DNA from: Aureococcus anophagefferens | Taxonomy: Eukaryota > Sar > Pelagophyceae > Pelagomonadales > Pelagomonadaceae | Length of the DNA stretch: 64,000 nucleotides | Assembly (NCBI RefSeq): GCF_000186865.1 | Contig: NW_008705570.1 | Span: 261,261 to 325,260, forward strand | Direction of reading: 5' to 3' | Shown here: in pieces, positions 1 through 64,000 of the stretch | Layout of the letters: each line of letters opens with the position of its first letter | Numbering within the stretch: the stretch's first letter is position 1 | The notes under the pieces: generated by a model | Seen by the model: the letters and a program-made list of their open reading frames with translations, nothing else | Databases searched by the model: none | What the model was told of the DNA's origin: nothing | Program-made: the position numbers and the translations under genes

Positions 1-64
1 CGCCGAGCCCGCTGCCGCCGAGGCGCCGCGCCGCGCGCCGACGACGCCGACGCGAGGCGAGTCC

Positions 65-469
65 ATGGACTTGGAGGCGCCGGCGCCGGCGCCGCGCGGC
101 GTGCTTCCCCGGCTGAAGCGCGTCTTATCGCCGGTGGTGGGCGCGGTCCGCGGCGTGACCAAGGTCGTGTCGAAGGTGCTTTCGCCGCCGCGGAAGCAGC
201 AGCGACCCGACGCGGACGACGAGCCCGCCCGCGCCGCGCTGGACTTCGACGCCGCCGCCGCGGCGCTCGCCGCGCCGCCGCCGCTCGCCGCGGGCACGTT
301 CCGCGTGCCCCTGCGGATCGGCCAGGGCATGACGCCCGGCATCACCGTCAGCTTCCCGGTCGACGGGGTCTTGTACGGCACCGTCATCCCCGCGGACGCC
401 GTCGAGGGCGAGATCGTCATGATCCCGTCCTCCGCGCTCACGCGCCTCCCGGACCCGGCGGCCGCCTAG
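65..469 (+). CDS. Small VPxG-like domain protein, possibly 5'-partial
   Basis: This reads as 134 residues from the first in-frame ATG. The frame is also open upstream to the window edge, so the true N-terminus may lie outside. The N-terminal half is basic (a KRVLSPVVG-type stretch and lysine/arginine clusters, residues 15-50). The C-terminal half (about 78-125) has the pattern FRVPL...G...G..V.F.VDGV.Y...IP. This resembles the short repeated 'vPpGv.pG..f.v' motif of many stramenopile proteins. Function is unknown. The assignment rests on codon pattern (strong GNC/GNG bias) and the motif. Confidence 0.55.
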   Translation: MDLEAPAPAPRGVLPRLKRVLSPVVGAVRGVTKVVSKVLSPPRKQQRPDADDEPARAALDFDAAAAALAAPPPLAAGTFRVPLRIGQGMTPGITVSFPVDGVLYGTVIPADAVEGEIVMIPSSALTRLPDPAAA

Positions 470-564
470 CTTCGTAAGTTCATAAAGCCCGCCTACTATG
501 CAGTCGTCGGCGATGGTCATACCAGGTACCAGGCGTGAAGGAGGCCGAGGGGGTTGACCGCCGG

Positions 565-829
565 TATGCCTGGTAGTATGCGCCGGCTATGCGGGCTTTA
601 TGCGGGTGGTATGCGGGCTTTATGCGGGTGGTATGCGGGCGGTATGCGGGTGGTATGCGCCTGCTATGCGGGTGGTATGCGGGTGGTATGCGGGTGGTAT
701 GTGAGTGGTATGCGGGTGGTATGCGGGTGGTATGCGGGTGGTATGCGGGTGGTATGCGGGTGGTATGCGGGTGGTATGTGCCTGCTATGCCGGTGGTATG
801 CGCCTGCTATCCTGGTGGTATGCGTGACC
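565..829. repeat. 11-bp minisatellite array I
   Basis: About 24 head-to-tail copies of an 11-bp unit, mostly TATGCGGGTGG, with scattered variants such as TATGCGCCTGC, TATGTGAGTGG and TATGCGGGCTT. Because 11 is not a multiple of 3 and the unit has no stop in any register, all three plus frames stay open and give a cysteine/tyrosine/methionine/glycine-rich 11-residue period. I treat those reading frames as by-products of the repeat. The sequence from 470 to the start of the array and from 830 to 1338 holds no gene I can support. Confidence 0.9.
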
Positions 830-1338
830 GGGTCCGGCACGGCCCGCGTCGGGCGGCGGTTGCTCCGCGCTCACGACACGTCCATGCCCTGCTGATGGCG
901 GCTCCCGCCGCGCATAAATTATAATACTTTAGGCTGCTGCGCGCTCCTACCATGGATGGCGGAGCCCTCAGATTAATTAAAATAAACACAATATAAGGGC
1001 CTCAATAAATAGACACGCGTGTGTAGTTTTTGCGTAGCGCCGAATAAAAAGTGCAAGTTCCTCGCATACCAATGCCATGGCAATGGCCTGAGTGCGGCGG
1101 CGGCGCCGCCGCGGGCGCGGCCCGCCAGCACGCGGGGCGCGCGCGGCTCCGGCTCCCGGCGCGCGCGCTGGACCTCCTCGGGCACGTCTTCGCGTAGGCG
1201 CGGGCCTTGATGGCTCGTGGCCGGCGAGGAGCTCGCCGCCCGCGCCAGGACTTGAGCTCGTCGGACGACGATGTGCCGGCGCCCCGGCGCCCGCGCCGCG
1301 CTGCTTTACCGTCGTCGAGCTCCTCCGACGACGATATG

Positions 1339-1893
1339 TCAGGGGCGGAGCCCAACCTGAAGAAGATGTGCGACGCGCTCGCCATCTCCGCGGACGGCGG
1401 CGATATGACGAAGATGCGCCGCAAGCGCGCGCGCGACGGCGGCCGCGTGCTCGCAGAGCGGGCCGAGCTCCATGGGCGCGTCGCCGTCGACGACCACGGC
1501 CGTCACCTTGAGGTCGACGTCGACGGCCACGGCCGTCACCTTGAGCGCCATGTCGCCGAGGGTGCCCTCAGGCTCCTGCTCCACGTCCACCGTGAAGGGC
1601 GCGGCGAGCGCGGCGGGCAGACTCGGCTGCACGGGCGTCGGCTTGCGCTTCTTCGCCGTCGGCATCGCGAAGTCGAAGGCGCCCGGCTCACGCCCCGGCG
1701 GCGTCACGCGGCCGCCCGTCGCCGGCGGCGCCTCGCCTCCTCCCTCTGGCATTGTGGCGGCCCCAGCCTCCAGCATCGCCAGCTCCGCTTGCATCGCGCG
1801 CATGCGGGCGGCCTTCTGGTCGGCGTGTTGCGCCCGCGCGGCCGCGAGCTTGCGCGCCAACTCGGCCTCGTCGGCGTCTGGGACGTCGGCCAT
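1339..1893 (-). CDS. Hypothetical protein with N-terminal coiled coil
   Basis: Predicted 184 residues. Residues 8-45 form an Ala/Glu/Arg-rich amphipathic helix (AELARKLAAARAQHADQKAA), likely a coiled coil. A proline-rich linker with a KKRK basic cluster follows, which could be a nuclear signal. Next is an imperfect internal duplication of a K-V-T-A-V-x-V-D unit, visible in the DNA as a near-repeat of about 36 bp around 1495-1550. No family was recognised. The opposite strand is open too and encodes Ser-Asp clusters, so strand choice is uncertain. I prefer minus because of the coiled-coil start and the ATG next to an AT-richer upstream region. Confidence 0.4.
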   Translation of the reverse strand: MADVPDADEAELARKLAAARAQHADQKAARMRAMQAELAMLEAGAATMPEGGGEAPPATGGRVTPPGREPGAFDFAMPTAKKRKPTPVQPSLPAALAAPFTVDVEQEPEGTLGDMALKVTAVAVDVDLKVTAVVVDGDAPMELGPLCEHAAAVARALAAHLRHIAAVRGDGERVAHLLQVGLRP

Positions 1894-3251
1894 GACAGTT
1901 GTCTAATGAACACTCGGTGTTTCAAGACTGTACCCCGGTTAAGGCTCACTAAGTTGAAGATATAAAGTGCCCATATCTAAATGATATGGGCACACTCGGG
2001 CTGCGGCGGCAGCGACTCGCCGACTCGCCGCTGTCCCACAATACCCCACGGCCCTGGGCCGCTTCGCCGCGCCCCGGGCCGCCCGCGCCGCCGCGAAGCC
2101 GCCGATCAAGGTCGGAGTCACGATCGATGGCGCTGCGGGCTGCGACTGGCCCGCGTCCGACCCACAACAGGGCGGCGCGGGCTGTCGGACTTCAAAATCC
2201 GCGCGACTTCACAACCCGTGCGCTCGTCCAATCGCTGGCGTTCGACAGTGTAGCAGCCTCCGCGCTTAGCGGTGCGTCTCGCTCCTCGAGAACACCACAG
2301 AGACTCGGACGAGCGCGCACGGTTTGAACTCGCGCCGCGCTTCGAAACGCGCGCGACCGCGCGATGCCCGCCGTCGACCGCGTCCGCCCCCACGGGTTCC
2401 TCGCGAAAAAGAACCACCGACGGACCACAGCCCCGTTCGCGGCGAGCACCGGTCCGTCGGTGCACCTGCAGTAGCTGATACCCAGGGGCTGCGACTTCAA
2501 AATCACGACGGTCCGCGCGAACCGCGCGAGGGCGCGCGACTTCAATCGGCGTGCGCTCGTCCGAGTCTCTCTCGTCCTGCGTGGCGTGCTCCTCCGCCGA
2601 CTTCGGTTCGTGATCCGAGCGAGCCGCCCGCGGTCGACGGACTCGAACGTCCGCGCGCGGTTTGAACTCGCGCCGCGCTTCGACCCGCGCGACCGCGCGA
2701 ACCACGCGAGGGCGCCGACTCGTCGGGCGCCGACTCGTCGGGCGCCGACTCGTCGGTCCAGGTAGCTAGGCGGCCCGGGGTCGCGCGCGCGGGGATCCCG
2801 GTTCTGTGTGGCTCGCAGGGGCTCCGCGAGCGTCGGTAACCTCCGGCGGTCGTCGCCTGGGTTGTCGTCGACGGCGGTCGCCGGGCTGCTATGCTGGTCT
2901 TATGCGCCTGCTATGCTGGTGGTATGCGGCTGCTATGCGTCTGCTATGCGCCTGCTATGCGTCTGCTATGCGCCTGCTATGCGCCTGCTATGCGCCTGCT
3001 ATGCGCCTGCTATGCGCCTGCTATGCGGGTGGTATGCGGCAGCTATGCGTCCGCTATGCGTCCGCTATGCGTCCGCTATGCGGCTGCTATGCGGCTGCTA
3101 TGCCGGTGTATGCCCGGCTGGTGTATGCCTGGTGGTCGGCCCCCTCTGGAAGGAGGACTGGACCCCCGGGCAAATCGTGGGCGCAGCGGGGAGGACCCCC
3201 GGCCAGTCCGATCTTGCGAGCTTCGCCTCACTTCATCCTACGCCGACGACG
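1894..3251. other. Gene-poor stretch with degenerate direct repeats
   Basis: No convincing gene. It holds two related segments of about 42 bp (2321-2363 and 2659-2699, both starting GGTTTGAACTCGCGCCGCGC). It also has three tandem copies of a 15-bp unit, GGGCGCCGACTCGTC, at 2710-2754, several copies of a GCGCGACTTCAA-type word, and then minisatellite array II. The repeats suggest decayed non-coding or transposon-derived DNA. Confidence 0.5.
2890..3133. repeat. 11-bp minisatellite array II
   Basis: About 21 copies of an 11-bp unit related to array I. The dominant forms are TATGCGCCTGC, TATGCGTCCGC and TATGCGGCTGC, with single TATGCGGGTGG units identical to the array I consensus. The array is in the same orientation as array I, about 2.3 kb downstream, and ends about 120 bp before the Rieske-like gene. 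All three plus frames run open through it for the same arithmetic reason. Confidence 0.9.
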
Positions 3252-4029
3252 ATGCGCAGTGCGTCGCCGCGTCTTCCACGGCCCGCGACGACCGCTGTAT
3301 CCGACGCGTACGCCCCCTCGCAGCTTCCATCCTCGCCCTCATGCTCGGCAGCGCCGCGGCCCTCGTGCCGACGCTCCCCATGACGTCCCGCCGCGCGGTG
3401 AGTTGAGCTTGGCTCCGTTCTCCGCGATCCCGCGCTCACGCTCTCCGGCATAGGCGAAGACGGAGCTGAACATGGTGTTCGGTAAGACGCGCGCGTCGCA
3501 GAAGTCGTACGTGCCGGCCGTCGGCCAGGATCAGCTCAAGCCCGGTGAAGCGCCGCGTCCGATCGATCCGCCGCGATCCGATCGCGGGAGCACTGGCCCC
3601 CCCGCGCCGCGCCCCCCGCGCTCACGCCGCCCCTTTCTAGGCTCCGCCGTGTCCTCGATCTGCGCGGGCCTCGACATCTGCATCGCCGTCGACACGGACG
3701 GGTCCGTGTACGCTTTGGGAAACAAGTCGCCGGTTCTCGGCACGCCCATGGCCGCGGGCAGCGTCGCCAACGGCCTCATCCGCGACCCCCTCACGGGCTC
3801 GTCCTTCGACGTCAAGACCGGCGAGCTCGTCGGCCCCTGGTGCCCCAACTTCCCCTTCAGCATCCTCTTCAGCATCATCGAGCCGACGACGCTCCCCGTC
3901 TTCAAATGCAAGACCGGCGGCGGCGCCGTCTCCGTCGAGGTCGACGTCAACGCGAAGACCAACTTCGAGTCGGGCTACTGGAAGGGCATCCTCGACGCCC
4001 AGGGCAAGACCGACGGCGGCTACTACTGA
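3252..4029 (+). CDS. Plastid-targeted Rieske-fold-like protein lacking cluster ligands
   Basis: Proposed exons 3252-3258, 3324-3397, 3454-3544 and 3641-4029 (introns 65, 56 and 96 bp, all GT-AG) give 186 residues. The leader MRTSILALMLGSAAALVPT is a signal peptide of the type that begins bipartite plastid targeting sequences in algae with secondary plastids. The mature part has a Rieske-like layout, DGSVYALGNKSPVLG then RDPLTGSSFDVKTGELVGPW. The two usual ligand boxes, CxHxG and CxxH, read SPVLG and DPLTG, so a 2Fe-2S cluster could not be held normally. The first intron was chosen because it joins a two-codon start to an excellent signal peptide; the others are needed to keep frame. It lies just upstream of a light-harvesting gene on the same strand. 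Confidence 0.6.
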
Positions 4030-4307
4030 GCGCGATGCGACGGCGAAGGCGCGCGCCCGTGGCGCCGGCGTCCACGGCCGCGCGGACCCACACCACCAGG
4101 TGGCTCGCGTAAGCACCTCCCTCTAGACAGGCGCGTCGTGGGGACGCGTCTCATGCGTCGCGGGTACGTACGCGCACGGCGCGCCCGACGGAGGCGTCCG
4201 AGGCCGCGCCGCGGCTCGAGACCGTGTGCAAATGCCAACGACGCCGGGCGCGTCCGCAAACCCCGGACGAAAGATTGTCGGAGAGGCAAATCGATATCAT
4301 CGGAGCT

Positions 4308-5081
4308 ATGGCCCTCAAGATCGCACTGCTCTTCGGCAGCGCCGCGGCGCTCAAGGTCTCCACGGGCCCGCCGGCGCGTGAGATGGCGCCGACGCTCGTG
4401 CGCAGCCGCGCCGAAAAAAATCGACCGAATTCGTCGCGGAAGCGCTGCGCGCGCCCCTCGAACGCGCCACCCCCTCGCAGCCCAAGGCGATGGAGATGGC
4501 GGGCATCGGCCTGGAGACGGGCGGCCAGATCTGGGACCCCGCGGGTTTCGCGACGTTCAGCGACGAGTCGCTCACGTGGTGCGGCGCCGCGTCTCGCGCC
4601 ATCGCGCGCGCCGCCCCGCCGGCTCCGTTTTCCCGCGCGACGTCGACGCGTGCCCGCCCCTAGGTTCCGGGCCTGCGAGCTCAAGCACGGCCGCGTGGCC
4701 ATGCTCGCCTCCGCGGGCTGGATGGCCAACGGCCTGCACCTGGCCTGGCCGGGGACCATCGACTACACGACGCCGTTCTCGGACCTCGCCGCGCTGCCTC
4801 CGTTCGAGGCCTGGGAGAAGGTGCCCCTCGGCGGCAAGCTCCAGATCCTCGCCTGGGCCTTCTGCGTCGAGCTCTACAGCGAGATGCAGAAGCCCCACTA
4901 CCTCAAGGGCGGCGACTTCGTGACCTACGACTGGGCGAAGCAGGCCGAGGGCAAGTCGCCCGCGGAGCTCCTTCGCAAGCAGAACGCGGAGCTCAAGAAC
5001 GGCCGCCTCGCCATGATCGGCATCCTGGGCTTCTTCGCCTCGGCGAACATCCCCGGCGCCGTGCCCATGGTCCCCCACTAG
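4308..5081 (+). CDS. Light-harvesting chlorophyll a/c-binding protein (FCP/LHC family)
   Basis: Proposed exons 4308-4397, 4481-4578 and 4664-5081 (introns 83 and 85 bp, GT-AG) give 201 residues. The protein is a thylakoid antenna subunit that binds chlorophyll a/c and fucoxanthin. The leader MALKIALLFGSAAALKV fits a signal peptide. The mature protein starts near GGQIWDPAGF. Helix 1 carries CELKHGRVAMLA and helix 3 carries ELKNGRLAMIG, the two generic LHC motifs with the Glu/Arg chlorophyll-binding pair. Splice sites were chosen because they restore the canonical segment running from GGQIWDP through LTW to FRACELKHGR. Length is typical for the family. The intergenic stretches 4030-4307 and 5082-5344 hold no feature I can name. 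Confidence 0.88.
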   Translation: MALKIALLFGSAAALKVSTGPPAREMAPTLVRSRAEKNRPNSSRKRCARPSNAPPPRSPRRWRWRASAWRRAARSGTPRVSRRSATSRSRGAAPRLAPSRAPPRRLRFPARRRRVPAPRFRACELKHGRVAMLASAGWMANGLHLAWPGTIDYTTPFSDLAALPPFEAWEKVPLGGKLQILAWAFCVELYSEMQKPHYLKGGDFVTYDWAKQAEGKSPAELLRKQNAELKNGRLAMIGILGFFASANIPGAVPMVPH

Positions 5082-5344
5082 GCCGGCGGCGCGGCAAAAA
5101 GGCCGGGGACGCGCGGGCGGCGTAACCTCGGTCGCGAGAGCACGTGTCGAATGGACCGGGGCATGTGGCGTGTCGCGAGCGCGAGGAAACCCAGCGCTCG
5201 ACCATCGCTTGTTCGCCCGGATGGGCCCGAGGACCTCTGCGAGGACGACGTGCTATAATTAAGTGACGTGTTGCCATGGGGGAGTCGCCCGGCGGAATTC
5301 ACCACGAGTACGGCCGAAATAAAAGCCCGCCGCCGGGCCTCACC

Positions 5345-6355
5345 CTAATTCACCCGGACGGCCCCGAGGAGTTCCGCGAGGGCGAGGCCGCACGCGACGC
5401 CGACGCCGGCGCTCACGCGCGGGTCCTCGAGGCGCGTCGCCGCGGCGCGCGCGGCGCGCCGGACGCCGGCCGCGACGGAGGCCGGCGTCGCCTCCGCGGC
5501 GCGCGCCCGACACCGCGCCCACGCGTCCCCGGCGCGGGACGAGCACCGCGCGGCCGCGGCCGCGGCCGCGGCGCGGCATCGCGTCCCGGCGCGGCGCGCG
5601 GCCGCGAGGGCCGCCGCCGCCCGCGCGCGGAGCACGGCGAGCCTCGGCGGCGGCGGCGCGGGCGCGGCCGCGGCGGCCTTGGCCTCGGCCTCGGCGGCCG
5701 CGGCGGCGACGCGCTCCGCGCGCGCGGCCGCCGCCGCGAGGTCGGCCACGGCGGCGCTCATGGCGTCCATGCGCTCCCGCTCCGTGCGCGTGCGCAGCAC
5801 GGACGACCCGAGGAAGATGACGGAGTTGACGCCGATGAGCGCCCACGTCGAGTAGAGCGACAGCGCGCGGTACTTCTCCTGCCAGAGGAGCTCGCCGTGG
5901 TAGCGCCGCTGCACGGCCTTGATGAAGTCGCGCTGGGCGGCGTCGGCGCCGAGCTCCGCGCTCGTCCGCGCCGCGAGGCTCTCCTCGAGGCCGCCGCGCA
6001 TGCCGTGCTCCGTCGACGTCAGCGCGGTGAAGCGCGCGACGTCGGCCGCGTCCCACGTGTCGCGGCGCTGGAGGAGCACGGCGAGCTCGGACTGCGTCGA
6101 CGCGCGGCCCTGGACCGCGGCGTCGTGGGCCGCCAGGGCTTCGGACCGCCGCTGGACGGCGGCCTCGTGGGCCGCCTCGGCGGCGGCGACGTCGTCCTTC
6201 AATTGCGTGAGCTCGTGGAGGCCCGTGGTCGACGACACGCGGTCGATGACGCGGTCCACGAGCGGCGGCCACCGCCGCGGCGCGTCGCTCGCGTGCCGCG
6301 CGGCCGAGAGGCGGAGCAGCGCCGCGGATCGCGAGGCGACGGCGCGCAGGGCCAT
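5345..6355 (-). CDS. SHE9: SHE9/MDM33-family mitochondrial inner-membrane protein
   Basis: Single exon, 336 residues. The N-terminus (MALRAVASRSAALLRLSAARHASD) is Arg/Ser/Ala-rich without acidic residues until late, as expected for mitochondrial import. Residues about 45-165 are a long coiled coil. Within it lies the family signature: a VLLQRRDTWDAADVARFTAL segment, then RYHGELLWQEKYRALS just before a membrane span (STWALIGVNSVIFLG). Yeast She9/Mdm33 sits in the inner membrane and affects inner-membrane fission and shape. The C-terminal part is Ala/Arg-rich low complexity with a second hydrophobic stretch at the end. Family assignment is by motif recognition. Confidence 0.78.
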   Translation of the reverse strand: MALRAVASRSAALLRLSAARHASDAPRRWPPLVDRVIDRVSSTTGLHELTQLKDDVAAAEAAHEAAVQRRSEALAAHDAAVQGRASTQSELAVLLQRRDTWDAADVARFTALTSTEHGMRGGLEESLAARTSAELGADAAQRDFIKAVQRRYHGELLWQEKYRALSLYSTWALIGVNSVIFLGSSVLRTRTERERMDAMSAAVADLAAAAARAERVAAAAAEAEAKAAAAAPAPPPPRLAVLRARAAAALAAARRAGTRCRAAAAAAAARCSSRAGDAWARCRARAAEATPASVAAGVRRAARAAATRLEDPRVSAGVGVACGLALAELLGAVRVN

Positions 6356-6618
6356 CGATCTTCCGTCGGATGATGACAGGGGCAGCCTCCGAACTTGGGC
6401 TTCAACACGGGCTTCGTGGTTGCAGGTGCTTGATCATGACGACCTGTCGCACGCTGCGGCGAGACCCGCGGCAACTTGGCAACCGGTTTGTTAGCTCCGG
6501 TGCTTATTCCGCTCCAAGACGCGCGAGGCTGGCTTTGAATTAATAGGCGCGCGGCGCGACGACCGCGCGCGGCGCGCGACGACGCGTGGGGGTCGCTGCT
6601 CGGCGGCCGGTGGCGCTC

Positions 6619-6972
6619 TCAGAAGGTGCCCTTGGGCCGGCCCGACAGGCCGACGAGGTTGCTAAAGTGGCGCTTCGTCGGCGTCCTCGGGCTCTTGAAG
6701 CGCGGGCTCCGCGCGGCGCGCGGGCTCCGGGGGCTGGTGTGGTGCCGCGGCGACGCCCGCGGGCTCCAGCTGCCCCGCGACTGGGTCCCCCAGTTGCGCG
6801 GGCTGAACTGGTTGTTCGCGCGCGCCGCGTCGCGGAGCAGCATGCGGCCCATGAGCGTGTCCATGACCTCGGCGGCGTCGTCGCGGATCTCGTTCTTGCC
6901 CTTGCCCTCGTAGCGTTGGTTGGCGCGCGTCGCGGCGAGGAGGATGCGGAGGGAGACGGCGTCGGGGGCCAT
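6619..6972 (-). CDS. Hypothetical basic Ser-Pro-rich protein
   Basis: 117 residues from the ATG at 6972. The frame is open about 39 codons further upstream, but the sequence from MAPDAVSLRILLAATRANQR onward is the convincing part. An N-terminal helical segment of about 55 residues (ending MGRMLLRDAARANN) is followed by a low-complexity tail of SP-R repeats (SPRASPRHH, SPRSPRAAR, FKSPRTPTKR), potential proline-directed phosphorylation sites. No family was recognised. The spacer to SHE9 (6356-6618) holds no other feature I can see. Confidence 0.5.
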   Translation of the reverse strand: MAPDAVSLRILLAATRANQRYEGKGKNEIRDDAAEVMDTLMGRMLLRDAARANNQFSPRNWGTQSRGSWSPRASPRHHTSPRSPRAARSPRFKSPRTPTKRHFSNLVGLSGRPKGTF

Positions 6973-7108
6973 GGTGTGTTTGTTGTGTTGCGAGTCGGCG
7001 TGCGCCTTTGCTTTGCGTTTTGGTCTGCGCCAGGCATGGCCGGAAGCAGCCCCTCGAGCCCCGAAATCCTGGAAGACAAACTGAACCATTTACCTCAACA
7101 GCCGTTCA

Positions 7109-8808
7109 TTGACGTGCACGACGATGATGTTGGGCGGACTGTTGGGCAGCAGCCTCGGCGCCATCCTCTGGTGGCTCGCAATTTGCACGTCCGGCGTCGA
7201 CCCGAGCCAGCCGCTGCCGTCGCAGCTGCGGAAGATGGCGCGCAACAAGAACCACTGCGGCGCGCCCGCGAGCGACTGCGCCTTCCTGGGCCCGCCGGCG
7301 AAGTACACGGGCCGCTACGCCGTCTTCATGGCCGGCCGCGTGCGCGTCGCCCACCTCGCGCTCCAGAAGGCCAAGGCGCTCATCGCGCGGCGCTACGCCG
7401 GAAAGATCCGCGTCGACTGGTACGCGCACGTCTGGTACAACGAGTCGTCGCTCTGCGAGCGCCGCGCGCTCGAGGAGCTCACGGCCATCGCGACGGCGAT
7501 CACGACGGAGCCCGTGGCCTGCATGTGGAGCTGGGGCGAGACGGGCTTCGTCAACCAGTGGCACGGCGTCGACGGCGCCTTCCAGACGCTCCTGCGCTTC
7601 GGAAAGCTCGACGACTACACGCTGGTCCTCAAGACGCGCGTCGACGTCGCCTACGACGACCTCGACTTCGAGGCGCTCTGGGCCCGCTACGGCGCCTCGG
7701 CGTCGGCGAACGCGAGCGGCGGCCACTTCATGGTGCTCGGCGCGTCGTCGGGCTGGGACGTGCACATGGTCGGCACGCCGCCGCCCGCGTGGAAATCAAA
7801 TCTTCAACTCGACTTCAATATGAGCGTATTCGAATGTTTTGACACGAGCACATCCGCCGTGCTTCGCGAACTCGATGAGAGCCATCGATCCGTCCAAAAA
7901 TCAGCCGAATCGACTTCGATGTGACCGAGCTAGAGCATTTCAAAGTTTGGTCGGGACGTCCCAAACCGGTGGTTGTTTCCCACACAGGCCGCCGCTCGCG
8001 CGCGCGATGGCGGGCTACGGCCTCCGCAGCGGCTACGCCTGCGACTCGTCCATGGACTCCTTCCCCTGGCAGCGCATGCGCCGCTACGGCTGCTGGCCGC
8101 CCGTCGCGGACGCGGCCCAGGACCCCGTGCTCCGGGGCCGCAGGGCAGCAAAAGAGAGCGAAATTCCCAACTTCAAAGGCTCCTTTCTCGGCCGTTTTCC
8201 ACTCGTTTCGGCTGATTTTTGGACGAGCGATCATCTCTCGGAGCGGTCTCGAAGCGTGGGCGTTTTTTTCCGGAACTTGCGCGCGCGGAACACTCAAGTT
8301 GAAGCGTTGAATCACCCTTTTGCTGCCCAGGCCGCTCGCGGACACGCTGCGCGTCATGTGCCGCGACACCGCGGGCGCGGCGCCGCGGTGCGCGCCCCTC
8401 TTCGTCGACCACTTCCCGAGCGTCATCAAGCGGCCCATCGCCCTCGCCATCAACCCGGACACGGAGCCGCGCCTCGGCTGCGCCGGCCGGCGCCTCGGCG
8501 ACGCCGCCGCGCCGCGGCGCCGGCTCCCGGCGTCGCGGGGGCCGAAGTGGGTCATGCCCGAGAGCCGCTTCTGCGACGCCCACCGCCACGACGTCTACTA
8601 CGTGTCGCCCAACGCGACGCTCCGCCACCGCGGCGACCAAGGCCGCGCGGCGCCGCGCGCGACCTGCCCGCCGGATTGCGCGCCGGAGCCGCCCGCGGAC
8701 GAGGCCCACCTCCTTCAGGCGGCGCGGCAGAGCGCCGACCGCCGCGCGGGCCTCCTCGCCGCCCTCTCGACGCCCGAGACCCGCGCCGCGTCGAAGGTAG
8801 CGCGCTAG
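7109..8808 (+). CDS. Secretory-pathway glycosyltransferase-like protein, copy 1
   Basis: Proposed exons 7109-7776, 7988-8128 and 8331-8808; an ATG at 7124 is an alternative start. The N-terminus (MMLGGLLGSSLGAILWWLAI) is a signal anchor, so the protein likely acts in ER or Golgi. The body has conserved blocks shared with the next gene: GPPAKYTGRYAVFM, WYNESSLCERRALEEL, a VDVAYDDLDFEALW acidic block that could bind a metal-nucleotide sugar, and C-terminal DAHRHDVYYVSP. I infer a glycosyltransferase-type enzyme; the exact family is not recognised. Two introner insertions interrupt it. Removing the first restores perfect alignment with the downstream paralogue. The second is placed by paralogue length, with a GC donor at 8129 and an imperfect target duplication. 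Confidence 0.68.
7785..7987 (+). mobile_element. Introner element, long family subgroup B, sense
   Basis: A 203-bp insertion inside the coding sequence, flanked by the 8-bp duplication GCCGCCGC (7777-7784 and 7988-7995). It contains the shared core TCCAAAAATCAGCCGAA and ends in TTTCCCACACAG. Its left end (CGTGGAAATC) is an eroded mirror of that terminus. The predicted intron is 7777-7987: the donor GC is the start of the left target duplication and the acceptor CAG is carried by the element. Confidence 0.88.
8137..8330 (-). mobile_element. Introner element, long family subgroup A, antisense
   Basis: About 194 bp, bounded by GGGCAGCAAAAG near 8143 and CTTTTGCTGCCCAG at 8317-8330, which are inverted copies of each other. 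The shared core lies on the minus strand, so the element is reversed relative to the host gene and to the copies at 34.1 and 55.6 kb. The acceptor CAG again comes from the element end. The left target copy is degraded and the right reads GCCGCTCG, so the exact left edge and donor (GC at 8129) are less certain. Confidence 0.8.
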
Positions 8809-8903
8809 GAAAGGTTCGCTGGGAGCTCGGAGGCCAAAGCTGCCCATCGTCGTCGGCTTCGTGCTGCGGGCTTGCACCGGTCGTCGCGGCGGGCAGCCTC
8901 GTA

Positions 8904-10106
8904 ATGATGCGTCGCGCCCCCGTGCGGTGGCTGGCGCTGTGGCTGGCGTGCACGGCGGCCCGCGAGGTGAACCGGAGCGCGCCCCTGCCGACGCAGCTCA
9001 AGGCGTTCCGGGCCAAGAGCTGCCCCGAGATCGACTGCGACCACCTGGGCCCGCCGGCGAAATACACGGGCAAGTACGCCGTCTTCATGTCGGGCCGCCT
9101 GCGCGTCGCCCACGCCATGCTCACGGCGGCCATGAAGCAGATCGAGGACAAGTACAGCGGCTCGATCACCGTCGACTGGTACCTCCACGTCTGGTACAAC
9201 GAGACCGCGCTCTGCGAGCGCCGCGCGCTCGAGGAGCTGCGGACCATCGCGACGGCGATCACGACGGAGCCCGTGGAGTGCATGTGGAGCTGGGGCAACG
9301 GCTGGCAGAACCAGTGGCACGGCGTCGACTTCGCCTGGCGCACGCTCGAGCGCTTCGGGGACCCGGACCAGTACACGCTGATATTGAAGTCGCGCGTGGA
9401 CGTGTCCTACGACGACCTCGACTTCGAGGCCGTCTGGAAGCGCTACGGCGCGGCGCCGGCGACGAAGGCCGCCGGCGGCCACTTCATCGTCTTCGGGCGG
9501 TCCCAGGGCTGGGACGTGCACATGATCGGCACGCCGCCGCTCGTGAGGGCGATGGCGCGGTACGACATGAAGCCGGACCCGTTCCCGACCTACGGCTGCG
9601 ACTCGACCATCGACTCCTTCCCCTTCCAGCGCATGTTCCGCTACGGCTGCTGGCCGCCGACGGCGGACCCGGCGCAGAAGCCGCTCTACCGGAAGTTCTA
9701 CGAGACCGCGACGAAGCGCGAGTCCCGGGGCCTCGAGCCCCGCTGCGCGCCCCTGTTCGTGGACGTCTTCCCCTCGTCCATCAAGCGGCCCTACCCCTTC
9801 CTCCTGAACCCGAACACGGACCCGCGCCTCGGCTGCAACGGCCGCCGCCTCGCCGTCGCCGACGTCGACAACGCGACGCGGCGCCTCGCGGCGCGCGTGC
9901 CCGACGGGTGGGTCATGCCCGACGACGCCTTCTGCGACGACCACCGCCACGACGTCTACTACGTGTCGCCGGGCGCGCACCACCACAGCGCGCACGGCGC
10001 GCAGCCCGCGGCGCGGTGCCCGCCCGCGTGCGCCGTCGACGGCCCGGCGACCTACGAGGAGCAGGTCACGGCCGCCGCCGCGGAGCTCCGGGGCGCGCCG
10101 GCGTAA
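8904..10106 (+). CDS. Secretory-pathway glycosyltransferase-like protein, copy 2
   Basis: Uninterrupted, 400 residues, starting MMRRAPVRWLALWLACTAA, a cleavable signal or signal anchor. It is a tandem duplicate of the gene ending 95 bp upstream, with the same blocks in order: GPPAKYTGKYAVFMSGRLRVAH, WYLHVWYNETALCERRALEEL, SRVDVSYDDLDFEAVWKRYG, FGRSQGWDVHMIGTPPL, CDSTIDSFPFQRMFRYGCWPP and HRHDVYYVSPG. Conserved cysteines suggest a lumenal disulphide-bonded domain. It carries no introners, so it serves as the internal control for intron removal in copy 1. The enzyme activity is inferred, not shown. Confidence 0.75.
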   Translation: MMRRAPVRWLALWLACTAAREVNRSAPLPTQLKAFRAKSCPEIDCDHLGPPAKYTGKYAVFMSGRLRVAHAMLTAAMKQIEDKYSGSITVDWYLHVWYNETALCERRALEELRTIATAITTEPVECMWSWGNGWQNQWHGVDFAWRTLERFGDPDQYTLILKSRVDVSYDDLDFEAVWKRYGAAPATKAAGGHFIVFGRSQGWDVHMIGTPPLVRAMARYDMKPDPFPTYGCDSTIDSFPFQRMFRYGCWPPTADPAQKPLYRKFYETATKRESRGLEPRCAPLFVDVFPSSIKRPYPFLLNPNTDPRLGCNGRRLAVADVDNATRRLAARVPDGWVMPDDAFCDDHRHDVYYVSPGAHHHSAHGAQPAARCPPACAVDGPATYEEQVTAAAAELRGAPA

Positions 10107-10118
10107 GCTCGCCATAAA

Positions 10119-11952
10119 TTAGACGGGGTAGAACTGGCTGTGCGTGTCCGAGTAGTTCGGGTTCGGGCAGACGTGGTGGACGCGGTCGATCTTCCGGCAG
10201 AGCTCGGGCGTGATCTTCGCCACGTGGTCCAGCGCCTCGAGCTGGGCCTCGAGCTGGGGCGGGTCGCGCGCGCCGAGGATCGCCGTCGCGAGGAAGGGCC
10301 GCGAGTACGCGTACGCGAGCGACAGCTGGAGCACGGTCATGCCGTGGGCCTTGGCCAGTTCCTCGTAGTCCTCGGCGGCCTTGAGCGTCGCCGCGGACGT
10401 GTAGCGGCTCTGGAAGCCCGGCATGTTCTTGTGGCGCGCCTCGCCCGGAGGCTTTCGGCCGAAGCTGTACTTGCCCGCGAGCGTGCCGCCGCAGAGGACG
10501 CCGTAGGCGACGAGGCCCACGTCGCCGTGGAGCGGGCTGCAGGCCTCGGCGAGCTCCGTCTCGAAGCGCCGGTCGCACAAGCTGTAGTCGTTCTGGATGG
10601 ACGCGGGCGGCGGCAGGCCCTTGAGCTTGGCCATCGCGCAGAACGTCGCCACCCCATACGTCGTCTCGTTGGACACGCCCCAGGCCCGGATCTTGCCCGC
10701 GGCCATGAGCTCGGCCATGGCGTCGAGCTGCTCCTCGAAGCTCACGAAGGCGTGCTCCAGCGCGCGGTTGTAGCGCGCGCCCGTCTCGCCGAACTTCGGC
10801 ACGTAGCGGCTCGGCCAGTGCGTCTCGAGGAGGTCGATGGTTTCGACGCCGAGGCGCTTGAGGGACGCGTCGCAGGCGTCGATAATTTGTACTTTCGAAA
10901 GCTTCGCCTTCTTCGGGACGGGCTCGCCGGGCGCGAAGGGCCGCCCGAGGACGTCGTAGCGGCACGCCAAACTCGAGTTGCCGCCGTCGCCCGCGACCTT
11001 GGTGGAGATGACGACGGAGTCGCGGTCGATGGCGCGCACGCGGAGCCACTCGCCGAAGACGAACTCGGAGTAGCCGCCGCCCGTGATCGACGGGTACCTG
11101 TGTGGAAATCAACCAGTGAGCTGGGACGTCGGGGCCAAACTTGAGAATTCTCTAGCTCGGTCAAATCGAAGTCGATTCGGCTGATTTTTGGACGAATCGA
11201 TTGCTCTCGTCGAGTTCTCGAAGCACGGCGGATGTGCTCGTGTCAAAACATTCGCATACGCGCACATTGAAGTCGGGTTGAAGATTTGATTTGCACACAG
11301 GCGGGTACTGCTCCGCCATGTCGAAGAACGTGACGCCGCGCGCGTAGGCGAGGTCGAGCATCTCGAAGATCATGGCCCGCCGCTCGCCGAGGCCCTGGTG
11401 CGAGACGCCCATGAGCTCCGCGGCCCAGTTCGCGCCGCCGAAGGAGCAGACGGAGACCCGCAGCTCGGAGCTCCCGAGCTTCCGGTACGCCATGCCCTTC
11501 TTTTCGCCGCCGGGCAGCGGCGGCGCGAGGGAGTTGATCTCCGGCGGGCTCATGGCCATGAGCCCGGCGCCCTCCTCCTGCGCGTCCTGCGTGTAGTCGA
11601 TGCAGATGTGCACGTCCTCGATGATCTTCTTGTGCTTCGCGCGGTAGCGGACGAGCGTGCGGCCGGCGATGAACCGCACCTCCTGCGCGACGACGCTCCA
11701 GAGCAGGTGCGCCAGGGACCGGCCGATCATGCCCCAGAGCCGCTTCACGTCGTGGACGAGGCCCGCGATGACGCCGAGGTCGAGCTCGTTGCTGAAGTGG
11801 GACGCGTTGGCGCTCTCCCGCGCGCGGAAGCTCCGCAGGTAGGCGCTCGACGCCTCGACCTCGGCGCGGATCGTCGCCGCGTCGGGCGTGTCCACGCCCT
11901 CGCGCCGCCCGACGATGGACTTGAAGTTCGCCTGACTCCGGTCCTCGGCCAT
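10119..11952 (-). CDS. Aldo/keto reductase with N-terminal extension
   Basis: Exons 11309-11952 and 10119-11097 give 540 residues. The C-terminal 390 residues are an NADPH-dependent aldo/keto reductase: MAYRKLGSSELRVSVCSFGG start, catalytic Asp and Tyr in FFDMAEQYP, Lys in VISTKVAG, His in LLETHWPSR, cofactor-loop residues in AILGARDP. About 150 residues precede the usual start. They contain a helical segment (VIAGLVHDVKRLWGMIGRSLAH) of unknown origin, so the reductase may be fused to another module, or translation may begin at the internal Met. The intron is an introner and its removal restores the standard AKR sequence at the active-site loop. Confidence 0.85.
11098..11300 (-). mobile_element. 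Introner element, long family subgroup B, sense
   Basis: A 203-bp insertion in the reductase gene. On the gene strand it begins CTGTGTGCAAATC and ends GATTTCCACACAG, near-perfect inverted termini. It is flanked by GTACCCGC and GTACCCGT, an 8-bp target duplication with one change. The intron is 11098-11308: the donor GT is the first two bases of the left duplication. It is the same length as, and closely similar throughout to, the copy at 7785-7987, including the core TCCAAAAATCAGCCGAA. Confidence 0.92.
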
Positions 11953-12061
11953 GGTAGGGTGATTTCTGGGGACCACACCCTCGCGTGAGGCTGCCCCGAA
12001 GGCGGTTCAAGGTCATGGGTTGATCTCAAGAAGCCGACACTTTTGACTTCTGCCACAGGCA

Positions 12062-12784
12062 ATGGATGCTCAAACAGGAGCCCTCGTCGCGGAGCTCGAG
12101 GCCGCGGTGCTCCAGGCGGCGCAGGCCGCGCAGCAGCAGAGCGACGACATCCGCGCTCTAGAGGTCGCCGTCGCCGGGCTCGACCAGCCGGCGCGTCCCT
12201 AGGCGCCGATGGAAGCGCCGCCGGGCGCGCGCGTGCCGTCGCCGATGGAAGCTCCGGCGCCCGACGACGAGCGGCCGCCGCCGGGCACGCTCCGCGCGAT
12301 TCCCGTCGACCTCCTCGTCGACGTCCTGGCCTACGTCGACGTCGCGGGCCTCGGCCGCGCCGAGGCCGCCGGCGCCGGCTTCCGGCGCCCTGCCGCGTGG
12401 CGCGCGGTCCGCGCGCGCGAGGGCCTGCCGGCGGCCGGCTGCCCGCGGGCCGCCGTGAAATTCGCCGCGGCCTGCGACCACGCGGTCGCGTCGTCCGAGG
12501 CCTTCGCCTGGTCCGTCGACGGCGGCGCCGTGGCGACGTGCAAGGCGTGCGGACGCGCCTTCGACGTGGCGCTCGCGCTCGACTACGTCGACACGCGCTT
12601 CTTCTCGAGCAAGCTCGTGACGCGCGCGAGTTTCGTTGCGCGGCGCCCGGCGCCGCGGCGGCGACGCCGCTTCGACGTCGTCTGGGACTGCGCGCAGGCC
12701 GAGGCGGCCAAGGCCGCTCTCGCGCCCCTCGGCTACTCGATCCAGGCGCGCGCGCTATCCCGCCGGCGGGATATGTTAGTTTAG
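12062..12784 (+). CDS. F-box-like protein
   Basis: Proposed exons 12062-12163 and 12203-12784 with a 39-bp GT-AG intron give 227 residues. Residues 1-34 are a short Ala/Gln-rich coiled coil. A proline-rich linker follows, then an F-box-like helix set (LRAIPVDLLVDVLAYVDVAGLGRAEAAG, about residues 68-95). After that come a segment with paired cysteines (TCKACGRAFD) and a basic C-terminus. F-box proteins recruit substrates to SCF ubiquitin ligases; that role is inferred only from the motif. The tiny intron was placed because the upstream frame hits a stop at TAG, which also works as the acceptor. The alternative is two separate small ORFs. Confidence 0.5.
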
Positions 12785-13233
12785 GACCCGTGGAGGGGCG
12801 CGACCGAGGCTCCTAGGCCCCGCGGAGGGGCGCGCGCCGCGAATCCCTGCCGCGCCTCGCGGGCCTCGCGCCGCGCGATGGCCTTGGAGGCCCGCTTCGC
12901 GGTGGCGCGCGTCGTCTTCCAAGAGGCAGGCCGGAAGCCCCCGCCCCGACGCGCTTCAGAGCGCGGGCGCGCAGGCTGTCCAGAGTGGTCCTCATGCGAG
13001 GCGGTGCCCAAAATACCCCGGCCAAGCGGCTCGGGGTTCTTGCCCTACTGTTGCACTCAGCGCGACCCAGCCCGCCAGCCCCAGGACCCGCTCTGCGCAG
13101 ACTCGACGCGCGCGCGCCGCCGCACACCGTGCAAGGGCTGCCGCGCCGACGCTACGACCCGGTCCCTTTGCCGCGCCCGCCGCGCCGACGCACACACGCC
13201 CCGCCGCGCCCCACGCGCCGACACACGAAGACC
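12785..13233. other. Intergenic stretch, no supported gene
   Basis: About 450 bp. A minus-strand frame near 12781-12995 encodes a short lysine/arginine/alanine-rich segment (WKTTRATAKRASKAIARRE). It has no clear start or family, so I do not call it a gene. Confidence 0.4.
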
Positions 13234-15573
13234 ATGATCGACCTCACCGGCTCGGACAGCGACGACGAGGCGCCCGCGCCGTCGCCCCAGCGCGCGCCGA
13301 AGCGCATGGTCGACCAGATCGACCTGACCGCGGACGACAACGAGGACGGCGCGCCGCGCAAGATGGCGCGGACGGCCGTCGACGTCGACTCGGACGCGGC
13401 GCTCGCCGCGGCGCCCGCGCGCCCGCCCTGCATCACGGAGTTCACCGAGGCCCAGCTGAAGGAGCCGCTGAAACTCCCCAACGGCCAGCCCAACCCGGCC
13501 CACCCGTGCATCATCTGGCGCAACTCGCTGCCGAAGAAGCGCCCCTTCACGGTCAAGCTCATCATCGACGACGCGGCGGCGCACCCCGCGGCGTGGGAGC
13601 ACTCCCACCGCGGCCCGCGGGCGGGCATCGGCAACGACGGCATCACCCTGTGCGTCACGTCGATCGTGGTGCAGGCCGCCAAGCCGAAGAACCCGATCCC
13701 CAAGATCATGGCGTGGCTCAAGAAGAACAAGATGAGCATCATCACCTACTCGCTCGAGGCCCACCGGAAGCGCAGCCGCAACGGCGGGCGCGTGGGCCGC
13801 GTCCTCCGCGCGCGCGCCGCGCCGCGCCGCGCCGGGACCCCCCACGCACGCAGGCTCCAGCGCGTGGCCAACCTCCGCGCCGCGGCCGAGGCCGCGGGCC
13901 TCGACCTCACGGCCGACGACTACTTCCACGGCCAGGCCCACGTCCTCACGACGGAGGACTCGTCCGCCGGCGGGCGCGCCGCCCGCGTCCTCCGCGCGCG
14001 CCGCGCCGCGCCGCGCGACCGGGACCGGCGCCATGCGCAGGCTCCAGCGCGCGGCCAACGTCCTCGCCGCGGCCACGGCCCAGGGCCGCGACGCGACGCC
14101 CGACGACTACTTCCACGGCCAGGCCCACGTCCTCACGACGGAGGACTCGTCCGCCGGCGGGCGCGCGGGCCGCGTCCTCCGCGCGCGCCGCGCCGCGCCG
14201 CGCGACCGGGTCCCCCCACGCGCGCAGGCTCCAGCGCGCGGCCAACCTCCGCGACGCGGCCGAGGCCGCGGGCCTCCCCCTCACGGCCGAGGTCTACGGC
14301 CTCGACCCGTCCGAGGGCGGGCGCGCCGCCCGCGTCCTCCGCGCGCGCCGCGCCGCGCCGCGCGACCGGGACCGGCGCCATGCGCAGGCTCCAGCGCGCG
14401 GCCAACGTCCTCGCCGCGGCCACGGCCCAGGGCCGCGACGCGACGCCCGACGACTACTTCCACGGCCAGGCCCACGTCCTCACGACGGAGGACTCGTCCG
14501 CCGGCGGGCGCGCCGCCCGCGTCCTCCGCGCGCGCCGCGCCGCGCCGCGCGACCGGGACCGGCGCCATGCGCAGGCTCCAGCGCGCGGCCAACGTCCTCG
14601 CCGCGGCCACGGCCCAGGGCCGCGACGCGACGCCCGACGACTACTTCCACGGCCAGGCCCACGTCCTCACGGACGAGGAAAGCTCCGCCGGCGCCAGCGC
14701 GGGCGGGCGCGCGGCCCGCGTCCTTCGCGCGCGCGCCGCGCCGCGCGACCGGGACCCGCGCTGCGCGCCGCGCGACCGCACCACCACGCGACGTGCACCG
14801 CCCGCGCAGGCTCTCGGCCTTCGCGCAGGGCAAGGGCGCCCACGCGCCCGAGAACAAGGGCAAGGGCGGGCGCGCCGCCCGCGTCCTCCGCGCGCGCCGC
14901 GCCGCGCCGCGCGACCGGGACCGGCGCCATGCGCCGCGCGACCGCACCACCACGCGACGTGCACCGCCCGCGCAGGCTCTCGGCCTTAGCGCAGGGCAAG
15001 GGCATCCACGCGCCCGAGCACTCGCGCGCGCAGCTCGACGCGTCCGGCGAGCCGCTCGTCCCCGCGGAGGTGCGCGAGAACAAGCGCCTGGACGGCATCG
15101 TCAACCGCGAAGCCATGAAGATCCTAGGGGAGAAGATGTCGAAGGACGAGCGCCTCGAGAAGTTCGAGACCGTCTCCGACCGCGTCGCGCTGAAACTGTC
15201 GGAGGACCAGCGCATCCAGATCCTCAATCCCATCTGCGACCGAATCCGGCACCTCGCGCTCAACAAGTGCGAGGGGACGGCGGGCGACAAGGCCTCCCGC
15301 GAGCTCGCCGACGCCCTCGCGGAGAAGATGCGCAAGGACGTCGGCGAAGTCCGCGACATGTACCCGAAGCCCGAGCCGCGGAAGCGCAAGGCCGCCGCCG
15401 CGCCCGCGTCCGCGACGCCGAGCTTCGCGGCGTCGGCCTTCGGCGCCACGGTGTCGCCGCTGCCGCTGACGTTCCTGTACGTCACGCGCGATGGCTGCTG
15501 GGAGATCTACGGCGACGCCTGGGGCCGCCGCTACCGCCGCAGCCGCTTCTCGGGGGATGGCTACCGGCTGTAA
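13234..15573 (+). CDS. SIM-containing protein with tandem 40-residue exon repeats
   Basis: Eight exons (13234-13787, 13854-13973, 14041-14160, 14228-14320, 14388-14507, 14575-14706, 14810-14869, 14976-15573) give 598 residues in one frame. The start MIDLTGSDSDDE and a second QIDLTADDNED are classical SUMO-interacting motifs, a hydrophobic IDLT core followed by acidic residues. Residues about 60-185 form a conserved-looking folded region. Five consecutive exons encode versions of a module beginning LQRAAN and often ending HVLTTEDSSAGG. Two short exons carry LSA(F/L)AQGKG. The C-terminal 200 residues are charged and helical, then KPEPRKRKAAAA. All seven introns are read as GC-AG in phase 2; only this choice makes the repeat exons multiples of three. 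A nuclear, SUMO-linked role is inferred. Confidence 0.62.
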   Translation: MIDLTGSDSDDEAPAPSPQRAPKRMVDQIDLTADDNEDGAPRKMARTAVDVDSDAALAAAPARPPCITEFTEAQLKEPLKLPNGQPNPAHPCIIWRNSLPKKRPFTVKLIIDDAAAHPAAWEHSHRGPRAGIGNDGITLCVTSIVVQAAKPKNPIPKIMAWLKKNKMSIITYSLEAHRKRSRNGGRVGRVLRARAAPRRAGTPHARRLQRVANLRAAAEAAGLDLTADDYFHGQAHVLTTEDSSAGGRAARVLRARRAAPRDRDRRHAQAPARGQRPRRGHGPGPRRDARRLLPRPGPRPHDGGLVRRRARGPRPPRAPRRAARPGPPTRAGSSARPTSATRPRPRASPSRPRSTASTRPRAGAPPASSARAAPRRATGTGAMRRLQRAANVLAAATAQGRDATPDDYFHGQAHVLTTEDSSAGGRAARVLRARRAAPRDRDRRHAQAPARGQRPRRGHGPGPRRDARRLLPRPGPRPHGRGKLRRRQRGRARGPRPSRARRAARPGPALRAARPHHHATCTARAGSRPSRRARAPTRPRTRARAGAPPASSARAAPRRATGTGAMRRATAPPRDVHRPRRLSALAQGKGIHAPEHSRAQLDASGEPLVPAEVRENKRLDGIVNREAMKILGEKMSKDERLEKFETVSDRVALKLSEDQRIQILNPICDRIRHLALNKCEGTAGDKASRELADALAEKMRKDVGEVRDMYPKPEPRKRKAAAAPASATPSFAASAFGATVSPLPLTFLYVTRDGCWEIYGDAWGRRYRRSRFSGDGYRL
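13788..14975 (+). repeat. Tandem exon-plus-intron duplication array
   Basis: Units of 187 bp, each a 120-bp exon and a 67-bp GC-AG intron. The units starting at 13974, 14321 and 14508 are almost base-for-base identical in intron as well as exon. Variant units have a 93-bp exon (14228-14320) or 132-bp exon (14575-14706). Two further introns of 103 and 106 bp separate two LSA-type exons. Identity of the introns points to recent unequal exchange or conversion. Confidence 0.8.
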
Positions 15574-16094
15574 GGTCGGCGCTCGAGTTGTATGGGGCCA
15601 TGTTTGAGCCCACCATGCTTCGGCCGAGCCATAGCGCGCTCGGCAACGTCCTGATTTTGTTCATATTTCCCTCTTCCTCAGCGGCGTCCTCGTCTTCTGC
15701 ATCGACGCGGCCGCGGGCCGCGGTTCTTCAACCTCGACGCTTCTTTTTGTTCCTTTCCCGCCCGCTGGCCGGCGGGTGTCCTCTTCGGCGTGCGCCCTCG
15801 GCCTCCATTCGTGGTCCTCGAGGTGAATCGGGTTGGTCCACCCGGAGTTCCTGCTCGTTTGCGTGCGAGTGCCCTCGTTCTCAACCTCCCCCGGTCCACG
15901 GCGAGTCCGTTGAGTGTCGTCTGATGAGGCGACTCAGGAGCTGCCGCCCCGCGCCTGCTCGGTCTGGTTCCCTCCGCGGGGGTCCCTCCGCGGACCTGCC
16001 TCCCCTCCCCGGACGGACGCAGTCGGGCGCGCATCCCCTTCAATAACTTGGTCAACGTCGACTGCTTTGCCCCACACGACGAGATGGCTCTGCG
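15574..16094. other. Intergenic stretch, no supported gene
   Basis: About 520 bp between the SIM protein and the GT61-like gene. It is less GC-biased than its neighbours. Reading frames across it lack a family, leader or codon pattern that I would trust. Confidence 0.4.
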
Positions 16095-17270
16095 ATGATG
16101 ATGCCGCCCCGTTGGTGGTGGCTGCCGCTCGCGCTCGCGCGCCACGGCCCGCCGCCGCGGCCCGTCGCCGACGACGCGTCCGGTCGCTGCCCCGCGCCGC
16201 GCAACTGCAGCGCGCCGCCGGCGGCGACGGGCGCCGTGCACGTGATGGCGAGCAAGGCCGGCTGGGGCGGCCACGACAACTACTACCACTACTTTTACGG
16301 GCGGCTCGTGCCCCTGCTCCACTGGTTCGCGGCGACGGCGCCGGGCCGCGGCGACGCGGTCGTCGTCAACGACGCGGACATCCGGCCGCGCGAGCTCTGG
16401 ACGCCCTACCTGCTGGAGCGCGTGCTCGCGCCGCACCTCTGCCGCGCGGCGCCGCCGCGCGTGCTCCACCTCGCGCAGGGCCGCAACGACAGCGCGATCG
16501 CCGCGGCGCTGGCGGCCGCGGGCCTGCCCGTCGGCGACGTGCGCGTCCACGCGTTCCAGGTCGGCATGGACGTGTCCATGTACGGCTGCGGGTCCCTGGG
16601 CGCGGCGGCGAAGGCGACCCTCGCGGCGCAGATCGACGCCGCGCGGCGCCTCGCCGTCGCCGCCTGCGGCTGCTGCGCGAGGCGGGCCGGCGACGCGCTC
16701 GTCGTCGCCGTCCTCGAGCGCCACGAGGGCCAGCGCTTCTCCAAGGGCGGCCCGCGGACGGTGCCGAACCTCGGCAACGTCGCGGCGGCCCTGCGCGCGC
16801 GCGCGGCCGCGTGGGCCTCGGAGCTCGGCGCGGCCGTCGACGTCGTCCACGTCGAGTTCCAGGCCATGAGCCACTGCGCGCAGTGGTGCGCCGTCGACGG
16901 CGCGGCCGTCGTCCTCGGCCAGCACGGCGCGGGCCTCGCGAACGCGGCCTTCCTCCGGGGCGGACACGCGGGCCTCGTCGAGATCGCGCCCGAGCCCATG
17001 GCCTTCAAGACCCTGTTCCACTGCGTCGCGGGCCTCCGCGGGAGCCACTACGGCCGCGTGCTCCAGGACTCGGCCACGGCGCCCGTCGACGTCGACGCGA
17101 CGGCGGACGCCGTCGAAACCGTGCTGCGGCGCGCGGCGGCCAACGCGACGCCCGCGGACCGCTACCCGGGCACGAAGCTCAGCGCGCACATGCGGACGCA
17201 CTGCGCGCCGCGGCGCGAGGCCCTCCGCGCGGGCTTCAGCCCCGGCTGGCGGCGGCGGATCGCGTGCTAA
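16095..17270 (+). CDS. GT61-like glycosyltransferase
   Basis: Single exon, 391 residues, starting MMMPPRWWWLPLALARHG, a short hydrophobic leader suiting a secretory enzyme. The family markers are the N-terminal NYYHYFYGRLVPLLHWF block, the middle SKGGPRTVPN basic loop, and the C-terminal VVLGQHGAGLANAAFL motif followed by LVEIAPEP. This is the arrangement of DUF563/GT61 enzymes (plant xylosyl- and arabinosyltransferases, animal EOGT). They transfer pentose or GlcNAc to glycans in the Golgi or ER. Substrate cannot be told from sequence. A related domain forms the N-terminal half of the fusion at 54.1 kb. Confidence 0.78.
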   Translation: MMMPPRWWWLPLALARHGPPPRPVADDASGRCPAPRNCSAPPAATGAVHVMASKAGWGGHDNYYHYFYGRLVPLLHWFAATAPGRGDAVVVNDADIRPRELWTPYLLERVLAPHLCRAAPPRVLHLAQGRNDSAIAAALAAAGLPVGDVRVHAFQVGMDVSMYGCGSLGAAAKATLAAQIDAARRLAVAACGCCARRAGDALVVAVLERHEGQRFSKGGPRTVPNLGNVAAALRARAAAWASELGAAVDVVHVEFQAMSHCAQWCAVDGAAVVLGQHGAGLANAAFLRGGHAGLVEIAPEPMAFKTLFHCVAGLRGSHYGRVLQDSATAPVDVDATADAVETVLRRAAANATPADRYPGTKLSAHMRTHCAPRREALRAGFSPGWRRRIAC

Positions 17271-17326
17271 AAACCCTCGCGGCGCGGCGATGGTCGCGCG
17301 CGGCGTCGCGCGCTCCCAAAAACCCC

Positions 17327-17812
17327 TTACTTGTGGCGCCCCTGGCTCTTCCGCGCGGCGTCGATCATGAGGCGGTGGAACGCGCCGTAGTCGTCGAGGG
17401 CCTGGACCGCGCGGACGAAGTCGCCGTAGTTGTCGTCCTCGAAGAGGAAGCCTTCGCCGCCGTCGAGCGCGTCCCGCACGTCGCGCATGAAGAGCTCCGT
17501 CGTGCCGCCGTTCTTCGCGACGATCGCCGTGAGGATCTCGTCGACGATGTCCTTGTAGTCGTCGTGGACGCGCGCCCACCGGTCCATGGCCTTGATGGGC
17601 GAGCCCGCGCCGGTCGCGTCGCCGTCGGCCGCGTCCAGGAAGTCCGCCGCGTTGGCGGCGACGAAGCGGCTCAGCTCGCTCTCGGGGCCGAAGAGGTGCG
17701 TCGCCGCGTCGACGGCGACGAGCATGAGCAGCTCGTTGCGCTCGAAGTCGGGGTCGGCGCCCTTGGCCTCGCCGCCCTTCGACTCGTCGTCCTTGCTCTC
17801 GCTCCGCGGCAT
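17327..17812 (-). CDS. Small all-helical protein, BART-like (tentative)
   Basis: 161 residues, starting MPRSESKDDESKGGEAKG (acidic, disordered), then predicted helices. The C-terminal block FLFEDDNYGDFVRAVQALDDYGAFHRLM resembles the helical ARL2-binding BART fold found in ARL2BP and CFAP36. The match is by pattern only and some family residues are not evident. It is convergent with the GT61-like gene, with about 55 bp between stops. Confidence 0.5.
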   Translation of the reverse strand: MPRSESKDDESKGGEAKGADPDFERNELLMLVAVDAATHLFGPESELSRFVAANAADFLDAADGDATGAGSPIKAMDRWARVHDDYKDIVDEILTAIVAKNGGTTELFMRDVRDALDGGEGFLFEDDNYGDFVRAVQALDDYGAFHRLMIDAARKSQGRHK

Positions 17813-18021
17813 GGCGGCGCTCCGCGGCGCGTCGGCGCGGCAGCCTGTCTGGGCAGCGCGGGGGCAGCGTCAAACATGGGTTTTGAATCATCAATGAAAT
17901 GTTCAATGAGGTGATTGAATAAGCATGGGCTGGGTCGGATAACCGGGCTGCCATAAGAGACCCGCACGGCGAGCGGCCGACCGCGAGCTTCTCGACCACA
18001 GCTGCCCGGTTCCACCGCAGG

Positions 18022-19176
18022 ATGATGGGCCCGCCGAAGGCGGCGGCCAAGGCCGCCGTCGCGTGCCACCTCTGCGGGGCCGTCGTGTCCGCGCACTCGG
18101 CGGCCTGCCGCGGGTGCAAGCTGGTCTACTGCGGGTCCGCCTGCCTCCGCGAGTCGCGCGACGGCGGCCACCGCGACGTCTGCGACGCCGTATCCTCCGC
18201 GGCCGCGGCGGCCGCGGCGGCCGCGGCGGACGTCGAGGCGCGGTGCTTCGTCGAGGGCGGCGCTTGCCACGTCTGCGGCGAGGCCGCGGACGCTCCCGTC
18301 GTGCGGTGCTGCGCCTGCGACCGGGGGACCGCGCACGTCGCGTGCCTCGTCGCCGCGGCGAGGGCGGCGACGGACGGCGCCGGGTCCGCGGAGGGCTGGG
18401 TCGCCTGCGCCGGCTGCCGCCGGCCCTTCTCGGGCCCGCTCCGCCTCGCGCTCGGGCGGGCGTGCTGGCACGCCTACGCCCGCCGGCCGGAGGCGGACCC
18501 GGCGTCCGCGGCCGCGCTCCAGGTGCTCGCGAACGCCGTCGCCGAGCCGGGCCCCGGCTTCGCCACGAAGGAGCTGGCCGGGGAGGCGCTGCCGCTCCGC
18601 CGCGCCGCCCTCGCGTTCGCCGAGCGCCACTTCCAAACCCCCGAGGCCTGCGTCCTCGACGCGGCGACGGGCCTCGCGGCGGCGCTGACGGCCGCCGGCG
18701 ACTTCGCGGAGGCGCTCGCGCTCCGGCGCCGCGTGCTCGAGCGGCGGCGCGCGGCGCTCGGCGACGACGCGCCCGATGCCCTCTTCGCGACGCTCTGCCT
18801 GTCGACGGCGCTCGCGGACTGCGGCCTCCGGGCCGAGGAGCGCGCGCTCCTCAGCGACGCGGTCCCCGCAGCGACGCGCGCGCTCGGCGCGACCCACGCG
18901 ACGACGATCGCGCTGTCCTACGGCCTCGCCGTCAACCTCTACGTCGGCGACGGCGACGAGCGCGCGCCGACCCTCTCGGAGCTGCGCGAGAGCGCGGACC
19001 TCCTCGCCGGCGCCGCCGCCGCCGCGGAGGCGTCGCCCGACTACGGCCGGCACCACGCGTCGACGCGCGTCGTCCGCGCGGCCCTCGAGGCCGCGCGGGA
19101 CGAGCTCGACGACCGCGAGCGCCGCCGCGAGGCGAGCGACGCGCCCCGCCAGGAACTAGTCGGCCTCCCTAAGTAG
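18022..19176 (+). CDS. MYND/RING-like zinc-finger protein with TPR repeats
   Basis: 384 residues. Residues 15-54 are a MYND-type zinc finger (CHLCGAVV...CRGCKLVYCGSACLRES...H...C). Residues 76-135 hold a second cysteine/histidine cluster (CHVCGEAADAPVVRCCACDRG...HVACL...CAGC), RING/PHD-like. Residues 190-370 are tetratricopeptide-type helical repeats with the kinesin-light-chain flavour (ALALRRRVLERRRAALGDDAPD...ATRALGATHATT). The combination suggests a protein-protein adaptor. It precedes three MYND-RING-Sel1 genes on the same strand but is not a copy of them. The 209-bp gap upstream holds nothing I can name. Confidence 0.72.
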   Translation: MMGPPKAAAKAAVACHLCGAVVSAHSAACRGCKLVYCGSACLRESRDGGHRDVCDAVSSAAAAAAAAAADVEARCFVEGGACHVCGEAADAPVVRCCACDRGTAHVACLVAAARAATDGAGSAEGWVACAGCRRPFSGPLRLALGRACWHAYARRPEADPASAAALQVLANAVAEPGPGFATKELAGEALPLRRAALAFAERHFQTPEACVLDAATGLAAALTAAGDFAEALALRRRVLERRRAALGDDAPDALFATLCLSTALADCGLRAEERALLSDAVPAATRALGATHATTIALSYGLAVNLYVGDGDERAPTLSELRESADLLAGAAAAAEASPDYGRHHASTRVVRAALEAARDELDDRERRREASDAPRQELVGLPK

Positions 19177-19200
19177 ATAGCTTTAGGATTGAGCAATCGA

Positions 19201-19218
19201 TTTTGAGCGATTTTGCCT
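19201..19218 (+). promoter_or_regulatory. Conserved upstream element, unit 1
   Basis: TTTTGAGCGATTTTGCCT lies 84 bp before the ATG of the first MYND-RING-Sel1 gene. It recurs at nearly the same place before the other two copies (20602-20619 and, minus the first T, 21999-22015). AT-rich words are rare here, so retention suggests a promoter or start-region element, or simply recent duplication. Confidence 0.4.
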
Positions 19219-19301
19219 CGGCGCTCGCCCGATCGGAGGCCCGACGCGGGCACGAGACGAGGAGACGATCGGCGCTCAAGTGACCAAACGCGCTCAGAGT
19301 C

Positions 19302-20360
19302 ATGTCGTGGCGGGAGAAGAAGTTGGAGTATGAGAATCGCATGGCCCGAGCGAAGGGCAAAAAACTCGACACTCTCAAGACCTGCACGATCTGCGGCGCC
19401 GACAAGGCCAAGGCTTGCAAAGGGTGCGGCACGACGGCCTACTGTTCGACGGACTGCCAACGCATCGACTGGCGCGACCGGGGCCACCGGAAGGTCTGCA
19501 AGAAGATCCAGGCCGCGGAGGCGGCGAGGGCGGAAGCTCCGACGCGCCCGCCGTCGCCGCCGCGGGACGTGTTCTACGGCCCCGCGCCGCGGTCGCACGC
19601 CGACGAGATCCGCGCGCGCATCGCGGCGGAACACGAAGCCGCCCGGGCGCGGCGCGAGGCGAACCCGGAGCGGGACCCGACGTCGGCGCGGTTTGGGTCG
19701 CGGTGCCCGATCTGCATGGAGGACTGGGATGTGAATACTCCGAGCATGCTTCGCATCTGTTGCTGCCGGACGGTCTGCGAATCGTGCCAGGACAAGATCG
19801 GCACCGGCGCGTGTCCCCTCTGTCGTTTACCGTGCCCAAAAAACGAGGCGGAAGACCTCGCGCGTCTGCGCCGGCATGTGGAGAACGAAGTGCCTGAAGC
19901 GATTACGCATTTGGGAGACTCGTACCAGGAAGGTTGGTACGGCCTCGTGAAATCCGATAAGAAAGCCGCGAAAATTTGGAAGCGCGCCGTGGAGCTCGGA
20001 GACGTGGAGGCGATGGTATCTCTTGGGGAATTGCACCAGCGTGGAAGTGCCGTCAAGCTGGACAAAGAGAAGGCGGAGCGGCTGTTTCGCATGGCCGCAG
20101 ACCGGGGCGACGCGTGCGCGCAATCAAGTTTAGGGCTTTTACTTCACTCTGAGGAGAAACATGAAGAAGCATTCCGGTACGTCGCGCTCGCGGCGGATCA
20201 AGGCAGAACCTCTGCAGAGTCCAACCTTGGCGTTTGTTACAGGGACGGAGAAGGCACGGAAGTCGACCTCGGCAAAGCCAGATACTGGTTCGAGCGCGCC
20301 GCTGCCAAGGGCTCCGAGCAAGCGACAAAGAACCTCGCGCGCCTCGACGCGCAAGTATAG
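19302..20360 (+). CDS. MYND-RING-Sel1 repeat protein, copy 1
   Basis: 352 residues. A short basic N-terminus is followed by a MYND zinc finger (CTICGADKAKACKGCG...YCSTDCQRIDW...H...C, residues 27-67) and a charged helical linker. A RING-type finger follows (CPICMEDW...CCCRTVCESC...CPLCRLPC, about 134-177). Residues about 190-345 are Sel1-like TPRs with the A-x-x-x-L-G signature (AMVSLGELHQRG, AQSSLGLLLHSEE, AESNLGVCYRDGEG). Such proteins are probable ubiquitin ligases or scaffolds. It is the first of three tandem paralogues spaced about 1.4 kb. The start is fixed by the copy 2 alignment. Confidence 0.82.
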   Translation: MSWREKKLEYENRMARAKGKKLDTLKTCTICGADKAKACKGCGTTAYCSTDCQRIDWRDRGHRKVCKKIQAAEAARAEAPTRPPSPPRDVFYGPAPRSHADEIRARIAAEHEAARARREANPERDPTSARFGSRCPICMEDWDVNTPSMLRICCCRTVCESCQDKIGTGACPLCRLPCPKNEAEDLARLRRHVENEVPEAITHLGDSYQEGWYGLVKSDKKAAKIWKRAVELGDVEAMVSLGELHQRGSAVKLDKEKAERLFRMAADRGDACAQSSLGLLLHSEEKHEEAFRYVALAADQGRTSAESNLGVCYRDGEGTEVDLGKARYWFERAAAKGSEQATKNLARLDAQV

Positions 20361-20574
20361 CCTAAGTCTTCACGCAACGTCGTCGCCCGAGCCCGAGCTG
20401 CTGCGCTTGCGCGCGGGCGAGCTCGTGCTTGGCCTTGGCGTCGTCGTCGACCGCGTTCCGCCCCGCGCCGACCTTCGCGGTCTGGTGCGTCGCGTTCTTG
20501 AACGCGAAGCCCGCCGCAAGGACGACGACGCCGCCAAGGGGGGCATGGAGAACGACATGAGCGCGATGCTCTAG
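20361..20574 (+). pseudogene. Duplicated 3'-exon relic of a membrane protein, unit 1
   Basis: This tail downstream of copy 1 is homologous to 21749-21970 but carries indels that break the frame. The ending GGMENDMSAML and stop are preserved. It looks like a gene fragment carried along in the tandem duplication; the opposite strand is also open, so strand is uncertain. Confidence 0.35.
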
Positions 20575-20601
20575 GGGTGGGCTTTAGGCCGGGGGGTAAG
20601 A

Positions 20602-20619
20602 TTTTGAGCGATTTTGCCT
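20602..20619 (+). promoter_or_regulatory. Conserved upstream element, unit 2
   Basis: Exact copy of TTTTGAGCGATTTTGCCT, 71 bp before the copy 2 ATG. Confidence 0.4.
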
Positions 20620-20689
20620 TGCCGATCGAGGCCAGACGATCGACGAGGAGACGATCGCCGCGCTCGAGTGACCAAACGCGCGCAGAGTC

Positions 20690-21748
20690 ATGTCGTGGCG
20701 GGAGAAGAAGTTGGAGTATGAGAATCGCATGGCCCGAGCGAGGGGCAAAAAACTCGACACTCTCAAGACCTGCACGATCTGCGGCGCCGACAAGGCCAAG
20801 GCTTGCAAAGGGTGCGGCACGACGGCCTACTGTTCGACGGACTGCCAACGCATCGACTGGCGCGACCGGGGCCACCGGAAGGTCTGCAAGAAGGTCCAGG
20901 CCGCGGAGGCGGCGCGGGCGGAAGCGCCGACGCCCCCGCCGTCGCCGCCGCGGGACGTGTTCTACGGCCCCGCGCCGCGGTCGCACGCCGACGAGATCCG
21001 CGCGCGCATCGCGGCGGAACACGAAGCGGCCCGGGCGCGGCGCGAGGCGAACCCGGAGCGGGAGCCGCTCTCGGCGCGGTACGGGTCGCGGTGCCCGATC
21101 TGCCTCGAGGAGTGGGACGTGAATAATCGGGGCGTGTTTCGCACCTGCTGCTGCCGTAGGGTCTGCCGATCGTGCGAGGACAAGATCGGCATCGGCGCGT
21201 GTCCCCTCTGTCGTTTGCCGTGCGCGGAAAACGATGCGGAGCAGCTCGCGCAACTTCGCCGCCATGTGGAGAACGAGGTGCCGGAAGCAATTACGTGTTT
21301 GGGAGACGCGTACCACATCGGTCGGTTGGGCCTCGTGAGATCCGATAAGAAAGCCGCGAAGATTTATCGGCGCGCCGTGGAGCTCGGCGACGTGGATGCG
21401 ATGATATTTCTTGGGGAATTTTACGAGCATGGAAGTGGCGTCAAGCTGGACAAGAAGAAGGCGGAGCGGCTGTATCGCGCGGCCGCAGATCGGGGCGACG
21501 CGGCCGCGCAAAACAATTCAGGGATTTTACTTTACCATGAGAAGAAATTTGAAGAAGCGTTCCGGTACGTCGCGCTCGCGGCGGATCAAGGTTTAACCGC
21601 CGGAGAGAATAGCCTTGGCGTGTGTTACAGGGACGGAGCCGGCACGGAAGTCGACCTCGGGAAGGCCAGATACTGGTTCGAGCGCGCCGCTGCCAAGGGC
21701 TACGAGAGGGCTATAAAGGCCCTCGCGGCCCTCGACGCGCAAGCATAG
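20690..21748 (+). CDS. MYND-RING-Sel1 repeat protein, copy 2
   Basis: 352 residues, nearly identical to copy 1 through the MYND finger and linker. It differs in the RING (CPICLEEWDVNNRG...CCCRRVCRSCEDKIG) and in the Sel1 repeats (AMIFLGEFYEHGSG, AQNNSGILLYHEK, GENSLGVCYRDGAG). The start MSWREKKLEYENRMARARG aligns with copy 1. The gradient of identity, highest in the N-terminal third, suggests gene conversion there. A role as a ubiquitin-ligase-like adaptor is inferred. Confidence 0.82.
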   Translation: MSWREKKLEYENRMARARGKKLDTLKTCTICGADKAKACKGCGTTAYCSTDCQRIDWRDRGHRKVCKKVQAAEAARAEAPTPPPSPPRDVFYGPAPRSHADEIRARIAAEHEAARARREANPEREPLSARYGSRCPICLEEWDVNNRGVFRTCCCRRVCRSCEDKIGIGACPLCRLPCAENDAEQLAQLRRHVENEVPEAITCLGDAYHIGRLGLVRSDKKAAKIYRRAVELGDVDAMIFLGEFYEHGSGVKLDKKKAERLYRAAADRGDAAAQNNSGILLYHEKKFEEAFRYVALAADQGLTAGENSLGVCYRDGAGTEVDLGKARYWFERAAAKGYERAIKALAALDAQA

Positions 21749-21970
21749 CAGCCTAAGTCTTCACGCCGCGTCGTCGCCCGAGCCCGAGCTGCTGCGCTTG
21801 CGCGCGGGCGAGTCGTGCTTGGCCTTGGCGGGGTCGTCTTCGCCGCGTTCCTCTCCGCGCCGACCTTCGCGGTCTGGATTCTGGCGTTCTTGAACGCGAA
21901 GCCCGCCTGGCGCAAGGACGACGACGCCGCCGAGGGGGGCATGGAGAACGACATGAACGCGATGCTCTAG
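21749..21970 (+). pseudogene. Duplicated 3'-exon relic of a membrane protein, unit 2
   Basis: In one plus frame this tail reads a hydrophobic segment (VVFAAFLSAPTFAVWILAFL) followed by NAKPAWRKDDDAAEGG and MENDMNAML with a stop at 21968. That is the layout of a single-span protein C-terminus. No start is visible and the neighbouring unit is frameshifted, so I read it as a captured exon fragment rather than a live gene. Confidence 0.4.
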
Positions 21971-21998
21971 GGGTGGGCTAGGCCTGGGGGATTCTCAG

Positions 21999-22015
21999 TT
22001 TGAGCGATTTTGCCT
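21999..22015 (+). promoter_or_regulatory. Conserved upstream element, unit 3
   Basis: TTTGAGCGATTTTGCCT, lacking the first T of the other two copies, 69 bp before the copy 3 ATG. Confidence 0.35.
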
Positions 22016-22083
22016 CGCGCATCATGCGACCAGGTGGTGAGGAGAGGCAAAAGTGTCGCCCGCGCGCCGCCCCGCAAACGATC

Positions 22084-23148
22084 ATGAAGGCCGAGTACGT
22101 CGAAAAGCAGCGCGAATACGAAGAGAAGAAGGCGCGGGCGAAGGCGCTACAGCTGCGTTTGACGTGCACGATTTGTGGGGCGAAACCGAGAACCTTGCTG
22201 AACTGTCCGTGCGGAACTACACAGTATTGTTCGACTGAATGCCAACGCATCGACTGGCGCGACCGGGGCCACCGGAAGGTCTGCAAAAAGATCCGTGCGG
22301 AGCGGGCGGCGGAGGCGGCGCGGGCCGAGGCGCCGCCGTCCCCCCCGAAGCCCGTCTTCTACGGCCCCGCGCCGCGGTCGCACGCCGACGAGGTCCGCGC
22401 GCGCATCACGGCGGAACACGAAGCCGCCCGGGCGCGGCGCGAGGCGAACCCGGAGCGGGAGCCGCTCTCGGCGCGGTACGGGTCGCGGTGCCCGATCTGC
22501 CTCGAGGAGTGGGGCGTGAATGCGACGAACGTGTTTCTCACCTGCTGCTGCCGGAGGGTCTGCCGATCGTGCGACGTCAAGATCGGCGCCGACGCGTGTC
22601 CCCTCTGTCGGATACCGCTCGCAAAAAATGATGCGGAAGACCTCGCGCGTCTCCGCCGCCATGTGGAGAACGAGGTGCCGGAAGCGATTGCGTTTTTGGG
22701 AAGTGCGTACCATCAGGGGTTGTTTGGCCTCGTGACATCCGATAAGAAAGCCGCGAAAATCTGGAAGCGCGCCGTGGAGCTCGGAAGCGTGGAGGCGATG
22801 ACCAAACTTGGGGAATTGTACGAGAATGGAAGTGGCGTCAAGCTGGACAAGAAGAAGGCGGAGCGGCTGTATCGCATGGCCGCCGACCGGGGCGACGCGT
22901 TCGGACAAAACAAGGTAGGGCTTTTTCTTGATTCTGAGGAGAAATTTGAAGAAGCATTCCGGTACTACGCGCTCTCGGCGGATCAAGGCCATAGCCCTGG
23001 AGAGAACAACCTTGGCTGCTGTTACCAGCACGGAGAAGGCACGGAAGTCGACCTCGGAAAAGCCAGATACTGGCTCGAGCGCGCCGCTGCCAAGGGCCAC
23101 GAAAGAGCTATAGAGAACCTCGCCGACCTCGACGCGCAAGTATACTAG
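22084..23148 (+). CDS. MYND-RING-Sel1 repeat protein, copy 3
   Basis: 354 residues from MKAEYVEKQREYEEKKARAK, the start that aligns with the other copies. The frame is open 28 codons further upstream, but that stretch has no counterpart. The MYND finger is the most divergent (CTICGAKPRTLLNCPCGTTQYCSTECQ); the RING (CPICLEEWGVN...CCCRRVCRSC) and Sel1 repeats are intact. It is the oldest or least converted member of the tandem set. Confidence 0.8.
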   Translation: MKAEYVEKQREYEEKKARAKALQLRLTCTICGAKPRTLLNCPCGTTQYCSTECQRIDWRDRGHRKVCKKIRAERAAEAARAEAPPSPPKPVFYGPAPRSHADEVRARITAEHEAARARREANPEREPLSARYGSRCPICLEEWGVNATNVFLTCCCRRVCRSCDVKIGADACPLCRIPLAKNDAEDLARLRRHVENEVPEAIAFLGSAYHQGLFGLVTSDKKAAKIWKRAVELGSVEAMTKLGELYENGSGVKLDKKKAERLYRMAADRGDAFGQNKVGLFLDSEEKFEEAFRYYALSADQGHSPGENNLGCCYQHGEGTEVDLGKARYWLERAAAKGHERAIENLADLDAQVY

Positions 23149-23290
23149 TAGCAGCCTAATCCTTTTACGCCGCGTCGTCGCCCGAGCCCGAGATGCTGCG
23201 CTTGCGCGCGGCCCGGGGCGAGTCGTGCTCGGCCTCGGCGTCGTCGTCGCCGCGTTTCGCTCCGCTCAACGTTCCAGAGCGCGACGCTTC
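23149..23290. pseudogene. Duplicated tail relic, unit 3 (truncated)
   Basis: The first 80-100 bp match the tails after copies 1 and 2, then similarity stops. On the minus strand it would read a short C-terminal segment (RKRSISGSGDDAA and stop). It marks the right boundary of the triplicated block, about 60 bp before the end of the convergent ATPase gene. Confidence 0.3.
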
Positions 23291-23351
23291 CTCTAGATAG
23301 AAGGACGCATGCGCGAGCCCCGCTCCCTTGACAGGTAAAAAGGCCCGCGGG

Positions 23352-26300
23352 CTAGGAGTACCGCGGGGCCCGCTCCGCGCCGGGCGCGGCGCTCCGCCCC
23401 TTGCCGCGCCCCTTGCCGCCGCGCCCCTTGCCGCCGCCCGAGCGGCCGCGGCCGCGCGCGTCGCCGCCGTGGGTCCGCGGCGCCGCGGCATGGCGCGCGC
23501 CGGGCAGCGGGCCGAGCGTCATCGGCGGCGGCGGCGGCGGCGGCGCGGCGCCGCCGATGAGCCGCGGGAGCGCGTGCGCGTAGAGGGCCTGCGCCGCGGC
23601 GCCGTGGTCGTCGCCGTGGTCGTCGTCGATGGCGTGCGCGAGCCCGTGGAGGATCTCGGTGACGATGTAGGGCGCGTCGGAGCGGGCCGCGAGCCGCGGC
23701 CGCGAGAGCACGAGGCACGCGTCGAGCACGAAGGGGCACCGGTCGACGTCCGCGACGGCGACGGCGCGCGACGGCACGGCGAGCGCCGCGAGGAGGGGCC
23801 GGAGCACGGCCGCGAGGGCCGCGAGGTCGTCGGGCGGGCCGCCGACGCCGTCGAGGGGCCGGCCGCGGACCGCGAGCGCCTCCGCGCGGCCGCGCTGCAC
23901 CGCGCGGATCGCCGCGACGGCCAGGTCCTCGGTCGCCGCCGGGGCCGCGTCCGCGCCGCCCCGCAGGTCGTCGGGCGCGAAGCCCTGCTGCACCGACGGC
24001 GGCGGCGCGCCGCCGGGCGCCGCGGCGGCCGCGGCGGCCGCGGGCGGCGGCGCGGCGGCCGCGGCGTCGAGCGCGTCCTCGCCGAGCGCGGCGGCGACGC
24101 CGACGACGTCGACGAAGAAGCTTCGCAGCGCCGCGTCGTGGTGCGCGGCCAGCGCGAAGGCCGCCGCCGCGCCGTGGCGCAGCGCGGGCGCGACGTCCCA
24201 GAACGCCTCCGTGGACCGCAGCGCGACGAGCTGGCCGCGGCGGCCGGCGACGAGCGCGAGGCGCGCCGCGAGGAACGCGTTGGCGACGGCCGCGCGGTCC
24301 GCGGCGCTCGACGCGCAGAGGCCCGCGAGGCGCGCGTAGCACGCGGCCGCGACCGCGACGAGGTCGCCCGGTTCGCCGTCGGCGCGGCCGGCGCCGATCG
24401 TCGCGAGCGTCGCGAGGAAGTCGCGGGCCTTTCCGAGCCGCGGCTCGACGCCGAGGCGCGCGAGCGCGGCCTCGCAGCCGTGGGCCGCGTAGCGCGGCGC
24501 GAGGCGCGTGGCCCCCGCCAAAGCGCAGAGCCGCTCGTCGTCGTCCCAGACGCAGTTCGACGCGAGCGCGAGCCGGAGCGCGCCGCCCTTCTCGCCGTCG
24601 ACCAAAACGCAGGCGTCGTCGCGCCGGTCCGCGAGCGCGCCACACCGGTTGTAGAGCGCCGCCGCGGACGCGAAGGCCGCGCGCGCGTCGCCGCCGGCGG
24701 CGGCGAGGACGCGGAGCGCCGCGAGCGCGTCGCCGGCGTCGGCGGGGTCGCCGCGCGCGAGCGTCGCGACGACGGCGCGCGTCGCCCGCGCCGCGGCCGC
24801 GCCGAGGCCCGGGTACGCGTCCGCGCCGCCGCCGTCGTCGAAGAGGTAGGGCAGCGCGACGCCGCACAAGGGCGCGAACGCGTCGCGGAGGAAGTGGTCG
24901 CGCACCGCCAGCACGTCGCTCCCGCCTTTTCGCGCGCGCGCGGGCGCGGCCCGCGCGATCGCGAGCGTCGCCGCGTCGCCGAGGCGGTCGGCGACGTAGT
25001 CCAGCGCCGCCGGCGACAGGCCGCGCCACCAGGCCGCGGACGCGAGCGCGGCGCCGAGCGCGACGAGCACGTCCGGCCCCGCGGCGTCCGCTATCGCGCG
25101 CGCGACGCCGAGGCGGTCGAGGTGCGCCTCCCACTCGACGGCCGGCGCCGTCGGCGGCGGCTCGGCCGCCGTCGTCGAGATCGCGCGCTCGTCCGGGAGC
25201 GCCGCCGCCGCCGCGCCGCCGCCGTCGAGGAGCGCGGAGATCGCGCCCGCGACGTCGTCCGGGAGCAGGACGCGCGCGCCGAAGAGGGTCGCCGAGACGA
25301 GGGACGCGGCCGGCGCCGCGCGGCCCGCCGCGGCGGGCACGCGCAGGGTCGACGCGCGCCCGTCCGCGAGGCAGCGCGCGGCGAGGTCCGCGTCGTCGGC
25401 CCACGCGCGCCGGAGGAGGTCGAGCGTCTCCCAGCCGCCGCCGCCGTCCGCCGCCGCGGCGTCGAGCGCGAAGTCGACGGCGTCGGCGTAGGAGAGCGCC
25501 GCGCGGACGCCGAGGCGCTCGAGGAGCCGGCGCCGCGCGGCGCCGCCGCCGGGCGCCGCGCGGTAGACGCGGCCGTTGCCGCGCGCGCCGCGGAAGCAGG
25601 GGCCGTCGAAGGCCCACAGACCGTCGGCGAGCGCGCGGAGCGGGCCTCCGCCGTCCGCCGCGACGATTCGTAGTTTGCGGATCCGCGGCCAGAGCTCCGG
25701 CTCCGCGTCGAGGAGCGCGGCCCAGAACGCGTCGCTCGCCGCCGCGGCCGCCCTCTCGTCCCCGTCGGCGTCTCCGGCCCAGGCGACGAGGTCGCCGAGC
25801 GCGAAGCGCGGCGCCGCGGCCGTCGCGACGCGCGCGAGGCGGCGCCCGCGGACGCGCGCGCCGGGCCCCAGGAGCGCGACGGCCGCGCGGAGCGACGAGC
25901 CGGCCTCCGGGTAGCGGAAGACCTCCGCGGGCGCCGCGAGGGACCCGTCGTCGCAGCGGCAGCAGGCGACGTCCGCGAGCCGCGCGGCGACGTCGGCCCG
26001 CAGCGCCGCCCAGAAGGGCGGCTCCGCGCGGTCCTCGCTGCCCAGATAGTCGAGCGCGCGGCCGCGGAGCTCGTCGGACGACGCGACCGCCGCGGCGAAC
26101 GCGTCCGCGACCGCGGCGCGGAGCGCGACGTTGTTCGCCGTGGCCCGGAGCGCGGCGCGCGACGCGACGAGGTCGAAGGGCGCCGACAGGCTGAACCCGA
26201 AGGACGCGGGGAGCGGCGCGACGGGCAGCACCGCGTGGTAGAACGCGGGCCGCTCGGGCCCGCCGGCGCGGAACGCGGCGGTCGCGCCGGACGATCCGAA

Positions 26301-28098
26301 GACGTCGTACGCGGCGGCGGCGCCCGCGGTCGCGACGGCGACGCGCGACGCCCCGGGCCCGCGCGTCGCCGTCCAGGTCTCGCGGCGCCTCGGCCTCGGC
26401 GGCCGCGAGCGCCGCGCGCGCGTCGCCGGCGTCGCCGTCGGCGAGCGGCAGGGCGACGACCGTGCGCCCCGCGCGCCAGCGGTCGACGACGTCGCCGGGC
26501 GGCGCCGGCGCGCCGTCGGCGCCGTCGAGCTCGAGCCAGCGCGGCGCGACGAGGCCCAGCGCGCCGTCGCGCGCCGCGTCGAAGTAGAAGGCGAAGCCGT
26601 TGGAGAGCACGCAGGGCCGGTCGCACATGGCGAAGACGGCCTTGAAGCCGATGCCCTTGTGGCCCGTCGTCGCCGCGTCGCCGGCCTTCGTGGACGCGTT
26701 GACGTCGCAGATCGCCCGCACGTCCGCGGCGTCGAAGCCCGGGCGCTGGTTCGACGAGGCGAAGAACCAGGACCTGCGATTCAATCGAAAAGTGTGCGTC
26801 TTCGGCCATCTTGTGCCCTCCGCGGAGCACTCATTCGGAGAAACCGACCCGTCCAAAAATCAGCCGAAACGACTTCGATCTGCGGAAGTTTGGCTTTCCC
26901 GCGCGGCCTGGGACCCGCTCAGGCCGACCTCGAGCGCCGGCGCATCGACGCCGTCGTGCCGCGCGTCGTCGGCGTTCTGGAAGAGCTCGTGGAGGAAGTG
27001 GTCGCGGTGCTCGTAGAGGTCCACGGAGAGGCGCTCGGCCGCGGCGGCGAGGGACCGCTGGAGGCCCCGGGCGCCGGAAGCGACGGCCGCGGGGCAACCG
27101 GACAGGTCGACGTCGACGAGGCGCGACGCGCGGATCGCGTCGACGGCGCCGCGCGGCGTCGCCGCGGCCGCGGCGGGCGCGTCCGGCCCGGCGCGGGGGG
27201 CCGCGGGCGCGCCTTCGCCGCGCTTCGACCGCGCGTCGCGCGTCCGCGCCTCGGCCGCGGCCGCCGCGAGCGCGTCCTCGAGCTCGGCGACGCGCGCGGC
27301 CGCGGCCCGCGCGGCGACCGCCGCGGACTCCTCGAGCGCCGCGTACTTGGCGGCGGCCGCGGCGCAGCGGCTCACGGCGTCGGCGCGGGACCATTCGGCC
27401 GCGCGCTCGAGCGCGTCCGGCCGCGCGCGCTCGAGCGCCGCGAGGAGCTCCGCGCTCTCCGCGCCGCGGCGCAGGTCGCGGCGGGCGGCCTCGCCGTCGC
27501 CGCCGGCCGCGGTTATGTTGTCGTCGCCGTCGCCCGCGAGCGCGCGCCACGCCGCGGGCCGAAACGCGCCGCGCGCCTTCAGCGCCGCGTCGACCTCGGC
27601 GACGCAGAGTTGGCGGAGGCCGCCGCGCGCGGCCGCGGCCGCGAAGGCGCGCGACCGCGCGGCCGCGGCCGCGAAGGCGCTCGGCGCCGCGAGCGCGAGC
27701 CAGACGACGCAGCCGTTGAAGCGCGCGAAGACCGCGGGCTCGCCGTCGCCGGCGAAGAGCGCGGCGCCGACGTCCGCGCCGTCGCGGACGAGGCGCCGGC
27801 AGACCGCGTCGACGAGCGGGCCGGTGCGCGCGAGCCGCGCGAGCGTCGCCGTCGCCTCCGCGCGCGCGGCGCGCGCGTCCGCGGCGTCGCCGGCCGCGAG
27901 CGCGCGCTCGAGGCGAGTGGAGGGTTCGAGCACGACCCACGACAGGCGCTCCTCCGGCGGCGGCGGCGGCGGCGCGGGCTTGCCGTCGCCGACGCGCCGC
28001 TTCACCTCGTCGACGAAGCCCGTCGGGTTGCGCGCCTTGGCCGCGTTGCCGATGAGCAGCAGCCGCTTCTGGATGTCTGCAGCGGAGAGCTGCGACAT
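23352..28098 (-). CDS. NOV/sacsin-like large protein with GHKL ATPase domain
   Basis: Exon 1 is 26915-28098 and exon 2 runs from 26773 to 23352, split by an introner. The N-terminal 240 residues are helical. An HSP90-like (GHKL) ATPase follows: HRDHFLHELFQNADDARHDG (motif N1), the segment GHKGIGFKAVFAM (G-rich lid) and RPCVLSNGFAFYFDA. This is the variant typical of plant NO VEIN and sacsin-type proteins, which are chaperone-like. The remaining roughly 1,000 residues are Ala/Arg-rich helical repeats, ending in a GGKGRGGKGRGKGR tail. An apparent one-base frame change near 26385 separates the ATPase from the rest. Either a sequencing or assembly error or a real lesion would explain it; no good intron fits. 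Confidence 0.7.
26774..26906 (+). mobile_element. Introner element, long family, antisense and diverged
   Basis: The intron is 26774-26914 on the gene (minus) strand, 141 bp. The core TCCAAAAATCAGCCGAA lies on the plus strand at 26851-26867, so the element is reversed relative to the gene. Flanking copies GTCCCAGG and GTCCTGGT share only the first four bases, indicating an older insertion. The acceptor GAATCGCAG is provided by the element. Splicing gives LEVGLSG joined to SWFFASSNQRPGF, as expected in this ATPase. Confidence 0.75.
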
Positions 28099-29474
28099 GG
28101 TCGCTGCTGTGGTTGCAACTGTGGCTGTGCTGTGCTTGCACAGGCCTCACGCGAGCAGGCTGCGCTGCACAGAGGCGTGTCGCGCACACATCAGCTCGTC
28201 GAGAGCCAGGCGGGAGATGGCGGGACGATGACAATGTCGCCGGCAAGTCGCCAGCAACGAGCACTTTTTGGTTGCCTCGGAGGGCTGGAAAATCGATTTT
28301 TTTTATCGACCTCGCGCGGTGGCCCCGTGTCGCCACCCGTCCAAAGCGTCCTTCAGGGATGTTGGAGCTTGTCTGCGATCATGGTAGCTCGTCGCTAGTG
28401 AAAAGTTATGCCCGAAAAACCGAGAACATACGTAGGAAGTACGCCGCGGTCCGCGGACGCCGAAAACGTACTGAAATTTTTTTCTCCGGCTTGGCTCTTC
28501 GTTGTTGCCGTCGCTGGACGCGCCGTTTGGGGCGTCCCGAACGACCCTCCAAACCCCCAGGGCCACCGCTATGGACACGCTATGCGCCGCGCAGTTCTCC
28601 GGATCTATAGAGGAACTCGGTGGATCCCGCTGCAGACCGCGGACGTGCGGATCACGGTCGTAGGACGTGGATCCAACGCTGAGGCGATGGTGCTGGTGGT
28701 AGTAGGAGTCCGTCCAGGCCGTATGGCCAGCGCACGCGCGTATTTCATGGCGCCACAGTGGCCTCGAAAGTGCCTCTTTGGAGAGGACCGGTTTGAGCGC
28801 GTTGGCGCGGATCATCCAGCCCAGCGGTCGCGTGAGGCTGCGGAGGCCTCGTCCATGTACCACTCCGCCCGGCCATATCGTTCGAAGTGGTCGGATCGAC
28901 GCCAGTGGGTCCAAACGCCGCGCTCTAGCGGTTTGGCGCCTGCGAGAACGCCTTGGAGCGAGGGTGTGCCACACAGTCCTGAGTACGCTCGAACCTGACC
29001 CAAACTTGATTTTCGGTTCCCCGTGACGTTTCCGGAGGTCGCTGTCGCGAATGGGTCAGGACTCACCGTGGAGATCTCGCGCACCTCGACGACCGACCCA
29101 CCAAATCGGACGTTCCGGCGCACGTTAGAACGCCGCGGCAGCGAGTCGCGCGACGAAAACTTCACGCGCGCCTTCGAGCAAGGTCTTTGGCCGAGCCCCG
29201 GACGGCGCGGCGCGGCCAACGAGCACGCGGAACCGCGCCGACGCGGCTGCCTCGCGCAGCTCTGCGAGGCGCTGTCGTCGTCTCGAGCGTATTTTTTGTC
29301 CGACCCTCCGCAGGCAACCAAACACTTCATCACTGTGGCAATTCTTCGTCACAGGGCATAGACGCGCGCACGCGCTGCGCAGCGTCGTCCTCGAGCTTCG
29401 GTGGACTAGACAGCAACGGCAAGCGCTCGGTGGACTAGACAGCAACGGCAAGCGCTCCGAGAGCACGAAATCCC
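28099..29474. other. Gene-poor, lower-GC stretch
   Basis: About 1.4 kb with visibly lower GC than its flanks. Overlapping frames of 170-220 codons exist on both strands (28.3-29.0 kb), but neither has a recognisable domain, leader or the local codon pattern. It may be decayed mobile DNA or a promoter region for the divergent neighbours. Confidence 0.4.
29401..29457. repeat. 29-bp perfect tandem duplication
   Basis: Two adjacent identical copies beginning GTGGACTAGACAGCAACGGC, 18 bp before the ATG of the secreted-protein gene. A recent slippage event in its presumed 5' leader. Confidence 0.8.
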
Positions 29475-30094
29475 ATGCTGCACAACAGTAGCATCGCCCT
29501 CTGCGTCCTCGGCTTCTTCGGCCGCTTCGGCCAGGCGAAGCGCGTCGCGCGCGTCGGCGCGACGTCTGTCTGCGCCGTCATCTCGCCGGACCTGCCCGGA
29601 TTTTGCAGCTGCGACACGAAGAAAGCGCTCGGCGGCACCCTGACCTGTTCCGTGAATTTTCTCGACCTCGACACGATCGGCGTCGTCGTCGACATGGAGC
29701 CCTGCGCGGACCCCATGAACTTCGACGTCGACGTATGCCGCCCGGCGTCTTGAGTGGCGCGCGCCTTGTATCCTGTCTTTTTCAGGTCACGGAGGCGGAC
29801 CTCGGCATCGACTACGAGATCGAGAAGCTGACCGCCGGCGAGGACGCGTACGTGCCCGTGCCGGGCCTCTCGCTGGAAGTGCCGGTACTAGGGTCCGCGG
29901 GCGTGAACCTCGTCGCGCGCATCACCGGCAGCGTGCAGGAGCTGACGCTGTCCTTCGGCCTGGACGCGTGCGGCAGCGTGCTCGGCGTGGAGACGTGCGG
30001 CGCGGACGTGGACCCTTACCGGCTGCCCGTCATGATGCTCAACGAGACCTACGCCTTCGGCAGCGTGTGCGCCGGGCGCGTGGCGGTGGCGTAA
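29475..30094 (+). CDS. Secreted cysteine-containing protein, unknown function
   Basis: Exons 29475-29732 and 29786-30094, with a 53-bp GT-AG intron that has a good pyrimidine tract (CTTTTTCAG), give 188 residues. The N-terminus LHNSSIALCVLGFFGRFGQAKR fits a signal peptide. The mature part has about nine cysteines (CSCDTKKALGG, TCSVN, MEPCADP, DACGSVLG, ETCGAD, SVCAGR) alternating with beta-like segments (IGVVVDMEPC, LSLEVPVLGSAGVNLVARI). The layout resembles a small extracellular beta-sandwich; no named family was recognised. Confidence 0.65.
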
Positions 30095-30223
30095 GGGATG
30101 GTTTTTTTGTGGAGCTGGCGCATCGCGCGTATCGCGCTCGCCTTGGCCGGGGGTCGGCAGCCGCCTGCCGGTCCGCGGCTCGTCGAAGCCACGATCATAG
30201 CCTCGTGCCCACTGCAAGTAAAT

Positions 30224-31140
30224 ATGGTCGCGCATCCGCGTCTAAGAAGTTGCTATAAGGGACGCCGCATCGCGCGGCCACGCCGCGGCGCCGTCGCATC
30301 CGTGCGCGACGACGCTGGCAGGAAAATCCCGCCTTTTCGCGCCGCGCAACCTCGTAAATCGTCGCCGATCTTTAGGCCAAGCTCCTCGTCGCCCTCGCCC
30401 TCTGCGGCACCGCGTCCGCCTACGTCGCGCCCGCCGCGCCCAAGGCCGTCGGCGCCCTCAACTCCAAGGCGGAGCTCGAGGCCCTCGCCGAGGGCAACGG
30501 CGACTTCCTCGGCTCGACGCTCGGCTTCTGGGACCCGCTCGGCATCAGCGACCAGGACTTCTGGAACCTCGGCAACGAGGGCACCATCGGCTACCTGCGC
30601 CACGCGGAGATCAAGCACGGCCGCGTCGCCATGGCGGGCTTCCTCGGCTTCCTCGCCCAGTGCACGCCCATCGTGTCCGGCGAGCACGCGCTCCCGCCCT
30701 ACCGGGGCTACGTCGCGGGCGTCACGCCCCAGGAGCAGTGGGACAACATCCCCCTCATCGGCAAGCTCCAGATCTTCACCTTCGTGGGCATGCTCGAGTC
30801 CTACGGCGAGGGCGCGGGCCAGCCCGACGGCTACGTCCACTACACCAAGGGCGGCCTCCCCGGCTACTTCCCCCCCATCGAGGGCCGCATCGGCCCCTTC
30901 CCCATCGGCAACCTCAACCTCTACAAGCCCTTCGACATCTTCCCGGAGCAGTCCGAGGACGAGAAGGCCCGCGGCCGCCAGGTCGAGATCAACAACGGCC
31001 GCCTCGCGATGCTCGGCCTCATCTCGCTCCTCACGGAGTCCAACGGCCTCATCGTCCCGCCCCTCGACGGCATCGAGGGCTTCCCCAAGTACGCGGGCAA
31101 CGTCATGATCCCCTTCTCCGCCGACTTCTCCCTCTACTGA
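30224..31140 (+). CDS. Light-harvesting chlorophyll a/c-binding protein (FCP/LHC family)
   Basis: Exon 2 (30376-31140) encodes the body. Exon 1 may be only the ATG at 30224-30226 with a donor at 30227, giving MAKLLVALALCGTASA, an ideal signal peptide; this first exon is tentative. The domain starts near FLGSTLGFWDPLGIS. Helix 1 has HAEIKHGRVAMAGFLG and helix 3 has VEINNGRLAMLGLIS, the chlorophyll-binding generic motifs, with a GKLQIFTFVGMLES helix 2 between. At about 255 residues it is longer than the copy at 4.3 kb because of a loop after helix 2. It belongs to the thylakoid antenna. Confidence 0.85.
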
Positions 31141-31443
31141 GCGCGGTGGCCGGCCGGTTGGACGCTCGCCGCCTCGCCGCGGCTTACGACGCTCCCGCTC
31201 TCTAACCACCCTCTGGACAACGTCGCCCGAGGCGCGCACGTTCGCGTCCGCCATCGGCGGCGCGGCGGCGCGCCCGAGCCGCGCGCGGGACCGTGCTCGC
31301 CGCGTCCGCCATCGGCGGCCGCGGCGGCGCGACGCCGGTCGAGAGGGCGGCGGCTCGGCGCGCGCGGGACCGCTGTCCAGGCGCTAGCGCTCGCGCTGCC
31401 CTGACGGCTTCTCGCGCCCGGCGAGGCACACACCTCTGAGCGC

Positions 31444-32430
31444 TTAATCCTCTGGCGGCGCCTCGAGCTTGTCCGCACGGACGAGGCCGAACTCCGCGCG
31501 GCACGAGTAGCGGCTCGGCGCGACCGCGTGTTTCTCGCAGACGAGCACCACCGTGGACCCGCCGGACGCCGCGTCGTGCGTCGCCCCCCCGACGCGGCAG
31601 AGCGCGCCGACGGCGTCGCTCTCGGGGCCGACGACCAACAGAGGCCGCGCCTCGTCGACGCACTGCTTGATCATCAACTTGTAGCGGCTCTCGAAGATGT
31701 TGAAGGTCTTCGCCTCGCCCGGCGCGAAGGGCCCGTTGTCGAGGACGAAGCAGGGCACGTCCTCGTCCGCGGGCTTCGACGGCTCGACGCGCGAGTCCTC
31801 GGACGGGAGGAACAGATCGCGCGCGAGGTCCGAGTTGCACCGGAAGTCGAAGGGCGCGAGGTCCGCGAGCGTCGCCGCGAGCATCCTCCGCGACTGCGCC
31901 GACAAGTCGGCGAAGGCCGCGCCGGCGAGGGCCGCGGCCGCGCCGGAAGCACTGACCCGCCTCGCGACGACGCACATCGTCCGCGACCCCGGAAACAGGC
32001 TCTCGAGCCGGTCGAACGTCGGCTCCGGCGCGTGCGTCGCCGCGAGCACGAACGTCAGCGACGCCGGGTCCGCGGCGAACAATGCCTCGTCCGCGAGCTC
32101 GCTCGGCAGCGCGTCGTCCTCCGCGGCGCTCAGGAGCCTCGGCGGCGACTCGAGCGTGAATCGCGTCGCGCAGGCCCAGTCGCGCGGCAGCGCCTCGTCC
32201 TGCGACACGTGCACGGCGACGTCGGCGTCCAGCGCCGTCCAGCTCGCCGGCGTCGCGCCGCCGAGGACGAAGGACGCGCCGTCGCCGCGCGGGAGGCCCA
32301 GGGCCTCGTTGACCTCCTCCGTGGCCGTCGGCCCGCGGCCCTCGAAGCGCTCGGCGTCGCTGGCGAGCGCGCGGCGCGGGAACCGGCGCGCCGCGGCGCG
32401 CAGCGGCGTCGCGAGGCGACGCAGGAGCAT
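31444..32430 (-). CDS. LON-substrate-binding-domain-like protein, organelle-targeted
   Basis: 328 residues from MLLRRLATPLRAAARRFPRRALASD, an Arg-rich presequence of mitochondrial type. The frame is open 33 codons further upstream, in a Pro/Arg repeat I consider untranslated. Residues about 30-200 form an alpha/beta region without a clear family. Residues about 235-325 carry the LON N-domain pattern (FVLDNGPFAPGEAKTFNIFESRYKLMIKQC...VGALCRVG), as in cereblon- and LONRF-type proteins lacking a protease domain. Two or three copies of a 14-bp GC-rich repeat lie just upstream (about 32436-32478). Confidence 0.6.
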   Translation of the reverse strand: MLLRRLATPLRAAARRFPRRALASDAERFEGRGPTATEEVNEALGLPRGDGASFVLGGATPASWTALDADVAVHVSQDEALPRDWACATRFTLESPPRLLSAAEDDALPSELADEALFAADPASLTFVLAATHAPEPTFDRLESLFPGSRTMCVVARRVSASGAAAALAGAAFADLSAQSRRMLAATLADLAPFDFRCNSDLARDLFLPSEDSRVEPSKPADEDVPCFVLDNGPFAPGEAKTFNIFESRYKLMIKQCVDEARPLLVVGPESDAVGALCRVGGATHDAASGGSTVVLVCEKHAVAPSRYSCRAEFGLVRADKLEAPPED

Positions 32431-32624
32431 GTTGTGCGGGCGGTGTCGCGCGGGCGGTGTCGCGCGGGCGGTGCCGCGGCGTCGAGGTGGTGGGCTGCGT
32501 CGAGGAGTCGAGCTTGTTCTGCGCGGCATCTTTGACCAGACTTAAGTACTTTGTGGCAAAACGTGTTTGAGGTGCCGATTCGCTTGCATCGGGGCGCGTT
32601 CGCCGCGGGTTGTGTCGCGCTGCC

Positions 32625-35600
32625 ATGGCTGCGCAGCACATCTCCTTCGCCGTGCGCCTCGAGGAACCCGCCGCAACAGACGCCGGCGCCGCGCTGACGC
32701 GCGCCTTGAACGCCGACGGCGCGACGGTCGAGCGGACCTCGGAGACGAGCTACGTCGTCGCCTGCGATTTGCCCGACGCGTCCGAGGCCGCGGCGCTGCG
32801 CAACCGCGTGCTCAGCGGCGACTACGACCGGCGCGCGTCCGCCGCGCTCGGCGTCGCCGCGAGCGCGGACCGCACGGCCTTCGCGGAGGCCTACGAGGCC
32901 GCGCGCTGCGGCTCCGGCGAGACGCTCACGCCGCACCAGCGGGAGGCCCTCGAGGCCTGCGCGGCGGGCGTCGACGTGCACCTCAAGGCGCCCGCGGGCA
33001 GCGGCAAGACGCTCTGGGCGCTGCACCGCCTCGTCAACGAACTCAGAGGCGACGCGGGCCTCGCGGTCTTCGTCGCGCGGAATCGAGCGCTCGCGTGCTT
33101 CGCGGCGAAGTGGGTCCTCGCGCGCGGCTTGCTGGCGCGGCTCCGCGTGCTCGTCGAGCCCTTTGCCGCGGGCGTCCTCGCGCCCCGGGCGCGCGGCGGC
33201 CGCCTCGTGCTCGAGGCGCCGGACGACGGCGCGCGCGTCGCGTACCGCCTCGTCGTCGTCGACGAGGCGCACCACGTCTACGGCGACGACGCGCTCCGCG
33301 CCGCCGTCGAGGCGCTCGTGGCGCCGACGACGCGGCGCCTCCTGCTGAGCGACGTCAGCCAGTGCCGGTCGCGCCACGTCTTCTACCCGGCCGTCGCCGC
33401 GGAGGCGAGGCTGACCGAGGTCGTGCGCTGCTCGAAGCGCATCGTCGCCGGCGCCATGGCGTTCCAGCTCGGCGGGGAGCAGAAGCTGCTGACGACCTGC
33501 GCGCACGACGACGCGGGCCCGCCCCTCAAGAGCTTCCTCTTCGACGCCTCCGGCGACCGCTTCGCCGACTACGCGGCGCGCGTCCGCGACGCGCTCGGTC
33601 ACGTCGAAAACCAGTTCCCGGGCCTCGGCCTCGACGACCGCGTCGCGCTCGTCGTCCCCGACGAGCCCTTCCGCGCGGCGCTCGAGCGAGCGCTCGCGGG
33701 CGACGACGCCTTCGAGCTCGTCGACGCCGCGACGGCCGCGTGCCGCCTCGAGAGGACGTCGGAACGGCCCTGGCTCGTGCTCGACACCGTGGACCACATG
33801 GACGGCCTCGAGCGCCTCGTCGTCATCTGCGTCGGCCTCGACGCGAAGATCGACGACGGCTCGGCGGTCGTCGCGCGGCGGTCGCTGCCGGTGTCGAGCG
33901 ACGGGCGTGGTGTGTTTCGTCGCGCGCGCTTCGCCCGAAACCGCGAAGTCATCCGACGCGCTCGGTAGGTCGCTGCTCTACCGCGCGATGACGCGCGCGC
34001 ACCTCGTCGTCGTCGTCGTCAACGAGTTCGTCGCCGGCGGCTGGCTCGAGTTCCTCGGGTCCGTGCGCCTCCGCGAGGAGGAGCGCTTCGACGCGGCGAC
34101 GGAGCTCGCGCGGTCGCGGACGGCGGCGGGAAAGGGTGGTTAACGTCGCTTCAACGTGAATCTTCCGCGCGCGCGCGTTCCGGAAAAAGCATCCACGCTT
34201 CGAGAGCGCTCCGAGAGATGATCGCTCGTCCAAGAATCAGCCGAAACGAGTGGAAATCGGCCGAGATAGAAGTCGGGAACGTCGCACCCTTTCGCTGCCC
34301 AGGTCGCGGACGGCGGCCGCCGAGGGCGCGGTCCGCGCGGACGTGTCGCGGGCCGTCGTCGCGGCGCTCGGCGGGCCGGCGGCGGACGCCGTGCTCAACG
34401 AGCTCTGCGAGGTCGTGACGCGGCGGCTCGAGCGGTCCGGCCGCGGCGCCGCGGACGAGGCCGCCGCGGCCGTCCTCGAGTGGCGCGACGAGACGCGCGC
34501 GGCCGCCGCCGCCGTCGCCGCCGCCGCGGGCGCGGACGCCTACGGCGGCCGCGGCGACGCGCCGATCGACGCGCTGGGCGCGGCCGTGGCCCTCGCGCTG
34601 CGGAAGCGCGAGGCCGCGCGCGTCGACGTCGCCGCGCGGCGCGCGTACGCGTCGTGGCGCGACGGCCGCCGCGCGGCGCGGGCCCGGGCCTACTTTGCGG
34701 ACCTGGCGCCGCCGGCCGTCGCGGCCTTCGCCGCGAAGAAGCTCGTCGAGGGCTACGACGACGCGGACTTTGACCGCGGCGCCGACGCCGTCAGGGAGGT
34801 CTGGACCGCGGTCGACGCGGAGCTCCGGGAGCGGGTCCGAAACGCGGACCGCCCCGACGGCGACGCGGTCTACGCCGCGGCCGTGGCGGCGTTCTGCGCC
34901 GGGTCGCCCGTCGAGGCCGCCGTCGAGGCCGCCGCGCGGAACGCGGACCGCGCCGTCGCCGACGGCGTCGTCGAAGCGGCGGTCGAAGCGGCCATCGCCG
35001 CGGAGACGGGCGGCGGCTCCTTCCTCGGCTGGGGCGGCGAGACGTTCGCGCCCCTGAAGCTCGCCGGCCCCGCGGCGACGGAAATCCGCAAGAGCGTCGC
35101 CCGTCGCCACGGCATGCTCGACAATCCCGCGCCCGCCGGCGTCGCGCGGACCCGCGCGCCGCCCGGCGACGACGTCGCCAAGGCCGCGGCGAAGCCGGCC
35201 TGGGTCGCGAGCGTCGAGGCGTCGGCCCGCGAGTTCCGCAAGATGTGGGCCGCGGCCGAGGACGCGACGGAAACGGCGCTCGCGGCGGCCGCGGACGAGT
35301 TCGATTTGGACCTCGGCGCGCACGGCGACCTCTTCGAGGAGGCGACGGTGATGTCCTTCCTCCATTTTTTCAGCGGCGGCACGGGCCCGGACGACGAGGC
35401 GGAGCAGGCTCCTTGTTTCGCCCGCCGACTCGTCGAGGAGCGGTGCGCGCGGGAGAACGACGCGTCGGCGCAGGCCGCGCGCGTCGCCGCGGCCGTGCGG
35501 GCCGCCGCGGAGGCCGCGGCCGTCGCGCTCGGCGCCGGGGCCCTCGCGCGCCTCGAGGCCCGGGTCCGCCGGCGCTGGCGCGCGGGCGAGGACCTGGCGC

Positions 35601-37126
35601 GCGCGGCCGCGGCCGCCGTCGAGGCCTACGCGGCGTCCGACGGGCGGGGCCTCGTGAACCAGACGATCTGGGACCCGTCGTCCAACGGCACGCGGCGCGC
35701 CGGCGGCGCCCGGGCCGGCCAATTGCTGAAATTCATGCCCTTTGCGGCCGCGAACGACTGCGACGGCTTGGAGACCGACGCGTTCATGTCCGTCTTCGCC
35801 TTTTTGCGCTTCGAATCCATCGGCGCGCTGTGCCGCGTGTCGAAGAAGTGGCGGTCCGCCGCGCGGGACCCCTTCTGGAAGCCGGACGTCGTCGTCTACG
35901 CCTGGGGCAGCGAGGACACGTCGGGTTTGGGCGCGCCGGCGAAGGCGCCGACGCTCCTCGACTTCTCGCTCTCGCGGACGATCACGTCCGTGGCCTGCGC
36001 GGACGCGGCGACGCTCGCCGTCACGCTCGACGGGGCCGTCTTCCACTGGGGCCGGTCCTGGGAGCCGGACCTCTCCGGCGACGGCGCCTCCGGCGGCGCT
36101 CCGACGCCGACGCGGCTCCCGGAGCTCCGGGACGTCGTCGCCGTCGCCTGCACGCCGTCGGGCTACTACCACGGCCGGGGGCGCGCCCTGGGCTACAGCT
36201 GCGCGGCGCTCGGGCGAGGGGGCGACCTCTTCACCTGGGGCAACAACGTCTGCGGCCAGCTCTTGCAGCCCGTCGCGCCGCGGGGGTCGCGCGACCCGAA
36301 CGACTACTTCGCGAAGCGGCCGACGCGCGTGGCCTACGAGCCGCACCTGGACGTCGCGCGGACGCTCAAGGTGGCGCTGGGGCTGGAGTACGTCGCCGTG
36401 CAGTACGAGGCGCGGGGCGGCGCGCGGCGCGTCGCGTGGGCGGGCCGCTTCTCCGACAACGCGCGCCCCCGCGCGCTCGAGGCCGCGCGGGAGCTCGACG
36501 GCGCCGAGCTGCGGTCGCTCGCGGGCGGCGCCTTCCACTGCTGCGCGCTGACGACGGCGGGACAGCTCTGGACCTTCGGGGACGAGTACGGGCCCGACGA
36601 GTCGAACGGCAATCTGCTCGGCTTGGGCCCGCGCGGCGGCGCGGGCGGCGCCGCGGACCCGGACCCGCTCGTGCGCCAGCGCGGCGACGGCGAGCACGTG
36701 CCCCGGCCGCCGCGACCCGTGCCGGGCCTGCCGCCCGTCGCGGCCGTCGCGGCGTCGACGTACGCGACGCTGGCCATCGCCGTCGACGGCCGCTGCTTCT
36801 CCTGGGGCGACTGCGACGGCCACGCGCTCGGCCACGCGACGCTGCGCCCCCGCTGCGACACCCCGGCGCGGCTCACGTCGCTCCGGGGCGCCGCCGCCGC
36901 CGCGGGCGCGCTGTCGTACACGAACGGCGCGGTCGCGTCCAAAGACGGCCGGGTCTACTGCTGGGGCGGCAACGCCTGGGAGGGCGGCATCGCCAACGCG
37001 GGCCGCGAGGGGCCCGGCGACGTCGTCGCCGAGGTCGCCTGGCGCGGCGTGCCGCCGGACTACGCGTGCGCCCAGGTCGCGCTCGGCCACAACCACGGCC
37101 TCCTGCTCTTCGAGCTCCGCGTCTAA
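32625..37126 (+). CDS. SF1 helicase / F-box / RCC1 fusion protein
   Basis: Exons 32625-33880, 33969-34112 and 34303-37126 give 1,407 residues with no internal stop. Residues 105-430 are a UvrD-like superfamily 1 NTPase: Walker A APAGSGKTLWALH (about 124), Walker B VVVDEAHHVYGD (about 211), motif VI LYRAMTRAHLVVVVVNE (about 422). Residues 470-950 are Ala-rich helices of unknown fold. An F-box-like segment follows near 960 (FMSVFAFLRFESIGALCRVSKKWRSAARDPFW), then RCC1-type propeller repeats to the end (VYAWGSEDTSGLG, LFTWGNNVCGQL, LWTFGDEYG, CFSWGDCDGHALG, VYCWGGNAWEGG). Both introns are transposon-like insertions with exact 8-bp duplications, which is why I join the parts. Function is unknown; ubiquitin-linked remodelling is a guess. 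Confidence 0.72.
33889..33968 (+). mobile_element. Short introner, about 80-bp family
   Basis: An 80-bp insertion flanked by the perfect 8-bp duplication GTCGCTGC (33881-33888 and 33969-33976). It begins CGGTGTCGAGCGAC and ends GCTCGGTAG. The intron is 33881-33968: the donor GT is co-opted from the left duplication and the acceptor TAG comes from the element. Removal restores helicase motif VI (ARRSLLYRAMTRAH). It aligns along its length with 53542-53622 and is unrelated to the long family. Confidence 0.82.
34121..34302 (+). mobile_element. Introner element, long family subgroup A, sense
   Basis: A 182-bp insertion flanked by the perfect duplication GTCGCGGA (34113-34120 and 34303-34310), with seven further bases also matching. 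The left end is worn and the right end is TTTCGCTGCCCAG. The middle contains the family core (here TCCAAGAATCAGCCGAA). The donor GT comes from the target duplication and the acceptor CAG from the element. Removal joins LARSRTAA in frame. Confidence 0.92.
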
Positions 37127-37256
37127 CGTCGAGAGACATGGACATGTTAGTAGCATGCGGCAATTGAGGTCATGGTAGGGTGCATCAAATTGGATGGCCA
37201 CGTGGTAGGGAGCATCAGTGTGCCTCTCAGAGGCACATCACGGCGAAGACCGCGGG

Positions 37257-37283
37257 AGGAGAGAGAGAGAGAGAGAGAGAGAG
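37257..37283. repeat. (GA)n microsatellite
   Basis: About 13 GA dinucleotides in the short gap between the convergent RCC1-fusion and ASCH genes. Nearby (37169-37225) are two copies of a GTGGTAGGG/CATGGTAGGG word and a short palindrome, TGTGCCTCTCAGAGGCACA. Confidence 0.9.
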
Positions 37284-37348
37284 CGAGTAGTAGGAGCGAC
37301 AGGTGGTAGGAGCGCCCCGTCGCGGATCGGAGCGCGCCGCGGCGCCGG

Positions 37349-39003
37349 CTAGGGCGGCGGCGGGCCCGGATCGTAGCGCGGCGGGTGCGGGTAGGGCGGC
37401 GGCGGGCCGCGCGGCGCGTCGTAGAGCGGCGGCGCGTCGCGGCGCGCGTCGTCGCCGCGGTCGTGGTGCGGCGGGTAGTGGGACCGGTAGAGCCACTCGC
37501 GCGACGCCTCGAGGGGCCCGCGCGGCACGTAGCCGCCCGGGTCGGCGCCGCGGTCGAAGGCGCCGCGCGGGTCGTAGCCGGGCCAGGTGTTCCGCGTCGC
37601 GCGGTAGGGGTCGTAGGCGCCCGGCGGCGGCGCGTCGAAGGGCGGCGGGTGGCCGGGGGGCGGCGGCGGCGCGCCGGCGCCCCCGCCGGGGGCGCCGTAG
37701 CCCGGCGCGAAGTCGCGGGGCGGCGGCGCGGCGGCGCCGCCCCCGGGGGCCCCGCCGTAGGGCGGGGCGTGGGGCGGGAAGGGCGGGCTGTAGGCCCGGG
37801 GCGCGTAGTAGGGCGGCGGCAGCGCGTCGTGGTAGGCGGCGTAGGCGCCCGGGTAGCCGCCGCCGCCGTAGCGGCCGCCGCCGAGGCGCTCTTCGAAGAA
37901 GCCGCCGCCGCGCGGGAAGACGTGCTCGACGTTGCCCATCTCGCGGCGCTTGTTGCGGCCCGGCGTGATGGGCCCGAGGATGGGCTCGTAGGGCGGGAGC
38001 ACGCCGAGGTCGTTGGTGAGGACCGGCGCGTCTTTCAGGCCCGCGGCGACGGCGTCGCGGACGTCGTCGTCCATGAGCCAGAGGCTCAGCTTGCCCTTGG
38101 GCGCGGACACGGGCTCCTTGAGCTCGATGACGGCGTCGACGACGTTGCAGACCGGGCCCTGGGCCCAGAAGGACCCGCCGCAGTTCTGCGGCCGCCGGCA
38201 CTCCTTCACGCGGAACGCGCCGACGATCGTCGCCTGCCACCTGCGCGGGAACGGGGCGATTCGACGCGAGCGTTCCGCGCGCGCGCGCTCCGGAACAAGC
38301 GTCGACACCGTTCCGAGGGACGATCGCTCGTCCGAAAATCAGCCGAAACGAGCGGAAAAGGCACGTCGCGCCCTGTTTCCCGCGCCGCCCGCCACGAGCG
38401 CATGAGCTCCTCCTCCGTCGGCAGGCGGCAGTCCGTGACGAGGCCCCGGTAGTCGCCCTCGAAGGCGCCCTTGCCCACGTGGATCGCGATCCAGCCGCCG
38501 CACGGCAGCCGGTACGGCCGGTTCTCGAGGACCTTCTTCCGCTTGAGGATGGCCCACGCGATGGTCGCGCCCTTGAAGGTCAGCGCCCGCTCGATCTCGC
38601 CCGGCGTCGCCGCGCCCTCGACGCGCTTCGGCTTCTTGCTACCCGCATCCTCCTCCTCGTCGTCGTCGTCGTCGTAGGCCCGCGGCCGCTTGTCCCCGTC
38701 GGCCGCCGCGGCGGCCGCCGCGGCCGCCGCGGCCGGCGGCGGCGGCGCGGCCACGGGCGGCAGCGCGCCCGGGAGCATCGGCGGCGCGCACCGCCCGCCG
38801 TCGTCGCCCTCGCCCGGCGCCTCGTCGACGGCCGCGCCGGCGCCATCCTCGGGGGCTGCCTCCCGGTCCTCGTCGTCGTCGCAAGGCAGGTCGCCGGCGG
38901 CGACGGAGCTCACCTCCGACGTCGACGCCTGGGGCGGGGGCGGGCTGCGGCCCCCGGCGAGCTCGTCGTCGGCTGCCCCGCCAAGGGGAATGCACGCCTC
39001 CAT
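37349..39003 (-). CDS. ASCH-domain protein with proline-rich tail
   Basis: Exons 38396-39003 and 37349-38240 give 499 residues. The first 125 residues are acidic and Pro/Ala-rich, with a DDDDDEEEDAGSKKPKR nuclear-signal-like segment. The ASCH (PUA-like) domain spans about 140-255: WAILKRKKVLENRPYRLP, GGWIAIHVGKG, then SWQATIVGAFRVKECR and CNVVDAVIELKEPV. ASCH domains are thought to bind RNA or modified bases. The final 200 residues are Pro/Gly/Tyr-rich low complexity (PPPYYAPRAYSPPF type) like RNA-condensate proteins. One introner separates the two halves of the ASCH core, and its removal restores ELMRS joined to WQATIVG. Confidence 0.75.
38241..38387 (+). mobile_element. Introner element, long family subgroup A, antisense
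   Basis: The intron is 38241-38395 on the minus strand (155 bp). The target duplication is GTGGCGGG/GTGGCAGG (7 of 8). The core (here TCCGAAAATCAGCCGAA) reads on the plus strand, so the element is reversed relative to the gene. The acceptor end CCCGCGCAG is supplied by what would be the element's other end. It is shorter than other subgroup A copies through internal loss. Confidence 0.88.
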
Positions 39004-39341
39004 CGCGGAGGAGTGTAAGCTTGTTTGTACGGCCTATCCAGCCAGGAAATGCGCAACTTGTTTGTACAGGAATGCTTCGGCTTTTAAGCTCTTTTGCTAT
39101 CTCTAAGCTGAGGTTTTTATATACTTCCGTGCAGACAATATTTGTCTTTTGTTCTGCACTGCACATCCATTGAAGTACAAAGGCACTGGAAACTTACTGT
39201 TTTTTTCAGGAACGTCTCATGGAGCTTAAGTATCCAACGTCTCAGTGGGGGGTAAACTTGCCTGACGAGCGGCAACATCGCGGCACTCAAAGCACTTCCC
39301 AAAAAGCGATAGGGCTTGGCTTCGGTTGCTACGACCCAGCG
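39004..39341. other. AT-richer divergent promoter region
   Basis: About 340 bp between the divergent ASCH and AAMP genes, with markedly lower GC than the genes. CTTGTTTGTAC occurs twice (near 39020 and 39056). No gene is evident. A shared promoter region is the likely content. Confidence 0.45.
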
Positions 39342-40733
39342 ATGGCCTCCAACGTGGACGTGGACATGGCCGCGGCCAACGCCGACGCCGTCGCCGCGCA
39401 GATGGACGCCATGGACGTCGAGCGCGTCGTCGAGGACGACGACGGCGAGATGCTCATCGAGGACGAGGGCGAGGATTTAGGCGCCAACTACCTCGAGGAC
39501 GACGGGTCCATCGAGGACGGCGGCGACGACGGCACCTTCGCGAGCCTCCAGCAGGTCGAGGAGCAGCTCAAGGCCGGCGTCGAGCAGCCCTTCAAACGCG
39601 CGGCCGAGCGCGACGACGCCGAGAGCACGCTCGCGACGCACGGCGACGCGGTCTACTGCTGCGCCTTCGCGCCCAACGGCGACGCCCTCACGGGCGGCGG
39701 CGACGACCGCGCCTTCCTCCACTTCGGGGCGGGCTCCGGCGCCGCCTCGAGGTCCGTGGAGCTCGGCGGCCACACGGACAGCGTCACGACGTGCGGCTTC
39801 AGCCACACGGGCACCTTCGCGGCGACGGGCTCCTACGACGGCACGGTCAAGCTCTGGGACGCGACGACGGGCAACCTCGCGCGGACCCTCGACGGGCCCG
39901 GGGACGTCGAGTGGCTCAAGTGGCACCCGAAGGGCGACGTCGTCCTCTGCGGCTCGGGCGACGGCACGTGCTGGATGTGGCTCGCGACGTCGGGCGGCTG
40001 CATGCGCGTCTTCGCGGGCCACGAGGGCCCCGTGCTCTGCGGGGCCTTCACCTGCGACGGCAAGCAGATCGTGACCGGCTCCGCGGACGGCTCCGTGCGC
40101 GTCTGGGCGCCGAAGAAGGGCGTCTGCAAGCACGCCTGGTTGCCCCGGGGCCACGGCGCGCCGCCGGGCGACCGCGGCATGCTCCTCATGTCCAACGGGG
40201 CCATCACGGCCCTCGACGTCCACCCGTCGGACCCCGAGCTCGTCGCCGCGGCGGCGGAGGACGGCACGGCCGTCGTGCTCCACTGCAAGTCGAAGAAGAT
40301 CGTCAACGTCCTCGAGCACGCCGTGGCGAAGACCGTGCGCCGCGACGACGGCGAGGACGAGGACCCGGCCTACGCCGTGGTCTGCGTCGCGTTCTCGCGG
40401 GACCCGGACACGTGGGTCGCGACGGGCTCCGTCGACGGCTTCCTCAAGGTCTGGGACTTCGCGAAGTTGCCCGCGCGGCCGCGCGTGTCGCTCGTCCACA
40501 ACACGGCCGTCGTCGCGCTCGCGTGGTTCCCGAAGGCCGCGAAGCTCGTGTCGTCGTCGGCGGACCTGTCGGTGAAGGTCTGGGACGCGCGGAGCGGCGC
40601 CTGCGAACGGGACCTCCGGGGCCACACGGACATCCCCCTGGCCATGGCCGCGCGCTTCCCGGACGACGGCGACGCCGCGGTCCTCTCCGTCGGCGACGAC
40701 ACGACGGGCAAGCTCTTCCTCATCCCTAAATAG
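39342..40733 (+). CDS. AAMP: AAMP/Sqt1 WD40 protein
   Basis: 463 residues, single exon. The acidic N-terminus (VEDDDGEMLIEDEGEDLG) is typical of AAMP. WD40 repeats start near residue 95. Family-specific stretches are TGGGDDRAFLHF, GHTDSVTTCGFSHTGTFAATGSYDGTVKLW, DVEWLKWHPKGDVVLCGSGDGTCWMW and GAFTCDGKQIVTGSADGSVRVW, followed by further blades up to SADLSVKVWDARSG. The yeast orthologue Sqt1 is the dedicated chaperone of ribosomal protein uL16 (Rpl10) in 60S assembly. The start was chosen as the ATG preceding the acidic segment; the frame upstream is open but looks like 5' leader. Confidence 0.88.
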   Translation: MASNVDVDMAAANADAVAAQMDAMDVERVVEDDDGEMLIEDEGEDLGANYLEDDGSIEDGGDDGTFASLQQVEEQLKAGVEQPFKRAAERDDAESTLATHGDAVYCCAFAPNGDALTGGGDDRAFLHFGAGSGAASRSVELGGHTDSVTTCGFSHTGTFAATGSYDGTVKLWDATTGNLARTLDGPGDVEWLKWHPKGDVVLCGSGDGTCWMWLATSGGCMRVFAGHEGPVLCGAFTCDGKQIVTGSADGSVRVWAPKKGVCKHAWLPRGHGAPPGDRGMLLMSNGAITALDVHPSDPELVAAAAEDGTAVVLHCKSKKIVNVLEHAVAKTVRRDDGEDEDPAYAVVCVAFSRDPDTWVATGSVDGFLKVWDFAKLPARPRVSLVHNTAVVALAWFPKAAKLVSSSADLSVKVWDARSGACERDLRGHTDIPLAMAARFPDDGDAAVLSVGDDTTGKLFLIPK

Positions 40734-40775
40734 CGCTGTTCAGCACATCACATCGGGGCTACGCCGCGCGCGCCC

Positions 40776-41627
40776 CTAGAGGGGCCGCGGGTTCTGCTTG
40801 CGGTGGCGGCGGTAGAACGCGGCGGCCGCGCCGACCTTGGCGCCGACGTCCGCGGCCGCGAGCGCGCGCTTCGCGTCCGCGACGGCGCGCTTCGCGGCGG
40901 CGACGACGCTCGTCGCCCGCGGCGCGAGGGTTTTCGCGAGGGCCGCGGCCGCGCGGAGCGGGAGGAAGAGCGCGTCGAGGAACGCCTTGGCGGCCCGCTT
41001 CGCGAGGAGGCCCATTGGGAGCGCCGGCTCGCCGCCCGCGAGGAGCAGCGCCGACGGCGGCGCGACGGGCTCCGGTGTCTCGACGACGACGAGCGACGTG
41101 GCCATGGGCGCGGCGACGGGGACCGGCGGCGTCGCCGCCCGGGCGAGGAGCGCGAGCGCGACGGCCCAGAACGCCAGCGAGTAGGCCCCGAGGCGCTTCG
41201 CCGACGGCGCCGCGGCGGCCGGCGCGGCGGCCGGCGCGGCGACCGGCGCGGCGCCGTCGGCGGCCGGGGCCTTCGTCGCCGCGGGCGCGGCGATGGTGTT
41301 CGTCGCGTCGCCGAGGACGACGCGCACGCGGCGCGCCTCGGCCTTTTTCGGGCTCGCCGACGGCGGCGTCACGCGCGCGGACGTCGGCGGCGCGCGGTCC
41401 TTGGGCGGCGACGGCGTGCGCATCGTGAGCCGCTTCCTTAGCGAGTCGAAGCTCGCGCTGCGCTTCTTGCCGCGCGGCGTCGGCGTCGCGTCCATGCGGT
41501 CCAGCGAGTCCACGGAGCGCGGCGCGTCGTCGCCGTCGTCGCCTTTGCGCCCGCCGGCGAGGCGCGTGATCGTAGGGGTGTGGACGGCGTCGACGCGCGC
41601 CGTGTTGATGTGGGAGATGGCCTTCAT
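40776..41627 (-). CDS. Hypothetical single-span membrane protein
   Basis: 283 residues. The N-terminal 130 residues are basic and Ser/Thr/Pro-rich (TPTPRGKKRSASFDSLRKRL, MRTPSPPKDR), with several candidate phosphorylation sites. An Ala-rich stretch leads into one hydrophobic segment (LGAYSLAFWAVALALLARA, about 150-168). The rest is Ala/Lys-rich helices ending RRHRKQNPRPL. No family was recognised. It is convergent with AAMP (42 bp between stops) and divergent from the sugar transporter. Confidence 0.55.
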   Translation of the reverse strand: MKAISHINTARVDAVHTPTITRLAGGRKGDDGDDAPRSVDSLDRMDATPTPRGKKRSASFDSLRKRLTMRTPSPPKDRAPPTSARVTPPSASPKKAEARRVRVVLGDATNTIAAPAATKAPAADGAAPVAAPAAAPAAAAPSAKRLGAYSLAFWAVALALLARAATPPVPVAAPMATSLVVVETPEPVAPPSALLLAGGEPALPMGLLAKRAAKAFLDALFLPLRAAAALAKTLAPRATSVVAAAKRAVADAKRALAAADVGAKVGAAAAFYRRHRKQNPRPL

Positions 41628-41762
41628 TGCGTGGATGCGGCTGCAACCGCCGACGGATTAGGCGCCAGCTTCGAACAGGCACCACGCGATTTCTCGTTGG
41701 CGACAAAAGATCTCATGTTGACGCGTCGTTGCCCGCAAAGGTGCCGATCTCGGGCTGCGACG

Positions 41763-43634
41763 ATGGCCGACGCCCGGCCCGTCGTCGAGGACCATCCGCT
41801 GCTGCCGCGGGCCGAGGAGTACAAGAAGGACGGCCTGTTGAAGCCGCGCGTCAACGCGGGCTTCCTGCTGCGCGTCGTCGTCTTCCCGGCCCTCGGCGGT
41901 TTACTGTACGGCTTCGACATTGGGGCGACGTCCTACTGCGTGTCGGAGCTCGAGCGCAGCAGCGGCGGCGTGAGCTGGGGCCGCGCCGTCGGCCGGTCCG
42001 CGCTGCTGCGCGGCCTCGTCGCGTCGGCGAGCGTCCTGGGAGCGTTCTGCGCGTCGTTCCTCGTCTTCGCGATGGCGGAGCGCATCGGGCGGCGCGGCGA
42101 GATGGTCCGCGGCGCGGCCTGCTTCGGCGTGGGCACGGTCTTCACGTTTCTGAGCGCGGAGCTCGACGACGCGCGCGCGGGCATCACCTGCTTCTTGCTG
42201 GGGCGGGCGATCTACGGGTGCGGCTGCGCTTTAGCAACGCACGCGGCGCCGGCGTACATCGCGGAGATGGCGCCCGCGTGCTACCGCGGCGCCTGCGTGT
42301 CGAGCAAGGAGGCTTTGATCGTCGTCGGCATGCTCTTCGGGTACGCCGCGGGCTACGCGACGCGGGACCGGCCCCTGGGCTGGCGCGAGGCCTACGCCGT
42401 CGCGTTGCCCATTTCTTGCGTCTACCTCGCGGGCGTCTTGGGGCTCCCGCGGTCCGGCCGCTGGCTCGCGCTCCGGGGCAAACGCAAAGAGGCCGCGCGG
42501 GCCTACGGGCTGCTCTACGAGCGGCGCGAGGACGCGGGCCGCGTCCTCGGCGACATTTTGGCGGACATCGCCGCCGAGGGCCGCGGCGACGACGGCCGAT
42601 CCGGCGCCCGAGGCGACGAGCCGGGGGCGCCGGACCTGTCGCTGACGGAGGCGTACCGGCGGTCGCCGGCGACGGCGAACGCGCTCCGGGCGGCGCTCGG
42701 CGTCGTGCTGCTGCAGCAGGTCACGGGGCAGCCGTCCGTGCTCTACTACTCGTCGACGATCATGGAGGCCGCGGGCGCGCAGGCCTGGGCGCCCCTCGCC
42801 GTCGCCTTCGTCAAGCTCGTCGCGACGGTCTACTCCTGCGCGACCGTCGAGAGGCACGGCCGGCGGAAGCTGCTCGGCGTGGGCATCTCCGTGATGACGA
42901 CGTCGCTGGTGGTGTTGTCGCTGGCGTTCGCGCTCTCGTCCACGACGTCGAGCGCGTCGACGGCGACGTCGAACGCCGAGGCCGCGGGCGAGCACCCGGC
43001 CCACTCGGGCGCGCGGAACCCCGGCGCCGCGGGGTCGACCGGCGCGAGCAGCGACACGCACAAGCTCTCGGAGCTGAGCAGCCTCGTGGCCATGTTCGGC
43101 TTCGTCTCCGGGTACCAGATCGGCTTCGGCCCCATCGCGTGGCTGCTCCTGAGCGAGCTCTTCGGGAACACGATCCGGGGCAAGGCGTTGGCGTTCGGCG
43201 TCCAGCTCAACTTCGGCGCGAATCTCGCGGTGTCGCTCGCGTTCCCCTCGCTGCTGTCGGCGTGCGGGGGCACGGCGACCTTCGTCATCTTCGCGCTGCT
43301 GAGCGCCTACGCGGCCTACTTCGTGCGCACCTACGTGCCGGAGACGCGGGGCCTGACGCTCGAGCAGATCCAGAAGCTTTTGGAGTCGTCGAGCCTCGTC
43401 TGGGGGGACGACATGGAGTCGCCGCTCGACATCGACGAGATCGACCGGCTCCACGAGAGCGGCCTCTTCGACCCGCCCATCGCCGAGGCGTCCGTCGTCG
43501 CGCGGCCGACCGCGCGCGGCGACGCCGCCGCGCGGGACCGGGAGGTCTTCGGCGACGGCCTCATGACGGAGACGGCCATCGCCGAGGACGTCGACGAGAA
43601 CGGCGGGCCCGCGCTCCTCCGGCGCCACGCGTAA
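41763..43634 (+). CDS. Sugar transporter, MFS sugar-porter family
   Basis: 623 residues, starting MADARPVVEDHPLLPRAEEY. Twelve membrane spans are expected. Sugar-porter signatures include GGLLYGFDIGATS in span 1, the ERIGRR loop after span 2, YIAEMAPACYRGACVSSKEAL (PESPR/PETRG-like region) after span 4, LLQQVTGQPSVLYYSSTI in span 7 and VPETRGLTLEQI after span 12. It most likely moves hexoses or polyols, perhaps with protons. A Ser/Thr/Ala-rich loop between spans 9 and 10 (about residues 395-440) is longer than usual. The acidic C-terminal tail is cytosolic. Confidence 0.85.
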   Translation: MADARPVVEDHPLLPRAEEYKKDGLLKPRVNAGFLLRVVVFPALGGLLYGFDIGATSYCVSELERSSGGVSWGRAVGRSALLRGLVASASVLGAFCASFLVFAMAERIGRRGEMVRGAACFGVGTVFTFLSAELDDARAGITCFLLGRAIYGCGCALATHAAPAYIAEMAPACYRGACVSSKEALIVVGMLFGYAAGYATRDRPLGWREAYAVALPISCVYLAGVLGLPRSGRWLALRGKRKEAARAYGLLYERREDAGRVLGDILADIAAEGRGDDGRSGARGDEPGAPDLSLTEAYRRSPATANALRAALGVVLLQQVTGQPSVLYYSSTIMEAAGAQAWAPLAVAFVKLVATVYSCATVERHGRRKLLGVGISVMTTSLVVLSLAFALSSTTSSASTATSNAEAAGEHPAHSGARNPGAAGSTGASSDTHKLSELSSLVAMFGFVSGYQIGFGPIAWLLLSELFGNTIRGKALAFGVQLNFGANLAVSLAFPSLLSACGGTATFVIFALLSAYAAYFVRTYVPETRGLTLEQIQKLLESSSLVWGDDMESPLDIDEIDRLHESGLFDPPIAEASVVARPTARGDAAARDREVFGDGLMTETAIAEDVDENGGPALLRRHA

Positions 43635-43744
43635 ACCGCCGTGTCGCGGAAGCTTACTAGTGGTGGGACCCCTTCTCCGCTCCTCCGGCGCCACGCGTAA
43701 CCTCGTCGTCCCGCGACGCTTACTAGTGGTGGGACCCCTTCTCG
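43613..43744. repeat. 66-bp tandem duplication across two gene ends
   Basis: Two adjacent copies (43613-43678 and 43679 to about 43744), each beginning GCTCCTCCGGCGCCACGCGTAA and ending near GTGGGACCCCTTCTC. Each copy contains both the last codons and stop of the sugar transporter and the last codons and stop (minus strand) of the EF-hand gene. The ancestral genes therefore ended within about 40 bp of each other and the duplication pushed the functional stops apart. Confidence 0.85.
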
Positions 43745-44511
43745 AGGTCGCCGAGGGACGCGCCCATGAGCTTCCGCGCGGAGCCGGCCTTGGCGACCTG
43801 GGCCTTGCCGTGGGCCGAGTTGAGGAAGGTCATGAGCTGCGTCTTCTCGACGGCGCGCAGGTACGTCAGGAAGTCGATCTCGCCGCCCTGCGTGCCCGTC
43901 TCCCGCATGTCGTCGCCGAAGAGCTCCTTGAGCTTGGCCTCCATGCGCACGCGGCCGTAGCGCGCGTAGAGCATGTTCATGGTCTCGTCGACGGACACGA
44001 GGCCGTTCTCGTCCTGGTCGAAGATCATGAACTGGACGACGTTGAAGAGCTGGCTCGGCTCGAGGCCCGTGCGGTCCCGGATGTTCCGCTGGAACATGAG
44101 GAGCATCTCCTCCCAGTTCACGCAGCAGTCCAGGTCCTCGTCGACCTCCCAGATCATGTCCTCGACGTCCTTCCGCGGCGTCTTCTTCCCCAGCGTCTTC
44201 AGCGCCTCCATGAGGTCCTGCACGCTGATGAGGCCGTCGGACTCCGCCTCGATGGTCCGCAGCTTGATCTGCAGCTCCTCGATCTCGTCGTCGAGCTTCT
44301 GGAGCTCGGCGGCGACCATGAGGTCCGCGCCCTCGTCGTCGTCGAGCTTGCTCCGGAGCTGGTTCGCGCGCTCCTGCTGCGGCCGCAGGATCTTCAACAC
44401 CGCGCGCTTCGCGCCGTAGTCGCAGAGCAGGTCGTAGACCCGCCGGAGCTGGATCTCCTCCTGGGGCGTGATGCCCGGCTGCTCCTCCTGGGCCTGCGAG
44501 TAGTAGCTCAT
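43723..44511 (-). CDS. EF-hand calcium-binding protein
   Basis: 262 residues from MSYYSQAQEEQPGITPQEEI. The N-terminal 75 residues are a coiled coil (RPQQERANQLRSKLDD, LQKLDDEIEELQIKL). Calmodulin-like EF-hands follow. One has lost calcium ligands (ESDGLISVQDLMEALKTLG), one reads EVDEDLDCCVNWEEML, and one is the best canonical loop, DQDENGLVSVDE. The C-terminus contains GEIDFLTYL. The coiled coil plus EF-hands suits a cytoskeletal or axonemal sensor, but that is inference. It is divergent from the membrane protein gene, with 142 bp between starts. Confidence 0.75.
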   Translation of the reverse strand: MSYYSQAQEEQPGITPQEEIQLRRVYDLLCDYGAKRAVLKILRPQQERANQLRSKLDDDEGADLMVAAELQKLDDEIEELQIKLRTIEAESDGLISVQDLMEALKTLGKKTPRKDVEDMIWEVDEDLDCCVNWEEMLLMFQRNIRDRTGLEPSQLFNVVQFMIFDQDENGLVSVDETMNMLYARYGRVRMEAKLKELFGDDMRETGTQGGEIDFLTYLRAVEKTQLMTFLNSAHGKAQVAKAGSARKLMGASLGDLEKGSHH

Positions 44512-44653
44512 GGCGCAACGCCGGCGGGCTGCCCCGGGGGGCGCCTCTATCGGCCGCTTGAGCGCTACGGCCGCCGCGGGTACGTGCCGGCACGATGCCG
44601 GAACGATGCTGCCCCCGGGCAGCCTGCCCAAAATCCTGATGGCGTGAGCTTTC

Positions 44654-46933
44654 ATGGACGGCGGCCACTCGCACGGCCACTCGCACGCCCACCACAGCCT
44701 GTCCCTATGCGGCGACATGGGCGACGTCCAGCACGACGAGCCGCACAAGAAGCACCACCACCGCCACCACGCTAGCCAGCCCCGGCCCTTCGCCATCGTC
44801 GACATCCGCAGCGACGACGAGCCGGCGCACGACGCCTCCTGCGAGGACACGCTGAGCGAGTACTGCGTCGGCGCGCGGGCGAACCCGCTCCAGGCCGACG
44901 CCGGGACGCCGGCGCCGGCCCGCGGGAGGAAGACCGCGGTCAGCCTCGAGGTCCGCGCGGAGACGCCGCCGCCGCCGCCGCCCGCGCCGGCGCCGCTGCG
45001 CATCGACGGCTACCTCGACCGGTCCCTGGCGGGCGGCGCGTCGCCGACGACGAACCGGAAGGAGCGCCAGGCGGCCGAGGACGCGGAGCGCGCGAGCGTG
45101 CGGGCCGCGCTCGCGACGCACTGCGCGCTCGCCGCGCGGCGCGAGGTGGCCGTCGCGACGCTCCGGCGGTCCCTGGACCGCTACGACGAGGCAAACGACG
45201 CCTGGCGCTTCGAGGCCGGGGACGTCGTCGAGGTCCAGGGCCCGGACGCGCGCTGGCGCCTCGCGGTCGTCACGCACGGCGCGCGGGGCGTCTACGGCGT
45301 CGCGAGCAACGGCGGCTTCACGCACGGCTACGGCGACGACCTGCTCGCGCCGCGCGTGGCCGCCGTCGTCAGCCGGCGGGGCTTCGGCGAGGCGCCCTTC
45401 ACCTGGCGGGCCGCGGCGATGGTCCGCCTCGAGGAGCGGCTCCAGTTCATGGACGGCCACCGCGACGACTTCGAGCGCTTCGGCTACGAGGCCTGGGGCC
45501 GGCGCGAGTTCGACTACTGGCTCCGCGACGAGCGCAACGGCGCCTTCCGGGCCCAGTTCGAGGCCGCGGCGCCGGGCGCGCGCGCCGCGCTCTACGGCCT
45601 CTGCCTCGAGCCCTTCGAGCGCACGGAGGCGCTGAAGACGTGGGACTGGCGCCACACGAAGGCGTCGACGTACCTCTACCTGGCGTGCCTGGGCTCGGGC
45701 GTCGCGTCCGTGCTCGGGACGCTCCTCCTCCAGCGGGGCATTCCGGTCGTCGTCTTCCTCTTCGAGATCCGCCACGGCCGCGGCTCGGGCTTCCCGGCGC
45801 TCTGCGCGGACCGCGCGGCGACGGTCCAGGACCGGGGCGAGGGCGCGCGCTTCACGTCGGCGATGATCCTGCTCGTCGTCTTCTTCTACGCGGCCAAGGT
45901 CGCGCCGGACGCGTACGCGAAGTTCCTCGGCGACGGCGCGGTCGCGAAGCTCGTCGCCCTCCGGGCGCTCCTCTTCCGGTCCGAGAACGACGGCGCGCTC
46001 CAGAAGGTCGGGTTCCGCCTCTACCGGACGATGAACAGCGGCTTCGACGTCGTGCTGTATACGTTAAACTTGTACCTCCTCTTCTACCACCACTCGCCCC
46101 TCGAGGTCATCCTCAACTCCCTCGCCATCGAGTTCATCCGCGACCTCGACGAGACGCTCAACGTCGACGCGAACAACCGCTACCTCAAGGCGTCGGCCGT
46201 GGAGATGGTCATGCGCTCCTACCTGCCGCTCCGGGACCTGCGGCGGCGCCTCGGCGTCGGCGACGCGGCGCTGGGGGCTCAACGGAGGGCGGCCGCGGCC
46301 GCGCGCTGGAAGCACCACTGGCGCGCGCGGCACGCGAGCTCCGTCGCCCTCGTGTCGACGTCCGACGTCGCCGCGAAGCTCAAGTCCGCGGACGAGCGCG
46401 TCGACGACATGGTCGAGGAGTACTACGGCACCTTCGAGGGCTCGCAGAGCTTCGGCTGGCTCGCGTCGGCGCTCCAGGTGAGGGGCTACACGACGTCGGG
46501 CATCTTCGAGCGCTATGTGATTTATCGGGGCGACCAGTGGGACGCGCACCTCTTCCCGGCGGACGCCGCCGCCGGGGGCGCGAGGCTCGGCGGCCTGCCC
46601 TACGACCACCTCGAGGGCTTCGAGAACTTCCCGCGCTTCCGCGCCTTCGTCGAGCGGCACGCGCCGCGGACGGCGGCGCGCATCAACCGCCGCCCGCGCC
46701 TCGGCGACCTCCTCAAGACGGCGTCCCTCCAGCGCGTCTACCAGGCCGCGCGCGGCCGCGCGGGCGACGGCGCCGTCATCGAGGACTGCTCCTGCTGCCG
46801 CCGGCTCATGATGACCGCCGACGCCCTCGTCGAGGTCGCCAACGCCATGGTCGTCCTCTTCGGCTTCCCGCTCGTGTTGCTCGCCGTGCTCGCGTGGGTG
46901 CCCCTCTGCTACGGGCCCGAGCGCTCCTGGTGA
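44654..46933 (+). CDS. Polytopic membrane protein with His-rich N-terminus
   Basis: 759 residues. The N-terminus is histidine-rich (MDGGHSHGHSHAHHS, then HKKHHHRHH), a likely metal-binding tract. A long soluble part follows, including an SH3/Tudor-like strand set (FEAGDVVEVQGPDARWRLAVV...HGYGDDLLAP). Hydrophobic spans lie near LYLACLGSGVASVLGTLLL, FTSAMILLVVFFYAAKV, FDVVLYTLNLYLLFYH and the C-terminal VVLFGFPLVLLAVLAWVP. The segment SLAIEFIRDLDETLN is strongly polar and helical between spans. No named family was recognised; a channel or metal-responsive role cannot be claimed. Confidence 0.7.
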   Translation: MDGGHSHGHSHAHHSLSLCGDMGDVQHDEPHKKHHHRHHASQPRPFAIVDIRSDDEPAHDASCEDTLSEYCVGARANPLQADAGTPAPARGRKTAVSLEVRAETPPPPPPAPAPLRIDGYLDRSLAGGASPTTNRKERQAAEDAERASVRAALATHCALAARREVAVATLRRSLDRYDEANDAWRFEAGDVVEVQGPDARWRLAVVTHGARGVYGVASNGGFTHGYGDDLLAPRVAAVVSRRGFGEAPFTWRAAAMVRLEERLQFMDGHRDDFERFGYEAWGRREFDYWLRDERNGAFRAQFEAAAPGARAALYGLCLEPFERTEALKTWDWRHTKASTYLYLACLGSGVASVLGTLLLQRGIPVVVFLFEIRHGRGSGFPALCADRAATVQDRGEGARFTSAMILLVVFFYAAKVAPDAYAKFLGDGAVAKLVALRALLFRSENDGALQKVGFRLYRTMNSGFDVVLYTLNLYLLFYHHSPLEVILNSLAIEFIRDLDETLNVDANNRYLKASAVEMVMRSYLPLRDLRRRLGVGDAALGAQRRAAAAARWKHHWRARHASSVALVSTSDVAAKLKSADERVDDMVEEYYGTFEGSQSFGWLASALQVRGYTTSGIFERYVIYRGDQWDAHLFPADAAAGGARLGGLPYDHLEGFENFPRFRAFVERHAPRTAARINRRPRLGDLLKTASLQRVYQAARGRAGDGAVIEDCSCCRRLMMTADALVEVANAMVVLFGFPLVLLAVLAWVPLCYGPERSW

Positions 46934-46936
46934 TCC

Positions 46937-47040
46937 ACGACACGCGGGACCGCCAGGTCCGCAGCGTACGTCACACGCGGGACCGCCACGTCCGCAGCGT
47001 ACCCTTCCAAGAACGCGGGATCTCGCCGTCCGCAGCGTCC
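46937..47040. repeat. Short direct repeats, about 33 bp
   Basis: Two near-identical units built on ACACGCGGGACCGCC and GTCCGCAGCGTA, plus a degraded third ending CCGTCCGCAGCGTCCC, between the convergent membrane-protein and FKBP genes. Confidence 0.7.
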
Positions 47041-47072
47041 CATTTCGCAGAACCCCGGCACTTAATTTCAAT

Positions 47073-47660
47073 TTACTTGCGGCCGAAGAGCTTGACGTCG
47101 AGGACCAGGTCGGGCTGGTAGGGTCGCCGCGGGTTGGCGTAGATATTTTTCCAGCGCTGGTACTCGCCGAAGGCCGTCTCCGGCGGTGGGATGGGCTGCT
47201 GGGACTCCGCCGCGAGGGACGTGTAGCCGAGGCTCGCGGGCACGTAGACGCGGCGCACGCCGCCGCCCTTCATCGTCGCGACAGCCTCGTTGAGCCCCGC
47301 GATGACGCTCGGGTCGCCGAGGACGAAGGAGAAGGGACGTCCGCGTCCTTCGTCCGCGTCCTTCGTCGAATATATCTTCGCGCCGTAGCGCGCGCCGGTC
47401 GTCGACATGACGTAGTCCACCGTGACGCGCTGGCCCTTGGCCGGCGCGGAGCCCGGGCCGACCTTGAAGTCCTGGTAGGACAGGCCCGAGGCGAGCGCCA
47501 CGGTCTCCGGCTCCGACGGCGGCGGCGCCGCGGCGGCCCGGGCCGCGAGCGGCGCGGCGCCGCTGGCTGCGGTGAGCGCTCGCAGCGCGTGCCGGCGGTC
47601 GACGAGGCGGAGCGCGCTCGTGGCGGTCGCGAGCAGCACTACGAGGAGTGCGCGCATCAT
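47073..47660 (-). CDS. FKBP-type peptidyl-prolyl isomerase, thylakoid-lumen type
   Basis: 195 residues from MMRALLVVLLATATSALRL. The leader is bipartite: a signal peptide, then a basic/RR segment (DRRHALRALTAASGAAPLAARAAAA) resembling a lumenal twin-arginine transfer signal. The FKBP fold runs from SGLSYQDFKVGPGSAPAKGQRVTVDYV through the Pro-isomerase core FVLGDPSVIAGLNEAVATMKGGGVRRVYVPASLGY to LVLDVKLFGRK. Several active-site aromatics are replaced, as is usual in lumenal FKBPs. It assists folding of photosynthetic proteins, by family knowledge. Confidence 0.82.
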   Translation of the reverse strand: MMRALLVVLLATATSALRLVDRRHALRALTAASGAAPLAARAAAAPPPSEPETVALASGLSYQDFKVGPGSAPAKGQRVTVDYVMSTTGARYGAKIYSTKDADEGRGRPFSFVLGDPSVIAGLNEAVATMKGGGVRRVYVPASLGYTSLAAESQQPIPPPETAFGEYQRWKNIYANPRRPYQPDLVLDVKLFGRK

Positions 47661-47815
47661 TTGAAGACCGCGACGGACGTCGTCGATGGCGGTCGAGAGC
47701 ACAGGACGACGACGATGGCGCGCGCTTGTGGGAGCGCAACACGACGTCGAGGGCGTCTTGTGAGTGTGGAGCTCGTCAGAAGTGCAACATTGAAATGCAA
47801 CATACCTTCAATGAG

Positions 47816-48901
47816 TCACCTTACCGGTGCCGCGTCGTCGTCGGCGAAGCGCGCGGCCGGCTTGGGGGCCTTGTCGGCGTCGGCGGGGTGGGCGGCCGCG
47901 GCCCGGCGGTCCCCGGGCGCGCCGCGGAGGGGCTCGGGCTCGTAGAGGTCCTCGCCGCTGTCGCGGACCGCGACGTCCGGGATGAGCAGCCCGGCGCCGT
48001 CGACGCGCGTCGGCGGCGGGTCGTTGCGGTGCGCGAAGCCCGCGAGCACGTCGCGCGGCGGCGGGCGGCGCAGGTCCTCCCGGGCGCTCTCCTTGACGAT
48101 GGCCGCGGGCCTCCCCAACTTCCACGGCGGCGTCGGTCCTCCTTCTTTCGGCTTCGCGGGCGTGCCCGGCGGCGTCTCGCAGGGCCGCGGCTCGCGGCGC
48201 AGGGCGCGCTTCGACTCGCGGAGCGCGAGGCGCGCGGCCTGCTCCGTCTCCCGGCGCGCGTCGCTGAGGATCTTCGCGACCCTGGCGTCGCACGCGCGCT
48301 CGGCGTTCCGCGCGTCGTCGCGCGCCGCGAGCGCGCCCGCGCGCGCCTCGTCGAGCAGCGCCTGCTGCGCCTCGCTGCGGGCCGTCGCCGCGGCCGCCGC
48401 GCGCTCGCGGATGTCGACCTGGTCCCGGAGGCTCGCGGCCTCGAGCGCGCGCGTCTCCCGCTCGTCGGCCAAAGTCGCCTCGAGGTCGCCCTTCTCGCTT
48501 TCGACGGCGGCGAGCCGGCGTTTGCACTCGTCGAGCTCGACGGCCAGCGTCGTCGCGCGCGCCTCGGCGTCGACGGCCCCGTTTCTCGCCGCCGCGACGT
48601 CGCCGCGCGCGCGAGAGGCCTCGGCGGCCGCCGCCGCGAACGCCGCGTGCGACGCGCGCAGCGCGGACGCCGCCGCCGCCGCGTCGGCGTCGCGCTGCGC
48701 GCGGCCGCGGTCGTCGCGCCGCTTCTCGAAGCGGCTCCGCTCGAAGCGGTCGCTCAGCGCCTCGACGCGCTCGATCTCGCGCGCCCGCGACTGGGCCGGC
48801 TCGCCGCCGCCGAAGCGCTCGCGCGTCTCCCGCGCGACGTCCGGCGCGCAGCCGTCGGCCAGCGCTTCCAAAGCGACCGCCAAGCGATCCGGCGCGGCCA
48901 T
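47816..48901 (-). CDS. Coiled-coil protein, unknown function
   Basis: 361 residues. Residues 30-235 are almost continuous coiled coil rich in Ala, Arg and Glu (for example RAREIERVEALSDRFERSRF, LDECKRRLAAVESEKGDLE, ARNAERACDARVAKILSDAR). The C-terminal 120 residues are proline-rich, with a GGPTPPWKLGRPA motif and DSGEDLYEPEPL. No enzymatic domain is seen. It is divergent from the TPR gene (172 bp apart). A structural or cytoskeletal role is plausible but not shown. Confidence 0.62.
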   Translation of the reverse strand: MAAPDRLAVALEALADGCAPDVARETRERFGGGEPAQSRAREIERVEALSDRFERSRFEKRRDDRGRAQRDADAAAAASALRASHAAFAAAAAEASRARGDVAAARNGAVDAEARATTLAVELDECKRRLAAVESEKGDLEATLADERETRALEAASLRDQVDIRERAAAAATARSEAQQALLDEARAGALAARDDARNAERACDARVAKILSDARRETEQAARLALRESKRALRREPRPCETPPGTPAKPKEGGPTPPWKLGRPAAIVKESAREDLRRPPPRDVLAGFAHRNDPPPTRVDGAGLLIPDVAVRDSGEDLYEPEPLRGAPGDRRAAAAHPADADKAPKPAARFADDDAAPVR

Positions 48902-49073
48902 CGGAGTTTGGAGTTCTCAGGCGGAGGCGAGCAGCCCCATCACATTCGAAATATAAAAATGCAACAAGGCCTGCGAAATCTTTGGCTTAAACAGGCGCCC
49001 AAGAAGCGTTTGTGTCGTGAGGTGAACCGAACGCCCGGGGCTGCCCGCTGCGGCCGCACGTCGGGGGCCCACG

Positions 49074-49727
49074 ATGCCGGAGACCGACGGCGGGCGGACC
49101 TTTCCCGAGGCGAAGCCCTCGGCCCCCCTCGAGGCCCTGGAGACGAGCCCGTCCATGGCGTCGGCCCCGCCCCAGCAGAAGAGTCCCATCGAGACGGACT
49201 TCGAGGACCGCCCGAAGGCGACGAGCGTCGCGCCCCTGACGACGGACGGCGGCGCGTGCAAGGACCTGGAGCGGCAGCTCGCGCAGTCCATCACGAAGCA
49301 CGGCGAGAACCACATCTCCGTCGCCAAGACGCTGCTGGCCCTGGGCGTCGAGCGACGGCGCGAGGGCAAGATCGACGCGGCCATCGCGCACCTCGAGCGC
49401 GGCATCGGCGTGCTCGAGACCATCGTCGTGGACCCGGGCGACGCGCGCATCGTCATCAAGATGCTCACGGAGCTGGCGACGTGCTGCACGACGCACGGCC
49501 GCCTCGACGACTCGACGGCGTTGTTGAACCGCGCCGTCGAGGTCGCCGTGGGCTCCGGCGACGACGCCGAGGCGGGCCGCCTCCGCGAGGAGCTCAAGAG
49601 CGTCGACGTCGAGCGCAAGCAGGCCGCCGCCAAGGCGCGGGCCGCGGGCGGCCGGGGCCGCGGCTCGCCGAACCGCCCGGGATCGAGCGGCGGCGGGCCG
49701 CTGCCGCCCAAGAAGCTGTTCCCCTAG
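49074..49727 (+). CDS. TPR protein (kinesin-light-chain-like repeats)
   Basis: 217 residues. The first 65 residues are disordered and acidic/proline-rich. Residues about 65-180 hold three helical TPR-type hairpins with the KLC pattern (HGENHISVAKTLLALGVERRREGKIDAAIAHLERGIGVLE; LTELATCCTTHGRLDDSTALLNRAVEVA). The C-terminal 40 residues are Gly/Arg/Pro-rich. It is an adaptor-type protein; its partner is unknown. Confidence 0.7.
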   Translation: MPETDGGRTFPEAKPSAPLEALETSPSMASAPPQQKSPIETDFEDRPKATSVAPLTTDGGACKDLERQLAQSITKHGENHISVAKTLLALGVERRREGKIDAAIAHLERGIGVLETIVVDPGDARIVIKMLTELATCCTTHGRLDDSTALLNRAVEVAVGSGDDAEAGRLREELKSVDVERKQAAAKARAAGGRGRGSPNRPGSSGGGPLPPKKLFP

Positions 49728-49805
49728 CGCGGCCGCCGGACTCGGCGCGGCCGCGCGAGTGTAACACCCCCGGGCGCCGCGGCGACCACCGCCGCGGCGC
49801 CGACT

Positions 49806-50999
49806 TTACACGGTGGAGTCTACGTACGCGCAGAGCCGCTCGAGGCCCTCGCGGACGTCGCCCTCGCTCGCGCAGAGGCTCACGCGGACGTGGTGGGCCG
49901 TCGGCGCTCCAAAGGCCGCGCCGGGCGCGACGGCGACGCCCCGGTCCGCGAGCAACTCCCGGGCGAAGGCGACGGAGTCGCGGCCCACGTCCACGAGCAG
50001 ATAGAACGCGCCGGCCGGCTCGTACTCGAGGCGGCCGCGGGCGCCGAGCACGCCGAGCGCGACGTCGCGGCGCGCGCGGTACGCGTCGCGCATCGACGCC
50101 GCGTAGGCGCGCGCGTCGGAGCTCCGGAGCGCCGCCTCGGCGCCGGCCTGGGCGAAGGGCACGCCGCAGGACACGAGGGGCTCCATGAGCTTCTCCGCGG
50201 CGGCGACGAGGGCCGGCCCCTTGGACGCGAGCCAGCCCACGCGAAAGCCCGTCATGGCGAACTCCTTCGAGACCCCCGCGCAGGCGACGACGCGGCCCTC
50301 GGCGGCGCCGAGGTCGCAGTCGAAGACGGACGGCGCGCTGCCGCCGCCGTTCGAGAAGCAGACGCCGCCGTAGATCTCGTCCGAGAGGAGCGCCGCGCCC
50401 GGTCGGTCGCCGACGAAGTCGACGAAGCGCTGGAGCTCCTCGCGCGAGAAGACGCTGCCCGTCGGGTTCGACGGGCTGTTGACGACGACGAGCTTCGTCC
50501 GAGGGGTCGCCAACGCCTCGAGCGCCTCGCGCGACGGCGCGGACCAGGCCTCGCTCGCGCGTCCCAGCGGGTAGTGGACGACGGTGGCGCCGAGGACATG
50601 AGCGGCCATGGTATAGTTCTCGTAGCCCGGGGATGGCAAGAGGACCTCGTCGCCGGGCTCGAGACACGCCGCGAAACATGCGTAGAACGCGAGCATGCTG
50701 CCCGACGTGACGACGACGTCCTTCGCCGCGATGCGCGCGGCGGGCGACCGGCGGCCGTAGATTTCCGTGGCGACGGCGTCGCGCAAGCCGTCGAGCCCCG
50801 CGTTGGCGATGTAGGACTGCATGCCGTGGCGCGCGACGGCGTCCTGCGACGCGGCGACGGCGGCCTCCGGTGCAGCAAAATTCGGCTGCCCGACGCCGAG
50901 GTGGATGACCTGTTTGCCCTCCGCTTCTAAAGCCCAGGCGCGGCCGAGGATGTCGCGGATCAGCGAGCCGCGGACCTTTGCGATGTTTCGTGCGAACAT
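49806..50999 (-). CDS. Class I/II PLP-dependent aminotransferase
   Basis: 397 residues from MFARNIAKVRGSLIRDILGRA, full length for the aspartate-aminotransferase superfamily. Hallmarks are HLGVGQPNF near the start, VTSGSMLAFYACFAACLEPGD, NSPSNPTG (substrate carboxylate and PLP contact), LLSDEIYGG (Asp to the pyridine nitrogen), GVSKEFAMTGFRVGW (Schiff-base Lys) and the C-terminal VRVSLCAS Arg. The fold type and chemistry are secure; whether the substrate is aspartate, alanine or another amino acid is not. No clear targeting peptide is visible. Confidence 0.87.
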   Translation of the reverse strand: MFARNIAKVRGSLIRDILGRAWALEAEGKQVIHLGVGQPNFAAPEAAVAASQDAVARHGMQSYIANAGLDGLRDAVATEIYGRRSPAARIAAKDVVVTSGSMLAFYACFAACLEPGDEVLLPSPGYENYTMAAHVLGATVVHYPLGRASEAWSAPSREALEALATPRTKLVVVNSPSNPTGSVFSREELQRFVDFVGDRPGAALLSDEIYGGVCFSNGGGSAPSVFDCDLGAAEGRVVACAGVSKEFAMTGFRVGWLASKGPALVAAAEKLMEPLVSCGVPFAQAGAEAALRSSDARAYAASMRDAYRARRDVALGVLGARGRLEYEPAGAFYLLVDVGRDSVAFARELLADRGVAVAPGAAFGAPTAHHVRVSLCASEGDVREGLERLCAYVDSTV

Positions 51000-51073
51000 G
51001 GTACAAGCTTGTTGTTAGGGGCTGCCCATCGTGGCTGCTTCAGGATAGCTTCAAGCTGGCATAATAATCGATC

Positions 51074-51610
51074 TTGAAGGAGTTGAGCATGGACGCCAGC
51101 CCCTCCGAGGATGACGGGAGCATGCCATTGGACGACTGGGCCGAGACTGACGGGAGCATGGACGACCGGTCCGAGGATGACGCATCCGCTTCACTTTTTG
51201 AGCCTGAACTGCTGCGAGGTGAAGCGCTGTCTGCGTATCGTAATTCTCGGGCGGCGCGGTCGTTCGTGGTGCCTCGCGCCAACACCAACGCGCGGCGTGT
51301 CATGTTTCGACAACATAGCTACCCAATCGATTGTGAGCCCGATCTGCTGATGGTCGAAGACCAGAGCGGCGCGGAAGTGCCTGCGGCCGACTTCTACGAG
51401 TGGGTTCGGCAGCAGTACTGCGAGCTCTGCGCGCTGCGCAAGGTGGTCGACGAACATGTGCCCGCCTTTGACGACCCGTTCGAAACATTCTTTGGGACGG
51501 TGCAAGATCTAGTGATGACTGACTCGTGGGGAAGTAGGGGACCTTTCCCTCCAGAGCTTCTTGAACTGCTTTTTGTATTCGACGACACTTTCTTGTCCAA
51601 AATTGTCTGA
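51074..51610 (+). CDS. Hypothetical protein
   Basis: 178 residues, an acidic Ser/Asp-rich N-terminus (DASPSEDDGSMPLDDWAET with an internal echo DGSMDDRSEDD) and then a globular-looking part (RRVMFRQHSYPIDCEPDLLMVEDQ, ADFYEWVRQQYCELCALRKV). Base composition is lower in GC than the neighbours. No family was recognised. It could form one gene with the next frame, but I could not find a convincing intron. Confidence 0.4.
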   Translation: MKELSMDASPSEDDGSMPLDDWAETDGSMDDRSEDDASASLFEPELLRGEALSAYRNSRAARSFVVPRANTNARRVMFRQHSYPIDCEPDLLMVEDQSGAEVPAADFYEWVRQQYCELCALRKVVDEHVPAFDDPFETFFGTVQDLVMTDSWGSRGPFPPELLELLFVFDDTFLSKIV

Positions 51611-51649
51611 GCATCTCAACGATATCGACATGACCGGCGCGAGGTCGTC

Positions 51650-52111
51650 TTGCGCGAGGTCCTCGGGCAGCGCCTGAGCGTCGTGGACCCGCTCAACGTC
51701 ATCGTCAGCTTCCTCGAGGTCGACGACGAAATGTTTTTGCCTCGCGCCGAACTCCCAGTCGTCTTGGAACATCTCGTGGAGTCATTCAACGCGCGGACGG
51801 ATACTCTAGACGAGCAAAGTGTCGTTGTGCGCGTCTACTCCGGCGAGCACGGACCCCTGGCCAAGGGACGAAGACTCTACAACGGCATTGCCGGCAAAAG
51901 TCGCTGGCAGGTCTTCTGGGAAGGCGAGGAGGATATGGAATTCTGGGAAGACGATCGCGAGGTTGCTGCCGACTTCCCATCTGTCGCTCTTCCTGAGACC
52001 GAGTTCCACCGGCATTACACAAACCGGGCGCTGGGAGAGTGTGGAGTCACTGTCCGGCGGTGGCCCGTAATTTGGCTCTATAGCACTTACTTCTTCTTCC
52101 GCGCCCTGTAG
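51650..52111 (+). CDS. Hypothetical protein or second exon of the preceding gene
   Basis: 153 codons open. The readable part is SVVDPLNVIVSFLEVDDEMFLPRAELPVVLEHLVESFN and WQVFWEGEEDMEFWEDDREV. It overlaps the last 25 bp of the convergent EF-hand/papain-like gene. The 39-bp gap to the preceding frame and the similar composition suggest a split or decayed single gene. Part of the opposite strand (51509-51772) is also open. Confidence 0.3.
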   Translation: MREVLGQRLSVVDPLNVIVSFLEVDDEMFLPRAELPVVLEHLVESFNARTDTLDEQSVVVRVYSGEHGPLAKGRRLYNGIAGKSRWQVFWEGEEDMEFWEDDREVAADFPSVALPETEFHRHYTNRALGECGVTVRRWPVIWLYSTYFFFRAL

Positions 52112-53957
52112 GGGAGGTGCGCGCCGAGCTCCGGCGTCCAGATGATCTCCAGCGGCCCGAGCGCGACGCCGTCGGCGAGGTCGGCCTCGACGTCGCGGCG
52201 GAGCACGCCGCGGTGCTGGCCCGCGCAGGTCGCGTAGTCCGAGGGCATCACGCTCCCGGGCTCGCGGCCCGCGCCGAGCCAGCCCATGTGCTGGAGGAAC
52301 TCGGCGACGACCTTGGAGCAGAAGTGGCTCCGGTGCTCCATGTCCGCCGCGTCCGCGGCGACGACGGAACCCCGGCGGCTGTGGTACTCGATCGCGTGCG
52401 TGAACTCGTCGCGCGTCGTGCTGTAGAGCGACCCGCGGACCGTGGCGCAAAAGTCCGCGGCCCTGGCGGCGTCGTCGCGCGACCGCGGCGCCGCGAGACG
52501 CCGCACGGCCACCGCCGAGACGCGGGTAGACATTTTGGACTCGAAGTAGCGGTGCGCGAAGTCGTAGACGTGGATGCCCTCGCCGGTGGACTCGAGCAGG
52601 TGCACGCCGGCGTCGCATCGCAGGCACGACGCCGGGAAGCTCTTCGCCGCCTTGCCGCCCCCGAAGAAGCCCGGCTCGACCGTCGACGACGCGTCCTCGT
52701 GGCTCCAGGGGAAGCAGACGCAGCTGCCCGGCGAGCAGAACGCGTGGCTCCGCCGCCGGAAGGGGAACGTCTCCAGCAGCTCCTCCGTCTTCTCGTTCGG
52801 CGCGCCCGGCGCGGGCGCCGCGCCGCGGACGACGACGGCGACGTGGGACCACGGCGCGTCCATCGCGAACTGGAGGTAGCGCCCCATGTCGTCGTCGATC
52901 TTCGACAATATAATGTCGCCCGTCTGCAGCGACGCCACGAAGTGGCGGATGTCCTCGGCGCCGTCGTCGACGACGAGCGCGCCGAGCCCGGGGAAGCCCG
53001 CGGCGTCGCGCATGGATCTTTCCCAGGAGACGGGCCGCATGAGCCGCGCGGCGTTGACCAAAAACTCCGGCAGCCGGACCTCGCCGTCGCCGTCGACGTC
53101 CAGCCGCTGGAAGATGCCCTGGACGAACTGGCCCTGGAAGACGCGCGCCACGTCCCCGAAGCCGATGAGCCGCAGCGCGACGTTGTAGTCCCTGATCCCC
53201 AGCGTCGAACCGCCGGACGCCGCCGCGACCTCGCCCGCCGAGAGCTCGAGGCTTTTGCGCCGCTCCGCCGCCGCCAGGAACGCGTCCAGCGCCCCGCCCA
53301 AACTCAGCGCCATGGCCACGGCCTCCCCCAGATCGATCCTCCCGTCGCCGGAGCTGTCGTAGCGGAGGAACGTCTCCGCGCGTTCGCGGGAGCCGCCGAG
53401 TGCCTCGACGGCCTCGGCGACGGACGCGCCCGCCGCGCGCGACCCCTCGTCCTCGAAGATCGTCGTCAGGATCTGCGCGAGCACGGAATCGAACGCCGCC
53501 GCGTCGACGTAGCCGGAGCCGTACGACGCGCGGTCGAAGACCTACCAAGTGCGACGGGGTCGGATTTCTTCACATCTTCAGGCGAAATTCACGCGAAAAA
53601 ACACTCCTGTCGCTCGACGCGGTCGAAGACGCGCTTCGCGGTCACCGCGCGGCCGAGGGCGCCCTTCGCCGCGCCGAAGGTGACGCCGGCCGCCGCGTCG
53701 CCGCCCTCGCAGTGCATGGCGTAGAGCGACGTCGCGAAGGGGCTGCCGCCGACGTCGCCGCAGCCCGTGCCCCGGTCGAGGAACTGGAAGAAGGCGGTTC
53801 TCGAGAGCGTGGCCAGCTTCAGGAACGACGCGGCGTCGTCTTCCACGGCGTCGGCGAGGCGCGGGATGTAGCAGAAGATGCTCTCGCCGATGGCCTCCAT
53901 CGTGGGACAGACGCGGGATCGGCGCCTCAACCACAGCGTCGAGCAGTCGAAGGTCAT
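52087..53957 (-). CDS. EF-hand protein with permuted papain-like (YiiX/C92-type) domain
   Basis: Exons 53631-53957 and 52087-53541 give 593 residues; MEAIGES at 53900 is an alternative start. Residues about 110-290 contain helical EF-hand units, two with good loops (RYDSSGDGRIDLGEAV, RLDVDGDGEVRLPEFLV). Residues about 300-580 match the permuted papain fold of bacterial YiiX/YaeF-type enzymes: LQTGDIILSKI, WSHVAVVVRG (His), EGIHVYDF and the later Cys in HRSHFCSKVVAEFLQHMGWL. Such enzymes act on amide or ester bonds of lipids or peptides; calcium control by the EF-hands is inferred. A short introner splits the gene and its excision restores KRVFDRASYGSGYVD. Confidence 0.75.
53542..53622 (-). 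mobile_element. Short introner, about 80-bp family
   Basis: An 81-bp insertion flanked by the perfect duplication GTCTTCGA (53623-53630 and 53534-53541); the next five bases also match. On the gene strand it begins CCGCGTCGAGCGAC and ends GTCGCACTTGGTAG. The intron is 53542-53630, 89 bp, with the donor GT from the duplication and the acceptor TAG from the element. It aligns with 33889-33968 in start (GTCGAGCGAC), middle (TTCGCC.GAA; ATCCGAC) and end (TGGTAG/CGGTAG). Confidence 0.85.
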
Positions 53958-54065
53958 TCATGTTGCCGTCGCCTCGGCGCGATGCTTTGACCAAAATTTA
54001 TTGCCCACCAATGCCGCACACCTGCGCGCCGCGCGCGCGAGCATAGGCTGCTACAGCAACTCGCG

Positions 54066-56863
54066 ATGCGGCGCCTCCTCTGCGCGCTCGTCGCGCTGGC
54101 GGCGCCGACGCGCGCCTACCAGGACCCCAACGCGACGGCGCAGCTGAAATACCTGCAAAACCACTGCGTCGCGGCCCCCTGCAGCGCCCACGGCCCCTGC
54201 GCGCCGCGCTTCGCCCGCGCGCAGCCCGGCGCGACCGTCGCGAGGGGCACGGCCTGGGTGATCACCGTGAAGCGCGTGCGCCGCGCGACGCAGAGCGACT
54301 GGGCGAACATGGAGCACTTTGCGGCGACGACGCTGCCGCAGTACGAGGAGCTCTGGCGCGGCCGGACGGGCGTCGACCACGTCGTGCTGCCGCAGGTCGC
54401 CGCGGCGTCGAACTTCGCGAGCGCGCGGGGCGCGGACACGGACTGGTTCAAGGAGACGGCCAGGGTCGCGTTCGCGGCGCTCCGGGCAAGAGCGAACCTC
54501 GCGCCCGCGCCAGCGGGCGACGGCTTCCTCGTCTTTCGCGACGGCCTGGGCCGGTCGACGTGCTACGAGCGCGTCGTCCACGCGACCTACGTGCCGAGGG
54601 CGACGTACCTGAGGGACCCCGACGCGACGCGCGCGTTCTTGGAAGCCGCGGACGGGCTCCACGGCGGCGGGTCCGTGGCCGACGCGGCGCCGTCGACGCG
54701 CCCGCCGCGGACCGTGACGTTGCTCCTGCGCTCCGCGAACCTGAACCGGCCGGCGAAGCGCGCGGGGCCCGCGTGGGCGAACTCGCGAGAGTTGGCGGCG
54801 TCGCTCGAGCGGTGGCTGTCCTCGGAGCACCCGGGCTGGGTTTTGCAGACCGTGGCCCTCGCCCACGCCTTCTCCTTCGCGTCCCAGTTCCGCACGGCGC
54901 AGCACTCGGGCGTGCTCGTGGGAGCGCACGGCGCGTCGCTGACGAACGGCGTCTTCCAAAGGGACGGCGCGGCGCTACTCGAGGTGCTCAACTGCGGCCA
55001 CCGGTCGAACACGTACCGCAAGCTCGCGACGAACCGGGGCCTCTTCTACGCGTCGGCGACGAAGGCGGGCCAGGGCCCGGGGGGCGCGGACTGCGGCAGG
55101 GACCTCGGCCGGCGCCACGTGGACACGCGGCGGTCGCTGCCGTTGGACGAGCTCCGGGGGCCGCTCTCGGCGGCCATCGCCGCCGTCGAGGCCAACCTGC
55201 CGCCGGCGACGCTCGCCGGCTGCGCGTCGCTGCTCCCGGCGGCCGGCGACCGGTCCGTCGGCGACGTCGACTCCCTCGCGGCGGCCCTCGAGCGGTCCGA
55301 CGCGCGCGGGGACGAGCGAAGGCGGCTCGGCGAGTGCGCGGCCTACCGGGCGGGCACCCTCTTCGCGACGCACGTCGCCCTCGGCGGCGACGACGGCGCG
55401 GACGTCGCCGCGCACCGGCGGCGGCGGACGTTCTTGCTCGCGGCCGCGGCCTTCGATCGCAGGGGCGGCGGCCTCGTCGACTCCTGGGCCATGAGCTTCT
55501 TCGTGGACAGCGCGGCCGTCGCCCTCGTCGAGGCGCAGCGCCTCGCGCGCCACGTGCTCTTCCTCCACGTGTCCAAGGCCGCGGGCACCAGGGCAGGAAA
55601 AGGGTGATTCAACGTCGCTTCAACGTGAGTGTTCCACGCGCGCCCGTTTCGGAAACAGCACCCACGCTTCGAGAGCGGTCCGAGAGATGATCGCTCGTCC
55701 CAAAATCAGCCGAAACGAGCGGAAAACGACCGAGAGAGGAGCCTTTGAAGTTGGGAATTTCGCACCCTGTTCCCGCCCAGGCGGGCACGTCGTTCTGCAA
55801 GCTCGCGGCGCGCAACAAGTGCGCGGCGCCGCCGAAATTCTCGACCATGTGGGACCCCGGCGACGGGCCGACCTGGGGCAACTGCGCGCGGGGGTTGAAG
55901 GTCGTCCACGAATCCGCGTCCAAGATCGGCAAGGGCCGCCGCGCGCGGTGCTCCGCGAAGGAGCTCGACTGCGCGCAGCGGCTCGCGGCCTTCAAGACGC
56001 GCGGCTACGAGCTGATGGCCGTCGAGCGCTGGGCCGACGCCGGCGGCGCCGTCTGCCCGTCGCCGGCGTCCAACAAGGAGGCGCTCTGGTACGCGACGGT
56101 TTTGCGGGAGCCGCTCGCGCGCGTCGCGAGCCACCACAACCACCTCTGGACGAAGACGCTGCGCACGGCGCCCAAGGCCGTCAAGGGCCGCACGCGGTCG
56201 AGCCGCAAGCCGGGCCTGTATTTCAAGGGCGTCTTCGAGGACGGCGGACCGGCGCCGTGCGTCGACCCGGAGGAGCTGCCGTTCTCCGTGGGCGCGCCGC
56301 ACCGCACGGGCTACGACTGGTCCATGGTCTGCGCCATGAGCTCCGACTACGCCACGCGGAGCCTGCTGGGCACGTCCTTCAGCGACCGGCCCTACGACGC
56401 GCGCGTGCCGCCGCGCGAGCCGCCGGACGCGCTGCTGCGACGGGCCAAGGACGCGCTCCTCGACTTCGCCGTGGTCCTCGTCGTCGAGCAGGCGTCCCGC
56501 GCCCGGAACGTCGTGCGCCACGGCCTGGGCTGGCGGCCCTTCTCGAAGGCGGACGTCTTTCCGACGATCGGCCGCGACGCGTCGAAATCCCGCAAGGTCG
56601 TCGCGGCGAACGCCACGGGCAGCGACCGCGCGCTGCTGACGCAGCACAACCAGCTCGACCTGGCCCTCTACGCCTTCGCCAACGACCTCTTCGACGCCGA
56701 CGTCTTCTTCTACGACAAGGCCGCGCACAGCGGCCTCTTCCGGGAGCCCATCGCCGACGCGCGGCGCCTCTTCTGCGGCTTCAACAAGGCGCCGCCGCCC
56801 GTCGACGAGGCCGCGGGCGACGACGAGGCCGACGGCTACGGCGAGGATCCGCCCGTAAGGTGA
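54066..56863 (+). CDS. GT61-like glycosyltransferase fused to a sulfotransferase domain
   Basis: Exons 54066-55580 and 55781-56863 give 865 residues. A signal peptide (MRRLLCALVALAAPTRAYQ) is followed by a DUF563/GT61-like domain: LLLRSANLNRPAK, then FRTAQHSGVLVGAHGASLTNGVFQ near residue 285, the family motif. After residue about 495 comes a sulfotransferase start, HVLFLHVSKAAGTSFCKLAARN, matching the PAPS 5'-phosphate loop (K..GTS). Later, TVLREPLARVASHHNHLW matches the 3'-phosphate R-x-P-x-x-R-x-x-S element. I infer a Golgi enzyme that adds a sugar and sulfates the product. The single intron is an introner exactly in the PAPS loop; without its removal neither domain is complete. Confidence 0.82.
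55589..55780 (+). mobile_element. Introner element, long family subgroup A, sense (best preserved)
   Basis: A 192-bp insertion with the perfect 8-bp duplication GCGGGCAC (55581-55588 and 55781-55788). Its ends CAGGGCAGGAAAAGGG and CCTGTTCCCGCCCAG are inverted repeats. The core appears as TCCCAAAATCAGCCGAA. The donor is GC (from the duplication) and the acceptor CAG (from the element), so the intron is GC-AG, 55581-55780. This copy is a useful type sequence for the family. Confidence 0.94.
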
Positions 56864-56906
56864 CATACAGGGTTTTTAGGCGCGAAGCGACCGAGGGAGG
56901 GGGCTC

Positions 56907-57305
56907 TCAGTAGAATGCGGTCTGCGCGCCGAAGCCGAAGAACGTCGCGTAGGGCGCCTTCTTCGGCACCGGCGCGGCGGCGGGCGGCGGCGGCGGCGGC
57001 GGCGGCTCCGCGGGGTCGACGAACCAGCCGAAGGGCTCGTCGTCGTCCGACGCGTCGCGCTGGAGGCAGCTCGGCTTCCGCGGCGCCCAGGCCGGCAGCT
57101 GCTTCGCCGGCGTCGCGCCGGCCGCCGCGGCGCGCCGGTTCGTCCACGGCGGCGTCTCGGCCTCGCTGCCCGAGCTCGACGAGTCCATGGCGTACGACAG
57201 GCCCGAGAGCAGGTCCGACGGCAGGGGCCACGGGTTGCTGTTTCCGACGAAGCTGCTGAAGGAGCAGAGCCGGCGCTCCACCTCCGCCGCGTCGAGCGTC
57301 GCCAT
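56907..57305 (-). CDS. Hypothetical small acidic/proline-rich protein
   Basis: 132 residues. Features are a short N-terminal helix (AAEVERRLCSFSSFVGNSNPWPLPSDL), a serine/acidic patch (MDSSSSGSEAETPPW), DASDDDEPFGWFVDP, an octaproline run and a C-terminal KKAPYATFFGFGAQTAFY. The WFVDP block and the aromatic tail look like short linear interaction motifs. No family was recognised. Confidence 0.55.
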   Translation of the reverse strand: MATLDAAEVERRLCSFSSFVGNSNPWPLPSDLLSGLSYAMDSSSSGSEAETPPWTNRRAAAAGATPAKQLPAWAPRKPSCLQRDASDDDEPFGWFVDPAEPPPPPPPPAAAPVPKKAPYATFFGFGAQTAFY

Positions 57306-57985
57306 CAGCGCGGCGTGAAGTCCACTTCAGGGGGCAGCGCCGTCGCCCGATCTGAGATGCCTCAAACAGGCGATTGCCTTGGCGCGGTTTCTTCAAAACG
57401 GGATGTCAAGTGTCGTTTCAGCGTACGTTGGATCGAAATACTCGAGGGTGCGGTGGGGTACATTCGAGCGACCTGGACGTGCGATGACGCCCGCCGCGGC
57501 GCGGAGACTTGAAGACGGCGACGGCGTCGTACTAGTACGGTACCCGACTCGGAGGTGCTGGTGGCGGGTAGAGTAGCGCGCGCGCGGTCGTCTCGAGGCT
57601 CGGAAGACGTCGACCGTCGGACGGGCCGCCGGCGGGCGCTCGTGGCCGGACTCGTGACGACGACTCAAATCAAAGAGAACGAGAGGAGCTCCCGCGCACA
57701 TATGCATCCTCGTTGCGCAATGTGAAGCGCACATGAAGCCGATGTTGCGTGCAAAATCCCAAAACTGAGCTGGTTTGGCGCGCGCCGCCGCCGCTTGATC
57801 GAGATCTTCCAAATCTGCTGCCGGTCTGGTCGCCCGACAGATTGCAATTCGCCGCGGCGGCAGCGACACCCTCGCTGCCGCCGGTGCACCGAGAACCGTC
57901 GCCGCGCACACCTAGCAACGCGGACGCACCGCGCCGCTCGCCGAAGCGACCGCGTCGCCAGGAAGTGTAGTGTGGAAGTTGCCAG
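57306..57985. other. Divergent intergenic region, no supported gene
   Basis: About 680 bp of lower GC between divergent small genes. Frames of 65-170 codons occur on both strands without recognisable features. It probably carries both promoters. Confidence 0.4.
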
Positions 57986-58423
57986 ATGTTCGCTAGCAAC
58001 CTGTCCGTGCCCAACGGCGCCGCGCGCGCGGCGTCGCCGAGCACGCTCATGGCGCCCGGCGCGGGCCTGACGGCGACGCCGGTGCACCCCGCGACGCCCC
58101 AGAGGCACCGCGAGACGTCGTCGATGGACGATTCGCCCGACGGGCGGCGGGACGCGGACCTCGCGCGGCGCATCGACCGCCAGTGCTCGCTGGACGACAC
58201 GAGCCCGCGGCAAGAGCCGCGGCCATCGTCGGCGGAGCGCCGGCAAAAGTCCATCTCGTGCGTCGCGGACATGGACTGCGAGGTCGTCGAACACGTCGAG
58301 ACGAGGCATCGAAGGAAATCCTACGACGACGACGACGACTGGAGCCAGTGGGCCGACATCGAGGAGGTCCCGGCGAGCCCCTACGGCACGCAGCACTACG
58401 TCTACGAGACGAAGCCGGGCTAG
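57986..58423 (+). CDS. Hypothetical small phospho-motif-rich protein
   Basis: 145 residues. It is Ser/Pro/Arg-rich in the first half (SVPNGAARAASPSTLMAPG, HPATPQRHRETSSMDDSPD). Two basic-Ser motifs (RIDRQCSLDD, RRQKSISCVADMD) fit AGC-kinase or 14-3-3 sites. The C-terminus is aromatic and acidic (RKSYDDDDDWSQWADIEEV). No family was recognised. The 258-bp gap to the next, convergent gene holds nothing I can name. Confidence 0.5.
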   Translation: MFASNLSVPNGAARAASPSTLMAPGAGLTATPVHPATPQRHRETSSMDDSPDGRRDADLARRIDRQCSLDDTSPRQEPRPSSAERRQKSISCVADMDCEVVEHVETRHRRKSYDDDDDWSQWADIEEVPASPYGTQHYVYETKPG

Positions 58424-58681
58424 GCCCGCGGAAAACCACGCGCGCAAACGCCAAATACTTGCGAGGACTCATACCCCCGCGCGCGGCCCTCGGAGAGCTA
58501 CCGCGCGCTTGACTGCCCTGCGTTAATGGAAATCTGTCTGTCGAACCGGCGGGGGGCGGCGCGGCGAGGTCCGCCGCGGCCGGCCCGACGGCGCCGGCGG
58601 CCGGCTCACGCGGAAGTCGACTCGGCCGCGGCGGCCGCGGGCCCACGTTTGAATTTCGTGCGCCGCCTCTTAGAGCGCCCG

Positions 58682-60104
58682 CTAGGACGAGGCGCCGCCG
58701 GGGTTCGACGGCGGCGGCCGGCTCGGCGGCTGGGGCACGATGGGGTGGCCCGCGGCCGCCTGCGCGGCCTGGTGCTGCTTGAGCGGCTGGCTCACGATCT
58801 TGCGGCCGCCGGCGGGCCGGCTCGCCGCCGCGGAGGGCCGCGGCGCGCGCATCTGCTTGCCCGGCTTGATGCCCGGTGGCTGGCGCGGCACGACGCCGGA
58901 GACCTCCGCCGCGGAGGCGACGCGCGCCGTCGTCGGCTCCGCGCGCGGCGACGCGCGCGCGGGCGCCATGACCTCGTCGGCCTTCTTCGGGTGCGCGCCC
59001 TGGGTGACGGCGACGGACGTCATGAGCCGCGGCAGCGACACGCCCTCGGGCGGCCGCGCGGCGTCCGCGGGCGCGCGCGGCGTCGCCGCGGGCGTGGGCC
59101 CCGAGTGGGGCGCGTTGGACGCGCGCCGCGCCGGGCCCGACGGCGTCGCGCCCGCCGTGTGCTTCTGCTGCGACGACGCGCGCCGCGTCGCCGCCGCGCG
59201 CTGCTCCTCCACCGCCAGGTCGTGCGCGGCGCGCTCCGCGGCCGCGGCCGCGGCGACCTTGCGCGACACGATGGACCGCGCGATGACGCGGCTCACCTGG
59301 TCGCGCTGCGTCTGCGTCTGCGGCGACCCGACGACGATGGGCACGCGGCGGAGGTCGTGGACGAACTGGCACCGCATCATCGCCGACGCCGCGTCCTGGT
59401 CGTAGAGGAAGTGGAGCAGGAGGCAGACCACCGTGCCCGCGCGGCCGTGGCCGCCCCAGCAGTGGAGGTAGACGACCTCGTTCGTCGTTTTGATGCGCCG
59501 CGCGAGCGCGACGGCGAAGTCGGTGACGGCGTCGTCCTCGACGACGGAGCAGTCCTCGATGCCAAAGTGGAGGAACTGGAGCCGCCGCCCGGGGTAGAAG
59601 GCGCCGGCCAACGCCACGGCGTCCTCGTAGTAGGGCCGGATCGCGACGCCGGACCGCCACTTGGCCTCGGGCGCGCGCGGGTCGTACTCCCGTTGGAGGC
59701 AGACGAACGTCGTGATGCCCTGCTCCAGCAGGCTCCCGAGCAGCTTCTCGTTCTCGAAGTCGTCGGCCATGCCCGGGAACGCGCCGACCATGAGCCGCCT
59801 ATGTAGTAGGGTGTTTGGAAACGTCGACGGCGGGAGGCTACTTCTTCTCTCGAAACCGGCGGCCGCGGACGCCGCGCGCGCGCCCGGGAATGACCCAGTT
59901 GCTCTCGTCCGTCGGCCCGACGTACTGCGCGCGCTTGAGCTCGATCTCGCGGAAGCTCTCCAGGGGCGGGAGCGGCGCCGCGGGCTCGGCGCCGCCGCCG
60001 CCGTTGTAGGCGCCGCTCTGCTGCTGCTGGGCCGTCGGGTTCTCCGCGCCCGCCACGGGCGGCGCCAGACTTCGTCGCTGCTTCGACGTGACCTGGACGT
60101 CCAT
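58682..60104 (-). CDS. PTP/dual-specificity-type phosphatase with disordered tail
   Basis: Exons 59884-60104 and 58682-59798, with an 85-bp intron, give 445 residues. The catalytic region begins at ESNWVIPGRLMVGAFPG. It continues with LLGSLLEQGITTFVCLQ, the acid loop FGIEDCSVVED and the signature VVYLHCWGGHGRAGTV (HC-x5-R) near residue 205. The arrangement suits atypical cysteine phosphatases. After about residue 260 the protein is Ala/Pro/Ser-rich and basic, probably disordered. The intron is read as GC-AG at 59883 because this gives an uninterrupted IPGRLMVGAFPG; a GT donor about 25 bp further in is also possible in frame. Confidence 0.75.
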
Positions 60105-60713
60105 CGTTGTCGGCGCGGGGGGCGCCCCGGTGAGCAGCGGGCCGCGCGGTTTGGCCCAGACCGGAGCGCGGGCACGGTTTTGACAGGTCGACGTCGACCT
60201 CCACACGGCGTGCTTGACCTTGCGAGCGCCGGCGACGCACACGCGCCGATCGCACAACAATCGACGTGCGCGCAGCCCTCCCCCTCGTCGACGCATGAAG
60301 ACTCGCTCGCCGCCTGCACCGCCCGGGGCCTGCTGCTCCCCCCGCGCTTCGCGCGCGTCGCCGCGGGCGCCGACGCCTGCCCGGTCGAAGCGAGATCCAG
60401 AGGCAGCCTCGCGCAGGGCCCTGGTCGACACGCGCGAACGCTCCAGGGGACGAGTCGGGCGCGCCGCGCGGCGGCGCCGCGGCGGCTGGCCGGGGTCGAT
60501 CCCGTCGCCTCAGCGGCGCCATCACTCGGCTGTCCGCGAGTGCCACCCGCGACGCCGTCCGTCGCGTGAAGCCGCACGCACACCGGGAACCCCGCGCGCG
60601 CATCGCCGGACGCGCCCGCAGCGGTCGCCGCACCGCCTGCAACCGCGTCGTTCCGCCGCGCGCCCGCCCGGCGCGCCCGCCGCGCCGCCTCGCGCGCCGT
60701 CGCCGAGCCAACC
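60105..60713. other. Divergent promoter region between phosphatase and SPT6
   Basis: About 610 bp. Frames on both strands are open because of composition alone (Arg/Pro/Ala-rich). No separate gene is supported. Confidence 0.4.
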
Positions 60714-63700
60714 ATGGCCGACGCGCTCATCGAGGACCAGGCCGACGAGTCCGGCGACGAGGCGCCGGCGCCGGAGGCGGAGGAGGTGGAGGAGAACGAG
60801 TACCAGAAGGACGGCTTCGTCGTCGACGACGAGGAGGCCGACGACGGCGACGACGACAAGGGCGACGACCTGCTCAACGACAGCAGCAGCGACGACGACG
60901 ACGACGACGCGCCGGGCGGCGGGCGGCTGCGGCGGAACAAGGCGCGCGCGGCGCCCGACGCGGAAGACCTGGAGCTCATCGCCGAGAACCTGGGCGCGGC
61001 GTCGAAGCCGCCGGCGGACGCCGACGACAGCGACGACGACTTCGACGACGCGCCCAAGAAGCGGCCCCGCGAGGCCGCGGCGCCGGAACCCGAGGCCCCC
61101 GCCGCCGAGGCGCGCCTCTTCGACGACGACTCCGACGACGAGCCCAAGGAGAAGAAGGTCAAGAGCGACGCGCTCTACGACGAGGACAACTTCGACGACT
61201 TCATCGAGGACGATCTGGGCATCCAGCAGGCGCTCCAGCGCGAGGAGAAGATGGGCATCAGCCGCGCGCGGGGCCCCGCGGGCGCCGGCGGCGGCGCCGA
61301 CGCGCCGAGCCAGCTCCAGATGATGGACATGATCGACATCTTCGGCGAGGACGCGGAAGATTTCGCGGCCAAGGGCTTTTCGGACGACGACGACGAGGAG
61401 GAAAAGGCCGCGGGCGCGGGCTTCCGCGCGCGCTACGAGCCCGGTCTCTTGGCCGAGCACTACGTCACGGACGCCGACGAGGCCATCCGGAAACGAGATC
61501 TGCCGGAGCGGCTCCAGCTCCGGAGCGTCGCCACCGCCAAACGGACGCGCCGCGACTACGAGACGCATCTGGAGGAGGAGGCGGCGTGGATCGCGCGCAA
61601 GCTGCGCCACCCCCACGCGCCGGCGGACGCGACCGTCGTCGCCGTGTCGCGCCTGCTGCGCTTCTACAACGAGGACTGCTACGAGGTGCCGTTCGTCGCC
61701 GCGTACCGGCGCGACTACTTCGTGGACTCGGACATCAAACCGGCGGAGCTCTGGCGCGTCTTCGAGCTCGACGACGAGTTCGCGCGCCTGGCGAAGCGGC
61801 GCAAGGACACGGTGAAGATGGTCAAGGCCCTGCGCGCCGTCGCGCCGAGGCCCTTCCTCGGCCCCGGTTTGGCGGCGGCGCGGCTGGCCGACGACGGCGC
61901 GCACCGCGACGCGCGCCACTACGTCAAGCACTGCTTCGCGCGCGCGGGCGCCGACGACGGCAAGCGCCGGCCGGGCCAGCGCGAGGCGGCCTTCTGGGCC
62001 GCCGTGCGCGACAACGACGTCGACAAGTTCTGCCGGACGTTCGCGAAGAGCGCGAAAGCCGTCGACGACGCGCTGCGCGACCCGGACGCGGCGGCTCAAA
62101 TGCCGCCGACGCCGGCCGAGTACCCGGACATGGCGTGCCTCGACTTCCTCGGCGCGCCGCCGCTCGACGACGAGTCCAAGCTCCGGGAGTGCGCCGTGGC
62201 GGCGCTGGCGCGCGATCTCGCGGCGCTCCCGTCGGTCCGCGCGGAAGCGCGCCGCGCGTTCCGGGAACTCGCGACGGTAACGACGCGCCCGACGGACAAG
62301 GGCCGGGCCGAGATCGACGTCTGCCACGAGTACCACGGCCTCCAGTACCTCCAGAACAAGAAGGTGGCCGAGTTCCTCGACGGCGCGTCGTCGAACCCGC
62401 CGCGGCGCCACCGGGCCGGCGAGGACGCCGGCGACGCCGTCGCCGACCTCGCGGCCGCGGACTTTGTGAAGATCCTCAAGGCCGAGAAGGAGGGGCTGCT
62501 GGCCTACGAGCTGCGGTCGACGGCGAAGCCCGACGACCCAAACGCCGCCGACGAGAAATGGGACGTGGACGCGATCGCGAACGGCCTCTTCAACGCCTAC
62601 CTGGCTCTGCCCTTTGGCGGCGGCGCGGACCTCGCGGCGCCGGCGGCGACCTACGCCGGGCTCCAGGTCGTGGCGCCGGCCGCGCCGGCGGCGCCCGCCG
62701 ACGAGCCGCCCAAGGAGGAGGACGTCAAGGCGGAGGACGACGCGGCGGTCGAGGACGCGGCCCCGGCGGACGCGCCCGCGGAGCCCGCGGAGCCCGCGGA
62801 GGCACCCGCGGCGGAGCCCGCCGCGGAGGCGCCCGCGGCGCCCGCGGCGGCCGCGGCGGCCGCGGAGCCCGAGGCGGCCGCGGAGCCCGAGGCGGCCGCG
62901 GAGCCCGAGGCGGCCGCGGAGCCCGCGGCGGAGCCCGCGGCGGAGCTCGCGGCGGAGCCCGCGGCGGAGCCCGCGGCGGAGCCCGCGGCGGAGGGCGGCG
63001 GCGACGGCGTGCTCCGGGAGCGCGGCGGCGGCGACGGCGAGTCCGACGAGGAGATGGAGGACGCGGCGCCCGCCGAGGCGGCGGCGGAGACGCAGCCCGC
63101 GCCCGGCTCCGGCCGGCTCCGGCGGAACCGGGTCGTCATGGACTCGGACGACGACGACGACGACGCGCTCCTCGCCGACGCGCCGCCCGCGGCGCCCGCG
63201 GCGGCCGCCGCGGACGCGGACGACAGCGACGACGACTTCGCGGACGCGCCGGCCAAGCCGCCGGCGCCCGCGGCGCTCGACGACGCCGACGACAGCGACG
63301 ACGACTTCGCCGACGCGCCGGAGGGTCGTGCGCCTCGCCGTCAAGTCCTTCCTCCTGCCCATGCTCGAGGAGGAGCTCAAGGGCGAGCTGCGGCGCGCGG
63401 GCACGCGCGCCGTCGCGCGCCTCGCGGCGAACGCGCTCCGGCGCCTCGCGGACGTCGCGGGCTTCGCCGGCGGCGGCTTCCGCGGGTCCAACGGCCTCCA
63501 CGAGTCGGCGGGCGGCCAGGTGGGCTGCAAGGCCGTCGGCGTCGGCGTCGCGCGCGCGGACACGTGGGCGAAGCACGAGCGCGCGCGCGGCCAGGACCCG
63601 CCGGCGGAGTCGACGGCGTTCGTGCTCCTGGGGCCGTCGGGCTCCGTGAGCGACCACGAGGTCGCGAGCTCCCGCGCCAACGACCGGAGCCCCGACGACG

Positions 63701-64000
63701 TGCGCCGCGTGGCGCGCTTCCTGCGGCGCCACCGGCCCGACGTCGTCGTCGTGTCGACGGGCGCGGGCGCCGCCGCGTGCCGCCGGTGCATGAAGTTCGT
63801 CGAGGCGTCCGTGCGCGTGGCCCGCGAGCCGCTGCCGCGCTACGAGGACGAGTCGCCCGAGGAGTCCATGCGCCTCGACGAGGAGGAGGAGCTCGTGGGC
63901 GAGTGGCAGTGCGCGATATCGTTCGCGGACGACCGCCTCGCGCGCGCGTTCGCGTCGTCGATCCGCGCGGACCGCGAGCTCAAGGAGTACCCGGCGCCCT
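60714..64000 (+). CDS. SPT6: Transcription elongation factor SPT6, 3'-partial
   Basis: Start MADALIEDQADESGDEAPAP. The N-terminal 220 residues are very acidic (the Iws1-binding-type region), with NDSSSDDDDDDAPGGGRLRRNK. Next are DEDNFDDFIEDDLG and MIDIFGEDAEDF, the helical core (RYEPGLLAEHYVTDADEAIRKRDLPERLQLR; EAAWIARKLR; VPFVAAYRRDYF; LWRVFELDDEFARL; YQYL-like HEYHGLQYLQNKKV). After an Ala/Glu/Pro-rich insert (about 62670-63325), SPT6 homology resumes in another frame with VRLAVKSFLLPMLEEELKGEL and the YqgF-like domain (FVLLGPSGSV; RRHRPDVVVVSTG). SPT6 is a histone chaperone travelling with RNA polymerase II. The gene runs off the right edge. An intron near the insert is needed but I could not place it. 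Confidence 0.82.
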   Translation, partial: MADALIEDQADESGDEAPAPEAEEVEENEYQKDGFVVDDEEADDGDDDKGDDLLNDSSSDDDDDDAPGGGRLRRNKARAAPDAEDLELIAENLGAASKPPADADDSDDDFDDAPKKRPREAAAPEPEAPAAEARLFDDDSDDEPKEKKVKSDALYDEDNFDDFIEDDLGIQQALQREEKMGISRARGPAGAGGGADAPSQLQMMDMIDIFGEDAEDFAAKGFSDDDDEEEKAAGAGFRARYEPGLLAEHYVTDADEAIRKRDLPERLQLRSVATAKRTRRDYETHLEEEAAWIARKLRHPHAPADATVVAVSRLLRFYNEDCYEVPFVAAYRRDYFVDSDIKPAELWRVFELDDEFARLAKRRKDTVKMVKALRAVAPRPFLGPGLAAARLADDGAHRDARHYVKHCFARAGADDGKRRPGQREAAFWAAVRDNDVDKFCRTFAKSAKAVDDALRDPDAAAQMPPTPAEYPDMACLDFLGAPPLDDESKLRECAVAALARDLAALPSVRAEARRAFRELATVTTRPTDKGRAEIDVCHEYHGLQYLQNKKVAEFLDGASSNPPRRHRAGEDAGDAVADLAAADFVKILKAEKEGLLAYELRSTAKPDDPNAADEKWDVDAIANGLFNAYLALPFGGGADLAAPAATYAGLQVVAPAAPAAPADEPPKEEDVKAEDDAAVEDAAPADAPAEPAEPAEAPAAEPAAEAPAAPAAAAAAAEPEAAAEPEAAAEPEAAAEPAAEPAAELAAEPAAEPAAEPAAEGGGDGVLRERGGGDGESDEEMEDAAPAEAAAETQPAPGSGRLRRNRVVMDSDDDDDDALLADAPPAAPAAAAADADDSDDDFADAPAKPPAPAALDDADDSDDDFADAPEGRAPRRQVLPPAHARGGAQGRAAARGHARRRAPRGERAPAPRGRRGLRRRRLPRVQRPPRVGGRPGGLQGRRRRRRARGHVGEARARARPGPAGGVDGVRAPGAVGLRERPRGRELPRQRPEPRRRAPRGALPAAPPARRRRRVDGRGRRRVPPVHEVRRGVRARGPRAAAALRGRVARGVHAPRRGGGARGRVAVRDIVRGRPPRARVRVVDPRGPRAQGVPGA

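Follow-up and report, generated by a model that had tools for sequence, protein, structure and literature searches.

The seven introns analyzed here, all within a 64-kb stretch of the Aureococcus anophagefferens genome (the window), are very probably introners (probability about 0.95): transposons, bounded by terminal inverted repeats, whose own sequence provides the 3′ splice site while the duplicated target contributes the 5′ one. Our evidence comprises repeat families, target duplications, continuity of the coding frame, enrichment of splice donors, and one empty paralogous site. The finding is a rediscovery of a mechanism already described for A. anophagefferens; the first-pass annotation had proposed it for this DNA, and the donor enrichment and the empty site support that proposal.

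In the mechanism that we propose, a short nonautonomous DNA transposon with terminal inverted repeats would insert, presumably by cut-and-paste with transposase acting in trans, and make an 8-bp target duplication. A CAG at one of the element's ends would act as the 3′ splice site, and the 5′ splice site would be the GT or GC (GY) with which the upstream target copy opens. Excision of the element with one target copy would restore the original reading frame exactly. Copies with a non-GY target or an acceptor-less orientation, which are almost absent from the sample, would presumably have been purged by selection.

Two repeat families with a common core

All seven window introns match the core TCCAAAAATCAGCCGAA, four of them exactly and three with one mismatch, so the common core claimed in the first-pass annotation holds. 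The single long family claimed alongside it does not: the elements are two nonautonomous inverted-repeat families with this core in common, family A (192 bp; introns at 8129, 34113, 38241, and 55581) and family B (203 bp; 7777, 11098, and, by a 45-bp fragment, 26774). The consensus extends up to the element borders and has inverted arms of ~14 to 16 bp, which co-vary within single copies. Inverted ends, also claimed earlier, are plain in the consensus and in the better-kept copies and are worn in 26774 and 38241.

The genome-wide copy count that had been suggested as a check came to 2,234 exact cores in 49 Mb, with none for the reversed control; with up to 3 mismatches, the core matched 57 times in a 264-kb sample, the reversed control again giving none. 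Together with the 123 copies found in 303.6 kb, these counts reveal what is expected of introners, many near-identical introns at nonhomologous sites. The 8-mer CTGCCCAG was uninformative genome-wide (2,616 matches versus 4,014 for its reversed control). As for other repeats, comparison of the window with a 200-kb sample of contig C1 turned up nothing beyond scattered weak matches, which fell in 14 window bins.

The seven window introns

Six introns had been credited with readable duplications, and six have them: three match at 8 of 8 positions, two at 7, and one at 5 (all given below in the gene's sense). Three lie on the plus strand with perfect copies. Intron 1 (7777 to 7987; family B; phase 2) has its donor copy at 7777 to 7784, a body of 203 bp at 7785 to 7987, and its exon copy at 7988 to 7995 (GCCGCCGC/GCCGCCGC). 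Introns 5 and 7 are family A copies of the right-acceptor type. Intron 5 (34113 to 34302; phase 2) has its donor copy at 34113 to 34120, its body at 34121 to 34302, and its exon copy at 34303 to 34310 (GTCGCGGA/GTCGCGGA); the exon 3′ of it sits in an open reading frame (ORF) with F-box and RCC1 repeats. Intron 7 (55581 to 55780; phase 0), the best-kept family A copy within the window, has its donor copy at 55581 to 55588, a 192-bp body at 55589 to 55780, and its exon copy at 55781 to 55788 (GCGGGCAC/GCGGGCAC).

Introns 3, 4, and 6, all of phase 2, are in minus-strand genes, and the donor copy therefore lies at the high-coordinate end. Intron 3 (11098 to 11308; family B), hosted by an aldo/keto reductase gene, has its body at 11098 to 11300, its donor copy at 11301 to 11308, and its exon copy at 11090 to 11097 (GTACCCGC/GTACCCGT, 7 of 8). 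Intron 6 (38241 to 38395), a worn family A copy, has its body at 38241 to 38387, its donor copy at 38388 to 38395, and its exon copy at 38233 to 38240 (GTGGCGGG/GTGGCAGG, 7 of 8). Intron 4 (26774 to 26914) is worn, shortened, and B-like, with its body at 26774 to 26906, its donor copy at 26907 to 26914, and its exon copy at 26766 to 26773 (GTCCCAGG/GTCCTGGT, 5 of 8). The earlier statement that a duplication beginning with GT or GC acts as donor is thus borne out for six of the seven introns, but for these three the copy in question is not the left one.

The exception is intron 2 (8129 to 8330; plus strand; phase 2), a family A copy of the left-acceptor type with its core on the minus strand. 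Its body spans 8141 to 8330 and is followed by the exon copy GCCGCTCG at 8331 to 8338; this copy alone is present, the original donor copy being missing. An upstream GC at 8129 seems to be used in place of the original donor, which was apparently lost. At this site the database proteins P0088 and P0089 have LRGA residues that are absent from the window allele.

Frame continuity and an empty paralogous site

The coding frame, called by codon-position GC, carries on across all seven predicted junctions; after predicted splicing the frame stays open, and codon-position GC is the same to the left and right of the junction. Without splicing, reading in the coding frame would run into a stop within five of the seven introns and soon after 38241; introns 8129 and 38241 would moreover shift the frame.

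The gene with introns 1 and 2 (gene 1) has a tandem paralogue at 9024 to 10033 on the plus strand. At 9533 to 9540 it holds one GCCGCCGC, the empty target, without an intron, and at 9680 to 9686 a single GCCGCTC; gene 1, spliced as predicted, aligns gap-free at the empty target. For element 1, this alignment shows precise insertion and, on predicted splicing, precise restoration. Intron gain is thus documented by an empty paralogous site at one site only.

Among database proteins, P0088 spans junction 1 gap-free and P0060 (540 amino acids, 99% identity) has the exact predicted junction 3; both come from ENA contigs, which could be transcripts or intronless genomic alleles. We infer the splicing of the window introns from the coding frames, the empty site, and these proteins with junctions 1 and 3.

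Splice donors across a 303.6-kb sample

Contig C1 and the window together yielded 123 copies, from a sample picked by exact cores on C1, a choice that favors well-kept copies; 7 that lay too close to the end of a fetched stretch were dropped, leaving 116. The 8-bp duplication suggested for testing was found at 7 or 8 of 8 positions in 95 of the 116 (8 of 8 in 79, 7 of 8 in 16), joining target duplication to terminal inverted repeats as in introners. The coding strand was called solely from the codon-position GC of the flanks, without either target copy. On that strand GT or GC starts the 5′ duplication in 83 of 84 scorable copies, against 17.4 expected (P ~ 6e-58), and in all 68 scorable copies with perfect duplications. 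An AG acceptor is predicted in 82 of the 83 copies with a GY donor. On predicted sites, then, one splice site is carried and the other co-opted from the duplicated target.

Eleven of the 95 copies, 8 with GY, had no clear strand and were left out of the scoring; 4 of the 95 have no GY on the called strand. The 21 copies with poorer duplications include 10 with both GY and AG, the rest being often worn or of doubtful borders. The 83 predicted donors comprise 49 GC and 34 GT, and intron phases (34/19/31) agree with GY availability (chi-square P = 0.78).

Alternative explanations

Three other accounts deserve consideration. The elements might carry both splice sites, with family B using an internal GTGTGG donor so that the upstream duplication and four element bases (12 bp, in frame) are kept in the mRNA. 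Such an arrangement has been proposed for an Aureococcus sp. family (PMC9860276, excerpt with Fig. 2F), and the NCBI gene models P0061 and P0066 have an insertion of exactly four residues (YPPV) at junction 3, which points to a donor within the element. No extra residues appear there, however, in P0060 or in the relatives P0064, P0065, and P0067, and no insertion is seen at junction 1 in the paralogue or in most gene 1 relatives (P0089 does not cover this region, and P0091 runs on into the element). Moreover, the donor side keeps the internal GT no better than the acceptor side does (T at position 6 in 32 of 41 each), and this account leaves GY at the start of the duplication unconstrained, yet all 42 scorable B copies have it. 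We reject the internal donor for family B on the proteins, the GT conservation, and these 42 copies, and consider the account improbable.

Still less probable, to the point of being barely credible, is spread via RNA, by reverse splicing and reverse transcription. Most sampled copies with well-matched duplications (85 of 95) are indeed splice-competent between coding flanks that agree independently, as this account would have it, but the 8-bp duplications are of varied sequence, the inverted arms co-vary within a copy, and, relative to the gene, family B occurs in either orientation (22 and 20 copies); we reject RNA-based spread because reverse splicing predicts neither duplications nor both orientations. 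Equally far-fetched is the notion that these are plain MITEs, sitting unspliced in coding or intergenic DNA and breaking genes. P0091 does read straight through the element at the intron 1 site, and element 2, read unspliced, has no stop in the stretch tested; against this stand the stops and frameshifts of the unspliced frames and the open spliced frame with its even codon-position GC, and without splicing there is no reason for GY enrichment. Some observations also count against the introner reading with its co-opted donor: the four added residues of P0061 and P0066, the read-through of P0091, and element 2, with its missing donor copy and stop-free unspliced reading.

One-ended acceptors in family A

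Most family B copies have an acceptor at both ends. In family A just one end bears it, the two subfamilies being mirror images of each other, and none of 55 copies has it at both ends. One conjecture, which we would sooner doubt than accept, is that a single base (the second position of either end) sets splicing polarity in family A. The mirror-image subfamilies have acceptors at opposite ends and never at both, the rest of the inverted repeat being largely matched; a lineage might then switch its spliced strand by single-base changes, something would bar double-acceptor forms, and the mobilizer would be a P-type transposase. The literature covered here, excerpts that include second-hand accounts of Huff et al. 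2016, holds no description of the one-ended acceptor, the arm co-variation, or the excess of GC over GT donors.

Search for a mobilizing transposase

Profile searches of the genome found no match to the hAT profiles PF05699 and PF04937 or the KDZ profile PF18758, for which the control genomes likewise gave none, nor to the MULE profile PF10551 or the Merlin-type profile PF12762, for which the controls were positive; RVT_2, a positive-control profile, gave 14 matches. hAT elements have CAGGG...CCCTG ends and nTnnnnAn duplications. The ends of the family A consensus differ from this, with CAGGG on one side and CCCAG on the opposite one. The introner duplications, a limited test in being already GY-selected, show no purine preference at position 7 (44 of 83).

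The P-type profile PF21787 found one worn copy, on contig C25, and none in the control genomes. A 140-amino-acid open piece of this worn copy, used as a query, led to two more copies, on C2 and C11, at 29% identity. The C2 and C11 copies share 100% identity for at least 4.5 kb, so that their borders were not located. The intact ORF (563 amino acids) matches PF21787 and PF21788, both under the curated cutoffs. The genome has a P-type transposase, which is not linked here to the introner elements. The 8-bp duplications agree with the P superfamily but are not specific to it; other transposon superfamilies make them too. The worn C25 gene has an introner-like stretch within it or next to it; as a link to P-type elements it is weak, given the window's density of ~1 introner copy per 9 kb. 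Viral carriers were also considered: the 17-base core occurs in 7 IMG/VR contigs, but homology ends at 17 to 20 bases, and we rejected these matches as chance.

Comparison with known systems

Huff et al. (Nature, 2016) reportedly described A. anophagefferens introners with one splice site carried and one co-opted. Excerpts of PMC7789003 and PMC10228655, reporting that work, give inverted ends, direct repeats, co-opted splice sites, and both orientations, and an excerpt of PMC9481584 gives a characteristic introner length of ~210 bp. Our elements are alike in all of these, with a length of ~200 bp. Where the excerpt of PMC7789003 speaks of canonical splicing motifs, however, the majority of our predicted donors are GC. 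In the excerpted PMC9860276, Aureococcus sp. introner family 4 (Fig. 2F) is described as bringing both splice sites and lengthening the mRNA by 12 bp; the genus and the 8-bp duplication are the same, whereas here the duplication gives the predicted donor and nothing is added. By description, the Symbiodinium microadriaticum introners (Fig. 2B of that source) are alike in splice-site sourcing, with a 3′ splice site of their own and a 5′ one from the duplication; the duplication is 4 bp there and 8 bp here. The same excerpts report that introners of different species share no homology outside the genus. P-superfamily elements, according to an excerpt of PMC7776569, make 8-bp duplications and have nonautonomous deleted copies with inverted ends, features common to our elements; here, no introner ends occur within the 4.5 kb read around the one intact P-type ORF.

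Significance

That introners give rise to new introns on a genomic scale is well supported. The present locus is a clean worked example, with two elements in one gene next to an empty tandem paralogue, and it adds one element whose donor was seemingly lost and replaced, while the donor test in the 304-kb sample finds GY in nearly every scorable copy. Simple hypotheses, testable with RNA data from this brown-tide alga, follow from the abundance of GC donors and from the acceptor that family A has at just one end.

Results

The first-pass annotation proposed that seven introns of the window are introners sharing a core, and that the six flanked by readable duplications take their donor from the target and bring their own acceptor, CAG. 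The core, a 17-base sequence, is present in all seven with 0 or 1 mismatch, and the suggested copy count, run with this core across 49.05 Mb of genome in 86 contigs, returned 2,234 exact matches against 0 for a reversed-letter control. Automated border finding around 57 core matches in 264 kb recovered 8/8 target duplications in 37, of which 33 had plausible length and ends. Consensus building resolved two non-autonomous inverted-repeat families with the core and interior blocks in common and with distinct ends: family A (192 bp), with ends C[A/T]GGGCAG...CTGCCC[A/T]G, and family B (203 bp), with ends CTGTGTGGAAATC...GATTTCCACACAG. Family A is matched in the window at 8129-8330, 34113-34302, 38241-38395 (minus strand) and 55581-55780, while family B is the best match for 7777-7987, for 11098-11308 (minus strand) and for a 45-bp fragment within 26774-26914 (minus strand). 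Long tandem self-repeats (75-84% identity) occupy window positions 19199-23265 and 13783-14934 and do not lie within elements.

The donor test used a 303.6-kb sample picked for exact cores: the window together with 20 stretches of 10 kb and 58 short ones from contig C1. It held 123 copies, 7 of which were too close to a stretch end and were dropped, and in this core-selected set the expected 8-bp duplication matched at 8/8 positions in 79 of the 116 copies analyzed and at 7/8 in 16. We called the coding strand from codon-position GC in flanks containing neither target copy and considered a copy scorable when both flanks agreed with a margin of at least 5, as in 84 of the 95 copies with 7 or 8 matches (the window contributes three of its seven). 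The interpretation that the predicted donors are co-opted stands: the upstream duplication begins with GT in 34 scorable copies and with GC in 49, giving 83/84 against 17.4 expected from the local same-phase background (P about 6e-58), and AG ends 82 of those 83. Perfect duplications begin with GT or GC in 68/68 cases, and the borders of the lone exception among the 84, copy L059, look wrong. Such a start is also found in 8 of the 11 copies set aside; of the 4 in 95 copies lacking it on the called strand, one is L059, one has flanks that disagree and two have margins no greater than 2. Among 21 copies with only 3 to 6 duplication matches, both donor and AG acceptor are present in 10. The phases of the scorable introns (34/19/31) follow the shares predicted by the availability of GT and GC (0.39/0.26/0.35; chi-square p 0.78). 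GT donors exceed their availability (34 versus 19.1 expected, z 4.1), and yet GC donors are the majority; excerpts of PMC9860276 give GC donors as 0 to 50% per introner family. No strong consensus was found at duplication positions 3 to 8 in the sampled copies.

Within the window, predicted splicing leaves the frame open over each of the seven junctions in at least one phase. Because open frames often arise by chance in GC-rich DNA, we used codon-position GC as the frame test; window GC is 67 to 81% in 4-kb steps. At all seven junctions the upstream frame marked by high third-position GC (0.76 to 1.00) is maintained, in the same phase, on the downstream side (0.82 to 1.00), the two lowest values coming from the flanks of introns 7777 and 8129, each of which reaches into the other's intron. 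By this measure six introns are in phase 2 and one in phase 0. Read unspliced in the coding frame, five of the seven contain a stop; 38241 shifts the frame and meets a stop soon afterwards, and 8129 shifts the frame with no stop in the stretch tested. An automatic scan misplaced the borders of 8129, 26774 and 38241, and in it the right flank of 55581, and no other flank, favored the opposite strand; these four introns stand outside the donor statistics and rest on codon-position GC and hand-checked borders.

The gene with introns 7777 and 8129 has a tandem paralogue at 9024-10033 (80% identity), which at the first intron's site reads GGCAC-GCCGCCGC-TCG; the intron is absent there and GCCGCCGC is present once. 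Aligned to this site, the predicted spliced sequence shows no gap. This site shows, as far as sequence can, that an element was inserted with an 8-bp duplication and that splicing would restore the original exactly. The second site holds one GCCGCTC in the paralogue, in a less conserved region with gaps close by.

Database proteins also cross these junctions. P0060 (540 aa, 99% identity) joins the exons flanking 11098 exactly as predicted, and P0088 (95% identity) is gapless over the 7777 junction; both derive from ENA contigs and so may represent transcripts or intronless alleles. Annotated Aureococcus gene models disagree among themselves at introner junctions. At the 11098 junction P0061 and P0066 have four additional residues, and P0062 and P0063 differ in sequence; P0091 reads through a family B element at the 7777 site, and P0089 lacks the part preceding that junction. 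P0063 contains residues translated from an element.

Of 55 family A copies, 32 carry the acceptor CAG at the left end and 20 at the right; 3 have it at neither end and none has it at both. Scored by the second and next-to-last bases, 40 of 42 scorable copies have a single acceptor end, which in every case lies on the coding strand, and the remaining two have doubtful borders. Family B lies in both orientations to the gene (22 and 20), and its donor-side end retains a second acceptor in 28 of 41 copies. The inverted-repeat arms co-vary within copies at positions 9 and 11 in family A and at 6 to 8 and 10 to 12 in family B, a level that at most 1 of 500 shuffles attained at each position; slid controls gave 0 co-varying positions over four slides for A and 1, 2, 1 and 0 for B. 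Position 2 of family A is paired in 0/38.

Discussion

The left- and right-acceptor types of family A group on a tree built without the ends (4 changes, versus about 16 in shuffles; one clade is not rejected, p 0.61; the bootstrap had not converged) and are therefore probably two mirror-image lineages. A family A ancestor with CAGGG...CCCTG ends, in which a single T to A change at either end creates an acceptor, would fit. Descent of related copies from few source elements can produce arm co-variation; the pattern observed points to several source lineages whose ends match, or to selection on pairing. At the element at 8129-8330 the exon copy GCCGCTCG is kept and the left duplication copy is absent; here P0088 reads DPLLRGAPLADTL, P0089 reads DPVLRGAPLDTL and the window allele reads DPV-PLADTL. 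We infer that this allele has undergone a deletion of about 8 bp that took the original donor with it, and that a frame-preserving upstream GC at 8129 would serve as replacement donor; an assembly difference could also account for the gap.

For a mobilizing transposase, Pfam searches of the genome for four non-P superfamilies (hAT, KDZ, MULE and Merlin-type) gave no matches, those for hAT and KDZ lacking a working control. P-type transposase is present as a worn copy and as a pair of identical copies whose ORF of 563 aa has Pfam matches under curated cut-offs. Duplications of 8 bp and non-autonomous copies are features of P elements (PMC7776569, in excerpt), but introner ends were not found in the 4.5-kb stretch containing one of the identical copies. 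We regard mobilization of introners by the P-type transposase as possible but rather unlikely.

The identical P-type copies, on contig C2 and near the end of contig C11 (stretch L100:1-4501), share at least 4.5 kb at 100% identity. The worn gene (stretch L099:4873-5319; contig C25, 178372-178818) has three in-frame stops within its Pfam match, all TAG, and 3' of it, in the same orientation, lies an introner-like stretch (L099, about 5669-5800) with 81-84% identity to family A in its best block. A search for the RVT_2 reverse transcriptase domain gave 14 matches, on contigs C41, C31, C49, C35, C1 and others, several in long open frames.

In the literature searched, which covered neither Huff et al. 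2016 (Nature) nor supplements, we found no mirror-image subfamilies and no P-type mobilizer, and we claim no priority. Identity to proteins named as Aureococcus anophagefferens is 86 to 97% for the window's sugar transporter and 86 to 96% for its aldo/keto reductase, some of these proteins covering part of the query and with one paralogue of each left out (41 and 49%), versus 37 to 43% at most for the pelagophytes Chrysophaeum taylorii and CCMP2097. The window is thereby assigned to A. anophagefferens or a very close relative. Introners of Huff et al. are described in passages of PMC10228655 as co-opting splice sites and inserting both ways round; excerpts of other papers give Aureococcus elements direct repeats, constant-length inverted ends and canonical splice motifs (PMC7789003) and a characteristic length of about 210 bp (PMC9481584), and a broad survey includes, in the part consulted, an Aureococcus sp. 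family adding 12 bp (PMC9860276). The observation of introners in the window and its interpretation stand, and the phenomenon is one already known, in Aureococcus anophagefferens or its closest kin.
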